Assembly: GCA_011109175.1 (NCBI GenBank)
Contig: RDEW01000012.1
Location: forward strand, 279,693 to 343,692
DNA: 64,000 bases
Direction of reading: 5' to 3'
Source: Dicyema japonicum
Taxonomy: Eukaryota; Dicyemida; Rhombozoa; Dicyemidae
Shown here: positions 1-64,000 of the stretch, one piece after another
Layout of the letters: every line of letters starts with the position of its first letter
Position numbering within the stretch: position 1 is the stretch's first letter
Program-made: the position numbers and the translations under genes
The notes under the pieces: model-generated
Told to the model about the DNA's origin: nothing
Seen by the model: the letters and a program-made list of their open reading frames with translations, nothing else
Databases searched by the model: none

Positions 1-860
1 GACTTTCGTTAGAAAATGAATGGACCGATATGTTGTAACTGTAGACAGCACTTTCTAATTTATCAAGCCACTTTTTTTCACTGTTATCCAGCATTTTTGA
101 CAACTTCCTCGTGATCGTCTGATTAAATCTTTCGACAATTCCTTGTGCTCATGGATTGTTAGGCCTTCCGTGAATTTGCTTAATGTTAAAATCTTCGCAA
201 AGTTTTGTTATTTATGAACAAATATCTTAAGTTTTCACATACTTCTTTACCAGACTTATTATAGAGTGGTCGTACAAAAGCGAATCTATAAATTTAAAAA
301 ACCAACCTACTATATATGTCAATGACCGTTAAAAATCCATTTGAAACTTTCATTTAATGTTGAAAATTTTTTCAGGTCTATTAGATCTACCTGAAAACGT
401 TCATTTGGAGAAGAAGCAAACACATGGTGATTTATATCTCCAATCTACAATTATAAAAAATCACGAACTTTTAAAAAACGCGAAAATTTGCAGACTTCAC
501 AATTTCGAATGACTTTTCTGATAATCTCATTCTTTACAGTGAAGTATCTTTGTCGACATTCATACTCAATTTTATTGACTCCTCGGTGTGAAAACTCGTG
601 CAACGATTTCGCAACATGCTCCATTTCGGTTTCATTATCCAAGGATATGACTAACTTGGGATCAGTTGATTTAAGATACAGTCTAAAATTATTGAAAATT
701 TACAATACCTGTCATTGATAATAGAAAAATTCTCTATCTTCTTTACAAGCCTATATTTTTGGTGCCTCGGAAGATTTTCGGGAAATTTACCATGCAAAGC
801 ATCTTTTAAAATTTGATATTCAACGCAATCTTTCACAAAACCCTTGTAAGAAGCCATTGC
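1..860 (-). pseudogene. Integrase remnant (Gypsy/Ginger-type)
   Basis: Read on the minus strand, this is a decayed retroviral-type integrase. Its HHCC zinc-binding part lies at 451-642, with the pattern H..FSHRG followed by CEVC. The end of the catalytic core lies at 1-190, where the motif GIVERFNQTI follows HGRPNNP. In this family the HG.P.NPQ.QG.VER.N block surrounds the catalytic Glu. Here a TGA stop replaces the codon after NNP, and frames change between the pieces, so it cannot be functional. A further upstream piece (651-857) reads FVKDCVEYQILKDALHGKFP, resembling the leader of KRBA2/Ginger-like integrases. No LTR or terminal inverted repeat is visible, and the element continues past the window's left edge. 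Family assignment beyond an rve-type integrase is tentative. Confidence 0.65.
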
Positions 861-1007
861 AACAAATAATCTTCCATGCTATAAATCACGCTAGAAATCT
901 AGGTTTACCGCTATAAAAAAAATAAAATCTTTATAATCATAACATTTATAAATAAAAAACTAATTTAACAGGATTAAATCAAGATATAAATCGGATATAT
1001 AAAATTA

Positions 1008-1137
1008 AATGTCGGATAATCCAATGAGGGACTCATCCTCATCTTTGTCGGTCTGGGATCACTTAGTTAGATGAGAACTTTTATTTCTTTCTTTTGACCC
1101 AGTGATCCGACATTAATAATAATAATGTCGGATAATC
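1008..1137. repeat. 102-bp insertion with 14-bp target duplication
   Basis: The 14-mer AATGTCGGATAATC occurs at 1008-1021 and 1124-1137 and brackets a 102-bp insert ending in (TAA)n. The (TAA)n tail matches the 3' tails of the RTE LINEs in this window, so this may be a short SINE or a LINE-mobilised fragment. The insert end and the second target copy form an 11-bp perfect hairpin stem at 1105-1133. Confidence 0.55.
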
Positions 1138-1196
1138 AAAAGACCTTTTCAAGGTCGAAAAAATGTAACAGGCTGCCCATGCGTTACGCGCCGCCC

Positions 1197-2415
1197 ATGT
1201 GACAAATTACCTATCAGCATGCCATAGTGGATTTCGTGAAGGAAGGTCGACAGCGGACATTCTGTGGAGCCACAGGTGGCGGTGTGCAACGGCTCAAAGA
1301 TACAAAAATGCCACGACCATCCTGGGGATCGATATGTCAAGAGCTTTCGACACCATTAGCCGACACAAGCTAATGGTTGTCCTTCATCAATTTGTGGACC
1401 AATCATTGCTACGGATAATCAGAGTACTTCTCTCAAGTACTGAACTGTCAGTCCGAATTGGGAGAACTCTATCCCGACCATTCAAAACTACAATCGGCAC
1501 TCCTCAGGGAGACTCCCTCTCCCCCTTACTATTTGTGATATATCTCGAAGCTGCACTAAAGGATCTAAGAACTTGCTATGAAGGAAAAATAAACGAAGTC
1601 GTATACGCGGATGATGTGGATTTTATATCCGAGGATACAGAAGCTCTCACACATCTGCTGGAAAATGCACCGGACAAACTGGGGGAATGGTTCCTCATCG
1701 TTAACCGGGCCAAAACGGAAATCACGGAAATCAAAAGAATGGACAACATCCTTAATGAACGTTGGCGACATGTTAATAAGCTTGGATCCCTACTGGGGGA
1801 CACAGAAGACATCATCAAAAGGAAAACACTTGCAGGAGTAGCAATGCGAAAACTCAAAAAGGATGGCTGAAAGGACTAGATGTCAATCTGCGGATACGCA
1901 TGTACAATGCATTTGTGAAACCGATACTGACATACAATGCTGGTACTTGGGCCTGTACAGGTGCGGAATCAATGGCTCTCGATGGGTTCCACAGAAAACA
2001 ACTTAGAGTATTATTTGGCATGCAGTGGCCAGCCAGAATCTCGAATACCGGTATTTACAAAAAATGCAAGAGTAGGCCTCTAAGCCTGGAAATCACTGAC
2101 GCCCGGTGGAGACTGTTTGGTCACGTACTACGCATGGATCTTGCTGCCTCGGCTAATGTGGCGATAGAGAACCATTTCATGTTCGAGGGCAAATGCTTCC
2201 GTGGCAGACCAAGGATGACCCTACCTATCATGCTGCACAAAGACCTCCAAAGGATGAAGAAATGCCTAAAGACGGGAGACGATCTGGACATGCTGAGATC
2301 GACTGCGTGTAACCGTGGAGGATGGAAGAGGCTAACTAATAACATTGTTTCTTGTATTGCACATGCTTTGCTATAACTATTATGGCAAGGCGATAAGTGC
2401 TGTAATAATAATAAA
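1197..2415 (+). mobile_element. RTE-like LINE, 5'-truncated (copy f)
   Basis: This is the reverse-transcriptase half of the RTE-like family. The first ORF (1199-1870) carries SGFREGRSTAD, DMSRAFDTI, GTPQGDSLSPLLF and VYADDVDFIS, the last being the catalytic YADD box. A 1-nt frameshift near 1857 moves to the second ORF (1900-2376), which carries AFVKPILTYNAGTWACTG and LFGHVLRMD. The endonuclease is missing, as expected for a 5'-truncated insertion. The 3' end is a short UTR followed by TAATAATAATAAA. CATGTG lies on both sides (near 1191 and 2417) and could be a short target duplication, but it is weak. This is a dead copy. Confidence 0.85.
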
Positions 2416-2429
2416 AACATGTGGAGGAA

Positions 2430-2810
2430 CAATGTACAAATGTCTCTCTCAAGATCAACATACTTAAAGCTGTGTCAGGTCATTCCTTCGGCCAAAACAA
2501 AGAAGCCCTAACCATCATATATAAATAATTCATTCGAACAACTATTAACTATGCAAGCCCTTGGTGGTCAACCTTTGCCTCTCTTAGTTCTATTGACAAA
2601 CTACAAAATGTACAAAACATCGCGCTCAGGATAATTACTGGATGTCTCAGATCAACTCCTATTGATCATCTATCCATTTATGTTCCCATTTTATGTTCTA
2701 GATCAGTTAATGAATTAAAACGTTATTCAACACTACTTGAGAAAAATTATGCAATACAGAGTTATTCTATGTTACATAATTCCATTTGACACTCTGGATC
2801 ATTTACTGAT
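2430..2810 (+). pseudogene. Jockey/CR1-like RT C-terminal remnant
   Basis: In one plus frame this reads LKINILKAVSGHSFGQNKE, then YASPWWSTF and LQNVQNIALRIITGCLRSTP. This is the typical C-terminal pattern of jockey/CR1-type reverse transcriptases (L..LKAVSG.. followed by LQ..QN.ALR..TG). Stops interrupt it. Nothing remains of the YADD core. It lies directly downstream of RTE copy f. Confidence 0.6.
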
Positions 2811-2882
2811 GTATAAATTAGATCACGAAATGAATAACAAAATAAACATTATCACTTCTTGCCTAATAGAAGCTTAAATCTA

Positions 2883-3006
2883 CAGGATCAGGAACTATTC
2901 TGGTACTAATCTACAGCGTGCGGTATGTTGGAATTGAGTATTGCACAGGAATAAATCAAAGGATTCGCAGAAATATGCCAGAGCAGTACCAGAATAGTTC
3001 CTGATC
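2883..3006. repeat. 23-bp inverted repeat at LINE truncation point
   Basis: The 23 bases at about 2885-2907 are the exact reverse complement of those at 2984-3006, separated by about 76 bp. The right arm is coding sequence of the RTE endonuclease below (GIRNYSGT), so the left arm is a short inverted copy of LINE sequence at the element's 3' break. Confidence 0.6.
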
Positions 3007-3579
3007 CCCCTTCCATGTGGTCCAATAAAACGTTCGTGTCCTTGATGTACCCCAGCTTTAGCATTCCAATCACCAGCGATAAGGAGGAACGATGAAAACT
3101 TCAGAGAAGATACGACCTCGACAAGTTCTTCGTAGAAAACGTCCAATTCCTCTGGGTTTTTGGCAACACGGCCACTATGTGGGGCGTACACGTTCACAAT
3201 GGAAATTAGTTGCCTGGACTTCCCTTTGGGTCCAATAAGAAATTGAATAACACATATCCTGTCATCAATTTTCCAATATCGATGTAATCTGGGGAGCAAA
3301 TTCTTGTGAACAGCGAAACCCTGTCCATAGTGTTTACAGTACGATGGAAGGAGGATTAGTCTGTAGTCTCCAAGGTTTTCATCGAGTCCTTTTCTGAGCT
3401 TCGTCTCTTGGAGACAGCAAACAGAGCATCCATATTTTGCAAGGTCCAGACATAGTTGGTGCCTCTTCGACCAGTCATTAAGGCCCCTGGCATTGAAGGT
3501 AAGGGTAGAAAACCAAGGATTATTCAATTGCGTATTAGACATATGTGCCATAGAGGGACGTCACCACCTCAACCAAAAA
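2905..3579 (-). mobile_element. RTE-like LINE, endonuclease half only (copy a)
   Basis: The open frame of 218 codons (2895-3551, minus) is an AP-type endonuclease domain. It shows LTFNARGLN, LQETKL, VNVYAPHSG and AGDWNAKAG, the Mg2+-binding and phosphate-contact motifs of this fold. It starts 30-40 bp inside the conserved LINE 5' end (GGTTGAGGTGGTGACG, on the minus strand near 3560-3575) and stops abruptly after FLCNTQFQHTA, with no RT following. It is a 3'-truncated or rearranged copy, unlike the usual 5' truncation. Confidence 0.85.
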
Positions 3580-3830
3580 TACGAATAGAGAGGTTAAAAA
3601 TGTAATAATTTAGTATACTTTCTATATTTGGGGCACCCTCTATATTTGGAGCACTTTTCTATTGGGGCGGGGTCCTACTGTATATTGGAGACTCTGAGTT
3701 ATCCTCATTGACTATAAATGTTATGAAAATACAGGGGATGACGATTCTAAAGGAATGTGTGGTTCATATTTTAAATTCATTTGTTGGTAGAATTTCACCA
3801 GAAGACATTAAAGTTGCCGTTTTTCATTCA
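3580..3830. other. Intergenic, short tandem motif
   Basis: No coding signal. TCTATATTTGG followed by GCAC is repeated twice between about 3621 and 3655. Otherwise AT-rich and unremarkable. Confidence 0.5.
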
Positions 3831-4204
3831 TAGGCCTTTCGAGATAAATTATTTTATAGCCGCGTGGCGCTGTGTGGCGCTGCGTGGTTCATTGATTGAA
3901 GTTTTCTGTTTGTTTGTCTGTACCTCCTCTCTCTTCCTATTAGAGTGGCGTCATGTGATCCACCTGTCTAGGTGACGCCCAGTGCCAGGCCGGCACGAAA
4001 AAGGATCATTTGTTCTTCCCCACTCAACTGGAGGGGTTTCCACAACTGAATGTAATGGACGTCTTACCCTTTATGCTGATTCCGGATGGACTCTGTTTCT
4101 GTAGAAGTGGAAACTGGATACACTTAATTAGTTGTTTACTTTAACTTCTTTCTCGGTGTATCCGGGGTTAATAAATTAATTAAATAGGCCTTTCGAGACA
4201 AATT
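3831..4204. repeat. SINE-like repeat family A, copy 1, with TSD
   Basis: A 334-bp insertion (3851-4184) is bracketed by 20-bp direct repeats, TAGGCCTTTCGAGAYAAATT, with one mismatch (3831-3850 and 4185-4204). The body shares stretches (GATCCACCTGTCT, then GAAAAAGGATCATTTG, then TTTCCACAACTG) with copies near 7540 and 25660. The 3' end is AT-rich. A LINE-mobilised SINE fits the size, tail and target duplication. No clear tRNA promoter boxes are visible. Confidence 0.65.
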
Positions 4205-4449
4205 GATAACCACGTTTATAGAAATTGCAGTTCAACCTACAAACACGTATAATATCTCTTCTTAACGCAAGGCGATCACCATAGCACTTAGAAGTAAACT
4301 CTATCTTTGGGACAGCATGACGTGGTCAATAATTAGGCAAGCATTCTCGCGTTACCCATAAGCATATACTTGGGGTTCCGCTTTCTTATCATTAATTGTT
4401 CAAATAGGGTGGAATTGAAAAAAATAGAAAATTCTAAATTATGGTAAGC

Positions 4450-6430
4450 ACGTGTTAATCAATGAGTCTCTTCAACTTCACTATATAACCTACTCGGTAT
4501 TTTTCATCGAATTTTGTCCGCAAAAAACGAGATAAATGAAACAACCAAGGAAAGGTATTTTTGAGATCAGTCAAATGGATCTGATGGGCGGGAAGTTTCA
4601 GGTGGGTTGAGACAAGAGAAAGGTGATCCTTTTTGTGGTCCTTAAGGAGACAGTAGGGATCGAAACATCTTTCGAATTCTCTTCGAATGCTCCACCAGTG
4701 AACCAACAGCGTTTCGGAAGTGTCTTCTTTTATTTCTGCAGAGGAATTCTATCGGAGTGCACTTTTTTAAAGCCGATCTGAATTCCTCCGCATGAACCAC
4801 CCTCTCTCTGAATGGGTTTCCTAGCTCATTGCACATACGTAGGAAGCCCAGGACATTTCTCACCGTCGCCTCCCCTGAAAGGTTCAATAATAATAATGTA
4901 GACATGGATCTCTCATTTTTTAATCCATGTTGAAAAGACCTCTCCAGGATTTTTGACATGAAACATAGTATTGACACTGGTCTAAAAGACGCTGAATCAT
5001 CTCTCGGTCTTCCTGATTTTAGTATTGGCCGTATTATTGCCTGTTTCCATAATAATAGTATCACATTCTGGTTAATCGAATAGTTGAAAATCGACGTTAG
5101 AAAAATGACTCCCCCGTCTCCAAGATATTTTTAATAAAATAACAGGAATGTTGTCTGGTCTATGAGAGTATGTCGTTTTTGCGCAATGTATTATGTCCAT
5201 CACCTTTCTCTCTGAAAAGAAGAGTGGTTCTAATAGTCTCTTTAGTTTCTTGCGTGATGGTAGTGTATCAGACTTCATGTGCTCCTTGTGTGAAATTTTA
5301 GTATAGATTTTATCAAATTGTTCACATCACTTTGAACATAATCCTCTTCTGTTGAAACTTCATCGCTTTTGCCACATTTCGAATAGCTTTCCACACCTCT
5401 TCATTAGTGCGATTTCTATTCACCATTGTAAGCACACGATTCTTCAACCTCTGGGCCTTGAGCTTTTTAGCCTGATCCGGAGTTTATATCCAAGGTTATC
5501 CGGTTAGATTTTTTAAGCTATTTCTTTCTTTCATCAAGGACGTCTTCCCTCGACCACTCGACAAATTTAAGTAATGTTTGGGTATAGCCCTTGATATGCT
5601 TCTAAGATTATTTGGGTAAAGTAGCTGATAGCATTCTCCAGAGAACTGAAGCTATCCAAGTAACAATTCTTCATTTTTCTTCTGAGAGTTCGCGATACAA
5701 TTTCCTGTTAGCACTTTTGTAATTGAAGCTGCTAGGAATTCTTTTCACGTTGGCCTCTCTTTTGATCTTCACCACAATTGGATTATGGTCGCTTCTGGTT
5801 TCGTAGAGGACTGACCAATCAATTTTTGATGAAAGTGATGATGATCAGAGTGTTACGTCCAGTGAGGTATTTATCTGTCTCTCTCTGTGGTGTCCTTGTA
5901 TTTCCCGATGGATCATTCAATATCGTTAGAGAGTCCGTTTGCGATAACAATAGTTTCTCTCTCATGTCAGCTAGTGTTGACAGCCATAAGGGATGCTTCG
6001 TATTCAAATCCCCGCGATGATGATTCATCGAAGAAGACAGTCTTGATAGGTTGGCATAACATAGCTCTTCGGCAGGAACCAGGAGGCGAAACGTAGATAT
6101 TCACAATCATATTCTTCTTTTCGTTGTCCGAGCGAGATTCTAATTATTTCTGTGACATCATCATCCCTAACAAGTTTCCTCACTTCCGAGGAGATGTCTC
6201 TGCATTTAAAGTTCTTTTTGAATAGAGTTAGTAGAATTCCACCTCTTTTTTCTCTACGGTCCTTCCTGATAGTTTTGTATCCTGGAATGTAATTAAAAGA
6301 GAGTTTGGTCTCTTGAATCATCGCCACGTTAATCTTTTGGCAAGCCAGGAGTGAGCGAAGTTCCCTGATTTTTCCTTTAATTCCATTTATGTTAAGCTGG
6401 AGAGCCGTAAAGTGCTTTTCTCTTCGATGG
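4450..6430 (-). pseudogene. Jockey-like LINE, badly decayed (J1)
   Basis: Reading from right to left, the minus strand gives an AP endonuclease remnant at 5820-6327 (MIQETKL, KRGGILLTLFK, then GDLNTKHPLW, the usual D.N.K...W motif). After a decayed linker comes an RT N-terminal region at 4640-5278. That region reads SHRPDNIPVILLK, then WKQAIIRPILKSGRP and FRPVSILCFMSKILER, which are RT blocks 0-1. The rest of the RT, including the YADD box, is not recognisable. Multiple frameshifts and stops are present. The 4455-4640 part is open but has no recognised motif. Confidence 0.7.
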
Positions 6431-6761
6431 GCTGAGGATTTCCTCCGGGAAGGTTCGATCTTACGCCAAATGCATCGCCCGGGGACGAGAATGTCCCAAG
6501 AAGGATGGGGTCTATTAGTCCTTTTTATGTGGCATTAGGTGCCCCCTGGGCGTTTCCAAATCCTTTTAAATTGGTGGACCACATAACGCCACGATAAATT
6601 TAACACAATAAAAAAATGATACAAGCAGTAAAGAGGAAGGGTAGATAATCACTGACTGATGTTATGATGGGGGATTAATATAGTTATTATTAAATTACAT
6701 TTATTAATAATAATGTTAAATATTTTGTGAAATATTATCAAGTCGTTGTGTGTCTTAAAAA
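6431..6761. other. 5' flank of THUMPD1-like gene
   Basis: No repeat or coding signal beyond the tail of J1. The last 150 bp are strongly AT-rich and probably hold the promoter and 5' UTR of the next gene. No specific element can be called. Confidence 0.4.
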
Positions 6762-7457
6762 ATGGTAAAGAGGAACAAGAAACAATACTTTACAAATTCT
6801 TCTAAGAGAATAAAGATTGGGGACCACTCTCAGGGTATTCTCATAACATCATCCAACATTAAACGTGCTGCTGATGATGCCATTTTAATTTTGGATGACA
6901 TTCCTGGAGTAAAGACCACAGTAGTCAACATTGGAATGAAAAACGCCATTTTTATTGAAATTGAAAGTTCAGATTCTGTCAAAGATATTGTTGATAAGAT
7001 TTTTGATGAGATTGGGGAAGCTAAGACTCCAAGGTCACGTTTCATATGCAAGTTCCAGCCAGTCTTTTCAGTTTGTCATTCAAATATGGACAAGATTTCC
7101 ACAGCCTTATCAGAATCCCTAAAGTCGGAGACCTGGTTGACCACTATCAACTCTATAGACTTGGTCGGGAAGGTGAAGAACAACAGTGACTTCAAATCCT
7201 CCCAAGTGACGGAAAAGTGTCGTCTAGTAGCGAAGGAGTGTCTGTCTGAGTGTCCATTGGAGTTTTCCACCCCTGAAGTATTAGTGCAAGTATTTGTATA
7301 TGGAAAGACATCATTTGTTTGCATAATGTCTTCTTATGATAAATATAGAAAATATAATCTTATTGAGGTGGGGAGAAAGGATTTAATTTATAAATGTTTA
7401 ATATTTATTTTGTTTTTTTTATTTAAATTTGTTAATATTCATTGCGTTGTTGGGTAA
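6762..7457 (+). CDS. THUMPD1/Tan1-like tRNA acetyltransferase adaptor
   Basis: The single open frame encodes about 231 residues. It matches the THUMPD1/Tan1 family, which binds tRNA through its THUMP domain and helps NAT10/Kre33 make ac4C in tRNA. The recognised pattern is GILITSS near residue 25, RFICKFQPVFSVCHSN near 93-108 (family: R...+..P+.GTC.A), and a C-terminal block near 175-210 reading VLVQVFVYGKTSFVCIMSS, followed by YRKYNLIEV. That block is the family signature. The last 25 residues are hydrophobic and unconserved, so the true end may use a micro-intron. It is shorter than vertebrate homologues (about 350 residues). No frame breaks. It is the only host gene outside the palindrome. 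Confidence 0.8.
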   Translation: MVKRNKKQYFTNSSKRIKIGDHSQGILITSSNIKRAADDAILILDDIPGVKTTVVNIGMKNAIFIEIESSDSVKDIVDKIFDEIGEAKTPRSRFICKFQPVFSVCHSNMDKISTALSESLKSETWLTTINSIDLVGKVKNNSDFKSSQVTEKCRLVAKECLSECPLEFSTPEVLVQVFVYGKTSFVCIMSSYDKYRKYNLIEVGRKDLIYKCLIFILFFLFKFVNIHCVVG

Positions 7458-7519
7458 AACTCTCACAAATACCATTTAAGAATTAATTTGTAACACTTAA
7501 AATCATTTTCTTATGTGTC

Positions 7520-7700
7520 ATGTAATCCACCTGTCTCATTGGCGCGAAAAAAAGATCATTTGCTTTCACCACACTCCACCGGATTAGTTACCACAACTGA
7601 AAGGAATCGATGTTCTCTTCACTTTTCGTTGGTTCTGGATGGACTTGTGTGATATTTTAAGGACTCTCTGCTTTAGTTACCGTTGGAAGTAGCTGGTGAC
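7520..7700. repeat. SINE-like repeat family A, copy 2
   Basis: This shares the ordered blocks TGTCATGTAATCCACCTGTC, AAAAGATCATTTG, CCACAACTGAA and GGTTCTGGATGGACT with copy 1, with substitutions and a deletion of the central GC-rich part. It lies just downstream of the THUMPD1-like gene and could be part of its 3' UTR. No target duplication found. Confidence 0.5.
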
Positions 7701-8984
7701 TATTAACTACTGATGTCCATCACTTTGTCTACGATTTGTCATCACCTACCTGTTCTTACAATGGTGGTTCAACTAACATGTAGTATAATCGATCACTATA
7801 ACTAGTAGAACTTTCCCCGCCTGCAAGAAATGATCCTTACACCTCTCAAAGTGATGGTTGGCAAGCACTATGGTTAAGAAATTATGCTCGAAGCCTTGAA
7901 ATGTGAGACGTGGGATCAACGGAAAAACCTCGACAGTGATAGAGTTTCCCGATCAATACCAGAAATGTCAGTCATTACACCAATGACTGATATGTTTAAC
8001 TTAACCACCAATCTAATGAAATACCTGTTAAAGGCCATAATTTTAAGGTTTTTGGAATTTAAAAAAAATTTTTGTTTTGTAAAGGGAATTGGTGACCCAA
8101 TCTTTATTCTTGATAATTTTCAGATTCATTATTATTAAATTATTCCAAAGACCAATGGTAAACCCAAACTAATTCCTTAATCTTGACGCGTTACAACAGA
8201 ACCCTCACCCAAGTACAGTGATCTAGAGCTGAGGTTGATTCCAAAACTCGTCACTAAGGAGCGAAATTGTCTCCTAGTGGAATGAATAGACTGATCCCTT
8301 TGCATTGGGCGTCTTCTGAGTAAGGTGGATCCAATGACGCTACTAGTGGGAAGGAAGAAAAATCAGGTAAGTCTCACCACGGGGCCAAATGGATTCATCT
8401 TCAATTATTATAGTAAGAGTTGATTGAAACAGCAAAGCTTTATGTTCTTTATCAGCCTCTTTACTCACCAATTAAGAATGGATTCAGTGGATGGAAAATG
8501 CACGTTTTCAAAGGAATGGATGAAAATGAGCAAATTTTATAGTTTGATTAAAAAAAGATTAAAAAGTGTAGCTTTCTTTGATGAAACCCAATTTGACTTG
8601 GCTGTTTTTTCACCGGTCATCCGAGGAGTATTGTAATGAATAAGTATTACTATCGACAATATTAACTATGCACATTATCTAATTGGATGATCCTGGTTCC
8701 ATTTATCGTCCTTGCCACTTTTTTTCCTGTGCTCATTAAGATACCCTACCGCTTCTCGGAAGTGTTCCGCTTTTCAACACATGAATCTGGATAGAGATGT
8801 GGAAAAAGATTTTTTAAATAACAGTATATACATGAAAAATATTTTGTTTTTCCATTTTTGTAATATAAAAATGACTTCAAAATAATTAATAAAAACCTCG
8901 TGAGCGCTGCTGGTCATTTGAGCGAATTTTGCTCGTATCCAGCAATAGAAACACAATTCCTTTCTTCAGTTAACAATTAGTCAT
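7701..8984. other. No recognisable gene
   Basis: Two short open frames (7884-8138 and 8424-8636, plus) show no family resemblance and are not conserved elsewhere in the window. I see no repeat, RNA gene or transposase motif here. Small exons split by 20-25-nt introns could be hidden. Confidence 0.4.
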
Positions 8985-9150
8985 TTGAACAGCCTTTTAA
9001 TATCGCTTTTCATCAGAAGACCAGACACTCTCGATTGGGTTTAGCATTGGACTATACGGTGATAGGTAAGTGGTTGCGCTTGGTATTTCCAATTCAACTG
9101 CAAGATCCCGCCGATCTCCACCAGCATCATATAAAGCTAGGTGCTTTAAT
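8985..9150 (-). pseudogene. IS630/Tc1-type transposase C-terminal fragment
   Basis: On the minus strand this reads TTYLSPYSPMLNPIESVWS, the block around the last catalytic acidic residue of DDE transposases of the IS630-Tc1-mariner superfamily (PPYSP.LNPIE..W). The preceding residues (LYDAGGDRRDLAVELEIP) sit where the second Asp region would be, but that Asp context is lost. Only about 55 codons survive. Confidence 0.65.
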
Positions 9151-9299
9151 TTTTGTCAGTATTAATTTTTTACTCACCATGTTATAAATAAATTTTTTAA
9201 AACTTTTTATCAATACCTTTCGATTAAAATAAAAAAATCTAGTTCAATAATAATGAAGAAAATCAATTGTAATTAATTAACACTATACAAGCTGAATTC

Positions 9300-9864
9300 T
9301 TCTCCTATTTGGGCATTGGCCCTTTGTATCACCCTCACAGTTCCCCTCGTATACCACTTGAGAAAGCAAATCACTAAAAAAGACTGCTGTTTCTCTTGGT
9401 TCCTTTTCTACGTCACCTCCGAGTTCAGAGCCTCTGAGATAAGATGATTAGTCACTCTATAATTGAATGAAGCAATTTCTGATTAGTCTTCTCCAAATAA
9501 TTCTTTTTTTGATATTCCTTTATAATGTCAATGTTCAAGTTAGATATGTCATCCAGATTGTATTTGAGTGCAATAAATCTTGCGATAGTGGTCATATATG
9601 TTTTCCTTTGTTTTAAGACCCGCAAGATTCCTGCCCTTCAAAGACAAATGGTAGAATTCTTCTCAAGGTCGGTCAAAAATTGAAATAACATGCATTCACT
9701 CTTATCAGAAATTGAGGTTAATCCTCTTCCAAAACTATTCCTGCTGAGATATAATCTTTCTTTGTTAGCAGGTTTTAAGTGCACTCGTAAGTTAGAGAGT
9801 ATACGCCGGATTTCTAAATCAATATCTTCAAATTCACGTGGTTTAATGTCGATAAGCCCAATGT
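9300..9864 (-). pseudogene. R2-like LINE, 3' segment
   Basis: The minus strand continues the R2-like protein found on the far side of the RTE insertion. It opens with IGLIDIKPREF, then KPANKERLYLSRNSFGRGL, the post-RT pattern (RLYL.R..GGRGL) of R2/NeSL-type elements, and then MTTIARFIALKYNLDDI after a stop. The coding remnant ends near 9440. Bases 9854-9864 (AAGCCCAATGT) are the target-site duplication of the RTE element. Confidence 0.6.
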
Positions 9865-12800
9865 TTTTTTGGTGAGGTGGTGACGTGCCTCGTTTCTTGA
9901 TTGGATCGCAATTGAGGAAAATGTCTAAAAGGCAATGGATACAAAGGGATGCATCTCGTCTAAAAGTCCTTACGTTCAATGCTAGAGGCTTATCTACGAC
10001 CTGGTCGAGGAAGATTCTCTGTGATGACCTGGAGAGATACGACGTTTCTATTGGGTGTCTACAAGAGACGAAAGTCACTTGTAGCCTTGATGAAAACTTT
10101 GGCGAATATCGAATTATATGTCAGCCGAGCGACTCAAGACATTATGGACTTGGATTTGCCATCCACTCAAAGCTGACAAGTGCAGTCCACCGTATATGAG
10201 TGTGAATGACAGGATCTGTGTTTATACAAATCCGGCTAAACGACTTACCTCCTTCGAAGAGCTTTCTGACAATTGTAAATGTTTATGCGCCACACTGCGG
10301 GAGAGTAGCGAAAGATCCGACAGAACTAGACGACTTCTATTCAACACTGTTACGGACGTACAACGAATATGAGTCGTCATCACTAATACTCATTGCTGGT
10401 GATTTGAATGCAAAAGTCGGGATGAAGAATAACCCGGATGATGTTTTCTTGGGAGAACATGGACGTGGAATAAGAAATTTACCCGGGACAATACTTGGTC
10501 ACTTTTGTATGGCAAACAACCTTTTCCTATGCAATACTGCATTTACGCATCCTGCCTGCCACAAAACTACGTGGATGGGGAAGCGAAGGAACTCAGAAGG
10601 AAAGCTGGTCCAATATACAACCAAATCGATTATGTCATATGCCGGGCTAAAGACAAACACCTTCTAGTAAACGCACGTTCATATGAAGGTTCGACGACTG
10701 TCAGCGACCACAAGATGGTTATTGCGACCTTCACCCTGAAAAAACATGCCACTAAATACAGGAATGCAAAAAATCACGAATTTGAAAAATCAGAGGCGAC
10801 TACGCGACTGAAAGGCTGATTTCTCAACCGGAGACTACTGAGAGATATCAACAATACATTCAGACTAATTTGCAGGACGTATTGGTGGATACCACGCTAG
10901 AAGACGCCTGGAAACGCACAAAGGACACCATCAACGAAGCTGCTGAAGCATGTCTTGGCAAAAGGGAGAATAGTAAAATGCACCTGAAGGCTATTCATCC
11001 AGATGTTCCTGAGCTTGCGAAAAGTCTAAAAGAAATAAATATGAGAAAATCAAATGCCACTGACACTAATGCGATAAAAGCCCTTCAAGGCGAAAGACAA
11101 CGTGTCAGAAGAAAAATAAAGGGTCTGAACAAGAAGCTTTTCATAGAAGAAATAGCCTCCTGTATAGAAGAAGTAAACAAAGTGAAAGACAACGCACAGG
11201 TGTACGTCGCTGCCCGTTTGCTGCGGCGAACAAACCGAAGTCGACTAACCATAAAAGACGAGAACGGTAAGCTGATACTGAACACCAAAGAACAAACTGA
11301 AGCCATCGCGGCTCACTTTGAGAAGCTTTTCAACATCAAAACCATAGAAATCCACCCATTTGATGGAAGGCCAAGACCCCTTAAGATACCAATCACGGCC
11401 GAGGAAATCAAAACGGCCTGCCGAAAACTCAAGAATAACAGAAGCCCCGGACCAGATGCGATAAACCCAGAACTACTGAAATACGGCCCTGACCTCCTTT
11501 TTGAAAAAATCGCTACACTACTAAATGAAATGTTTTCAACTAACTCAACTCTACCTCTGGGTACGGGACTACTAATCCCCATACAAAAAACTAACAAAAA
11601 CAGAGGACCGCTCGAAAATTTGCGACCCATCATACTACTAAATTCATTACGCAAAGTCTTGGCAAACATTGTGCTTGAACGAATAAAAGGACCTGCTTAC
11701 AAATACCTACCAGATAGTCAAAGTGGTTTTCGAGAAGGGAGATCCACAGCTGATGCGGTCTGGAGTCACAGATGGAGGTGTGCAACATATCAAAGATACC
11801 GTAACGCCACCAATATTTTGGGAATTGACCTATCAAGAGCTTTTGATACGGTTAACAGGAACAAATTAATGGGGGTACTGGGCGGATTTCTTGATGAATC
11901 GAGTCTAAGGATGATCCGAATTCTACTTTCTAACACTGAGCTCCTTGTGAGAGTCGGAAAAACCTATTCAAGAAAATTTGAAACAAATACGGGCACTCCA
12001 CAAGGAGACTCTCTTTCTCCTCTACTATTCACAATTTATTTGGAAGCCGCTATGAGGGAACTTAGACCGTCATACCAAGGAAAGACGGAAGAAGTAATCT
12101 ACGCGGACGATGTAGACCTAATTTCTGAAGACAAAGAGGTCCTGGAAAACCTATTAGAAAAAGCACCAGATGTACTAGGGAAATGGTTTCTTACTGTGAA
12201 CAGAGAAAAACAGAACTCACAGAGATAAGAAGGATGAGTAACGTCCTAGAAGAGAAGTGGCGACAAGTAAAGAAACTCGGTTCACTTATGGGAGATAGCG
12301 AAGATATTTTACGTAGGAAAACTCTAGCCAATGCTGCGTTATATAAACTGAAGAATTTATGGCTCAATCAAAAAGGCATCGACACGAAAATGAGAATCCT
12401 ACTATACGACTCATTCATAAAACCCGTACTTTTATATAACGCTGGAACTTGGGCGACCTCATCAGCGGATATGAAAAAACTAGACTCGTTCCACAGAGGT
12501 CAGCTGAGAAAAATAACAGGAACTACTTGGCCTACGAGAATATCTAGGAATGCTTTATATAAGAGATGCAGCACTAGACCTATCAGCTTAGAAGTACTGG
12601 AATCCCGATGGAGGCTCTTCGGACACGTGCTGAGGATGGAATTAACTTCCCCACCGAACATATCTATGGAAACATACTATGTTAGTGAAGAAGGCCGCTA
12701 TCGGGAAGACCAAGAACAACACTGCCAATAGTCTTACAAAAAGACCTGGTCAGTATAAAAAAAACTAACAAATGCCGACGACCTGGACAGCATGAGAGCC

Positions 12801-12921
12801 TTGGCTAGGAACAGGGGAGCATGGAAAAGGATGACATCTAACCTTGTTTCTTTTGCTGCACATGCGGGGCTATAATTAGTATGGCTCTTGTGAAGTGCTT
12901 AAATAATAATAAAATAAATAA
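9865..12921 (+). mobile_element. Full-length RTE-like LINE (copy b) with TSD
   Basis: A 3057-bp element is bounded by a perfect 11-bp duplication AAGCCCAATGT (9854-9864 and 12922-12932). It starts TTTTTTGGTGAGGTGGTGAC, has a 50-bp leader, then one endonuclease-RT reading unit, a roughly 60-bp 3' UTR and an (ATAA)n tail. Size, single ORF, domain order and tail suit the RTE clade. The endonuclease (from ATG 9919) shows LTFNARGLS, LQETKV, VNVYAPHCG and AGDLNAKVG. It is broken by frameshifts near 10200, 10610, 10815, 12210 and 12710, so it is recently dead rather than active. Confidence 0.9.
10870..12228 (+). pseudogene. RTE reverse transcriptase (open part of copy b)
   Basis: This uninterrupted 452-codon frame covers the linker and RT palm. 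It contains LKNNRSPGPDAINPELLKYG (block 0/1), LRPIILLNSLRKVLANI, SGFREGRSTADAV, DLSRAFDTVNRNKL (block 3, catalytic Asp), GTPQGDSLSPLLF and IYADDVDLIS (catalytic YADD). The thumb and C-terminal region (YNAGTWATS, LFGHVLRME) continue after a frameshift in 12183-12731. It is the longest intact LINE RT frame in the window. Target-primed reverse transcription is the family function. Confidence 0.85.
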
Positions 12922-13384
12922 AAGCCCAATGTAATAATTATATAGCGAGAGTGCGTATTCATTTATCGCTTTAAACAAGTTTACAACGTTTAATTTCGAA
13001 TTCGCTAGCATCTCTATCCTTTTCTTCACATTTTCAGCAATTTTTTCCATAACTTTATCTTTTATAACCTTACTCCCTTTATCTTCTAACACTCCAAAAT
13101 AGCGATATCCCTCACAACCATCCAGAAAACTTGTATCCTTGGCACATTTCAGATTAGTCGCAGACTTTTCACAGTTTCTTTTAAGGCCAACAACAATCAT
13201 ATATTCATCGATATCCTCCATCATTTTTAGAATAGTATCTTTATATTCGGCAATTATTTTCATGTCGTCAATAAAAGAAAATGGTTAGTCGCATATGTCA
13301 CAATAGACGGATCACTCTGATCCATACATACAGCGATACAAATAAAAAACGGAACATTCATTTTCTCGATTTTTTCTATTGAAT
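12922..13384 (-). pseudogene. R2-like LINE, middle segment
   Basis: On the minus strand FSFIDDMKIIAEYKDT carries an RT catalytic box of the F.DD form. It is followed by GYRYFGVLED and INEYALSLYNYYIGL. The last residues overlap the target duplication: YIGL here and IGLIDIKP on the other side join in frame once the RTE insert and one TSD copy are removed. A stop precedes MKII in one frame, so decay predates or accompanies the insertions. Confidence 0.6.
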
Positions 13385-14745
13385 GATTAATTTTTTTTAA
13401 CAAAAATAGAATTTTAAAAAATACAAACTTAACTTTAGCCTTTTAAAAAAATTAAAACGCCCTATATTTTGGTACGTAATTAAAATCCAGTTTTTTCCGA
13501 ACAAAATAAAAAAGAACAAAAAAAATTCTCTATTTTTTCCAAAGTTTTTTGAACCTATTTTTATTTTATTACACGTGTTGTATCTTGTTACATGGTTCTA
13601 CAACTTACATACCAAGAAAAAAAGAAATTATTGCTTATTATAAAGTTGGAAAGTCATATCGACAAATTCGAAATCTTACTGAAAGATCCCTCAGTGCTAT
13701 CTCGAGAGTCATTAAAAACTTCACCATGAATGATTCCTTCGAGAGAGAGAAAAAAAGGCTCAGGGCGAAGATTTTCCTTTAACTCTGATGATCTCGAAAT
13801 AATTGAAGGTGGTCAAAAAGTGATGTTAATTTCAATTCTGTAAAATGTTCGGAAATTTTACGTTATGAAACGGGAACTGTTTTCAGATCACAGACAGTGA
13901 GGAATTACCTGAAAAGACTGAATATATCGACGTTTCAGCCTACGAAAAGGCCACATCTATCGAAAAAACACAAAACGACAAGACTTTCTCAGTGCACAGT
14001 GGAACATGTTACCAAATGTGTTCTGGAATCGATTTATCTAGAGTGATGAATCGAAATTTAATCTATTTAATCCCGATGGACGAAAATTTGTCTGGAAAAA
14101 AATGGGAGAAAGGCTTTTAAACAAAAATATTACCACAACAATGAAGTTCGGAATAAAGAACGTAGTGGTTTGGGGCGCATTCACATCAGAATGTTTTTCG
14201 GAACTTGTGTGGATAAAAGGAATTATGAATGGGAATTTATACGTAAGCATTTTGGCAGATAATTTGTTGCCTTTTTTGGAGAAAACAAGAATCCGGTCTC
14301 CAATTATGAGCAAAATAATGATCCAAAGCACATCTGCAAGGTGGCTAAAGATCTTTTCAATGAACACGGAATTGAGTTATTACAATGGCCCCCTCAAATT
14401 CCCGATTTGAATCCAATCGAGCACGTGTGGGCCTTCATGAAACAAAAATAAAGGGAACCGAATTAAAAAAAGAGTGACCTATTCGAAGAATTGAAAAAGA
14501 TTTGGAACGATCTCACGATAGAATATGCGAAATCGCTTGTTGGATCAATACGGAGTAGAATTTTAGAAGCAGTAAATGCTCAAGGGAGTCATACTAAATT
14601 TTGAACTATTTTTGTTCTTTTGTTTGATTTTGTTTGAAAAAAATTGGGTTTAAATATCTACCAAAATCTTTGACGTATGGATTTTTGTAAAAGGCAAAAG
14701 TAAAGCATATAATTTAAAATTTAATTTTTTATTAAAAAATTAATC
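13385..14745 (+). mobile_element. Tc1/mariner element, decayed transposase
   Basis: Diverged terminal inverted repeats of roughly 130 bp (about 13385-13517 and 14610-14745, both starting GATTAATTTTTT when read inwards) flank a broken transposase. Pieces recognised are an HTH domain (13620-13730; KEIIAYYKVGKSYRQIRNLT), a DDE core start near 14040-14100 (SDESKFNLFNPDGRKFVWKK), VVVWGAFTSE, and WPPQIPDLNPIEHVWAFMK near 14385-14440. At least three frameshifts separate them. It sits inside the R2-like RT between the GESLSPQLF block and the F.DD block. The target-site TA and exact ends are uncertain. Confidence 0.8.
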
Positions 14746-15175
14746 TTTATTTAGAAAAAAATTTAGAAATTGGCTGTTTCGTATCTTCGGGAATTTTATA
14801 TTTAATATTAGGCTTAGTGGTCCACTACCAGAGTAAACAACTGGGGAGAGAGTGACTCTCCTTGCAAGATTCCTCTCCCGAGTTTGACCTTTCCAATTCT
14901 CTTTTTTGTTAAGGTTTAAAATAACATTCTACTTGTTCACTAGATTCTTGATAAACTTCGCAATCCATTCCGGAACTCCAGAGCAATCAAGAACCCGACA
15001 CAAAAATTCATGATTGACAGAATCGAAAGCCTTCTTCACATCAATCCATGTTGTGAATAAGCTATTTCCATGTTCAGCATTAACACACTGATTTATTAAA
15101 GCCTGCTCCTTTGCAGCTTGGCACTGTCTTCTTGCTCCAAGCTGATTATCCGAGATAAGATTTATTAATATTCTA
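14746..15175 (-). pseudogene. R2-like LINE, 5' segment of RT
   Basis: The minus strand reads ARRQCQAAKEQALINQCVN, then WIDVKKAFDSVNHEFL (RT block 3 with catalytic Asp), VPEWIAKFIKN and GRGILQGESLSPQLFTLVV (block 4). The ARR.CQAAKEQ and WIDVKKAFDS pattern is typical of R2/NeSL-type site-specific LINEs. The N-terminal zinc fingers and the C-terminal endonuclease are not found. The segment is truncated at about 15175. Confidence 0.6.
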
Positions 15176-15769
15176 TATTAATTTTGAATACCTCATAAAA
15201 ATTTCTCATTTTGATTGAATAACGCTACTCTCATATTGAATGACACTATTTTTGTATTGAATGGGAAATGACATAGATTCCAGATACCTATTAATCCTGC
15301 ATAAATCGTATTGGATAGATAGAAAATTCAATATATTTTATCTTCTTGTATTGTTTTCTATTGTGTCTGAGAAACAAGAGATCAACGCCCTAAGACTATT
15401 TTCTGATTTTTAGACAAGAACTCAAGTTATGTAAATTCGTACATAAAACTTTCAACGATTGTGCAGCAATACAATCCGTATTCACATCTGTCCTAGAATA
15501 TCGCTTTCGCCAACCTCAAAAATATTAAGTTACCCTTGGCATAAATTTTGTACACTTTTGCATAGTAGAAAGTAAAACTACATCAAATATCCTCAAACAA
15601 GTTTTGTAAACTTTAATGTTTAGTTTATGCAAGTAAATTCAGATTAGACTAAGCCTTGTGACCTTATTGATCATAGAGTCAATAGATAGACAGAGAAAAT
15701 CATATGACGTGGCTCAATAATTAATCATAATTTTTGAAAAATGTCTCTATCATGCTTAAACACAACTAG
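15176..15769. other. AT-rich intergenic stretch
   Basis: No ORF, repeat or structured RNA recognised. ATTGAAT with following AC recurs several times near 15215-15260. Confidence 0.4.
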
Positions 15770-16340
15770 CTTCCCCCGGCGTCGTTTAATGTTCGGGGTC
15801 TATCTTGTCAATCGAAAAGAGAACAGCCTGGAGAAGATGTCTAGATTTGCTGTCTGTCTAGAAGAAATACAAAATCTAGATTTGCTGTCTACAGAAAACA
15901 AAGGTGCCTGACGGAACCTATGGGAACTATCATCTTATTTTGCTATCCTCGGAAAACTGACACTATCGTCTTGGTTTTGGAATCAGTCTACCTTTGGCTC
16001 TAGCATTCATATGTGGTGATTGGAATGCGAGGGCTTGAATACGAATGGTGAGGATTGCTTGGGATTTCATGGAAGGGGATTCAGAAATCTTTCCGGAGAC
16101 TCCTGTTGATTTCTGCACACAATTGGCCTCTGTGTAATACGAGTTTTGAACACACCGCAAAACACAAGACGACTTGGGTGGGCTACCGATACGGGATTAA
16201 TGGACAGTCTATAACAATATTCAACCAGATTGACTACATCCTTTGCATAAATTCACTAAAGAGGAATCGAGAAGTTACGGAGGTACATTACTTGACAGTA
16301 ACTGGTCGTCGCACGGATGAATATGATATTTTGGTATAAT
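15770..16340 (+). pseudogene. RTE-like endonuclease remnant
   Basis: Broken plus-strand frames read FNVRGLS, then HGRGFRNLSGDSC and CNTSFEHTAKHKTTWVGYR, then FNQIDYILC. These are the ordered endonuclease motifs of the RTE family (compare CNTAFTHPACHKTTWMG and NQIDYVIC in copy b). The middle of the domain is deleted. No RT follows. Confidence 0.65.
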
Positions 16341-16983
16341 GAACTTAAAATAAAATGTTGCATCTACGAATCGCCCACTGGCTACGAAGACTCTTACTGA
16401 GAACATCACAAAAAAAACACTCATTGTGAAGGTGACACTACCAAAGAACCAATTATTGCATCTGATACGGTTTTGACGCGCTAAAATTAACGGTAGATGA
16501 AAGGGAAGGTAGAAACCCTTGCTATATGACCCTACAATCAGACAGTTATCTGAAGACAAAAAGAAAATTCGTTTTACTTTGGGACTGCCGAATAGTCAAA
16601 AAATGGGAAACTCTAAGAAGAAAAAGGAATAAAATTCTCCACCAAATAAAAACCGAGCAAAAAAGTTAATGAATCAATACATGGATGACAAAGTACAAGG
16701 AGTCAGTAACACACAATACGGGAGTCGAAAGTTTGCTGTAGGTCATCTGTCCCCGTTAGTTTGAAATGTTTCTTAGACGAAAAATTCGCTAAAAACTGCT
16801 TTTCCTCTAATTTCACATCTCCGTGTGAGTTGATATAAAATTCGCCAGAATATTTCTAATAAGCCAACCTTTTCAATTTTCTTGATTGAATGTGGCATAA
16901 TAGTTGAGATGATATGTATTTTATTCAAAAACTCTAAAGTTGTATTTGTTTGGTGTATCTTTAACAGTATATATAAGGAAGGA
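16341..16983. other. Unannotated flank of left palindrome arm
   Basis: No firm gene. The sequence near 16640-16730 loosely resembles the LINE linker but is too decayed to call. The segment ends at the outer edge of the left arm. Confidence 0.35.
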
Positions 16984-17055
16984 GCTCTCGAAGTGGAGAC
17001 TCGACACATCATCAACAAAGTCATCTGTCACAATGTTTACATCTGTCACACTGAC
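16984..17055 (-). pseudogene. Stub of LINE J3 at arm edge
   Basis: On the minus strand this reads LSKWRLDTSSTKSSVTMF, the RT thumb that follows YADD in the LINE at 59603-60790. Here the LINE is cut off at the arm edge and joined to unrelated sequence. Confidence 0.7.
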
Positions 17056-17536
17056 TTAATTTTCTCAATTTGTACTTTTAGTTCCTCAAGGCAATTTCTG
17101 AAGGTGGAAATTTCCACATTAGTATTATTTTGCACTTTGAAACATTCGCCTCCTTTTACATTGTTATTCCAATTTTCAGGTTTCAGCATCTTTTTTAGCT
17201 GACATAGACTGGAACTCTTGGAGTACTTTTCATTGAACTTTTTAAGTACGAGGTTCCAGCCACCTCTAGGTATCCTTCCAAATCTTTGTTTCGTGGCAAG
17301 AAAAATCTGAGATACCCACTCAGCTTCAGAGACCACAGTTGGACCTCTTCAATAATGGCAGATAGTGAATGCAAGTTGGTTTTGGCACCAATATTCCCAA
17401 CGATGTTGATATTAGTTCTTGTGATATTATCCAGCCCTACAGACGACGGTCCTGCTTCTCCTATACTATCTTCTTTATTTGATTTTGCAGGAAGGCCCAT
17501 AGGATTCGATTTCTCGGTATGATTAGAAACGGACAT
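17046..17536 (-). pseudogene. Unknown ORF, frameshifted left copy
   Basis: Same gene as 59127-59615 (plus), but two extra single bases near 17325-17340 (AACTGTGGTC against ACTGTGTC on the right) split the frame in two. See the right copy for the protein description. Either the left copy is broken or these are assembly errors. Confidence 0.5.
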
Positions 17537-17606
17537 GTCAACATCACAACAACTATAAATTATATATAAATAATAAATAAAGATTGATACTACAAAAGAT
17601 TATTTT

Positions 17607-17713
17607 TTAGTTAAGAAAAAATTTTTGTTTTTTTCCAATTAAGTTGGGATGTTTACGCTTTAAATGTTCGATTAAGCGCGATGACTTCATTGCCTCATTA
17701 AAAAACCGTCGAT
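17607..17713 (-). pseudogene. hAT-type BED zinc finger remnant
   Basis: The minus strand reads FFNEAMKSSRLIEHLKRKHP followed by NLIGKKQKFF. This is the second half of the BED-like finger of ZBED5/FAM200-type hAT transposases (N.AMKPSKL..HL...HP.L). The upstream Cys pair and the transposase body are absent. Confidence 0.6.
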
Positions 17714-19002
17714 AAATGATAATAATCTGACTCCTTGTGCTGGACTACTCAGAGACTTTCAGTAAGGTTGTAGGTGCCATGTATTTCGGAATATGAGTGA
17801 ATTGGAGAGAGGAATGAATAATAAATATGTGTTCATTCTCTTCTCAATGTCCCCTCTCAGAAGAAGGAATTTTGTGGAAATGTCCTCAGAAGTCTCGGAG
17901 GGGTGGTTTAGACACGGAACAATGTGGACGACTGCACAAATTTGGTTGCCGGTTCCCTCTGCATAAACATGGAAGGTTATCTCATTTATAAAAGTATGAT
18001 ATATATTTATTCCAGAAGAGATCGTCGGTAAAATTTTGAATAAAAATCAAAAAGGTAGCCAGGATGATAATGAAATAGGTTATGGAACAAAAACAATGTT
18101 CAAGCAGGCTAACAATCGAAAGTGAAAATTCTATGTAGTTCGAAGAAAATAAAATAAAAAAATCAGAAATAACTGATCAAATGTTATTTTTCTCTTCTAA
18201 TTAAATATATTATTGGATTACAAAAAAATTTCTTGACATTATGCAGATGCATAACAATTAGGAATACAAACAGATTGAAAAGAAATATAGCCCCGAGAAT
18301 ATAAATAAGGACAATTCAAATAGTGAAAAATAGTCCATATTTATAGGTTAACGAAATAAAATATATTAGACATTTTGATAACAGCCTTCAACACTATTTG
18401 TTGAATCCATAATATAATGTACAGGCTTCCTCAATTAACATTTGTTTCTTTGATAAATAATTGTCTTTAAAAATTAGTCATAATTTGACTTTAATTAATA
18501 ATCCTACAATAAATTTTGTTAGTTTAAGTGGTCTCTAATAGTTTTTATGTCCTTATCATACTCCCAGTCTGTCAATTCTACTCCGTAGATGAACTGTGGA
18601 GACTTCGAGGATGAAATTTACATAAGAAAACTGGTAGAACGGATTACGAAGGTTTGTTAAAAATCATGATTTTTATGAAAAAAATAAAAAAAAATCTGAT
18701 TTTTTCGATTTAAACAGGATTTGCCTATAATAATATTTCGATAGAAGAGCTTTTTCAAGTTTTCTTGTTAAGGGACTGTAGAGTGGGTGAGGTCATCCAA
18801 GCACATATACTGTAGCTCTCTGTATATGTTGGACATTCCATGTAACCTCTTTATTATCGTGCTACATGGTGATGTTTGAGATTACCCAGGCCAACATTTT
18901 GACAAGGCCTTTGTAGGTATCTGTATTCTTCACGGAGCCAGAAAACCTCCTTAGAGTTGGCTGATTGGAGGTCTTTGATCTTTAGGTTACGAAATTAAAT
19001 TG
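17714..19002. other. AT-rich, no gene recognised
   Basis: No coding family or promoter element is visible. The same sequence is found in the right arm at about 57661-58950. Confidence 0.4.
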
Positions 19003-19197
19003 TCAACTACAGCTTGTTAACATGAAGGAATCTGATGACAATTAGGAAGCTCACCGCAAAGACAGGTCACTACTAGAGATCTTCAAGGACGAGCATAGAG
19101 ATCTCGAACTTCTTTTTCAAAAGAGATGAACTATGTCCAAACCGCAGAGATGTGAGTCTCACTATGACAGCCTTTGGAAGCTTTGATAATAAAGTGG
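19003..19197 (-). pseudogene. Possible LINE RNase H-tail remnant
   Basis: The minus strand gives VRLTSLRFGHSSSLLKKKF and, after a frameshift, CLCGELPNCHQIPSC. This resembles the ending of jockey/I-type LINE proteins (L..LR.GHS..., then C.CG....H....C). It is short and unsupported by flanking domains. Confidence 0.35.
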
Positions 19198-19543
19198 TGA
19201 TCTTAGAGGTCTGGGTCACAGCATTTTGTTGTCTTTAAAGGCCCAGCACATATGGACAGGACGTCGTGTATTCTTTCAGTCCAAATTCTGTTTTTAGCGG
19301 ATGTGAGATTTTAAAGAGTTTTTAACAAAAGATCTCGCGAATGTGCCTGCGATTGATGGATTTGATTAGTGGAAGATTTGGTTGTTAGGGTCAAGTGATT
19401 GAAATATTGTAAACTCAGCATTTATAAGTGATCACCCGATGGTAGGATCTTCATCTTATGTAGGTGGTCAATAGGAGTAAAATTTAATCACTCCCTTATA
19501 GGATGAGATAGAACCTACTGTACCTTTTGTATGAGAGTGCGGG

Positions 19544-19989
19544 TTCAAGGTAAAATCATCGCCGTCAAGGGACCTCGTGGGCGGGTTCTTAGATAGAAGA
19601 AATCGAATAGTTCAATTCTCTAAAAAAAAGTGTTAAAATGAGATTTTTTCTATTGGCTAAAGTGGTAACTTCATTATAATGCAGAAAAGTTTTCATAATG
19701 GGAATCTCACCGTTAGAGTTGGCCAGGCAACTGCATCGTGTCGTAAGGACTCGTCGCCTTACGGGTAGGATTTAACTGACGAGAATTAGCCCTCGCTGAA
19801 GAGTAGAAAGACTGGCGAAGAGTTAAAGCTATACAGTAAATAACTATATTGACAACCTACCTACGTGGTTCCTATTGTCGATTTAATCTCTAAATCAAAT
19901 TAACGATAAAATAAAAAATCAAAATTTCGAACTCTTCTATCTAGGAACCAACCCACGAGGTCCCTTGACGGCGATGATTTTACCTTGAA
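19544..19989. mobile_element. MITE-like element with 55-bp TIRs
   Basis: The ends 19544-19601 and 19935-19989 are inverted copies (TTCAAGGTAAAATCATCGCC at the outer end) with only a few mismatches over about 55 bp. The internal 330 bp contain no ORF. The size and TIRs suit a non-autonomous DNA element. A partial copy lies at 32795-33140, but homology there runs past the right TIR to about 20045, so the mobile unit may be larger than the TIR pair. Confidence 0.65.
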
Positions 19990-20290
19990 TTTACTGGCGA
20001 TTAATTTACCGATTACTGAGAGTGATATGCATGGGGCCAACATATTATTAATAAAGGCACGTTCACAGAACCAAGGAACGTTACGTTAACCAAAATCACA
20101 AACGATTCAATATTTTCTTAACTGGGCATCTTCATCAGCCCTTGTTTTTTGCATCTGCTCGTAGGTCTTCGTCCGCACACATACGTTTTCTTCCAATCCC
20201 ATAAGATCCTTATTTAGAGCCACAAGGAGAGTGACTCTAGACCTACTTCTGAACAGCGGTCTGTTCACATTGTTATACCAGATAAACCAG
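19990..20290. other. Intergenic between MITE and LINE J2
   Basis: Bases 19990-20045 continue the segment shared with 33075-33140. Beyond that the sequence leads into the J2 LINE linker with no clear motif. Confidence 0.4.
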
Positions 20291-20294
20291 ACGG

Positions 20295-21760
20295 GGGAGT
20301 ATGCATAACGGAGGAAACACCTTCGATATTCAGGGATCAGCTCCAAAAAATTCAGGGTGTGGATCCGTGGAGTTTGATCCCTGATGACAAAAAGAAGGTG
20401 TCTGCCGATATATTTAAACACTCCGACGAGGAACTACCTATTGCTGATAGCACTGTCAGCATCTTTGAAGTGATGACAGCTATCAGGGAATGCAAGGTCA
20501 ATGCTCCAGGATATGACCACATATCAATGAAACTTATCAAAGAGGGTCCGGATATTTTGTTTGACTATCTGCGATGTCTTTATGATGGGTGTTTGCGACT
20601 TGGTCACTTGCCTTTAATATGGAAGAAAGCTGTTGTGAGGATGATTCCAAAACCAGGGAAGCCAAAGAGAGATCCGGCAAGCTACAGACCAATTAGCTTA
20701 ATATGTTCTTTCGCGAAAGTGATTGAACGTATCATTTTCAAAAGGCTAAGCAGACATATAGAAGAAAACGACTTTCTGATTCCGGAGCAGTAGGGTTTTC
20801 GTCCCGGAAGAGGCTGTGCAGACTGTTTCTTTCTACTGAATTCTAAAATCATGAAAGCAAAGGATTCCAAGAGACAAATAAACTTATTATGTCTTGATAT
20901 CTCGAAAGCATTCGACAGTGTATGCCATGAAGCGTTGTTAAAGCAGCTTGTATCAGCATGTGTTCCAAGATACCTATTTGTTTGGCTAAGAAATTATCTT
21001 CAGGAAAGACAATCTTTTGTGAAGGTGTGTGGATATATATCTGATGCAATATCATTCAAAAGAGGAGTACCTCAAGGTTCAGTATTGAGCCCTATTTTGT
21101 TTAATATATTTATAGCGAGTTTTCCACGTCCGAGGAATATTAATACTAGTCTTCTTATGCGGATGACGTAATCGTGGTGGACACATTTCTAAAATCTTCT
21201 ATATCTGAAGGAAGAATCCGGGAGTATGTCTACCAGATTGAGCATTGGTGCAACTTGAGAGGGCTAAAGCTTTCTGCTGAAAAATCTTGCGCACTCCGAA
21301 TAAGCAGTTTGAAAAAGCACCTGAAACAAGAATACACATTGGGAGTAAACAATTCACACAGTCTGCGCTACCTGGGGTCGACTATGGACACGCAGGAGAT
21401 TACATGGACGACATAAAGGGGAGGAGAAAGAGAGCCTTTCAGTCGCTCCTATGTACACGGAAGTTACACGTTAGCCGTGATACTTACCTGTTTATCTTCA
21501 AGGGAGTTATTTTCCCTAGCCTACTTTATGGGTGCGAGGGGTGGTTCTTCTCTCCGAAGATCTTATCCCTCCTAGAGAAGACTAGAAGAGCTGCAATTAA
21601 GCTCTCCTTTAAAAAGAAACTGAAAGACTGTCTAAGCGAAGACGAAAACAAGCTCTTAGAACCGATTAGCAAGATTGTGGAGGATCGGATCAATGGTTTC
21701 AGGAGGAGATCAAAGGTCCAGGACACGTATATAAAGCTGGGAGAAACGTCCTGAAAGAGA
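20295..21760 (+). pseudogene. Jockey/CR1-like LINE RT (J2), left copy
   Basis: The plus strand gives a nearly complete RT. It shows APGYDHISMKLIK (block 0/1), WKKAVVRMIPKPGKPKRDP, YRPISLICSFAKVIERII, then an in-frame TAG after LIPEQ (20791-20793), GFRPGRGCADCF, CLDISKAFDSVCHEALL and GVPQGSVLSPILFNIF. A frameshift near 21160 precedes the YADD-equivalent region, followed by LRGLKLSAEKSCALRIS and LYGCEGWFFSPK. There is no endonuclease upstream, so it is 5'-truncated. The 3' UTR ends in a (TTG)n run at 21880-21897. Confidence 0.8.
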
Positions 21761-22179
21761 TTAATAATAAAAAAAAGTAAAAAAAAGGAGGAAGGGTCCA
21801 GGTGTGGAGTCCAAGCCTTATGGTAGGACTCAGATGTAATACCCTCCAGAAATCTCCTTAACTCTTTTGTCAATAAATCGTTGTTGTTGTTGTTGTTCTC
21901 ATTGTTGAAGTAATTTCCCATCATTTTATTTTCAGGGGGCGTTTATGTCCATTCTAAGCACGTGCCCATCTGATTCAAAATATCGATGCTTCATGGCACC
22001 GATTGTGTCGCATTGTTAAAGGGACTTTTTCGGTCAATTGAGTGACATGCTACTGCACAACAAATATCGCCTGGTTTTGATGAACAGTTGATTTGATATT
22101 TAAGGTTATTGAAGGCTTCGATGGGGATGCATCCACGGACAGCAGAGTGATTTTGAACATTATCTTACATATTTGAATT
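21761..22179. other. 3' UTR of J2 and unannotated flank
   Basis: The first 140 bp are the J2 3' end with a (TTG)5-6 run. The rest carries no recognised feature. Confidence 0.4.
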
Positions 22180-22520
22180 ATATCTTTGTAGTGAGATCAA
22201 GATAGGGAGAGCTGTTGGCACACACTGAGGTGAAGATTGAAAAATGAGGGAGAGAGGACTGATAAATGAAGAACTCTGTTGGTGAGGTAACGAAAACAAG
22301 ACATATAATATAAACAAGTTTTTTTTTCAGTCTCCAGAAAAGGGAATTTGCGAACCAGGATTTCCAGAATAAAGGATATTGTCGATACTTTTTTGAATGG
22401 AGGACATGAGAAATTCGATCGAAAGCTTTTGTTAGGTCGATGGAAGGCATGACATTTTTTCAAGGAGAGAATTGTCGAAATCCTCAACAATAAAATGTAG
22501 AGGTATGAGGTTGTCATGAA
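22180..22520 (-). pseudogene. LINE RT remnant (DLTKAFDR)
   Basis: The minus strand reads CLPSIDLTKAFDRISHVLHS, matching RT block 3 with its catalytic Asp (DLTKAFD.I.H). The surrounding frames are decayed and no other block is certain. Confidence 0.5.
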
Positions 22521-22559
22521 ATTATATTTATTTAGAACCCCGGGGTCACAGAGAAAGAA

Positions 22560-23039
22560 AAAGTATAAGCAAATAGTTTAGGTAATACCAGTTCCCCCAA
22601 TTAGAACCACCATTTACTTCTGTAGTCCTCCATTGTATCCACCGCTACCTTGAAGCGTCTACTCTCGCGTTTGCATGGGAAATCGATTGGGGTAAAGAAC
22701 TTATTAAGAGATAGACTTTCATTTGCCGTGGACAGAGATAGGAAAATTGGTTTTCTGTTTTCTTAACAAAAGCGGGGGAGTCTGGCTCCACATCTACGGG
22801 TCATAATTTCTGTAACTAGAGGTCGATCCATTGATTTGTATTGCCCAGCAGTTGTCCGAGGTAGTGAATTGATCTGGTAGAGCATTCACTCCGACAGTAC
22901 AAATTCCATGTGGTAGAGCCTGTGCTATGGTATGTCGGTAAAGTTTTTTAATGTAGTTCTCCAGATTGAAAGGAGTTCTTTTGACGAGTGTACGAAAATA
23001 TTTAGTTTCTGTAGTCCTTTGTAAGAATTTGTTTTGCAT
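22560..23039 (-). CDS. Hypothetical protein, possibly split gene
   Basis: An 81-codon frame (22794-23039) starts MQNKFLQRTTETKYFRTLVK and includes HGICTVGVNALPDQF. It is identical in the other arm (53625-53870). Downstream frames (FPCKRESRRFKVAVDTMEDY) look protein-like but are offset by stops, which could mean micro-introns or decay. I do not recognise the family. It could be host or transposon-derived. Confidence 0.3.
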
Positions 23040-23159
23040 GGCTCGTGGACCTCATCAGTCTTTCGTATGTTACTCATAGAAATATGAGAAACGATGTTGT
23101 GGGTACTCGCACAAGTCGTTGATTATTATGGGATTATAATTTTCCCTCAATCCAGAAGA

Positions 23160-23400
23160 GGAATAGCCAAAAAGTAGCACCGGAGGTTCTGGGAAAGAGA
23201 AAGTTCTTATAGAATCAATGATAACTGCTCGGGTAGAAGAAATCAATAGCCCGATTCATCTATTAGGAGGAAATGCCAAGAACATAATTGTGTAGGGTCC
23301 TCCTTGTTTTTCTGTCGAGGGTAGTCTCCGAGTTATCCACCAGTGGAGAAGGTCCATTCATTAGATCGTTCTAAACCAGTATTCAGATTGCTTAGGTAGA
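23160..23400. repeat. Repeat family B, copy 1
   Basis: This shares an ordered set of blocks (AGAGAAAG, AGGAGGAA, GTGCTCCTTG variant, CTGTCGAGGGTAGT) with 23690-23935, about 65-75 percent by eye. It may be a SINE or a decayed tandem pair. A third, weaker copy may lie near 24250-24370 (GGGTAGCTTCCAAGT). Confidence 0.5.
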
Positions 23401-23689
23401 GATGTGGTCATGTATTGCCTTTGACTTGGATTATCAGGAGGTAGTTTATTATTAAAATATTCAAAATTGAATTAATATGTTTATGTTCATTGGTGTCTTT
23501 ATTATGATAAAATATTTTATTTATGGAATTATTAATATATTGAATAGTTTACTGTATTCGGATTAATAAAATAAATTATTTTACTACATGCAAAAAGACT
23601 CGAATTAGGTGGGTTAGTAGTCCAAAATATAAAATAAATAAATAAAAAGACTCGATTTAGGTGGTTTAGTTGTCCCAACCTCGATATCT

Positions 23690-23935
23690 TGTGCTGGACG
23701 CTTCTACAAGTATTCGAGTTCGTCGGAGGTCCCAAGTAAGAGAAAGCTTTTTGTAGTATCATTAATAGTTGTTCCGCTGATAAGAGCCAACAGTCCGACT
23801 CAACTCTAAGGAGGAAGTGCCCAGAACGCAGTTGTGCTACGGTGCTCCTTGTTTCTGTCGAGGGTAGTTTCCAGTTGATCCAGCAGATCGTCCAAGCCCA
23901 GTTTTCGGATGGCCTTAAAGTAGTATATGTAATAT
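23690..23935. repeat. Repeat family B, copy 2
   Basis: Second copy of the unit at 23160-23400, same orientation. Just upstream, AAAGACTCGAATTAGGTGG and AAAGACTCGATTTAGGTGG lie 55 bp apart (23593 and 23648), a small direct repeat next to an (AAAT)n run. Confidence 0.5.
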
Positions 23936-24835
23936 TGATTATACTCTCTTGAGTAATAATAATCCCATAATACTATTATGCTTAAACATAATTGTATTTA
24001 CTGGCCTAATAGAATACACGCTGTGTTCCCAATCATTAGTTTCCCACACATTGTAGGTCTTCAATATTCACACTGTGTATTTGTCTGTAAGTCTTCCCGA
24101 GAAAACGATTTAACTTTCGTTTTTATTTGTTGACCGGTAGTTAGTTATCCCAATGTACGTGAGAGTGGCGGGCGCTCCCAAAAGTTCCTTAAAGTCATGG
24201 TGGTCTAGTCCCGGAATGATTCGGTTAATTATGTGACCAATATGGTCAGATGAAAAAGCAAAAATTTAGATCCACCAAGAAAGGGAAATATTTTGAGTGG
24301 TTTTTATGAGATTTTCTGGAATCTCTATTAAGGGTAGCTTCCAAGTCGTCTATTGGTGGGCGAGAACCGTCAACAACTCGTTTCTCATTAAGTGAACCGG
24401 TAGGATTCTCCGGTTAGATATTTTAAAAATATTTTATATAGAAAGAAGATAACCGAACTGATTAAATGGTACCGGTTCACCTGAGGGCTCCATTGGTTCC
24501 TGGAAGTGTCTCCGATGTGTCTACGCAAAAAGTCGTCGGGGACAGATGTCTAAGGAAAGACCACTCATTTTCAGACCGTGATACAAATGAAAATAAAGGA
24601 GTCCCGGTTCTATACAGAACTCAAGGAATCCCTAGGCATTCCTTGATTACTAGAAAAGTGTTGAGGGTGGGGTCTTCCGACACAGTAAAATACTAGTCTT
24701 CCCAGGAAGGAGGTGATTTTGTCCAACAATAATTATGAATATGATGAATAATATTAATAATTATATATTTAAATGTAATATTAATTATTTAATAAATTAA
24801 TTTTGTCGCGCTATTTGTATTGTCGTGTTTTTGTA
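23936..24835. other. Unannotated, upstream of Ubl-like gene
   Basis: Possible weak family B copy near 24250-24370. A 76-codon frame at 24466-24696 has no recognisable family. The last 120 bp are very AT-rich and probably hold the promoter of the next gene. Confidence 0.35.
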
Positions 24836-25343
24836 ATGGAAAATTTTACTATCCCAGTTATATTACCAGATGGCTCCACAAAAGACTTCACTGTTCCTGA
24901 AAAGTAGTTAATATTAATATTGTGGTTATGTGATTGCTGAATTGCTTGATTTGGTGTGCAAGGACTCATCTCTCGACAGGTCTAATTACAAATTCAACGT
25001 CTTCATTAACAAAAATGACGATATTAACTGCAAAAATGACAAAATAGCAGACTTGGCTGTCAATTCACTCAAAATTGAGTCACTTTCTAAGAACTCAGTC
25101 AAAAAGTCTTCCAAAGGTAAGCTTGTCAGGTACTTGTTCTCCAAAATGTCTCTCAATGGGAAAAAGAAAAGATCAAAGGTAGAAAGGGTCTCCATTGAGG
25201 AATCTGACGGTCCCATGGAGTTTGTGAAGACCCCAGAAATCCCTGATGACCAGAGAGAGTGTTTGGTAACCACACTGGATGACGAGTTTGGACAAAGAGG
25301 GGACCACCTTAGATTTTGTGCTCCAAAGCCTTACAAAGTTTGA
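24836..25343 (+). CDS. Ubiquitin-like (Cordon-bleu-like?) protein, left copy
   Basis: The first exon starts at ATG 24836 and reads MENFTIPVILPDGSTKDFTV, a beta-hairpin like the start of Ubl/RBD folds. The long frame resumes at 24927 with YVIAELLDLVC, the expected helix, then SSLDRSNYKFNVFI. Removing 22 nt (24904-24925 or 24905-24926) joins the two in one 161-residue frame, but that stretch has GT at its start and no AG at its end. The C-terminal half is basic and low-complexity (KKSSKGKLVRYLFSKM) and ends APKPYKV. The LPDGS..TV layout followed by a short helix recalls the Cobl Ubl domain, but this is tentative. The right copy at 51325-51832 is identical as far as I compared. Confidence 0.5.
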
Positions 25344-25589
25344 TTAACATTTATTAACGTTGTCTTGTGATTAACACTATTGTCACGTGCTATAATTGAA
25401 CTGTCATTACACACAATTGGTGACAACTTGAAATATACTTAATCAAAATCAATAGTATTAGTCCAGTTGGTTAGGGATGTACTTTGAATGTGACATGTGG
25501 ACTCGAGTAGGAGTGTGTTACCTAGAACTTTTCATTACTTGACCGCCTTTTGTGGAAACAGACATTAATCGATAGAACATATCAGATAA

Positions 25590-25850
25590 ACCATGTATAT
25601 TGTTTGGTATTTAGTCCCGATTACCCCACCTAGTCTTCTTCAATTTCGAAGAGGCGTCACGTGGAAACAGGGGACGTCCAGTGTTTGGAAAAATAATTTC
25701 TCTCCTCCACTGGAGGGGTTTCCACAATGGCAGATATGGGTGAACGTGATGCTTGGAAAAGATGCGTCTAAATCCATTTCCGTGGGAAATGGATCACTCA
25801 GTTTTAAACTCTCTTCTTCACTTTAGTTTAGTGATCCTGTGGCAATAAAT
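25590..25850. repeat. SINE-like repeat family A, copy 3
   Basis: This shares GAGGGGTTTCCACAA, a GTCACGTGGAAAC block and GTGATCC blocks with the copy at 3851-4184. It lies downstream of the Ubl-like gene. Confidence 0.45.
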
Positions 25851-26452
25851 AATTTAAGCATCCACACTACTCTGTATTCCCATTGTCTGACTTCCCCAAG
25901 TGGGAGATTGAATATAATCGTTGTATCAATTTCGGTGGAATCCCAGTCACTATCTTCATTTTTAATTATTTAGTCAATCACTAACTTATTAATAATTTAT
26001 ATCACTTTTATTGGTTTTTTTAATATTTGAGGCAAAAAAGTACTTTTATTATTAAAAATACAATTAATTCCCATAGATACGATTTATGGATCACCAATTA
26101 TTTAACAAGTCTTTGTGAAGCAAAATAATTTTTTAATAATATCACTATGTGTCACTGAAATTAAAATAACAGACAACGGTAACATATAAATAACTACATG
26201 ATCCCGACACGCTTCAGAAGCCTCATCAATAATCCTCCTTCGAAGTTTCACAAGAACGAATCGGAGCTCGCAGTTGAGCGGGCAGCCCTCGGTTCTGATA
26301 GTTGATAGTCCAATATTCCATGGATGTCAGTGAAACTTTACAAAAAGATCACCAACTTATGGAGGAATGCCAAATGATAACGTCACCACAGCCATTTCAT
26401 TAATAATATAACAGACAAGACAATATTAACCCCATAACACCGTCATAAATAA
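25851..26452. other. Intergenic between Ubl-like gene and PDI1
   Basis: AT-rich. Near 26160-26230 a block (ACGGTAACATATAAATAACT, minus strand of a GGGATCA...TACCG motif) recalls the LINE-tail repeat at 31490 and 38510. No gene seen. Confidence 0.4.
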
Positions 26453-28009
26453 TTAAAGATCAGAAGAGATCGAATCCCCACTCTGTTGTTTCAGAAACTC
26501 CACAAATGACTCCAAATCCCTTCCCCCTTGATATTTGATTGGATTCATTTTGTCATTTCTGGGTGAGTAGTAAAACGTTGGAAACCTAACAATACACGTG
26601 ACAAATCAACCCAGTCACCTCATAATTGGAAGGATACTCATTACTAGTGGCGTCCATCTTGGCAATAACGACAGACTCATCCCCACTGAACTACAAATAT
26701 GACAGAATACCACCTTAGCGGCCAACTCCTCATAAACAGGCATCACATTCTTGCAATGTCCACACCATGGGGCATAGAACAGGACAAACACATTCTTGTC
26801 CTGGTTCACAATCTCATCAAATGTCAGTCCAACCACTTCCTACACAACTCAGAGTCACATACTACCTGAGGACCCCCAACAGGACTAGAATCGGGAATTG
26901 GGGATGACTTTATTGAAGGCTTGAGATTACCAGCCAAGTAGTCATTCACAAACTTAGAAACTGAATCAAAAGAGAAATCCTGCTGCATTCTGTACTTCTT
27001 ACCGTCCTTCGAGAACATGAAGACCACGATCCTCTCATTTGGGCTAACTCCAAGTTCCTCAGCCCTCGACTGAATATCATCATATCCGCACATGAACTGC
27101 CCCGAGTAGTCATTTTGTTGCATGACCTTCACCATTCTGAATAAACAACCCCCTAACCTCTTTCTGTATTCACTGTATTTCTTGTTGTTAGCATAGTCCA
27201 CGGAAAAGTACGCAATCAGTGTTGGCTTTGTGAAGAGGTCACTTGTCTTGGAAGATATCATTCCACAGGGACCCAGACTACCATAAAGAATATTAATACT
27301 ATGTGTCTCTGACCCAATCAGAAAGACTCTCCCCCTCATTATATGCGGCTCTGTCCTCCCCAGGTTTGTACATAACAACAGAACTACTATAACCATGGAA
27401 GACAACCTCCCCTGTGATCTCTCAGCACAGACTTTGTTATTGTAAGTATAATAAAAGTCAACGACCTTACGGAGAGTGGACTCGGAGACTGATTTGAATT
27501 CTTCAAGCAAATCATCCTTACAAAAGAACCCTGAAATTGTTTAGAAACAGCAACCAAATAATTTGACAGACTTATTGTCGGCCACGACGTCATCAAAGTG
27601 CTCAATAGTATCTACAATAGTGGTTGGTGGTTTGGACAAATCAGAGACATAGTCGTAGTAGGCTTCGAAACTCCTTTCTCCCCGATAGTCGTCCACGTGA
27701 TTCCCATTCTTGAAGTATTTTATTGAGGGATATCCGGAAATGCCATGGTTTTGGCAGAGTTCGGTTTCTGTGGTGCAATCAACCTTTACGAGCCTTGCGT
27801 TTACTCCTGTCTTCTCAACCTCACTTGCCACTTGCTCAAAGATGGGTTTAAAATGTTTGCAGTGTCCACACCTTCACTAAATAAACCACTCACCATGGAG
27901 CATGGAACATCACGTGGAAGAATTGAGTCGTCTTTAGTAGTTTATTGAACTCATTAGCGGTTAAATCGTTGGACAAAAAAAGAGTGAACAAAGTTAATAG
28001 AATGATCAT
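26453..28009 (-). CDS. Protein disulfide isomerase, ERp57/PDIA3-like (PDI1, left)
   Basis: Left copy of the gene fully described at 48656-50215. It is intact. With the eight micro-introns at mirrored positions it encodes 457 residues, one fewer than the right copy, because a 3-bp deletion near 27180 removes one Tyr (SEYRKR against SEYYRKR). It has two WCGHC active sites, a signal peptide and a -SSDL terminus. An RTE LINE is inserted about 280 bp upstream of its start, on the promoter side. Confidence 0.9.
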
Positions 28010-28282
28010 AATTACGTGTACTGAATTTAATATTTTATTATTAATAAATATAGAATAAACATTAAAAAATATAACCGAAAATGATTTAAAGCTAAGAATA
28101 GTTATCTAATTATAATATTTAGTTATTTTCCGTATAGAAAATGCGTGGGATCACAGTCGGAGCATCGAGAAAAAATGGCCCGATTATTGAGAGATGCCGG
28201 GATCACCTGAATATTAGTTATTGGTTAAGACGGTGTTTCTTTGGCTTAAATAATAATAATAATAATAATTTTCAAGCAACAG
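28010..28282. other. 5' flank of PDI1 with LINE-tail-like repeat
   Basis: Holds the presumed PDI1 promoter (AT-rich, 28010-28130). It then holds a GGGATCAC...TTAGTTATTGGTTAAGACGG block ending in (AAT)6 at 28246-28269, a member of the repeat also seen near 31490 and 38510. Confidence 0.45.
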
Positions 28283-28292
28283 TCACTAGAAC

Positions 28293-31200
28293 TTTTTTGG
28301 TTGAGGTGGTGACGTCCCTCTTGAAAAAGTATGTCTGAAAAACACGAAAATTGCAACCTAAATGACTTCTCTCTTTTAACGTTCAATGTCAGAGGAGTCT
28401 CTAGTGCATGGAAAAGAAAAGAACTTTGTGAAGACCTTTCAAAATACAAGATATCAGTCAAATGTCTCCAAGAGACAAAAATATCGAAGGAGTTTGAAGA
28501 ACAACATGGAAAGTTTCATTTAATCTTTCTCTCTGGGGGATCAAAACATTACGGACTCGGATTTGCTGTAAGAAAGGACCTACTCCGCCGCATATACCGT
28601 TATTGGACAATCAATGAAAGGATTGGGATTTTACAAATAACATTGGACAATCATGACTCTCCGAATTGTTATCTTACTATTATTAACGCATATGCTCCAC
28701 ATAGTGGATGGATCAATAAGAAACCCGAGGAAATTGACGACTTTTGTGCGAATCTGTCTGATGTTTATCCCAATTATGCAAATTCCACATTAATATTGAT
28801 TGCCGGTGATCTTAATGCAAAAGTTGAAAGTCGAATCACTATAGAAGAAGCATTCATTGGAAGACATGGAAAGGGAAAAAGGAACATTGCAAGAATCTTG
28901 TTAGCTATCTTTTGTCAAATAAATAATGTTTTCCTTTGTAACACGGCCTTTATGCACTCAGCATGACACAGGACAACTTGGTCAGGCAATAGAACTAAGT
29001 CTGACGGAAGCATTGCGAAAATCTACAATCAAATAGACTACATTATTTGTAGACAAAAAGACCGCAGTATTGTCACTGATGCCCGTGCTTATGGAGGGTC
29101 TATAATTGACAGCGATCACAAGATGGTTATTGCCAAAATATCCATAAAGAAACTTATGGGTTTGCAAGGGATGAAAAGAAAGTGCAATGGACACACGGAA
29201 CTGCGGGGGAAGGGATACGTTTTAGACCATCTAAAGAACAATACTATCCAGGGAGAGGAATTCAGAAAATACCTCGATGAGGGATTGGAAGAAATATCAG
29301 TAGATTTGGCACCGCAAATTGCGTAGACCTTGGTCAAACAGAAGATCATGATTGCTGCGGATATATACCTGAAAGATGACTACGTAACTAAAACACCCAC
29401 TGAAGAAGCAACCGCTTTGAAACTCCTTGGAAATCAACAAAAGGCGATACAATGTCTAAATACAGATGACAAAAATACGAAACAGCGGCTACAAAAGGAA
29501 AGAACAATCATAAAAAGAAAATAAGAAAAGCTGCACGTCGGATATTAAAGAACGAAAGAATAACAAAAATAGAGAAAATCGAAGACCTTAAAGACAATGC
29601 GAAGTTTTATGAAGCTGTCGGACAAATCAGAAAACTACCAAGGAAGACACTGACAGATGAAGAAGGAAAACATATTGCTAACCAACAAGAAATTGCAGAA
29701 CTTATAGCGGATTATTTTGAAGCACAATTCGTATCAAAAAATAGCAAAAAACTCACCATTAACACGGATCAGGGAAAATTAGACGAAGAAATAACTTTGG
29801 AAGAAGTGATGACAGCAAGTTTCAAACTGAAGGACAATAAGAGTTTCGGCCCAGATGGCTTAAATAGTGAATTTTTCAAATATGGAACTCAAAAGCTATA
29901 CATGATTATTGCCTGGATTCTAAACGAAACGTATAGTAAAGGAACCACTTTGCCAATTGGAAAAGGACTATTGATACCAGTACAGAAGCCAAACAAAAAA
30001 TCGGGGAAAGTTGAGAACCTAAGACCAGTGATCTTAACCAACACATTACGGAAGATACTAGCCAATATTACGCTTCAAAGAATGGAGGGACGCCTAGACT
30101 CGTACCTGTCGGCTTATCAAAGTGGCTTCCCAAAGGGAGATCAACGTCAGATGTTATATGGAGCCACAAATGGAGAAGTGCGACTGTTCAAAAATTTAAA
30201 ATAACGACAACCATTCTGGGGATTGATATGTCAAAGGCCTTTGATTCCGTCAACAGGAACAAGCTGCTGCAAATACTGGAGCACTTCTTGGAGGGCTCAA
30301 CGATTAGGATAGTCAAGACACTCTTGACGGACACGAGTTTGATGGTCAGGACTGGGAAAGTTCTATCGAGTACATTTGAAACGATAATTGTTACCCCTCA
30401 AGGAGATCCATTATCCCCGATTTTGTTCATTATTTATCTGGAGGGAGCTCAACGAGACTTGAAGTTTCATATCAGAGAAGGCATGAGCATAATAGCATAT
30501 GCGGACGACGTGGACTTTATTTCGAATAACAAAGAAGAGTTAATTGCACTTTTTGAGAAAATGCCTGATAAAATGACTGAGTGGTCATTAAAAGTAAACA
30601 CAAACAAAACCGAAATCACGGAGCTAAAAAGAAGTGAGGAAAGGACCGACGAGCACTGGCGTAGATCAAAAAAACTAGGATCCCTTCTCGGTGACACCGA
30701 AGATATAACACGAAGGAAGACACTAACTAATGTCGCTTTCAACAAAATGAAGAAGACCTGGCTTCTGCACAATGGGCTTGACCCTAAAACTCGAATGAGA
30801 CTATACAATGCCCTAGTGAGGCCAATCCTATTATATAATGCCGGTACATGGGCATGTACAGGGCAGGAAGTCGAAAAGTTGAATTCTTTTTACAGAAATC
30901 ATCTCCGAGCACTCCTTTCTTCCCAAAGCTTTTTCAAAATGCCGTCCGAAATCTTATACAAGAGAACAGGAACTAAGCCAATATCATGTGATATTACTGA
31001 TTCAAGATTGAGGCTCTTTGGACACATACTCCGCCACGATATGGGGACCCCTGCCAACATAGCAATGGAGGATTATTTTGTCTTAGAAGCTTCTCGTTTC
31101 CGCGGCCGGCCGATGACAACACTGCTGGTTATTCTAGATGAAGATCTCAGGAGGATTGGAAAGTGCCTTAAAGATTGGGACGATCTAGATATGCTACGGA

Positions 31201-31309
31201 ACATGGCAACGGATCGAAAAAGATGGGTGACGTTAATTAGATTATCAACTTTTCGTGTTGCACATGCTTTGTCATGATCTTGGCATCGCGTACGTGCCTA
31301 CAATAATAA
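28293..31309 (+). mobile_element. Full-length RTE-like LINE (copy c, left) with TSD
   Basis: A 3017-bp element is flanked by TCACTAGAAC (28283-28292) and TCACTAGGAC (31310-31319), a 10-bp duplication with one mismatch. It starts with the family 5' end (GGTTGAGGTGGTGACG). The endonuclease (28331-28966) carries LTFNVRGVS, LQETKI, INAYAPHSG and AGDLNAKVE. The RT parts (29797-30204 and 30228-31277) carry DMSKAFDSVNRNKLL, VTPQGDPLSPILF and AYADDVDFIS, with a C-terminal LFGHILRHD. Stops at 28966, 29323 and 29522 and a frameshift near 30200 make it dead. The 29170-29540 part differs strongly from the right arm. Confidence 0.9.
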
Positions 31310-31319
31310 TCACTAGGAC

Positions 31320-31640
31320 TCTACAAAGGTTCCCCACTTTTTAAGACCAACTCCTTTAGAGGCACCTGTGAGGAGAACGAGATCCCTAATGATACCTTCA
31401 AATTTTCCAAAATTAACACGTGCGTGCAGAAAGTGTGTCAGGTCTCGGGACGAATATCGAATAAAGGTGAGATGGTTGCTTAAGGAGGCCGGGATCAGGA
31501 GAGTAGTTAGTTTGGTGTTACCGCGGTATTTGGAATTTTTTCATTTCATCATGTGGTTCACCTGTCCAAATGTTATGGAAGGGTTCAGAATCAAATAAGA
31601 GGACCATTCACTCTGTTTCACCGGGGTCATCTTACTTCAG
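31320..31640 (+). repeat. LINE-tail-like repeat with short coding piece
   Basis: The plus frame 31368-31598 includes SRDEYRIKVRWLLKEAGIRR. The matching spacer sequence at 38470-38520 reads KEEHRAKMRSLLECIGIT. Both are followed by a shared noncoding end (GGGATCA, TTAGTTTGGT, TTACCG). This looks like the C-terminus plus 3' UTR of an unidentified LINE that recurs in the window (also near 28200, 32240 and 26200). Confidence 0.45.
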
Positions 31641-32334
31641 CCTTGACCTCAACCTCCCTCAGACTACTTAACCTTACCGGATATCGCATTCTTTTTCCCC
31701 TTCTTGTATTCTACTTGGTCAATCATTCATGACATGCGAAGTGACCAAATTCTATACTATTGAAGATCACGCGGGAAACTTTGGTTAAACAGAACTCGTG
31801 GCTTTTTAGCTACAAATATGCCGACTGGATACGCTTCCGTTCATTCACTGACAGACGCTCCCCAAATCTCAATATAAATGGTCGCCTATATTATAATGCT
31901 GTTTTTGAAGCAATGTCGTGCTGAAACCACAATTCCTCCTGAGCTTAGTATACCCCCCAGAAAAAATAGGACTCGAGTGGTATCCGCTCTTGACCAAAAT
32001 CATTTCACCGCTGATGTTCGGAAGGTAATTCAAGAACCGACAAAACCCTACGCGGGGTGAACTAAAAGCAAAAGACCTATCTAAGTTGGCAAAATATTAT
32101 AAATCTTCCACAAGGACCATAAGAAGACCACCTACCCTCTATATTCTTATGAAACTCCTAAAAAAGTCTTTAACTTTTCAATTAACTTAACTTATATCTA
32201 TGGAAACTTTCGTGTAACACCAAACTACTATTAACATGGACCTCTACTTGGCACGTTGTTCCTCCCTCAAGCCCACACATGCACGTATCGGCCGTACAAT
32301 TGAATACTCATAGATGCACGGACGGATGTCTAAA
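31641..32334. other. No recognised gene
   Basis: A 60-codon frame at 31878-32060 reads on to 103 codons in the right arm (44479-44790), where one base fewer in a G run joins the frames. The family is unknown. A further partial copy of the LINE-tail repeat lies near 32230-32290. Confidence 0.35.
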
Positions 32335-32760
32335 ATCCTGAATAAACTAGTCCATTCAAAAATTAGGGTCGTTCTAGCTGTTATCCCGTTCCAACGTGGG
32401 TTTAAAAAAATCAGTCACCTCCTAAATATCTTACCTTTCTGATTAATAAAGCACTAGAATCGGTCCCAACATTCTCATTTGGAAGATTTTCATATGGAAT
32501 CTCTGAAAATTTTAGACTACTCCTTTGGCAATCAAAATTGATAATCAAAAATTTATTGAACCAAAAATAAAATTTGCTTTTGGAATTTGAAATTAAATTA
32601 CTGCTTCTTCCGAATGTTCTCCAGGGATCACCACTAACTTCTCTCTTGTTCAGCCTATTTTTGGCAGACCTTCCCACACCGGGAGAGGTAAACAACAACA
32701 TCATTACTCACGCCAGCGAAATTATTTTGGTTACACACAATTGGCGCATTCAGTAGGTCT
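32335..32760 (+). pseudogene. Jockey-like RT fragment, YADD destroyed
   Basis: The plus frame 32574-32756 reads LQGSPLTSLLFSLFLADLP followed by ITHASEIILVTHN. QGSPL..LLFSLFLADLP is RT block 4 of jockey-type LINEs, and the next block should read YADDIILVTH but has HASE, so the catalytic pair is lost. Upstream, 32360-32470 gives RT-like pieces in other frames. Confidence 0.65.
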
Positions 32761-32794
32761 TATAACAACACTTTGATTGCCCTCTAACAAATCC

Positions 32795-33140
32795 CAAAGT
32801 TTTCATAATGGGAATCTCACCGTTGGAGTTGGCCAGGCAACTGCATCGTGTCGTAAGGACTCGTCGCCTTACGGGTAGGATTTAACTGACGAGAATTAGC
32901 CCTCGCTGAAGAGTAGAAAGACTGGCGAAGAGTTAAAGCTATACAGTAAATAACTATATTGACAACCTACCTACGTGGTTCCTATTGTCGATTTAATCTC
33001 TAAATCAAATTAACGATAAAATAAAAAATCAAAATTTCGAACTCTTCTATCTAGGAACCCACCCACGTGGTCACTTGAATTTACTGGCGATTAATTTACC
33101 GATTACCGAGAGAGTGATTGCATGGGGCCAACATATTAGG
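32795..33140. repeat. Partial copy of MITE segment
   Basis: This matches 19690-20045 in the same orientation at over 90 percent by eye, starting at GTTTTCATAATGGGAATCTC. The left TIR is absent and about 20 bp are missing inside the right TIR. A perfect inverted pair CGTAAGG/CCTTACG lies inside it. Confidence 0.7.
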
Positions 33141-33437
33141 TAACCTTTAATAGAGACATATTCTTTCGTCACATCGAAATGTCGACAAATGGGTGAAAAT
33201 ACAGTACAACGTGCCTTTAACATAATGACCGGGCAGTTCTCGTCCATCATGGTTTGATGATTTAAAAGAGGAGTATAAATCCAAGTTGAGGGCTCTTCAT
33301 TAAGACTGTGAACTATGTAAATCCACCAATGCCCCATAGCAGCACGTGGTCTGTCACTGACTAGTCCACTTCAAGATTTAGTGATTACATAAATAAGAGA
33401 GAGAATATTCCAAAATAAACCCAAGAAGTGTAAAATC
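33141..33437. other. 3' flank of PDI2
   Basis: An 88-codon minus frame (33071-33337) overlaps the repeat above and has no recognised family. No other signal. Confidence 0.35.
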
Positions 33438-35090
33438 CTACAAGTCATCATCACTCCAGCCCATAAAGTCCCCACTGATTCCGTCTGTAGACTTTGAGAC
33501 CAAATAGTCCACAGTGTACTCATAGTCAATGGTTGACTAACAGATCACATAATTACATACCCCCAGGATTACCACTTTTTGTTTGTCGTTTTTCGGAACA
33601 TAGTAAAAAACCGGAAACCTGATTATTAACCTCAACTACTTGTAAATCGGGAACCGACGAGGTACCTCATTTTCAACTCCGTCCATTTTGATGAACATTA
33701 TAGACTTTTCCTTCCTAAACTTTGAGTAGTTCAATATTAGTAACCTTGCTTGCGATTTTAGTGAACTTTTTGTCCATCTTCTCGCAATAGTAACAATTGT
33801 CAGCCGTAAAGAATATTAAGGCGTCCATGGGCTTCCTCAGAAGACTTTCAAAGTTAAGTCCCACCGCTTGCTAACGTATACTTGTATTACTACGTATATA
33901 TTATTCTTTCGAGTGACTGAAGCCACGTGTTGTGACTTTACGTGTGGTATTAGCATTCCGTTCCGAAAAGACTCCGCAAACTCATAAATCTGTAACTCCG
34001 CCAAGTCAGAGCCCCCCATCAAGTATTTAGTATCCTCGTTCTCGTAAATAACCACCGCAAAGTCATTCTCTAGTCTTGTGCTGTTGTTGTACAGCTTTGA
34101 GACCTCTCCCTCGAATTCCTTCAAATCAGAGAACCCGCAGAACAAAGTTCCGTTGAATTTACGCATTGCAGCCAAAAGTCGGCAAATTAAAGAAAATTTT
34201 ACTTTATCATTTTGACATTGTTTCCGTCGTTAATCTCAAAATAAGACACGAGAAGAGGATATCTAAATAATGCCTTGTTGTTGAGTGTTCTATGCCCGCA
34301 CGTGCCAAACCTGTATATTTAAGAATTGTCAACATTTTAGAGTAAATCCAATCTGTCAGTGACGACTGATTATTCTGAGTTGAAAATTTAACCTTTTGGT
34401 GGACAGATTCTGAGTTTACAAAAATGACAAGGTCACTGAGTTTATTTAACAGAGAAAACCAATCCTCGTGACTGCACACATCAGTGGAATCTGTTCGGTA
34501 GAATTTTACATATTCCTTCAGCGATTTGGCGACCATCTCAAACTCCTGTTTGTGCTGAATCCACTCGTCGTTACAAAATAACCCTAAAGTCGTAATTCCA
34601 CCCAACCAATGACACGTGTCTTGTTCTCTGTAATTTTGTTGTATTCTTCAAAATCTTTCAGTTTTGTGATGATATGATCGTAATGTCTCTCAATCCACTC
34701 CATCGTTTCCTCAAAGGATTTAGGGCGATCGTAGACCCCCACGACTCCACCATTCGTGTAGTATAAAAGCGACGGGTATTCTTCGATTTTCTTGTCTTTA
34801 CAGAAATCGACGTCTTTCGTGCAATCTATCTGTCCTAGTTAACTCACGTGAAAACCATTAGTAAGTTCAATTCCATCAGTTTTTCTGGGGCTTCTCGTTC
34901 AATCCTTCTGAACGTGTTTTTGAATATTATTGACATACCAGACCTTATATAAACGCATGAATAACCAGTGAGTGTAAAACATTACGATTGTATTGGTCCT
35001 TAGTATTGCTTTGTCGTAATCATCTGGATTTACATAAGACAGAGACTGAAAAGAACCAGCGAAGAGGGATATTATGTAAATTATGTGCAT
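33438..35090 (-). CDS. PDI paralogue with altered active sites (PDI2, left)
   Basis: This is the intact-looking copy of PDI2, the paralogue of PDI1. With eight GT-AG introns of 20-36 nt and one 29-nt stretch lacking an AG end removed, it encodes 474 residues. It has a signal peptide (MHIIYIISLFAGSFQS). The first thioredoxin domain has HW-SGMS near residues 41-46 instead of WCGHC, so both catalytic Cys are gone. The last domain has NCYYC near residues 384-388, and the end is -DDDL, an ER-retention-like tail. Intron positions at the first active site, the b-domain start and the last domain match PDI1, showing common origin. I infer a chaperone or substrate-binding role with at most one redox-active site. 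It lies upstream of PDI1 in the same orientation, separated by LINE insertions. Confidence 0.8.
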
Positions 35091-35239
35091 TTATAGGTTA
35101 ATAATTCTATTGTTTTAAATATTTGGGTTAACCACCTTTTTACAAAATAAATATTTTTAAGTAAAATCGATTTTAATATTATTATTATAAGCAACATTCG
35201 TAAAATCATAATAGTTATAATTTCACTCCTGCATTATTC
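35091..35239. other. 5' flank of PDI2
   Basis: AT-rich presumed promoter. The next LINE begins directly after it. Confidence 0.4.
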
Positions 35240-37480
35240 AAAAAAATCTTCCGAATTAACTTCTTCCAACCTCATCGATTGTAAGGTCCAGATCGTCCCC
35301 ACTTCTTAGACGTTTGTTCACTAGCTTTAGATCTCCTTCAAGTGTTTCAGGTAGTGTAATACGCCGGCGTCCACAAAAACACGGTCCCTGTCTCATGAAG
35401 TAATCCTCCATTTCTATATTTGCTGGAGTGCCCAAGTCCATACGCAAGAAATGTCCAAATAGCCTCCAGCACATATCAGCAATTTCGAGACTCAGTGGAC
35501 CCGTGCAACATCTCTTGTACAGCGATTCCTTGTTTATTCTTGCTGGCCAGTTCAGTCCTAGTAGGAAGTTTTCTTCGATGGAAAGAGTCTAGTCCAAGTT
35601 GTTCGGTTTTGGACGTTCCCCAGGTCGATGATTTGTATATTAGGATCGGCTTGACAAAGGCTTCATACAGTCTCAAACGAAGTGATGTGCAGGATTGTCG
35701 TTTGCTAATCCACTCTTTCTTCAACTTGGTCATCGTTACCCAAGCGAGGGCCTTCCTTCTGGCAATATCTTGACTGCCTCCAAGTTTGTTTGTTTTTTGC
35801 CATGTTTCACTCGATCTGCTTTCCATTCTCTTTATTTCCACAATGTCAGTTTTTGCGATGTTTATTACAAGGAACCATCGGTTCAGCTCAGCCAGTGCCA
35901 CCTCGAGGAGTCGATGTAGGTCTGACACAAAGTCGACGTCGTCCGCATAGGCAATTTCGAGATGTTTATAGAACTTCCGAAGATCTCGTAATGCCGCCTA
36001 CAGATATATGACAAATAGCAGGGGCGAGAGTTAATCTCCCTGGGGAGTACCAATATTGCACGTAAATTCACGGGAAAACGTCATACCAACCCGCACTTTG
36101 AGCTTCGTGTTAGATATCAACACTCTGATCATACTGACAGAATCAGGGTCCAAGAATTGTTCCAGTATCCTGAGAAGTAGACCACGCCGGACCGTGTTAA
36201 AGGCCATAGAGAGGTCTATTCCCAGGACTGTTTTTGCACTTTCAAATCTCTGGTTGAAAGCGCAGCGCCCTTGTGGCTCCATACTACATCCGCAGTGGAT
36301 CTTCCTGTCCTGAATCCACTGTGACTAGGAGATAGATTGCTATCCACTTGGTCTATAATTTAATTCAACGAATCTAATGCCAAAATATTCCGTAAGGTTT
36401 TTAGCAGAATTATTAGATGTAGGATTTCAACAGGCCTGCTGCTTGTTAAGTTTTTGTATTGGTATTAATTGTCCGGATCAAAAAGCGGGGTATTCTTTTT
36501 TTATAATCATAGAGTTGAATAGTTCCGCCAGTTTGTCTGTTAGTGCAGGTGACTCGTGTTTGAGAAGTTCTGAGTTGATTTCATCCGGTCCAGGGGAGCA
36601 GCCATTTTTAAGTTTGACCATTGCATTTTAGATTTCGCCAGTTGTGATAGCTTTATCGAGTTGGGTGGCGTATCCACAAGTATGATCAGATATTTCTCCG
36701 CGGACAGTTAATATATCCTCGAAATACGACGCAATATATTCAGCCTGATCTTTGGGATTTGTTAAGAATCTTCCATTTCCGTCATGAAGTTTGAGTTTGT
36801 TCGTTTGTATTCTTCTGTTGAGCAGACGAATTGCAGTGAACATTTTTGATTAGTCTTTTAACTATTCAATTTCTGCAGCTCTTAGATCAAGTAGGTTAGT
36901 GGCGTGCTTCTTATTCAAAATCTTTATGGTTTTCTGGGTAGATTTTCTACTAGACATCAAGATTTGTTTCCTGTCCGGATCAGACGTATTTTCCAGTTGT
37001 AATCTTAGCCCTTTTGTTCTTTAATGAAGGCGGGGACATCTGGATATATACATTTTTTAAACAGTGCTGGAGACCAGTTTCTGATACTCCCATTTGCTGC
37101 CGAAAGGATCTCTTTTATTGTCTCGCCCAGGTGTCTCCTGGAGGAAGTCCGGGATCCAGGTTTCGGAAGAATTTCATAAATGATATTTGGCAGTTGTCTC
37201 TGATCGATATAGAGTAACACAGTTGTTCCATTTTATAGTTTCTTCTTACATCTATGTTTGGCTCTCTTCTTATTATGTCAGTTAAAGTCCTCGTTGTGAA
37301 CTTGGCAGAGAGTATTTTGTGATAACTGTCGATAGCTGCACCTCCGTTAGACCTCGATTCACGAGTGAGTTTTCTTTGACTCGGCAGATGATGTAGTCAA
37401 TTTGGTTGAAAATGTTATGAATTATGGTTTTTCCAGCGACCATCTCCTACCCTTTTTTGTTAAAGAAGAATTCGACAACT
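35240..37480 (-). mobile_element. RTE-like LINE, 5'-truncated (copy d, left)
   Basis: Mirror of 39195-41430. On the minus strand it holds the end of the endonuclease (FNQIDYIICRVKE), linker, RT (DLSMAFNTVRRGLLLRILE, with Asn in place of the Asp seen in the right copy, then NIGTPQGD) and C-terminus (LFGHFLRMD). Many stops. The stretch 36290-36490 differs from the right arm far more than its surroundings. Confidence 0.85.
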
Positions 37481-37585
37481 CCGGATACGGCAGACTGAGG
37501 TCAGGAGATCAATAACTATATTATTATCGTAAGCAACTATCGTAGAAACATAAGGTTACGTCTTACTCTGATCAATTCACGATCT

Positions 37586-38010
37586 TCTATTTTCCTATGC
37601 GGACGAAATCAGAAGGCCACAGTAAGAATACAAATTAACCTTGACAGGCTTAATGGCTGGATAATGGAAAACCGGATCATGGTGAATGCAGAGAAGTCGT
37701 CTACGTCACTATTTACCTCTGACAAAAGATTGAAATTAAATAAGGTCGGCATCCCCTTCAACAGATGTGAAAGGATCTTGGGTGTGACAATTGATATGCA
37801 TCTCTGTTTGACACCAAACGTGAAAAACATTAAATTGAAATGCGAGAAACTGAACATATTGAAAAGTTTATCGGGAATATGGAAGAGTGGTACTCACCCA
37901 GTCTTGATGAACGTGTACAAACAGCACATCGAGCCATGTTTCTCATATGCATGCGCCTCGTGGGAACCGTCCATAATATCAGCCTTTTTACGAGAGTCAT
38001 AATATATATC
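37586..38010 (+). pseudogene. Jockey-like RT 3' part in the palindrome spacer
   Basis: The frame reads SYADEI right at the arm/spacer junction, then after a frameshift INLDRLNGWIMENRIMVN, ERILGVTIDMHL, KLNILKSLSG and HIEPCFSYACASWEPS. These are the blocks downstream of YADD in jockey/CR1 LINEs. The catalytic box reads YADE. It is truncated 5' at the arm edge. Confidence 0.75.
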
Positions 38011-38021
38011 GTTCCGCATAG

Positions 38022-38280
38022 GCAGGACACACACTTAATTTAAGTTAAGAACAGTTAATTTTAACTAATCGTAGAACAAAGGAATGATCTTCACTTCTTT
38101 TTTTCTTTTTCTTGTGTGTAGGTCCTTTCTAGACAATCCAGTTCCGCAGTGAGTATCCACTGATGACGGCGTCACTCGTCAAACCCTTTCTGCATCGTAG
38201 ATGCGTGGAATTTTCCACCAGGTGAACAGCAGCGAGAATCGGAAGTCATTTTAGCCCGACACCTAACCACTATGCCACCC
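38022..38280 (-). repeat. tRNA-derived SINE, spacer copy
   Basis: On the minus strand it starts GGGTGGCATAGTGGTTAGG, a good pol III A box and D-loop, followed 20-25 bp later by a degraded B box (CCGATTCTCGC). The body (CCACGCATCTACGATGC, then CAAGAAAAAGAAAAA) matches the copy at 61854-62118 along its whole length. Confidence 0.75.
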
Positions 38281-38389
38281 GTCCATATATTGGACAAATA
38301 TGAGGACAACTGAGGAAATGCAAAAGAGGGCTTACAGAGTAACGGAGGATTTGTGAAGATCACCGAACCGGATCTACGCCTCTGGTGGC

Positions 38390-38580
38390 CCTTATGAGAC
38401 TAAACTCCAGATTACGGGAAGGTGACCCTGAAAATTCAGGCAGCCGTCCTGTACGTTGATGCGCGGGCACGAAGGAAGAACACCGGGCAAAGATGAGGTC
38501 TCTGTTAGAATGCATCGGGATCACGTGATAATTAGTTTGGTTTTACCGTGGTCTTGGATTAAATAAATAAAATAAAAAAT
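38390..38580 (+). repeat. LINE-tail repeat in spacer
   Basis: The frame KEEHRAKMRSLLECIGIT is followed by GGGATCACGTGATAATTAGT and an (AAAT)n tail. Same family as 31320-31640. Confidence 0.5.
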
Positions 38581-38599
38581 TCATATCCACTTTCTTCAT

Positions 38600-39070
38600 C
38601 TTCAGCCACTTGTTAAAAACTTTCGTCGATCAGCTCACTAAAGAACGTTCTTATTTGCGGTGACCTAAATACAAAACACATGTTCTGACTGAGAGGTCAG
38701 ACGTCAAACAAACGGAGAGATATACTAATCAAAGACTTGGGAACCATTGTGAAATACGAAACTATGATTGATCATAATCTGATCATTTTACAAATAAAAA
38801 CAAGATCAAATTATCGAAAGTCACTCCCTACTTTGATAAATTATAACCTTGCTGACTGGCTAGATTTGCTATATTGAAATGCAGATGTTATCAAAACTAC
38901 ATGATGCCTCATCGCTAAACAACATTATAAAGCAGTTCTCTTCATTTATTCAAGAAGCTAGAAAATTATATATTTTAATGGGAAGACAACCGACAAACAG
39001 GCGATTCAATTCAACAGCCAAACATTTAGTCAAAAAAAACTAAAAAAAACTATGTGTTTTGTATTTAGGT
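38600..39070 (+). pseudogene. Jockey-like endonuclease C-terminal fragment
   Basis: The plus frame reads LICGDLNTKH, then KRRDILIKDLGTIVKYETMI, DHNLIILQIKTRSNYRKS and LADWLDLLY. This is the end of a jockey-type AP endonuclease (D.N.KH, and SDH-like DHN). Stops are present. It runs to the right arm's inner edge. Confidence 0.65.
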
Positions 39071-39194
39071 CAACCATAGGAAAATGGAAGATCGTGAATT
39101 GATCAGAGTAAGACGTAACCTTATGTTTCTACGATAGTTGCTTACGATAATAATATAGTTATTGATCTCCTGACCTCAGTCTGCCGTATCCGGA

Positions 39195-41430
39195 GTTGTC
39201 GAATTCTTTTTAACAAAAAAGGGTAGGAGATGGTCGCTGGAAAAACCATAATTCATAACATTTTCAACCAAATTGACTACATCATCTGCCGAGTCAAAGA
39301 AAACTCACTCGTGAATCGAGGTCTAACGGAGGTGCAGCTATCGACAGTTATCACAAAATACTCTCTGCCAAGTTCACAACGAGGACTTTAACTGACATAA
39401 TAAGAAGAGAGCCAAACATAGATGTAAGAAGAAACTATAAAATGGAACAACTGTGTTACTCTACATCGATCAGAGACAACTGCCAAATATCATTTATGAA
39501 ATTCCTCCGAAACCTGGATCCCGGACTTCCTCCAGGAGACACCTGGGCGAGACAATAAAGAGATCCTTTCGGCAGCAAATGGGAGTATCAGAAACTGGTC
39601 CCAGCACTGTTTAAAAAATGTATATATCCAGATGTCCCCGCCTTCATTAAAGAACAAAAGGGCTAAGATTACAACTGGAAAATACGTCTGATCGGACAGG
39701 AGACAAATCTTGATGTCTAGTAGAAAATCTACCCAGAAAACCATAAAGATTTTGAATAAGAAGCACGCCACTAACCTACTTGATCTAAGAGCTGCAGAAA
39801 TTGAATAGTTAAAAGACTAATCAAAAATGTTCACTGCAATTCGTCTGCTCAACAGAAGAATACAAACGAACAAACTCAAACTTCATGACGGAAATGGAAG
39901 ATTCTTAACAAATCCCAAAGATCAGGCTGAATGTATTGCGTCGTATTTCTAGGATATATTAACTGTCCGCGGAGAAATATCTGATCATACTTGTGAATAC
40001 GCCACCCAACTTGATAAATCTATCACACCTGGCGAAATCTCAAATGCAATGGTCAAACTTAAGAATGGTCGCTCCCCTGGACCGGATGGAATCAATTCAG
40101 AACGTTTCAAATACGGGCCACCTACACTAACAGACAAACTGGCAGAACTACTCAACTCTATGTTTATATAAAAAAGAATACCCCGCTCTTGGATCCGGAC
40201 TATTAATACCAATACAAAAACCTAACAAGCAGGGCCTGTTGAAAACCTACGTCCAATAATCCTGCTATACACCTTACTGATACTTCTGGCATTAGTTACG
40301 CTGAACCGAATCAGAGAACAAGTGGACAACTATCTATCCTTCAGTCACAGTGGATTCAGGACAGGAAGATCCACTGCGGATGTAGTATGGAGCCACAAGT
40401 GGCGCTGCGCTATCAACCAGAGATTTGAAAGTGCAACAACAGTCCTGGGAATAGACCTCTCTAGGGCCTTTGACACGGTCCGTCGTGGTCTACTTATCAG
40501 GATACTGGAACAATTCTTGGACCCTGATTCTGTCAGTATGATCAGAGTGTTGCTATCTAACACGAAGCTCACAGTGCGGGTTGGTAAGACGTTTTCCCGT
40601 GAATTTACGTGCAATATTGGTACTCCCCAGGGAGATTAACTCTCGCCCCTGCTATTTGTCATATATCTGTAGGCGGCATTACGAGATCTTCGGAAGTTCT
40701 ATAAACATCTCGAAATTGCCTATGCGGACGACGTCGACTTTGTGTCAGACCTACATCGACTCCTCGAGGTGGCACTGGCTGAGCTGAACCGATGGTTCCT
40801 TGTAATAAACATCGCAAAAACTGACATTGTGGAAATAAAGAGAATGGAAAGCAGATCGAGTGAAACATGGCAAAAAACAAACAAACTTGGAGGCAGTCAA
40901 GATATTGCCAGAAGGAAGGCCCTCGCTTGGGTAACGATGACCAAGTTGAAGAAAGAGTGGATTAGCAAACGACAATCCTGCACATCACTTCGTTTGAGAC
41001 TGTATGAAGCCTTTGTCAAGCCGATCCTAATATACAAATCATCGACCTGGGGAACGTCCAAAACCGAACAACTTGGACTAGACTCTTTCCATCGAAGAAA
41101 ACTTCCTACTAGGACTGAACTGGCCAGCAAGAATAAACAAGGAATCGCTGTACAAGAGATGTTGCACGGGTCCACTGAGTCTCGAAATTGCTGATATGTG
41201 CTGGAGGCTATTTGGACATTTCTTGCGTATGGACTTGGGCACTCCAGCAAATATAGAAATGGAGGATTACTTCATGAGACAGGGACCGTGTTTTTGTGGA
41301 CGCCGGCGTATTACACTACCTGAAACACTTGAAGGAGATCTAAAGCTAGTGAACAAACGTCTAAGAAGTGGGGACGATCTGGACCTTACAATCGATGAGG
41401 TTGGAAGAAGTTAATTCGGAAGATTTTTTT
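39195..41430 (+). mobile_element. RTE-like LINE, 5'-truncated (copy d, right)
   Basis: It begins within the endonuclease (FNQIDYIICRVKE near 39266) and runs through a linker, LKNGRSPGPDGINSERFKYG, SGFRTGRSTADVVWSHKWRC, DLSRAFDTVRRGLLIRILE, NIGTPQGD then a stop, AYADDVDFVS, AFVKPILIYKSSTWG and LFGHFLRMD. At least ten stops or frameshifts. The 3' end is close to GAAGATTTTTTTG without a clear TAATAA tail. It lies directly upstream of PDI2. Confidence 0.85.
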
Positions 41431-41579
41431 GAATAATGCAGGAGTGAAATTATAACTATTATGATTTTACGAATGTTGCTTATAATAATAATATTAAAAT
41501 CGATTTTACTTAAAAATATTTATTTTGTAAAAAGGTGGTTAACCCAAATATTTAAAACAATAGAATTATTAACCTATAA

Positions 41580-43231
41580 ATGCACATAATTTACATAATA
41601 TCCCTCTTCGCTGGTTCTTTTCAGTCTCTGTCTTATGTAAATCCAGATGATTACACAAAGCAATACTAAGGACCAATACAATCGTAATGTTTTACACTCA
41701 CTGGTTATTCATGCGTTTATATAAGGTCTGGTATGTCAATAATATTCAAAAACACGTTCAGAAGGATTGAACGAGAAGCCCCAGAAAAACTGATGGAATT
41801 GAACTTACTAATGGTTTTCACGTGAGTTAACTAGGACAGATAGATTGCACGAAAGACGTCGATTTCTGTAAAGACAAGAAAATCGAAGAATACCCGTCGC
41901 TTTTATACTACACGAATGGTGGAGGTCGTGGGGTCTACGATCGCCCTAAATCCTTTGAGGAAACGATGGAGTGGATTGAGAGACATTACGATCATATCAT
42001 CACAAAACTGAAAGATTTTGAAGAATACAACAAAATTACAGAGAACAAGACACGTGTCATTGGTTGGGTGGAATTACGACTTTAGGGTTATTTTGTAACG
42101 ACGAGTGGATTCAGCACAAACAGGAGTTTGAGATGGTCGCCAAATCGCTGAAGGAATATGTAAAATTTTACCGAACAGAGTCCACTGATGTGTGCAGTCA
42201 CGAGGATTGGTTTTCTCTGTTAAATAAACTCAGTGACCTTGTCATTTTTGTAAACTCAGATTCTGTCCACCAAAAGGTTAAATTTTCAACTCAGAATAAT
42301 CAGTCGTCACTGACAGATTGGATTTACTCTAAAATGTTGACAATTCTTAAATATACAGGTTTGGCACGTGCGGGCATAGAACACTCAACAACAAGGCATT
42401 ATTTAGATATCCTCTTCTCGTGTCTTATTTTGAGATTAACGACGGAAACAATGTCAAAATGATAAAGTAAAATTTTCTTTAATTTGCCGACTTTTGGCTG
42501 CAATGCGTAAATTCAACGGAACTTTGTTCTGCGGGTTCTCTGATTTGAAGGAATTCGAGGGAGAGGTCTCAAAGCTGTACAACAACAGCACAAGACTAGA
42601 GAATGACTTTGCGGTGGTTATTTACGAGAACGAGGATACTAAATACTTGATGGGGGGCTCTGACTTGGCGGAGTTACAGATTTATGAGTTTGCGGAGTCT
42701 TTTCGGAACGGAATGCTAATACCACACGTAAAGTCACAACACGTGGCTTCAGTCACTCGAAAGAATAATATATACGTAGTAATACAAGTATACGTTAGCA
42801 AGCGGTGGGACTTAACTTTGAAAGTCTTCTGAGGAAGCCCATGGACGCCTTAATATTCTTTACGGCTGACAATTGTTACTATTGCGAGAAGATGGACAAA
42901 AAGTTCACTAAAATCGCAAGCAAGGTTACTAATATTGAACTACTCAAAGTTTAGGAAGGAAAAGTCTATAATGTTCATCAAAATGGACGGAGTTGAAAAT
43001 GAGGTACCTCGTCGGTTCCCGATTTACAAGTAGTTGAGGTTAATAATCAGGTTTCCGGTTTTTTACTATGTTCCGAAAAACGACAAACAAAAAGTGGTAA
43101 TCCTGGGGGTATGTAATTATGTGATCTGTTAGTCAACCATTGACTATGAGTACACTGTGGACTATTTGGTCTCAAAGTCTACAGACGGAATCAGTGGGGA
43201 CTTTATGGGCTGGAGTGATGATGACTTGTAG
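41580..43231 (+). pseudogene. PDI2, right copy, frameshifted
   Basis: Same gene as 33438-35090, but one G is missing near 41654 (GATTACACAAAG against GATTACGACAAAG), which gives a stop two codons later in the signal/first-domain region. Introns lie at 41704-41725, 41814-41839, 42063-42085, 42336-42358, 42779-42798, 42925-42949, 43015-43050 and 43109-43132 (22, 26, 23, 23, 20, 25, 36 and 24 nt), all GT-AG. A further 29 nt (42467-42495 or 42468-42496) must be removed to keep frame but has no AG. The first site is SGMS, split by intron 1 exactly where PDI1 is split. The second site is CYYC and the C-terminus -SDDDL. Apart from the single-base loss it is as intact as the left copy, so an assembly error is possible. 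Confidence 0.75.
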
Positions 43232-43527
43232 GATTTTACACTTCTTGGGTTTATTTTGGAATATTCTCTCTCTTATTTATGTAATCACTAAATCTTGAAG
43301 TGGACTAGTCAGTGACAGACCACGTGCTGCTATGGGGCATTGGTGGATTTACATAGTTCACAGTCTTAATGAAGAGCCCTCAACTTGGATTTATACTCCT
43401 CTTTTAAATCATCAAACCATGATGGACGAGAACTGCCCGGTCATTATGTTAAAGGCACGTTGTACTGTATTTTCACCCATTTGTCGACATTTCGATGTGA
43501 CGAAAGAATATGTCTCTATTAAAGGTT
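43232..43527. other. 3' flank of PDI2, right copy
   Basis: Mirror of the left 3' flank. An unrecognised 88-codon frame (43332-43598) runs into the MITE segment. Confidence 0.35.
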
Positions 43528-43875
43528 ACCTAATATGTTGGCCCCATGCAATCACTCTCTCGGTAATCGGTAAATTAATCGCCAGTAAATTCAAGTGACC
43601 ACGTGGGTGGGTTCCTAGATAGAAGAGTTCGAAATTTTGATTTTTTATTTTATCGTTAATTTGATTTAGAGATTAAATCGACAATAGGAACCACGTAGGT
43701 AGGTTGTCAATATAGTTATTTACTGTATAGCTTTAACTCTTCGCCAGTCTTTCTACTCTTCAGCGAGGGCTAATTCTCGTCAGTTAAATCCTACCCGTAA
43801 GGCGACGAGTCCTTACGACACGATGCAGTTGCCTGGCCAACTCCAACGGTGAGATTCCCATTATGAAAACTTTGG
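43528..43875. repeat. Partial MITE segment, right arm
   Basis: Reverse complement of 32795-33140 and the same segment as 56615-56980. Confidence 0.7.
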
Positions 43876-43908
43876 GATTTGTTAGAGGGCAATCAAAGTG
43901 TTGTTATA

Positions 43909-44335
43909 AGACCTACTGAATGCGCCAATTGTGTGTAACCAAAATAATTTCGCTGGCGTGAGTAATGATGTTGTTGTTTACCTCTCCCGGTGTGGGAAGG
44001 TCTGCCAAAAATAGGCTGAACAAGAGAGAAGTTAGTGGTGATCCCTGGAGAACATTCGGAAGAAGCAGTAATTTAATTTCAAATTCCAAAAGCAAATTTT
44101 ATTTTTGGTTCAATAAATTTTTGATTATCAATTTTGATTGCCAAAGGAGTAGTCTAAAATTTTCAGAGATTCCATATGAAAATCTTCCAAATGAGAATGT
44201 TGGGACCGATTCTAGTGCTTTATTAATCAGAAAGGTAAGATATTTAGGAGGTGACTGATTTTTTTAAACCCACGTTGGAACGGGATAACAGCTAGAACGA
44301 CCCTAATTTTTGAATGGACTAGTTTATTCAGGATT
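43909..44335 (-). pseudogene. Jockey-like RT fragment, right arm
   Basis: Mirror of 32335-32760, with the same LQGSPLTSLLFSLFLADLP block and the same HASE in place of YADD. The lesion therefore predates the duplication. Confidence 0.65.
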
Positions 44336-45069
44336 TTAGACATCCGTCCGTGCATCTATGAGTATTCAATTGTACGGCCGATACGTGCATGTGTGGGCTT
44401 GAGGGAGGAACAACGTGCCAAGTTGAGGTCCATGTTAATAGTAGTTTGGTGTTACACGAAAGTTTCCATAGATATAAGTTAAGTTAATTGAAAAGTTAAA
44501 GACTTTTTTAGGAGTTTCATAAGAATATAGAGGGTAGGTGGTCTTCTTATGGTCCTTGTGGAAGATTTATAATATTTTGCCAACTTAGATAGGTCTTTTG
44601 CTTTTAGTTCACCCGCGTAGGGTTTTGTCGGTTCTTGAATTACCTTCCGAACATCAGCGGTGAAATGATTTTGGTCAAGAGCGGATACCACTCGAGTCCT
44701 ATTTTTTCTGGGGGGTATACTAAGCTCAGGAGGAATTGTGGTTTCAGCGCGACATTGCTTCAAAAACAGCATTATAATATAGGCGACCATTTATATTGAG
44801 ATTTGGGGAGCGTCTGTCAGTGAATGAACGGAAGCGTATCCAGTCGGCATATTTGTAGCTAAAAAGCCACGAGTTCTGTTTAACCAAAGTTTCCCGCGTG
44901 ATCTTCAATATTATAGAATTTGGTCACTTCGCATGTCATGAATAATTGACCAAGTAGAATACAAGAAGGGGGAAAAGAATGCGATATCCGGTAAGGTTAA
45001 GTAGTCTGAGGGAGGTTGAGGTCAAGGCTGAAGTGAGATGACCCCGGTGAAACAGAGTGAATGGTCCTC
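44336..45069. other. No recognised gene, right arm
   Basis: Mirror of 31641-32334. A 103-codon minus frame (44479-44790) is open here but broken in the left arm. No family recognised. Confidence 0.35.
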
Positions 45070-45348
45070 TTATTTGATTCTGAACCCTTCCATAACATTT
45101 GGACAGGTGAACCACATGATGAAATGAAAAAATTCCAAATACCGCGGTAACACCAAACTAACTACTCTCCTGATCCCGGCCTCCTTAAGCAACCATCTCA
45201 CCTTTATTCGATATTCGTCCCGAGACCTGACACACTTTCTGCACGCACGTGTTAATTTTGGAAAATTTGAAGGTATCATTAGGGATCTCGTTCTCCTCAC
45301 AGGTGCCTCTAAAGGAGTTGGTCTTAAAAAGTGGGGAACCTTTGTAGA
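45070..45348 (-). repeat. LINE-tail-like repeat, right arm
   Basis: Mirror of 31320-31640, with the same short frame EYRIKVRWLLKEAGIRR. Confidence 0.45.
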
Positions 45349-45358
45349 GTCCTAGTGA

Positions 45359-48300
45359 TTATTATTGTAGGCACGTACGCGATGCCAAGATCATGACAAA
45401 GCATGTGCAACACGAAAAGTTGATAATCTAATTAACGTCACCCATCTTTTTCGATCCGTTGCCATGTTCCGTAGCATATCTAGATCGTCCCAATCTTTAA
45501 GGCACTTTCCAATCCTCCTGAGATCTTCATCTAGAATAACCAGCAGTGTTGTCATCGGCCGGCCGCGGAAACGAGAAGCTTCTAAGACAAAATAATCCTC
45601 CATTGCTATGTTGGCAGGGGTCCCCATATCGTGGCGGAGTATGTGTCCAAAGAGCCTCAATCTTGAATCAGTAATATCACATGATATTGGCTTAGTTCCT
45701 GTTCTCTTGTATAAGATTTCGGACGGCATTTTGAAAAAGCTTTGGGAAGAAAGGAGTGCTCGGAGATGATTTCTGTAAAAAGAATTCAACTTTTCGACTT
45801 CCTGCCCTGTACATGCCCATGTACCGGCATTATATAATAGGATTGGCCTCACTAGGGCATTGTATAGTCTCATTCGAGTTTTAGGGTCAAGCCCATTGTG
45901 CAGAAGCCAGGTCTTCTTCATTTTGTTGAAAGCGACATTAGTTAGTGTCTTCCTTCGTGTTATATCTTCGGTGTCACCGAGAAGGGATCCTAGTTTTTTT
46001 GATCTACGCCAGTGCTCGTCGGTCCTTTCCTCACTTCTTTTTAGCTCCGTGATTTCGGTTTTGTTTGTGTTTACTTTTAATGACCACTCAGTCATTTTAT
46101 CAGGCATTTTCTCAAAAAGTGCAATTAACTCTTCTTTGTTATTCGAAATAAAGTCCACGTCGTCCGCATATGCTATTATGCTCATGCCTTCTCTGATATG
46201 AAACTTCAAGTCTCGTTGAGCTCCCTCCAGATAAATAATGAACAAAATCGGGGATAATGGATCTCCTTGAGGGGTAACAATTATCGTTTCAAATGTACTC
46301 GATAGAACTTTCCCAGTCCTGACCATCAAACTCGTGTCCGTCAAGAGTGTCTTGACTATCCTAATCGTTGAGCCCTCCAAGAAGTGCTCCAGTATTTGCA
46401 GCAGCTTGTTCCTGTTGACGGAATCAAAGGCCTTTGACATATCAATCCCCAGAATGGTTGTCGTTATTTTAAATTTTTGAACAGTCGCACTTCTCCATTT
46501 GTGGCTCCATATAACATCTGACGTTGATCTCCCTTTGGGAAGCCACTTTGATAAGCCGACAGGTACGAGTCTAGGCGTCCCTCCATTCTTTGAAGCGTAA
46601 TATTGGCTAGTATCTTCCGTAATGTGTTGGTTAAGATCACTGGTCTTAGGTTCTCAACTTTCCCCGATTTTTTGTTTGGCTTCTGTACTGGTATCAATAG
46701 TCCTTTTCCAATTGGCAAAGTGGTTCCTTTACTATACGTTTCGTTTAGAATCCAGGCAATAATCATGTATAGCTTTTGAGTTCCATATTTGAAAAATTCA
46801 CTATTTAAGCCATCTGGGCCGAAACTCTTATTGTCCTTCAGTTTGAAACTTGCTGTCATCACTTCTTCCAAAGTTATTTCTTAGTCTAATTTTCCCTGAT
46901 CCGTGTTAATGGTGAGTTTTTTGCTATTTTTTGATACGAATTGTGCTTCAAAATAATCCGCTATAAGTTCTGCAATTTCTTGTTGGTTAGCAATATGTTT
47001 TCCTTCTTCATCTGTCAGTGTTTTCCTTGGTAGTTTTCTGATTTGTCCGACAGCTTCATAAAACTTCGCATTGTCTTTAAGGCCTTCGATTTTCTCTATT
47101 TTTGTTATTCTTTCGTTCTTTAATATCCGACGTGCAGCTTTTCTTATTTTCCTATTTATGACTGTTCTTTCCTTTTGTAGCCGATGTTTCGTATTTTTGT
47201 CATCTGTATTTAGACATTGTATCGCCTTTTGTTGATTTCCAAGGAGTTTCAAAGCGGTTATTTTTTCAGTTGGTGTATTAGTTACGCAGTCCTCTTTCAG
47301 TATATCCGCAGCAATCATGATATTCTGTTTGACCAAGGTCCACGTAATTTGCAGTGACAAATCTACTGATATTTCTTCCAATCCCTCATCCAAGTATTTT
47401 CTGAATTCTTCTCCCTAAATAGTATTGTTCTTTAGATGGTCTATAATTTATCCTTTCCCCCGCAGTTCCTTGTGTCCATTGCACTTTCTTTTCATCCCTT
47501 GCAAACCCATAAGTTTCTTTATGGATATTTTGGCAATAACCATCTTGTGATCGCTGTCAATTATAGACCCTCCATAAGCACGGGCATCAGTGACAATACT
47601 GCGGTCTTTTTGTCTACAAATAATGTAGTCTATTTGATTGTAGATTTTCGCAATGCTTCCGTCAGACTTAGTTCTATTGCCTGACCAAGTTGTCCTGTGT
47701 CATGCTGAGTGCATAAAGGCCGTGTTACAAAGGAAAACATTATTTATTTGACAAAAGATAGCTAACAAGATTCTTGCAATGTTCCTTTTTCCCTTTCCAT
47801 GTCTTCCAATGAATGCTTCTTCTATAGTGATTCGACTTTCAACTTTTGCATTAAGATCACCGGCAATCAATATTAATGTGGAATTTGCATAATTGGGATA
47901 AACATCAGACAGATTCGCACAAAAGTCGTCAATTTCCTCGGGTTTCTTATTGATCCATCCACTATGTGGAGCATATGCGTTAATAATAGTAAGATAACAA
48001 TTCGGAGAGTCATGATTGTCCAATGTTATTTGTAAAATCCCAATCCTTTCATTGATTGTCCAATAACGGTATATGCGGCGGAGTAGGTCCTTTCTTACAG
48101 CAAATCCGAGTCCGTAATGTTTTGATCCCCCAGAGAGAAAGATTAAATGAAACTTTCCATGTTGTTCTTCAAACTCCTTCGATATTTTTGTCTCTTGGAG
48201 ACATTTGACTGATATCTTGTATTTTGAAAGGTCTTCACAAAGTTCTTTTCTTTTCCATGCACTAGAGACTCCTCTGACATTGAACGTTAAAAGAGAGAAG

Positions 48301-48373
48301 TCATTTAGGTTGCAATTTTCGTGTTTTTCAGACATACTTTTTCAAGAGGGACGTCACCACCTCAACCAAAAAA
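45359..48373 (-). mobile_element. Full-length RTE-like LINE (copy c, right) with TSD
   Basis: Mirror of 28293-31309, flanked by the same 10-bp duplication (45349-45358 and 48374-48383). The linker frame 46881-47393 is open for 170 codons here, whereas the left copy has two stops in the same place. Endonuclease and RT stops are otherwise shared. The insertion predates the duplication, since both arms carry it at the same site. Confidence 0.9.
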
Positions 48374-48383
48374 GTTCTAGTGA

Positions 48384-48655
48384 CTGTTGCTTGAAAATTA
48401 TTATTATTATTATTATTTAAGCCAAAGAAACACCGTCTTAAACAATAACTAATATTAGGTGATCCCGGCATCTCTCAATAATCGGGCCATTTTTTCTCGA
48501 TGCTCCGACTGTGATCCCACGCATTTTCTATACGGAAAATAACTAAATATTATAATTAGATAACTATTCTTAGCTTTAAATCATTTTCGGTTATATTTTT
48601 TAATGTTTATTCTATATTTATTAATAATAAAATATTAAATTCAGTACACGTAATT
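48384..48655. other. 5' flank of PDI1, right copy
   Basis: Mirror of 28010-28282. An (ATT)n run at 48399-48418, then an AT-rich presumed promoter. Confidence 0.4.
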
Positions 48656-50215
48656 ATGATCATTCTATTAACTTTGTTCACTCTTTTTTTGTCCAACGAT
48701 TTAACCGCTAATGAGTTCAATAAACTACTAAAGACGACTCAATTCTTCCACGTGATGTTCCATGCTCCATGGTGAGTGGTTTATTTAGTGAAGGTGTGGA
48801 CACTGCAAACATTTTAAACCCATCTTTGAGCAAGTGGCAAGTGAGGTTGAGAAGACAGGAGTAAACGCAAGGCTCGTAAAGGTTGATTGCACCACAGAAA
48901 CCGAACTCTGCCAAAACCATGGCATTTCCGGATATCCCTCAATAAAATACTTCAAGAATGGGAATCACGTGGACGACTATCGGGGAGAAAGGAGTTTCGA
49001 AGCCTACTACGACTATGTCTCTGATTTGTCCAAACCACCAACCACTATTGTAGATACTATTGAGCACTTTGATGACGTCGTGGCCGACAATAAGTCTGTC
49101 AAATTATTTGGTTGCTGTTTCTAAACAATTTCAGGGTTCTTTTGTAAGGATGATTTGCTTGAAGAATTCAAATCAGTCTCCGAGTCCACTCTCCGTAAGG
49201 TCGTTGACTTTTATTATACTTACAATAACAAAGTCTGTGCTGAGAGATCACAGGGGAGGTTGTCTTCCATGGTTATAGTAGTTCTGTTGTTATGTACAAA
49301 CCTGGGGAGGACAGAGCCGCATATAATGAGGGGGAGAGTCTTTCTGATTGGGTCAGAGACACATAGTATTAATATTCTTTATGGTAGTCTGGGTCCCTGT
49401 GGAATGATATCTTCCAAGACAAGTGACCTCTTCACAAAGCCAACACTGATTGCGTACTTTTCCGTGGACTATGCTAACAACAAGAAATACAGTGAATATT
49501 ACAGAAAGAGGTTAGGGGGTTGTTTATTCAGAATGGTGAAGGTCATGCAACAAAATGACTACTCGGGGCAGTTCATGTGCGGATATGATGATATTCAGTC
49601 GAGGGCTGAGGAACTTGGAGTTAGCCCAAATGAGAGGATCGTGGTCTTCATGTTCTCGAAGGACGGTAAGAAGTACAGAATGCAGCAGGATTTCTCTTTT
49701 GATTCAGTTTCTAAGTTTGTGAATGACTACTTGGCTGGTAATCTCAAGCCTTCAATAAAGTCATCCCCAATTCCCGATTCTAGTCCTGTTGGGGGTCCTC
49801 AGGTAGTATGTGACTCTGAGTTGTGTAGGAAGTGGTTGGACTGACATTTGATGAGATTGTGAACCAGGACAAGAATGTGTTTGTCCTGTTCTATGCCCCA
49901 TGGTGTGGACATTGCAAGAATGTGATGCCTGTTTATGAGGAGTTGGCCGCTAAGGTGGTATTCTGTCATATTTGTAGTTCAGTGGGGATGAGTCTGTCGT
50001 TATTGCCAAGATGGACGCCACTAGTAATGAGTATCCTTCCAATTATGAGGTGACTGGGTTGATTTGTCACGTGTATTGTTAGGTTTCCAACGTTTTACTA
50101 CTCACCCAGAAATGACAAAATGAATCCAATCAAATATCAAGGGGGAAGGGATTTGGAGTCATTTGTGGAGTTTCTGAAACAACAGAGTGGGGATTCGATC
50201 TCTTCTGATCTTTAA
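48656..50215 (+). CDS. Protein disulfide isomerase, ERp57/PDIA3-like (PDI1, right)
   Basis: An ER thiol oxidoreductase that forms and shuffles disulfides in secretory proteins. Start ATG 48656 gives a hydrophobic signal peptide of about 18 residues. Domain a has PWCGHC (Cys 40 and 43) and domain a' has [10 protein letters not shown] (Cys 372 and 375). The cis-Pro loops GYPSIKYF and GFPTFYY follow each. The b/b' part includes [12 protein letters not shown] and [20 protein letters not shown], as in ERp57. Eight GT-AG introns lie at 48772-48793, 49111-49134, 49259-49278, 49366-49387, 49511-49531, 49803-49828, 49955-49977 and 50058-50082 (20-26 nt). Removing them leaves exactly 1377 nt, or 458 residues (ERp57: about 505). 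It ends -SSDL rather than KDEL or QEDL. Fully open after splicing. Confidence 0.93.
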
Positions 50216-50819
50216 TTATTTATGACGGTGTTATGGGGTTAATATTGTCTTGTCTGTTATATTATTAATGAAATGGCTGTGGTGACGTTATCATTTGGCA
50301 TTCCTCCATAAGTTGGTGATCTTTTTGTAAAGTTTCACTGACATCCATGGAATATTGGACTATCAACTATCAGAACCGAGGGCTGCCCGCTCAACTGCGA
50401 GCTCCGATTCGTTCTTGTGAAACTTCGAAGGAGGATTATTGATGAGGCTTCTGAAGCGTGTCGGGATCATGTAGTTATTTATATGTTACCGTTGTCTGTT
50501 ATTTTAATTTCAGTGACACATAGTGATATTATTAAAAAATTATTTTGCTTCACAAAGACTTGTTAAATAATTGGTGATCCATAAATCGTATCTATGGGAA
50601 TTAATTGTATTTTTAATAATAAAAGTACTTTTTTGCCTCAAATATTAAAAAAACCAATAAAAGTGATATAAATTATTAATAAGTTAGTGATTGACTAAAT
50701 AATTAAAAATGAAGATAGTGACTGGGATTCCACCGAAATTGATACAACGATTATATTCAATCTCCCACTTGGGGAAGTCAGACAATGGGAATACAGAGTA
50801 GTGTGGATGCTTAAATTAT
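50216..50819. other. 3' flank of PDI1, right copy
   Basis: Mirror of 25851-26452. No gene. A CGGGATCATGTAGTTATTTA block at 50460 belongs to the LINE-tail repeat type. Confidence 0.4.
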
Positions 50820-51080
50820 TTATTGCCACAGGATCACTAAACTAAAGTGAAGAAGAGAGTTTAAAACTGAGTGATCCATTTCCCACGGAAATGGATTTAG
50901 ACGCATCTTTTCCAAGCATCACGTTCACCCATATCTGCCATTGTGGAAACCCCTCCAGTGGAGGAGAGAAATTATTTTTCCAAACACTGGACGTCCCCTG
51001 TTTCCACGTGACGCCTCTTCGAAATTGAAGAAGACTAGGTGGGGTAATCGGGACTAAATACCAAACAATATACATGGTTT
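50820..51080. repeat. SINE-like repeat family A, right arm copy
   Basis: Reverse complement of 25590-25850. Confidence 0.45.
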
Positions 51081-51324
51081 ATCTGATATGTTCTATCGAT
51101 TAATGTCTGTTTCCACAAAAGGCGGTCAAGTAATGAAAAGTTCTAGGTAACACACTCCTACTCGAGTCCACATGTCACATTCAAAGTACATCCCTAACCA
51201 ACTGGACTAATACTATTGATTTTGATTAAGTATATTTCAAGTTGTCACCAATTGTGTGTAATGACAGTTCAATTATAGCACGTGACAATAGTGTTAATCA
51301 CAAGACAACGTTAATAAATGTTAA

Positions 51325-51832
51325 TCAAACTTTGTAAGGCTTTGGAGCACAAAATCTAAGGTGGTCCCCTCTTTGTCCAAACTCGTCATCCAGTGTGGTT
51401 ACCAAACACTCTCTCTGGTCATCAGGGATTTCTGGGGTCTTCACAAACTCCATGGGACCGTCAGATTCCTCAATGGAGACCCTTTCTACCTTTGATCTTT
51501 TCTTTTTCCCATTGAGAGACATTTTGGAGAACAAGTACCTGACAAGCTTACCTTTGGAAGACTTTTTGACTGAGTTCTTAGAAAGTGACTCAATTTTGAG
51601 TGAATTGACAGCCAAGTCTGCTATTTTGTCATTTTTGCAGTTAATATCGTCATTTTTGTTAATGAAGACGTTGAATTTGTAATTAGACCTGTCGAGAGAT
51701 GAGTCCTTGCACACCAAATCAAGCAATTCAGCAATCACATAACCACAATATTAATATTAACTACTTTTCAGGAACAGTGAAGTCTTTTGTGGAGCCATCT
51801 GGTAATATAACTGGGATAGTAAAATTTTCCAT
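51325..51832 (-). CDS. Ubiquitin-like (Cordon-bleu-like?) protein, right copy
   Basis: Mirror of 24836-25343 with the same two-exon reading and the same AG-less 22-nt gap. Start at the CAT (reverse ATG) 51830-51832. Identical to the left copy as far as I compared, while most nearby transposon copies show differences. Confidence 0.5.
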
Positions 51833-52734
51833 TACAAAAACACGACAATACAAATAGCGCGACAAAATTAATTTATTAAATAATTAATATTACATTTAAA
51901 TATATAATTATTAATATTATTCATCATATTCATAATTATTGTTGGACAAAATCACCTCCTTCCTGGGAAGACTAGTATTTTACTGTGTCGGAAGACCCCA
52001 CCCTCAACACTTTTCTAGTAATCAAGGAATGCCTAGGGATTCCTTGAGTTCTGTATAGAACCGGGACTCCTTTATTTTCATTTGTATCACGGTCTGAAAA
52101 TGAGTGGTCTTTCCTTAGACATCTGTCCCCGACGACTTTTTGCGTAGACACATCGGAGACACTTCCAGGAACCAATGGAGCCCTCAGGTGAACCGGTACC
52201 ATTTAATCAGTTCGGTTATCTTCTTTCTATATAAAATATTTTTAAAATATCTAACCGGAGAATCCTACCGGTTCACTTAATGAGAAACGAGTTGTTGACG
52301 GTTCTCGCCCACCAATAGACGACTTGGAAGCTACCCTTAATAGAGATTCCAGAAAATCTCATAAAAACCACTCAAAATATTTCCCTTTCTTGGTGGATCT
52401 AAATTTTTGCTTTTTCATCTGACCATATTGGTCACATAATTAACCGAATCATTCCGGGACTAGACCACCATGACTTTAAGGAACTTTTGGGAGCGCCCGC
52501 CACTCTCACGTACATTGGGATAACTAACTACCGGTCAACAAATAAAAACGAAAGTTAAATCGTTTTCTCGGGAAGACTTACAGACAAATACACAGTGTGA
52601 ATATTGAAGACCTACAATGTGTGGGAAACTAATGATTGGGAACACAGCGTGTATTCTATTAGGCCAGTAAATACAATTATGTTTAAGCATAATAGTATTA
52701 TGGGATTATTATTACTCAAGAGAGTATAATCAAT
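51833..52734. other. Upstream of Ubl-like gene, right arm
   Basis: Mirror of 23936-24835. No gene recognised. Confidence 0.35.
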
Positions 52735-52980
52735 ATTACATATACTACTTTAAGGCCATCCGAAAACTAGGCTTGGCCGATCTGCTGGATCAACTGGAAA
52801 CTACCCTCGACAGAAACAAGGAGCACCGTAGCACAACTTCGTTCTGGGCACTTCCTCCTTAGAGTTGAGTCGGACTGTTGGCTCTTATCAGCGGAACAAC
52901 TATTAATGATACTACAAAAAGCTTTCTCTTACTCGGGACCTCCGACGAACTCGAATACTTGTAGAAGCGTCCAGCACAAG
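52735..52980. repeat. Repeat family B, copy 2, right arm
   Basis: Reverse complement of 23690-23935 with one or two base changes. The adjacent A/T-run tract is a few bases shorter here. Confidence 0.5.
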
Positions 52981-53269
52981 ATATCGAGGTTGGGACAACT
53001 AAACCACCTAAATCGAGTTTTTTTATTTATTTTATATTTTGGACTACTAACCCACCTAATTCGAGTCTTTTTGCATGTAGTAAAATAATTTATTTTATTA
53101 ATCCGAATACAGTAAACTATTCAATATATTAATAATTCCATAAATAAAATATTTTATCATAATAAAGACACCAATGAACATAAACATATTAATTCAATTT
53201 TGAATATTTTAATAATAAACTACCTCCTGATAATCCAAGTCAAAGGCAATACATGACCACATCTCTACC

Positions 53270-53510
53270 TAAGCAATCTGAATACTGGTTTAGAACGATC
53301 TAATGAATGGACCTTCTCCACTGGTGGATAACTCGGAGACTACCCTCGACAGAAAAACAAGGAGGACCCTACACAATTATGTTCTTGGCATTTCCTCCTA
53401 ATAGATGAATCGGGCTATTGATTTCTTCTACCCGAGCAGTTATCATTGATTCTATAAGAACTTTCTCTTTCCCAGAACCTCCGGTGCTACTTTTTGGCTA
53501 TTCCTCTTCT
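53270..53510. repeat. Repeat family B, copy 1, right arm
   Basis: Reverse complement of 23160-23400. Confidence 0.5.
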
Positions 53511-53624
53511 GGATTGAGGGAAAATTATAATCCCATAATAATCAACGACTTGTGCGAGTACCCACAACATCGTTTCTCATATTTCTATGAGTAACATACG
53601 AAAGACTGATGAGGTCCACGAGCC

Positions 53625-54105
53625 ATGCAAAACAAATTCTTACAAAGGACTACAGAAACTAAATATTTTCGTACACTCGTCAAAAGAACTCCTTTCAATC
53701 TGGAGAACTACATTAAAAAACTTTACCGACATACCATAGCACAGGCTCTACCACATGGAATTTGTACTGTCGGAGTGAATGCTCTACCAGATCAATTCAC
53801 TACCTCGGACAACTGCTGGGCAATACAAATCAATGGATCGACCTCTAGTTACAGAAATTATGACCCGTAGATGTGGAGCCAGACTCCCCCGCTTTTGTTA
53901 AGAAAACAGAAAACCAATTTTCCTATCTCTGTCCACGGCAAATGAAAGTCTATCTCTTAATAAGTTCTTTACCCCAATCGATTTCCCATGCAAACGCGAG
54001 AGTAGACGCTTCAAGGTAGCGGTGGATACAATGGAGGACTACAGAAGTAAATGGTGGTTCTAATTGGGGGAACTGGTATTACCTAAACTATTTGCTTATA
54101 CTTTT
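53625..54105 (+). CDS. Hypothetical protein, right copy
   Basis: Mirror of 22560-23039. The open 81-codon frame is 53625-53870. Family unknown. Confidence 0.3.
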
Positions 54106-54145
54106 TCTTTCTCTGTGACCCCGGGGTTCTAAATAATATAATTTC

Positions 54146-54490
54146 ATGACAACCTCATACCTCTACATTTTATTGTTGAGGATTTCGACAATTCTCTCCT
54201 TGAAAAAATGTCATGCCTTCCATCGACCTAACAAAAGCTTTCGATCGAATTTCTCATGTCCTCCATTCAAAAAAGTATCGACAATATCCTTTATTCTGGA
54301 AATCCTGGTTCGCAAATTCCCTTTTCTGGAGACTGAAAAAAAACTTGTTTATATTATATGTCTTGTTTTCGTTACCTCACCAACAGAGTTCTTCATTTAT
54401 CAGTCCTCTCTCCCTCATTTTTCAATCTTCACCTCAGTGTGTGCCAACAGCTCTCCCTATCTTGATCTCACTACAAAGATATAATTCAAA
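54146..54490 (+). pseudogene. LINE RT remnant (DLTKAFDR), right arm
   Basis: Mirror of 22180-22520. A one-base difference in an A run near 54340 changes the downstream frame. Confidence 0.5.
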
Positions 54491-54899
54491 TATGTAAGAT
54501 AATGTTCAAAATCACTCTGCTGTCCGTGGATGCATCCCCATCGAAGCCTTCAATAACCTTAAATATCAAATCAACTGTTCATCAAAACCAGGCGATATTT
54601 GTTGTGCAGTAGCATGTCACTCAATTGACCGAAAAAGTCCCTTTAACAATGCGACACAATCGGTGCCATGAAGCATCGATATTTTGAATCAGATGGGCAC
54701 GTGCTTAGAATGGACATAAACGCCCCCTGAAAATAAAATGATGGGAAATTACTTCAACAATGAGAACAACAACAACAACAACGATTTATTGACAAAAGAG
54801 TTAAGGAGATTTCTGGAGGGTATTACATCTGAGTCCTACCATAAGGCTTGGACTCCACACCTGGACCCTTCCTCCTTTTTTTATTTTTTTATTATTAAT
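54491..54899. other. Flank and 3' UTR of J2, right arm
   Basis: Mirror of 21761-22179, including an (AAC)n run at 54763-54781. Confidence 0.4.
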
Positions 54900-56365
54900 C
54901 TCTTTCAGGACGTTTCTCCCAGCTTTATATACGTGTCCTGGACCTTTGATCTCCTCCTGAAACCATTGGTCCGATCCTCCACAATCTTGCTAATCGGTTC
55001 TAAGAGCTTGTTTTCGTCCTCGCTTAGACAGTCTTTCAGTTTCTTTTTAAAGGAGAGCTTAATTGCAGCTCTTCTAGTCTTCTCTAGGAGGGATAAGATC
55101 TTCGGAGAGAAGAACCACCCCTTGCACCCATAAAGTAGGCTAGGGAAAATAACTCCCTTGAAGATAAACAGGTAAGTATCACGGCTAACGTGTAACTTCC
55201 GTGTACATAGGAGCGACTGAAAGGCTCTCTTTCTCCTCCCCTTTATGTCGTCCATGTAATCTCCTGCGTGTCCATAGTCGACCCCCATGTAGCGCAGACT
55301 GTGTGAATTGTTTACTCCCAATGTGTATTCTTGTTTTCAGGTGCTTTTTCAAACTGCTTATTCGGAGTGCGCAAGATTTTTCAGCAGAAAGCTTTAGCCC
55401 TCTCAAGTTGCACCAATGCTCAATCTGGTAGACATACTCCCGGATTCTTCCTTCAGATATAGAAGATTTTAGAAATGTGTCCACCACGATTACGTCATCC
55501 GCATAAGAAGACTAGTATTAATATTCCTCGGACGTGGAAAACTCGCTATAAATATATTAAACAAAATAGGGCTCAATACTGAACCTTGAGGTACTCCTCT
55601 TTTGAATGATATTGCATCAGATATATATCCACACACCTTCACAAAAGATTGTCTTTCCTGAAGATAATTTCTTAGCCAAACAAATAGGTATCTTGGAACA
55701 CATGCTGATACAAGCTGCTTTAACAACGCTTCATGGCATACACTGTCGAATGCTTTCGAGATATCAAGACATAATAAGTTTATTTGTCTCTTGGAATCCT
55801 TTGCTTTCATGATTTTAGAATTCAGTAGAAAGAAACAGTCTGCACAGCCTCTTCCGGGACGAAAACCCTACTGCTCCGGAATCAGAAAGTCGTTTTCTTC
55901 TATATGTCTGCTTAGCCTTTTGAAAATGATACGTTCAATCACTTTCGCGAAAGAACATATTAAGCTAATTGGTCTGTAGCTTGCCGGATCTCTCTTTGGC
56001 TTCCCTGGTTTTGGAATCATCCTCACAACAGCTTTCTTCCATATTAAAGGCAAGTGACCAAGTCGCAAACACCCATCATAAAGACATCGCAGATAGTCAA
56101 ACAAAATATCCGGACCCTCTTTGATAAGTTTCATTGATATGTGGTCATATCCTGGAGCATTGACCTTGCATTCCCTGATAGCTGTCATCACTTCAAAGAT
56201 GCTGACAGTGCTATCAGCAATAGGTAGTTCCTCGTCGGAGTGTTTAAATATATCGGCAGACACCTTCTTTTTGTCATCAGGGATCAAACTCCACGGATCC
56301 ACACCCTGAATTTTTTGGAGCTGATCCCTGAATATCGAAGGTGTTTCCTCCGTTATGCATACTCC
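54900..56365 (-). pseudogene. Jockey/CR1-like LINE RT (J2), right copy
   Basis: Mirror of 20295-21760. It shares the in-frame TAG and the frameshift before YADD, so both lesions predate the duplication. Extra single-base indels near 55290 and 55345 are private to one arm. Confidence 0.8.
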
Positions 56366-56671
56366 CCCGTCTGGTTTATCTGGTATAACAATGTGAACAG
56401 ACCGCTGTTCAGAAGTAGGTCTAGAGTCACTCTCCTTGTGGCTCTAAATAAGGATCTTATGGGATTGGAAGAAAACGTATGTGTGCGGACGAAGACCTAC
56501 GAGCAGATGCAAAAAACAAGGGCTGATGAAGATGCCCAGTTAAGAAAATATTGAATCGTTTGTGATTTTGGTTAACGTAACGTTCCTTGGTTCTGTGAAC
56601 GTGCCTTTATTAATAATATGTTGGCCCCATGCATATCACTCTCAGTAATCGGTAAATTAATCGCCAGTAAA

Positions 56672-57118
56672 TTCAAGGTAAAATCATCGCCGTCAAGGGA
56701 CCTCGTGGGTTGGTTCCTAGATAGAAGAGTTCGAAATTTTGATTTTTTATTTTATCGTTAATTTGATTTAGAGATTAAATCGACAATAGGAACCACGTAG
56801 GTAGGTTGTCAATATAGTTATTTACTGTATAGCTTTAACTCTTCGCCAGTCTTTCTACTCTTCAGCGAGGGCTAATTCTCGTCAGTTAAATCCTACCCGT
56901 AAGGCGACGAGTCCTTACGACACGATGCAGTTGCCTGGCCAACTCTAACGGTGAGATTCCCATTATGAAAACTTTTCTGCATTATAATGAAGTTACCACT
57001 TTAGCCAATAGAAAAAATCTCATTTTAACACTTTTTTTTTAGAGAATTGAACTATTCGATTTCTTCTATCTAAGAACCCGCCCACGAGGTCCCTTGACGG
57101 CGATGATTTTACCTTGAA
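56672..57118. mobile_element. MITE-like element with 55-bp TIRs, right arm
   Basis: Reverse complement of 19544-19989, TIRs intact. Confidence 0.65.
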
Positions 57119-57465
57119 CCCGCACTCTCATACAAAAGGTACAGTAGGTTCTATCTCATCCTATAAGGGAGTGATTAAATTTTACTCCTATTGACCACCT
57201 ACATAAGATGAAGATCCTACCATCGGGTGATCACTTATAAATGCTGAGTTTACAATATTTCAATCACTTGACCCTAACAACCAAATCTTCCACTAATCAA
57301 ATCCATCAATCGCAGGCACATTCGCGAGATCTTTTGTTAAAAACTCTTTAAAATCTCACATCCGCTAAAAACAGAATTTGGACTGAAAGAATACACGACG
57401 TCCTGTCCATATGTGCTGGGCCTTTAAAGACAACAAAATGCTGTGACCCAGACCTCTAAGATCAC

Positions 57466-57660
57466 CACTTTATTATCAAAGCTTCCAAAGGCTGTCATAG
57501 TGAGACTCACATCTCTGCGGTTTGGACATAGTTCATCTCTTTTGAAAAAGAAGTTCGAGATCTCTATGCTCGTCCTTGAAGATCTCTAGTAGTGACCTGT
57601 CTTTGCGGTGAGCTTCCTAATTGTCATCAGATTCCTTCATGTTAACAAGCTGTAGTTGAC
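57466..57660 (+). pseudogene. Possible LINE RNase H-tail remnant, right arm
   Basis: Mirror of 19003-19197, with LTSLRFGHSSSLLKK and CLCGELPNCHQIPSC in different frames. Confidence 0.35.
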
Positions 57661-58949
57661 AATTTAATTTCGTAACCTAAAGATCAAAGACCTCCAATCA
57701 GCCAACTCTAAGGAGGTTTTCTGGCTCCGTGAAGAATACAGATACCTACAAAGGCCTTGTCAAAATGTTGGCCTGGGTAATCTCAAACATCACCATGTAG
57801 CACGATAATAAAGAGGTTACATGGAATGTCCAACATATACAGAGAGCTACAGTATATGTGCTTGGATGACCTCACCCACTCTACAGTCCCTTAACAAGAA
57901 AACTTGAAAAAGCTCTTCTATCGAAATATTATTATAGGCAAATCCTGTTTAAATCGAAAAAATCAGATTTTTTTTTATTTTTTTCATAAAAATCATGATT
58001 TTTAACAAACCCTTCGTAATCCGTTCTACCAGTTTTCTTATGTAAATTTCATCCTCGAAGTCTCCACAGTTCATCTACGGAGTAGAATTGACAGACTGGG
58101 AGTATGATAAGGACATAAAAACTATTAGAGACCACTTAAACTAACAAAATTTATTGTAGGATTATTAATTAAAGTCAAATTATGACTAATTTTTAAAGAC
58201 AATTATTTATCAAAGAAACAAATGTTAATTGAGGAAGCCTGTACATTATATTATGGATTCAACAAATAGTGTTGAAGGCTGTTATCAAAATGTCTAATAT
58301 ATTTTATTTCGTTAACCTATAAATATGGACTATTTTTCACTATTTGAATTGTCCTTATTTATATTCTCGGGGCTATATTTCTTTTCAATCTGTTTGTATT
58401 CCTAATTGTTATGCATCTGCATAATGTCAAGAAATTTTTTTGTAATCCAATAATATATTTAATTAGAAGAGAAAAATAACATTTGATCAGTTATTTCTGA
58501 TTTTTTTATTTTATTTTCTTCGAACTACATAGAATTTTCACTTTCGATTGTTAGCCTGCTTGAACATTGTTTTTGTTCCATAACCTATTTCATTATCATC
58601 CTGGCTACCTTTTTGATTTTTATTCAAAATTTTACCGACGATCTCTTCTGGAATAAATATATATCATACTTTTATAAATGAGATAACCTTCCATGTTTAT
58701 GCAGAGGGAACCGGCAACCAAATTTGTGCAGTCGTCCACATTGTTCCGTGTCTAAACCACCCCTCCGAGACTTCTGAGGACATTTCCACAAAATTCCTTC
58801 TTCTGAGAGGGGACATTGAGAAGAGAATGAACACATATTTATTATTCATTCCTCTCTCCAATTCACTCATATTCCGAAATACATGGCACCTACAACCTTA
58901 CTGAAAGTCTCTGAGTAGTCCAGCACAAGGAGTCCGAATATTATCATTT
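57661..58949. other. AT-rich, no gene recognised, right arm
   Basis: Mirror of 17714-19002. Confidence 0.4.
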
Positions 58950-59056
58950 ATCGACGGTTTTTTAATGAGGCAATGAAGTCATCGCGCTTAATCGAACATT
59001 TAAAGCGTAAACATCCCAACTTAATTGGAAAAAAACAAAAATTTTTTCTTAACTAA
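58950..59056 (+). pseudogene. hAT-type BED zinc finger remnant, right arm
   Basis: Mirror of 17607-17713. It reads FFNEAMKSSRLIEHLKRKHP and stops at 59054-59056, about 70 bp before the next ORF. Confidence 0.6.
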
Positions 59057-59126
59057 AAAAGAATCTTTTGTAGTATCAATCTTTATTTATTATTTATATA
59101 TAATTTATAGTTGTTGTGATGTTGAC

Positions 59127-59615
59127 ATGTCCGTTTCTAATCATACCGAGAAATCGAATCCTATGGGCCTTCCTGCAAAATCAAATAAAGAAGATAGTAT
59201 AGTAGAAGCAGGACCGTCGTCTGTAGGGCTGGATAATATCACAAGAACTAATATCAACATCGTTGGGAATATTGGTGCCCAAACCAACTTGCATTCACTA
59301 TCTGCCATTATTGAAGAGGTCCACTGTGTCTCTGAAGCTGAGTGGGTATCTCAGATTTTTCTTGCCACGAAACAAAGATTTGGAAGGATACCTAGAGGTG
59401 GCTGGAACCTCGTACTTAAAAAGTTCAATGAAAAGTACTCCAAGAGTTCCAGTCTATGTCAGCTAAAAAAGATGCTGAAACCTGAAAATCGGAATAACAA
59501 TGTAAAAGGAGGCGAATGTTTCAAAGTGCAAAATAATACTAATGTGGAAATTTCCACCTTCAGAAATTGCCTTGAGGAACTAAAAGTACAAATTGAGAAA
59601 ATTAAGTCAGTGTGA
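59127..59615 (+). CDS. Unknown 162-residue protein, intact right copy
   Basis: From the ATG at 59127 the frame runs 162 codons. The upstream in-frame ATG at 59025 is less likely because that stretch overlaps the BED remnant and is low-complexity. The N-terminal third is Ser/Asn-rich (MSVSNHTEKSNPMGLPAK). The middle, EWVSQIFLATKQRFGRIPRG followed by GWNLVLKKFNEKY and LCQLKKML, has the W...F...Y....L..L spacing of Myb/SANT-like DNA-binding modules found in transposon proteins. The end is helical (CLEELKVQIEKIKSV). It may be an ORF1-type or transposon accessory protein. Not recognised with confidence. Confidence 0.4.
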   Translation: MSVSNHTEKSNPMGLPAKSNKEDSIVEAGPSSVGLDNITRTNINIVGNIGAQTNLHSLSAIIEEVHCVSEAEWVSQIFLATKQRFGRIPRGGWNLVLKKFNEKYSKSSSLCQLKKMLKPENRNNNVKGGECFKVQNNTNVEISTFRNCLEELKVQIEKIKSV

Positions 59616-60790
59616 CAGATGTAAACATTGTGACAGATGACTTTGTTGATGATGTGTCGAGTCTCCACTTCGAGAGCCATAGTTTCAGCTTGTCAAGCAT
59701 TCGTTGAGCGGAATGAGTCGCTGATTGAATGCTTCTGTCCTTGAAGGCAAGAATGATATCGTCGGCATAGGAGAGGATTAGGCAGTTTTCATTACAGGTT
59801 AGTGGCATTTCGTTTTTAGATTTAAAAGGGCTGACGATAGTGGGGATCCTTGAAAGACTCCATTTGGTATGAGACGGGATTTTGACTTTATGTTATTGCA
59901 AATCCACGTCTCCCACTTAAGAAGTTGGCAATCCATAGTTTTATGTTCGGATGGATGCACGTATCGTAAATTTTCTCACTAGGAGTTTTCTTGAGACTGT
60001 GTCGAAAGCCTTTGTTATATCAACAGAGACCAAGACTGTTAGTTGGTGTGGTTTAGTGGAATTGAATCCCTCCGCAATGAACTGGCACAGGGACGTTAGG
60101 TATGTTGCTGTTGAGTGTTTAGCCCGGATTCCATGTTGGAAAGGAGAGATGTAGTCTGGATGTAGTCTTTGATATCTTCAAGAACTAATCTTTCGAGTAT
60201 TCAAAGTGAACATGAAATCGAGATTAATCTGTAGGAAGAGGGGTCATTTTTGGATTTTCCTAGTTCAAGATCGGTTTGATGTATGATCTATTCCAGACAT
60301 CCAGAATAATGTTCATATTTATTGATATTGTAAATATGTAAGCAATTAAATCTAAAGCAAGAGGTCCTATATGCTTTAGTTCTGTTGTATAAATATTGTC
60401 TGGACCTAGAAATTCCAAAGAGTTTCGGGCCTTTGATATTGCCCACTGGACGTCCTTCGCCGTAAATGTGGTCCACACGTATGATCCTTTCGGTTTTATT
60501 CTGTTTAAGAGTACTTGGTGTTCTTTGGAGTGGTTTTTATATGCTATGAAAGCATAGTATTTCATTAAGGTGTTTGGTTGTAATGATATCCCTTTTTGCG
60601 GTTCATCAAAAGACATTTTGATAGACTTGATTTTGTCCCAGACCTTCTGTACTGACGGATTTTCTGTTAGGGCTTTTGATAGTTCAGTCCAGCGTTTCTC
60701 GTTTGTTTTATTGATATATTGAGAAGAGCTGTTCAGGATTCTCGACCTCAAATTGGTCTGGTTTCAGTAACCTCTTTGAATTGGCCAGAG
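59603..60790 (-). pseudogene. Jockey-like LINE (J3) crossing the arm edge
   Basis: The minus strand, read from the right, gives VWDKIKSIKMSFDEP, FTAKDVQWAISKARNSLEFL, GPDNIYTTELKHIGPLALDL and WNRSYIKPILN (RT blocks 0-1), then decayed blocks, then LILSYADDIILAFKDRS (catalytic YADD) and LWLSKWRLDTSSTKSSVTMF. The last part lies within the right arm. Stops are frequent between 59830 and 60260. It is 3'-truncated at about 59603. Confidence 0.75.
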
Positions 60791-60839
60791 GATTCTCATC
60801 ACAAACACATTCGATAGAGGAGTAAGGGAAAATTTTAGT

Positions 60840-61830
60840 GCGGCCTTTCAAAAGGCTGACGATTCATCTAAAGCACTTAAGCCAGTATGCAATTGGCTAC
60901 CCCACACAAATACCTGTCTATAAACTACAATATCATCACACCAATTGAAAGTTGGAAAACCGAAGGGAGAACCTGCTTCATATAAACCCATCTCCCTAGC
61001 CTGCATACTTACTTGAAAAACTTGTAATCTCAGTCAGTACTCCTTATCTTCATTAACCTGGATCTACCACTACACCATCTCAACTTAGTGCTTACTGATT
61101 TAATGCTACTCCACTTTACATGCGTACAATGTTGGTCTCCATTGACATTAACAAAGCCAACTTTTTCTCTGAAAGATGTAGAAGTTGCATCTCAGATGTA
61201 AATCACAATTACTACCAAACGTAGTGTCTAAGGGTCTCTCCTACTCTATTTAGCCTATTCTTTCACGACTTACCACCTAGTAGGAACGAAGACTCATTGT
61301 TACTATCCTACACGGATGATTTAATCATCACAGCATGCAACCGTTTACGCAAGTCACAACCACTAATGTCCAAATAAAAGTGAATATTGTATACCATTGA
61401 TTTCCAATCCCATACGATTTCGGCCGCAAAAATCGATTTGTACTTTATTCACCTCAGACCGTCCTTCCAAAGTTGAACCGAGGATTTTCATTGGCTCTGT
61501 TTAGATACAGGTAACAAGGTCTCGCTCAATTATTAAAGTAACGTACAGGCTGTTGAATTTCAATTCCAATTCGAAACAAGTCTTCACCAACGCCTCCAGA
61601 AGATGAACGTTGTACGTGCATTTTCAGGAGACCCCTTTAAATTTGGACGACTCTTACGACAATATACCAGTAAACCAAGTATGTCTCTGTAAAAATTCAA
61701 GCTATTGGAGACTGCTTCACAGACTAAATTCAATTTATAGAATAACAATTTTTATGTTGGGTTTTCATACTAAATCATCAGTCACTCTTCTAACAACATA
61801 CGACTGCATCTGTGAGGAAAGTAGAAACCC
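60840..61830 (+). pseudogene. Jockey-like RT remnant (J4)
   Basis: The plus strand near 61230-61330 reads VSPTLFSLFFHDLPPSRNED followed by LLLSYTDDLIITACN, which is RT block 4 and a YTDD catalytic box. Upstream, near 60970, EPASYKPISLACI matches block 1. The intervening frames are broken. Confidence 0.65.
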
Positions 61831-61853
61831 GCTTTGCCTGTCTATTATTATTA

Positions 61854-62118
61854 GGGTGGAACAATGGTTAGGTGGCTTAGGTCACGGGTTCGATTCTCGC
61901 TGCTGTTTACCCGGTGGAAGGTTCCACGCATCTACGATGCGGAAAGGACTTGACGAGTGACCGCCGTCATCAGTGAAGATTCACTGCGGAACTGGATAGT
62001 CAAAAGGACATACACACAAGAAAAAGAAAAAAACAAAGAAGCAAAGAACATTCCTTGGTTCTACTTCTACGATTAGTTATAATAACTGTTCTTTACTTAA
62101 ATAAAGTGTGTGTTCTGC
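61854..62118 (+). repeat. tRNA-derived SINE, right copy
   Basis: It starts GGGTGGAACAATGGTTAGG with a D-loop-like A box, and has a near-perfect B box GGTTCGATTCTC about 30 bp downstream. The body matches the minus-strand copy at 38022-38280, including CACACAAGAAAAAGAAAAA and an end rich in TAA. Both copies are probably products of LINE machinery. Confidence 0.8.
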
Positions 62119-62159
62119 ACGAGCGAAACCCTAGGCGTGCTTACGGCAACGCGGTTGTG

Positions 62160-64000
62160 CTTAATTATAATAATTAGCACTTTCACGAGAGCCATAATAT
62201 TTATAGCCCCGCATGTGCAGCAAAAAATATAAGAGAATTAGTTAGGTTGCTCCAAGCTCTTCTGTTCTTTGCTAGGTCCCTCAGTGATCCAGATCGTCAC
62301 CAGATGCCAATGTTTTCTTCACGGCTTTCAGATCGTTTTATAGAACGACCGGGAGGGTAGTTCTCGGTCTTCCACGAAAGCGTTTTACATTGGAGAAGTA
62401 GTAATCTTCCATTGCGATGTTCGGAGGGATATCGGGTCAAACCTCAGGACGTGTCCAAAAAGTCTCCAACGAGAGCTAATGATCTCGTGGCTTAATGGTA
62501 TACAGTCACACTTATTGTACAGTCCATTCCACGAGATCTTGGATAGCCAGGACATTCCAGTTATGTTTCTTAGATGATTCCTGTGAAATGAGTCTAGCCT
62601 CTCCAATTCTTCTTTAGAGGTGGCCCAGGTCCCAGAGTTGTATAGTAGATTGGTTTGAAGAAGGTGTCGTATAACATAATCCTTTGTTTTATGTTATATC
62701 CTTTCCGTTTTAGCCAAAAATTTTTTAGCCTGTGTAATGCCGCATTTGCTAATATTTTTTTCCGTATGATGTCTCCGCTATCTCCTAGTAGAGAGCCAAG
62801 TTTCTTTATGTGTCTCCATTTCTCTTCGAGTGAGTTATCCATTAGTCTTATTTCTGTTTGTTCTGTTTTTTCCCTGTTCACGGTGAGAAACCATTTCCCA
62901 AGTATATCTGGTACTTTTTCTAGTACATGCTCCAGTAGTTCTTTGTCTTCAGAAATTAGGTCGACGTCATCAGCATAAATCACTTCTATTTTTCCTTGGT
63001 ATAATGGTCTCAGTTCCCTCATAGAGGCCTCCAAGTATATTGTGAATAGTAGGGGAGAGAGGGAGTCTCCTTGAAGAGTGGCTGTGTTTGTTTCAAATTT
63101 TCTTGAGTAGGTTTTTCCAACTCTCACAAGGAGCTCTGAGTTAGATAGAAGGATTTGAATCATTCTTAGACTCGATTCGTCAATACACCCTGCCAGCACT
63201 GTCATCAATTTTTTCCTGTTAACCGAGTCAAAGGCTTTTGATTGATCTATTCCCAGAATGTGGATGGCATTGCAATATCTTTGATGTGTTGCACATCTCC
63301 ATCTGTGACTCCAGACTGCATCAGCTGTTAATCTTCCTTCTCTGAACCCACTTTGACATTCGGGTAGGTATTCATAGGCGGGTCCTTTTATTCGTTCCAA
63401 TACAATGTTAGCTAAGACTTTCCGTAGAGAATTTGATAATATAATAGGTCGTAAGTTTTCAACCGGTCCTTTGGGTTTATTGGGTTTTTGTATAGGTATT
63501 AGTAATCCCGTTCCCAGGGGCAAGGTTGAGTTAGTTGAAAACATTTCATTTAGTAGTGTAGCGACTTTTTTCAAAAAGGGGGTCAGGCCGTATTTCAGTA
63601 GTCAGGGCTTCTGTTATTTTTTAATTTTTGACATGCTGTTTTTACTTCCAAAATTGTAATTGGTTCTTTTAAGGGTCTAGGCTTTCCTTTGAATGGGAGA
63701 TTGCTGTAGTCACACCTCCGCTTACTCTTCAGTATTGTAATTCTTGCCATTTTTGTCTTTGATGATTATTCTTTCTTTCCGGTTTGTGTGGCGGAGTAAA
63801 CGAGCGGTCATATAAATTTGTGAATTATCTTTAGTTTGGATACTTCATTGATTTTGCGAAGTAGTTCTTCTTGGTGCAGTGTCTTGTTCAGTCTCCTGAT
63901 TTTTCTACGGATTTGGTCCCTCTGCCCCTGAAGGACTTTTCTCTTGTTATAGTCTTTTTCGTTAGTTTTTTTGTATGGATTTCTTTTAACTCCTTTGCTA
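62160..64000 (-). mobile_element. RTE-like LINE, runs off window (copy e)
   Basis: The minus strand has a long RT frame (62594-63574, 326 codons) very close to copy b: GLLIPIQKPNKPKGPVENLR, SGFREGRLTADAVWSHRWRC, DQSKAFDSVNRKKLM, then LQGDSLSPLLF and VIYADDVDLIS. A frameshift leads to 62385-62606 with LFGHVLRFD. The 3' UTR ends in a TTATTATAATTA tail near 62160. From 63600 to 64000 the linker is present in broken frames, and the endonuclease would lie beyond the window. One codon is missing before IYADD relative to copy b (KIEVIYADD). Confidence 0.85.

What the first reader, a model, noticed from the sequence alone, without database searches (positions are those of the whole stretch)
16984..59677. 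Near-perfect 42.7-kb palindrome with 20.6-kb arms and a 1.48-kb spacer
Every gene and transposon in 16984-37599 recurs in reverse at 39075-59677. Inverted duplications this large and this similar are unusual outside sex-chromosome palindromes, amplified loci or parasite telomeric regions. Arm identity looks above 98 percent by eye, with real private differences in each arm, so it is not a simple mirrored read. If genuine, it doubles two PDI genes and a Ubl-like gene.
Basis: partly seen in the sequence, partly recalled or inferred. Interest (0 to 1): 0.88.

Follow-up and report, generated by a model that had tools for sequence, protein, structure and literature searches.

The report
Recent 42.7-kb inverted duplication, likely dicyemid
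A stretch of about 20 thousand bases, with two protein-folding enzyme genes and several retrotransposons, sits twice head-to-head in what looks like the genome of a tiny octopus parasite (a dicyemid); its centre carries the scar of a DNA end that folded back and copied itself, so it looks like a real, recent mirror-image duplication of a known kind.

Summary
Confirmed in the sequence: arm A 16984-37599 and arm B 39075-59677 are 99.27% identical around a 1,475-bp spacer, without N. Two arm probes find no third copy. Interrupted LINEs date the joints. One LINE runs unbroken across the outer right edge. A nested LINE pair, with a 6-bp target duplication, runs across the arm A/spacer edge. So 16983/16984 and 39074/39075 are the new joints. 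The centre joint holds a 25-bp filler, 21 bp of which is a perfect inverted copy of 38661-38681, a fold-back repair signature. Outside two divergent LINE patches the arms differ at 0.18%, in clusters. The host is probably a dicyemid: 64.7 Mb, introns of 22-26 bp (PMC6736024, PMC6543705, passages). At D. japonicum's 1.24% heterozygosity, alleles would differ about 240 times, not 35; that rate is borrowed. Each arm carries one foreign-looking LINE patch. Two PDI-like genes are doubled; no Ubl-like domain was found in the frames tested. Reads and depth could not be tested. Best reading: genuine fold-back inverted duplication; known kind, unusual host.

The parts
16984..37599 (+). Arm A of the palindrome; its outer end is cut inside LINE X (derived outer joint)
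   Evidence: Self-BLAST; MAFFT
39075..59677 (-). Arm B, reverse-complement copy; its inner end is cut 20 bp inside LINE Y (derived inner joint)
37600..39074 (.). Spacer, 1,475 bp: rest of LINE Y (with a ~300-bp insertion), LINE X piece, 25-bp filler
37552..39049 (+). LINE X copy (endonuclease part, + sense) running from arm A into the spacer, interrupted by LINE Y; shows A-spacer is original order
   Evidence: Match to the X copy at C111:259924-260514; about 30 further genomic places for 38592-39049
37580..38577 (+). LINE Y, 5'-truncated insertion into X with a 6-bp target duplication (37574-37579 and 38578-38583) and an A-rich end; it crosses the arm A/spacer edge
   Evidence: Overlap and letters; Y copies
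37976..38278 (.). ~303-bp repeated insertion inside LINE Y, about 9-bp target duplication; copies mostly 88-91% identical
   Evidence: Empty sites at four places (L004, L005, L006/L008, L007); copies
39050..39074 (.). 25-bp filler at the new centre joint; 39052-39072 is a perfect inverted copy of 38661-38681
   Evidence: 21 bp, against a maximum of 13 in 2,000 shuffles of the filler
39074..39075 (.). Derived centre joint, filler to arm B
16983..16984 (.). Derived outer joint: left flank (single copy in the sampled 684 bp) to a 57-bp piece of LINE X
16984..17040 (+). 57-bp piece of the outer LINE X left at arm A's outer end
59621..60720 (-). LINE X copy (reverse transcriptase part) running unbroken across the arm B/right flank edge; shows B-right flank is original order
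   Evidence: 25 of 42 match rows start at 59621-59622 and run past 59677; extent to 60720
29196..29785 (+). Divergent LINE patch 1 (4.8% between arms); arm B is the odd one
36083..36740 (+). Divergent LINE patch 2 (9.3% between arms); arm A looks the odd one
26453..28009 (-). PDI-like gene 1 in arm A (two CGHC thioredoxin domains, introns of 22, 24 and 26 bp); ends read by eye
48656..50215 (+). PDI-like gene 1, copy in arm B (coordinates mapped from the arm alignment)
33640..35080 (-). Divergent PDI-like gene 2 in arm A (CYYC in the last domain); ends approximate
41589..43029 (+). PDI-like gene 2, copy in arm B; ends approximate
17052..17588 (.). High-copy element near the outer end, 95.5-97.4% identical to six sampled copies over about 500 bp

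Best explanation
A genuine, recent segmental inverted duplication made by fold-back repair synthesis. In the original order (right flank read backwards, arm, spacer, something now lost) a break fell inside LINE X at about 39049. The end folded back on itself, first copied 21 bases from about 0.4 kb behind, then let go and paired again about 1.45 kb behind, inside LINE Y at 37599, and copied the whole arm outward: this made arm B and its right flank, with the spacer as the former loop. The left side was then cut or switched 57 bp inside the outer LINE X and joined to the left flank, either by breakage of a mirror chromosome or because the same event had begun there. Since then the arms may have been kept alike by arm-to-arm gene conversion, and two LINE patches look like conversion from other LINE copies. 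Shown: the palindrome, which joints are old and which new, the inverted filler, clustered differences, no third copy of the probed parts. Inferred: the repair route, conversion, the host, and that the contig is not chimeric.
For: LINE X is continuous across 59677/59678 (25 of 42 rows). X with nested Y and its 6-bp target duplication is continuous across 37599/37600 (a weaker first sign, 6 of 7 loci above 200 shuffles). That leaves two new joints. The centre joint carries 25 bp of filler, 21 of them an exact inverted copy of 38661-38681 (longest match in 2,000 shuffles: 13); short templated inverted insertions made by fold-back are documented in yeast (PMC11724301, passages), as are fold-back inverted duplications (PMC10622511, passages). 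The two sides of each new joint are not copies of one repeat. No insertion is private to an arm. Outside the patches 35 of 19,350 columns differ, clustered beyond all 5,000 random placements, at the same rate in repeats and elsewhere (0.164% and 0.188%, judged with a 285,527-base library). If heterozygosity resembles D. japonicum's 1.24%, alleles would give about 240 differences.
Against: No read depth or spanning reads. What lay beyond the spacer and left of arm A originally is not identified, so microhomology at the breaks cannot be measured. 18 of 23 indels are single bases and may be consensus errors, as may a pair of compensating homopolymer shifts at 34740-34744. For the odd arm of each patch no near-identical donor was listed over the whole patch, so a consensus mixed from several LINE copies is not excluded there. 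The spacer's LINE X piece and the right flank's LINE X piece nearly abut in element coordinates (60 bp apart), which this model leaves to coincidence.
Confidence: 0.8

Rival explanations
1. Assembly artefact: one real arm was laid down twice through chimeric or amplification-made palindromic reads, or two haplotypes were folded end to end.
For: Whole-genome amplification makes artificial palindromes (PMC6218980, abstract and outline), and a minute parasite may have needed it. Reads could not be checked.
Against: Two independent false joints would be needed, neither between copies of one repeat. An inverted templated filler sits at the centre joint. The arms carry private differences including an in-frame 3-bp indel at 27167 and patches of 5-9%. 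Alleles at 1.24% would differ about seven times more, if that rate applies. The sampled left flank is not present twice.
Confidence: 0.13
2. A direct tandem pair or a circle of the arm, with one LINE X between the copies, was later rearranged by inversion, so that the spacer's X piece and the right flank's X piece are halves of one element.
For: The two pieces cover complementary parts of X with a 60-bp gap, and the right flank has no match to the spacer's X piece.
Against: A simple inversion would leave spacer-like sequence next to 60720; in the self-comparison and only the ~300-bp insertion element recurs in the right flank (61891-62118). X is a high-copy family, so two copies are expected anyway. 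The inverted filler explains the centre joint directly.
Confidence: 0.05
3. Old palindrome kept alike by continuous arm-to-arm gene conversion, as on mammalian sex chromosomes, with the two LINE patches as unconverted remnants of the true age. (This can be combined with the fold-back origin; it is a rival on age only.)
For: Long runs with no substitution between clusters of differences; precedent in PMC3723533 and PMC8981503 (search listing with start of abstracts).
Against: Every insertion is shared, including a high-copy element. In patch 1 only arm B departs from a related LINE copy (23 mismatches against 4 of 322), which fits imported sequence better than symmetric ageing.
Confidence: 0.12

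Closest known systems
Fold-back inversions / inverted duplications from double-strand breaks (yeast, cancer; PMC10622511, passages)
   Same: Inverted copy around an unduplicated centre, one new centre joint
   Different: The unduplicated centre here is 1,475 bp, not the 6-bp repeat spacer described in the passages; the outer end joins an interstitial flank; the intermediate cannot be observed
Short templated inverted insertions at breaks (yeast; PMC11724301, passages)
   Same: A 21-bp inverted copy of nearby sequence at the joint, within the 5-34 bp reported for most
   Different: Here it is followed by a second, 20.6-kb inverted copy
MMBIR complex duplications (PMC2621351, search listing with start of abstract)
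   Same: Repeated template switches would give the two new joints, the filler and the two old contiguities
   Different: Microhomology could not be measured because the original junctions are missing
Mammalian X/Y palindromes with arm-to-arm conversion (PMC3723533, PMC8981503; search listing with start of abstracts)
   Same: Near-identical long arms, clustered differences
   Different: No evidence of a sex chromosome; apparently young; an invertebrate parasite
Long inverted repeats with gene pairs in C. elegans (PMC1803023, abstract and outline)
   Same: Nearly perfect inverted gene duplicates in an invertebrate genome
   Different: There conservation across species was shown; here no relative could be compared

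Membership tests
Large near-identical palindrome (inverted segmental duplication) | Two arms over 10 kb, over 99% identical, inverted, short spacer | tested here: met
   20.6 kb, 99.27%, 1,475-bp spacer
Large near-identical palindrome (inverted segmental duplication) | Present in the chromosome, full read depth | not testable with these tools
   No reads available; only an N-free window
Fold-back inverted duplication | One arm with original contiguity to the centre, one new centre joint | tested here: met
   X with nested Y continuous across 37599/37600; Y cut after 20 bp in arm B
Fold-back inverted duplication | Signs of fold-back synthesis at the joint (inverted templated filler) | tested here: met
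   21 bp inverted from 38661-38681
Fold-back inverted duplication | Priming microhomology or short inverted repeat at the break | tested here: inconclusive
   The letters at the joint are; the original continuation of this X copy is unknown, so the primed bases cannot be told from the copied ones
Gene-converting palindrome (sex-chromosome type) | Arm identity above that of alleles and clustered differences | tested here: inconclusive
   Clustering met; the allele comparison uses D. japonicum's published rate, not this genome's
Gene-converting palindrome (sex-chromosome type) | Location on a sex chromosome | not testable with these tools
   Contigs are unnamed; no sex data
Dicyemid genome | Spliceosomal introns mostly under 30 bp | tested here: met
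   22, 24 and 26 bp in PDI-like gene 1, three introns only, picked by reading frame from 99 candidate GT-AG stretches, no RNA data; published median 27 bp (PMC6543705, passages)
Dicyemid genome | Genome of about 65 Mb, GC about 37%, rich in LINEs | tested here: met
   64.67 Mb and window GC 38.5%, against 67.5 Mb and 36.7% (PMC6736024, passages); LINEs seen in the window only
Dicyemid genome | Phylogenetic placement by conserved genes | not tested
   COX1 found nothing in the assembly; the best named reverse transcriptase relative is 47% identical, in an Octopus sinensis record, and other named relatives are oomycete, mollusc, sponge and crinoid

The most novel reading that the evidence does not exclude
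The palindrome is a product or a substrate of the programmed somatic DNA rearrangement and amplification reported for dicyemids: a mirror-image amplicon present in some nuclei, or a germline palindrome that seeds amplification of a PDI locus; the LINE X pieces that nearly join end to end would then mark a circular or tandem stage.
Probability: 0.04. Interest if true: 0.85.

Novelty: new member of a known kind. Interest (0 to 1): 0.4.

Why it matters
If confirmed by reads, it is a rare case in which the steps of a long inverted duplication can be read from one genome: old and new joints from interrupted LINEs, and a fold-back scar at the centre. It would let arm-to-arm and LINE-to-LINE gene conversion be measured in what is probably a dicyemid, and show whether their unusual somatic genome rearrangement touches large palindromes. 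Whether such a palindrome has been reported in a dicyemid is not settled: only searched for 'dicyemid', each listing 15 of several thousand papers that held two of the terms; none of the listed titles or abstract starts mentions one.

Tried and rejected
Rejected: a tRNA or structured RNA behind the 72-bp stretch at 28129-28200 that is identical in many places; ARAGORN and Rfam found nothing in the window and its neighbours show a LINE tail ending in an AAT run. Rejected: that arm A's patch 1 was copied from the L018 LINE; against the whole element A looked too similar (Fisher p 0.0013), but sliding windows show both arms equally close to L018 on either side of the patch, so B is the odd one. 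Corrected: I first took the spacer end as unique, where only 40 of 3,106 candidates were scored; one search shows that it is LINE X. Corrected: 37560-37579, aligned to LINE Y, belongs to LINE X; Y begins at 37580. Corrected: 59621 is where this X copy is broken inside its reverse transcriptase frame, not a proven end of the element. The fold-back confidence was raised slightly (0.78 to 0.80) and the artefact's lowered (0.15 to 0.13) because of the filler found.

Led nowhere: viral contig scan with a LINE protein; PDB search with an exon of PDI-like gene 2; protein search with a reading frame of PDI-like gene 1; COX1 in the assembly; a copied filler at the left joint (longest exact match of the last 40 bases of the left flank elsewhere in the window: 12 bp). 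Structure prediction was not run; it would not bear on the question.
Full report
OBSERVATION. The window (64,000 bases, no N, GC 38.5%) holds one long inverted match, 16984-37599 against 59677-39075, 99.273% over 20,629 columns. It lies at C23:279693-343692 of an assembly of 64,672,829 bases in 191 contigs; C23 is 1,393,140 bases. Arm-to-arm MAFFT gives 67 transitions, 57 transversions and 23 indels; 18 indels are one base and the longest is 4. Both sides diverge abruptly at the stated edges. In 264 kb around it (13,655 bases read N) no other inverted pair of at least 98% over 700 bp was found; the other long matches are dispersed copies and a 45-bp satellite.

COPY NUMBER. A 4.2-kb arm probe (24000-28200) finds the two arms and 39 short matches, all to a LINE tail at its end (40 of 244 candidates scored). 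A second probe (33300-35200) finds the two arms and two matches of about 80 bp at 77-78% (all 4 candidates scored). The left flank part 16300-16983 matches only itself (40 of 229 candidates scored). The probed parts thus have no third copy and no second allele in the assembly. The right flank beside the arm is LINE, so its copy number was not tested.

WHICH JOINTS ARE OLD. Outer right edge: the probe 59400-60300 gives 42 match rows; 25 start at 59621-59622 and run past 59677, so LINE X crosses the edge of arm B unbroken, on to 60720. Arm A keeps 57 bp of it (16984-17040) before the left flank. Inner left edge: a LINE X copy on contig 111 matches 39049-38578 and, next to it, 37579-37552 with a 6-bp overlap. 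So one X copy runs from arm A (37552) into the spacer (39049) and is interrupted by a 5'-truncated LINE Y insertion (37580-38577) flanked by the same 6 bp (37574-37579, 38578-38583). Y itself carries a ~303-bp insertion with about 9 bp duplicated, judged from empty sites at four places. The edge 37599/37600 lies 20 bp inside Y. Thus A-spacer and B-right flank are original, and 16983/16984 and 39074/39075 are new.

THE CENTRE JOINT. X ends at 39049. The next 25 bases are neither X nor arm; 39052-39072 is an exact inverted copy of 38661-38681, 0.4 kb back in the same spacer (21 bp; 2,000 shuffles of the filler reach at most 13). Arm B then starts at 39075. This is what a broken end leaves when it folds back, copies a little, lets go and pairs again further back. 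Short inverted templated insertions made by fold-back (most 5-34 bp) are documented in yeast (PMC11724301, passages), and so are large fold-back inverted duplications through hairpin-capped and dicentric intermediates (PMC10622511, passages). How the left flank became attached is open: breakage of a mirror chromosome, or a first template switch in the same event. No copied filler was seen at the left joint. These routes are inference.

UNEXPLAINED. The spacer's X piece and the right flank's X piece are the endonuclease and the reverse transcriptase part of the same family (frames), and in the contig 111 copy they are only 60 bp apart. The right flank has no match to the spacer's piece. That could be chance between two copies of a common element, or one element split, which would imply a tandem or circular stage. 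I count the second as a minor rival.

AGE AND LATER HISTORY. Outside two patches the arms differ at 35 of 19,350 columns (0.18%); the differences cluster more than in any of 5,000 random placements (also after merging neighbours within 10 bp into 29 events), with a largest gap of 4,324 bases (random p 0.004; 0.016 after merging). The rate is alike in sequence with matches in my 285,527-base library and in the rest (9 of 5,498 and 26 of 13,852). The two patches, 28 of 587 and 61 of 656, lie in LINEs. In patch 1 a LINE copy 100 kb away (L018) agrees with A at 23 and with B at 5 of 28 differing sites; within 29196-29520 A has 4 and B 23 mismatches of 322, while on both sides the arms are equally close to it. 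In patch 2 a copy from contig 111 (L047) agrees with B at 44, with A at 14 and with neither at 3 of 61 sites; identities are A 89.8%, B 94.4%, flanks 96.2% (52 columns) and 93.6% (110 columns) (A against flanks, Fisher p 0.07, not significant). So B looks patched in the first and, less surely, A in the second. Donors: for B in patch 1 the best other long match is 93% (one 99-bp row at 97% lies at the edge, outside the divergent core); for A in patch 2 it is 89-90% (one 197-bp row at 94%). Conversion from an unassembled copy and a consensus mixed from several copies both remain possible. Some single-base indels may be sequencing errors.

HOST. Pointers to a dicyemid: size 64.67 Mb against 67.5 Mb, GC 36.7% and many LINEs in Dicyema japonicum (PMC6736024, passages); introns of 22, 24 and 26 bp in PDI-like gene 1 against a median of 27 bp in Dicyema and 57 bp in an orthonectid (PMC6543705, passages); and the best named reverse transcriptase relative (47% identity over 85%) is in an Octopus sinensis record, though oomycete, mollusc, sponge and crinoid records follow (the best 120 of 248 were listed). 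That octopus records may hold parasite DNA is my inference. D. japonicum heterozygosity is 1.24%; at that rate 240 differences would be expected between alleles over 19,350 columns, against 35. The rate is borrowed, so this is supportive only.

GENES. PDI-like gene 1 (about 28009-26453, minus) has two CGHC thioredoxin domains (E 2.8e-18 and 4.3e-13). PDI-like gene 2 (about 35080-33640, minus) is divergent: Thioredoxin E 3e-05 (above cut-off) and 8.2e-04 (below), Thioredoxin_6 E 1.6e-05 (below). The genome-wide thioredoxin search lists 19 matches, six of them in the arms (three per arm); matches on C125 and C126 score better, so the locus is not the only source of PDI-like genes. The frames at 24785-25340 have no Pfam support for a Ubl domain.

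NOVELTY. A large near-identical palindrome, and fold-back formation, are known kinds. What is fresh is the probable host, the legible joints and the LINE patches. Dicyemids are reported to rearrange, eliminate and amplify DNA in somatic cells (PMC6543705, passages; the word beginnings 'palindrom' and 'inverted' do not occur in its main text). A somatic origin is conceivable, but nothing in the sequence asks for it.

Noticed in passing
Contig C23:437358-443692 (L036), outside the window: A 45-bp tandem satellite array of at least 6.3 kb, highly uniform, running to the end of the stretch fetched.
   Followed up: no
38592-39049 and 59621-60720: Endonuclease and reverse transcriptase parts of the same LINE X family, on opposite strands, only 60 bp apart in element coordinates: chance, or two halves of one element.
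   Followed up: partly
28129-28269 (and arm B): 5'-truncated LINE tail with an AAT run; its first 72 bp occur 33 further times at 100% over full length among the matches listed, a sign of recent activity.
   Followed up: partly
37976-38278; similar piece at 61891-62118: About 303-bp repeat inserted in LINE Y with about 9-bp target duplication; probably a MITE (label recalled, not tested).
   Followed up: partly
17052-17588: High-copy element 95.5-97.4% identical to six sampled copies over about 500 bp.
   Followed up: partly
G000:C155:134457-210786 and C159:369683: Three thioredoxin-like frames of 170-228 aa within 76 kb on C155, and one of 228 aa on C159, with nearly the same match span: perhaps another duplicated gene.
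   Followed up: no
34740-34744 (arm A) and its arm B partner: Two compensating one-base homopolymer shifts change VV to GR in PDI-like gene 2 between the arms; probably consensus error in one arm.
   Followed up: partly
60720-60747: 28 bp next to the end of the right flank's LINE X piece recur at 96-100% in L025 and L029; unexplained.
   Followed up: no
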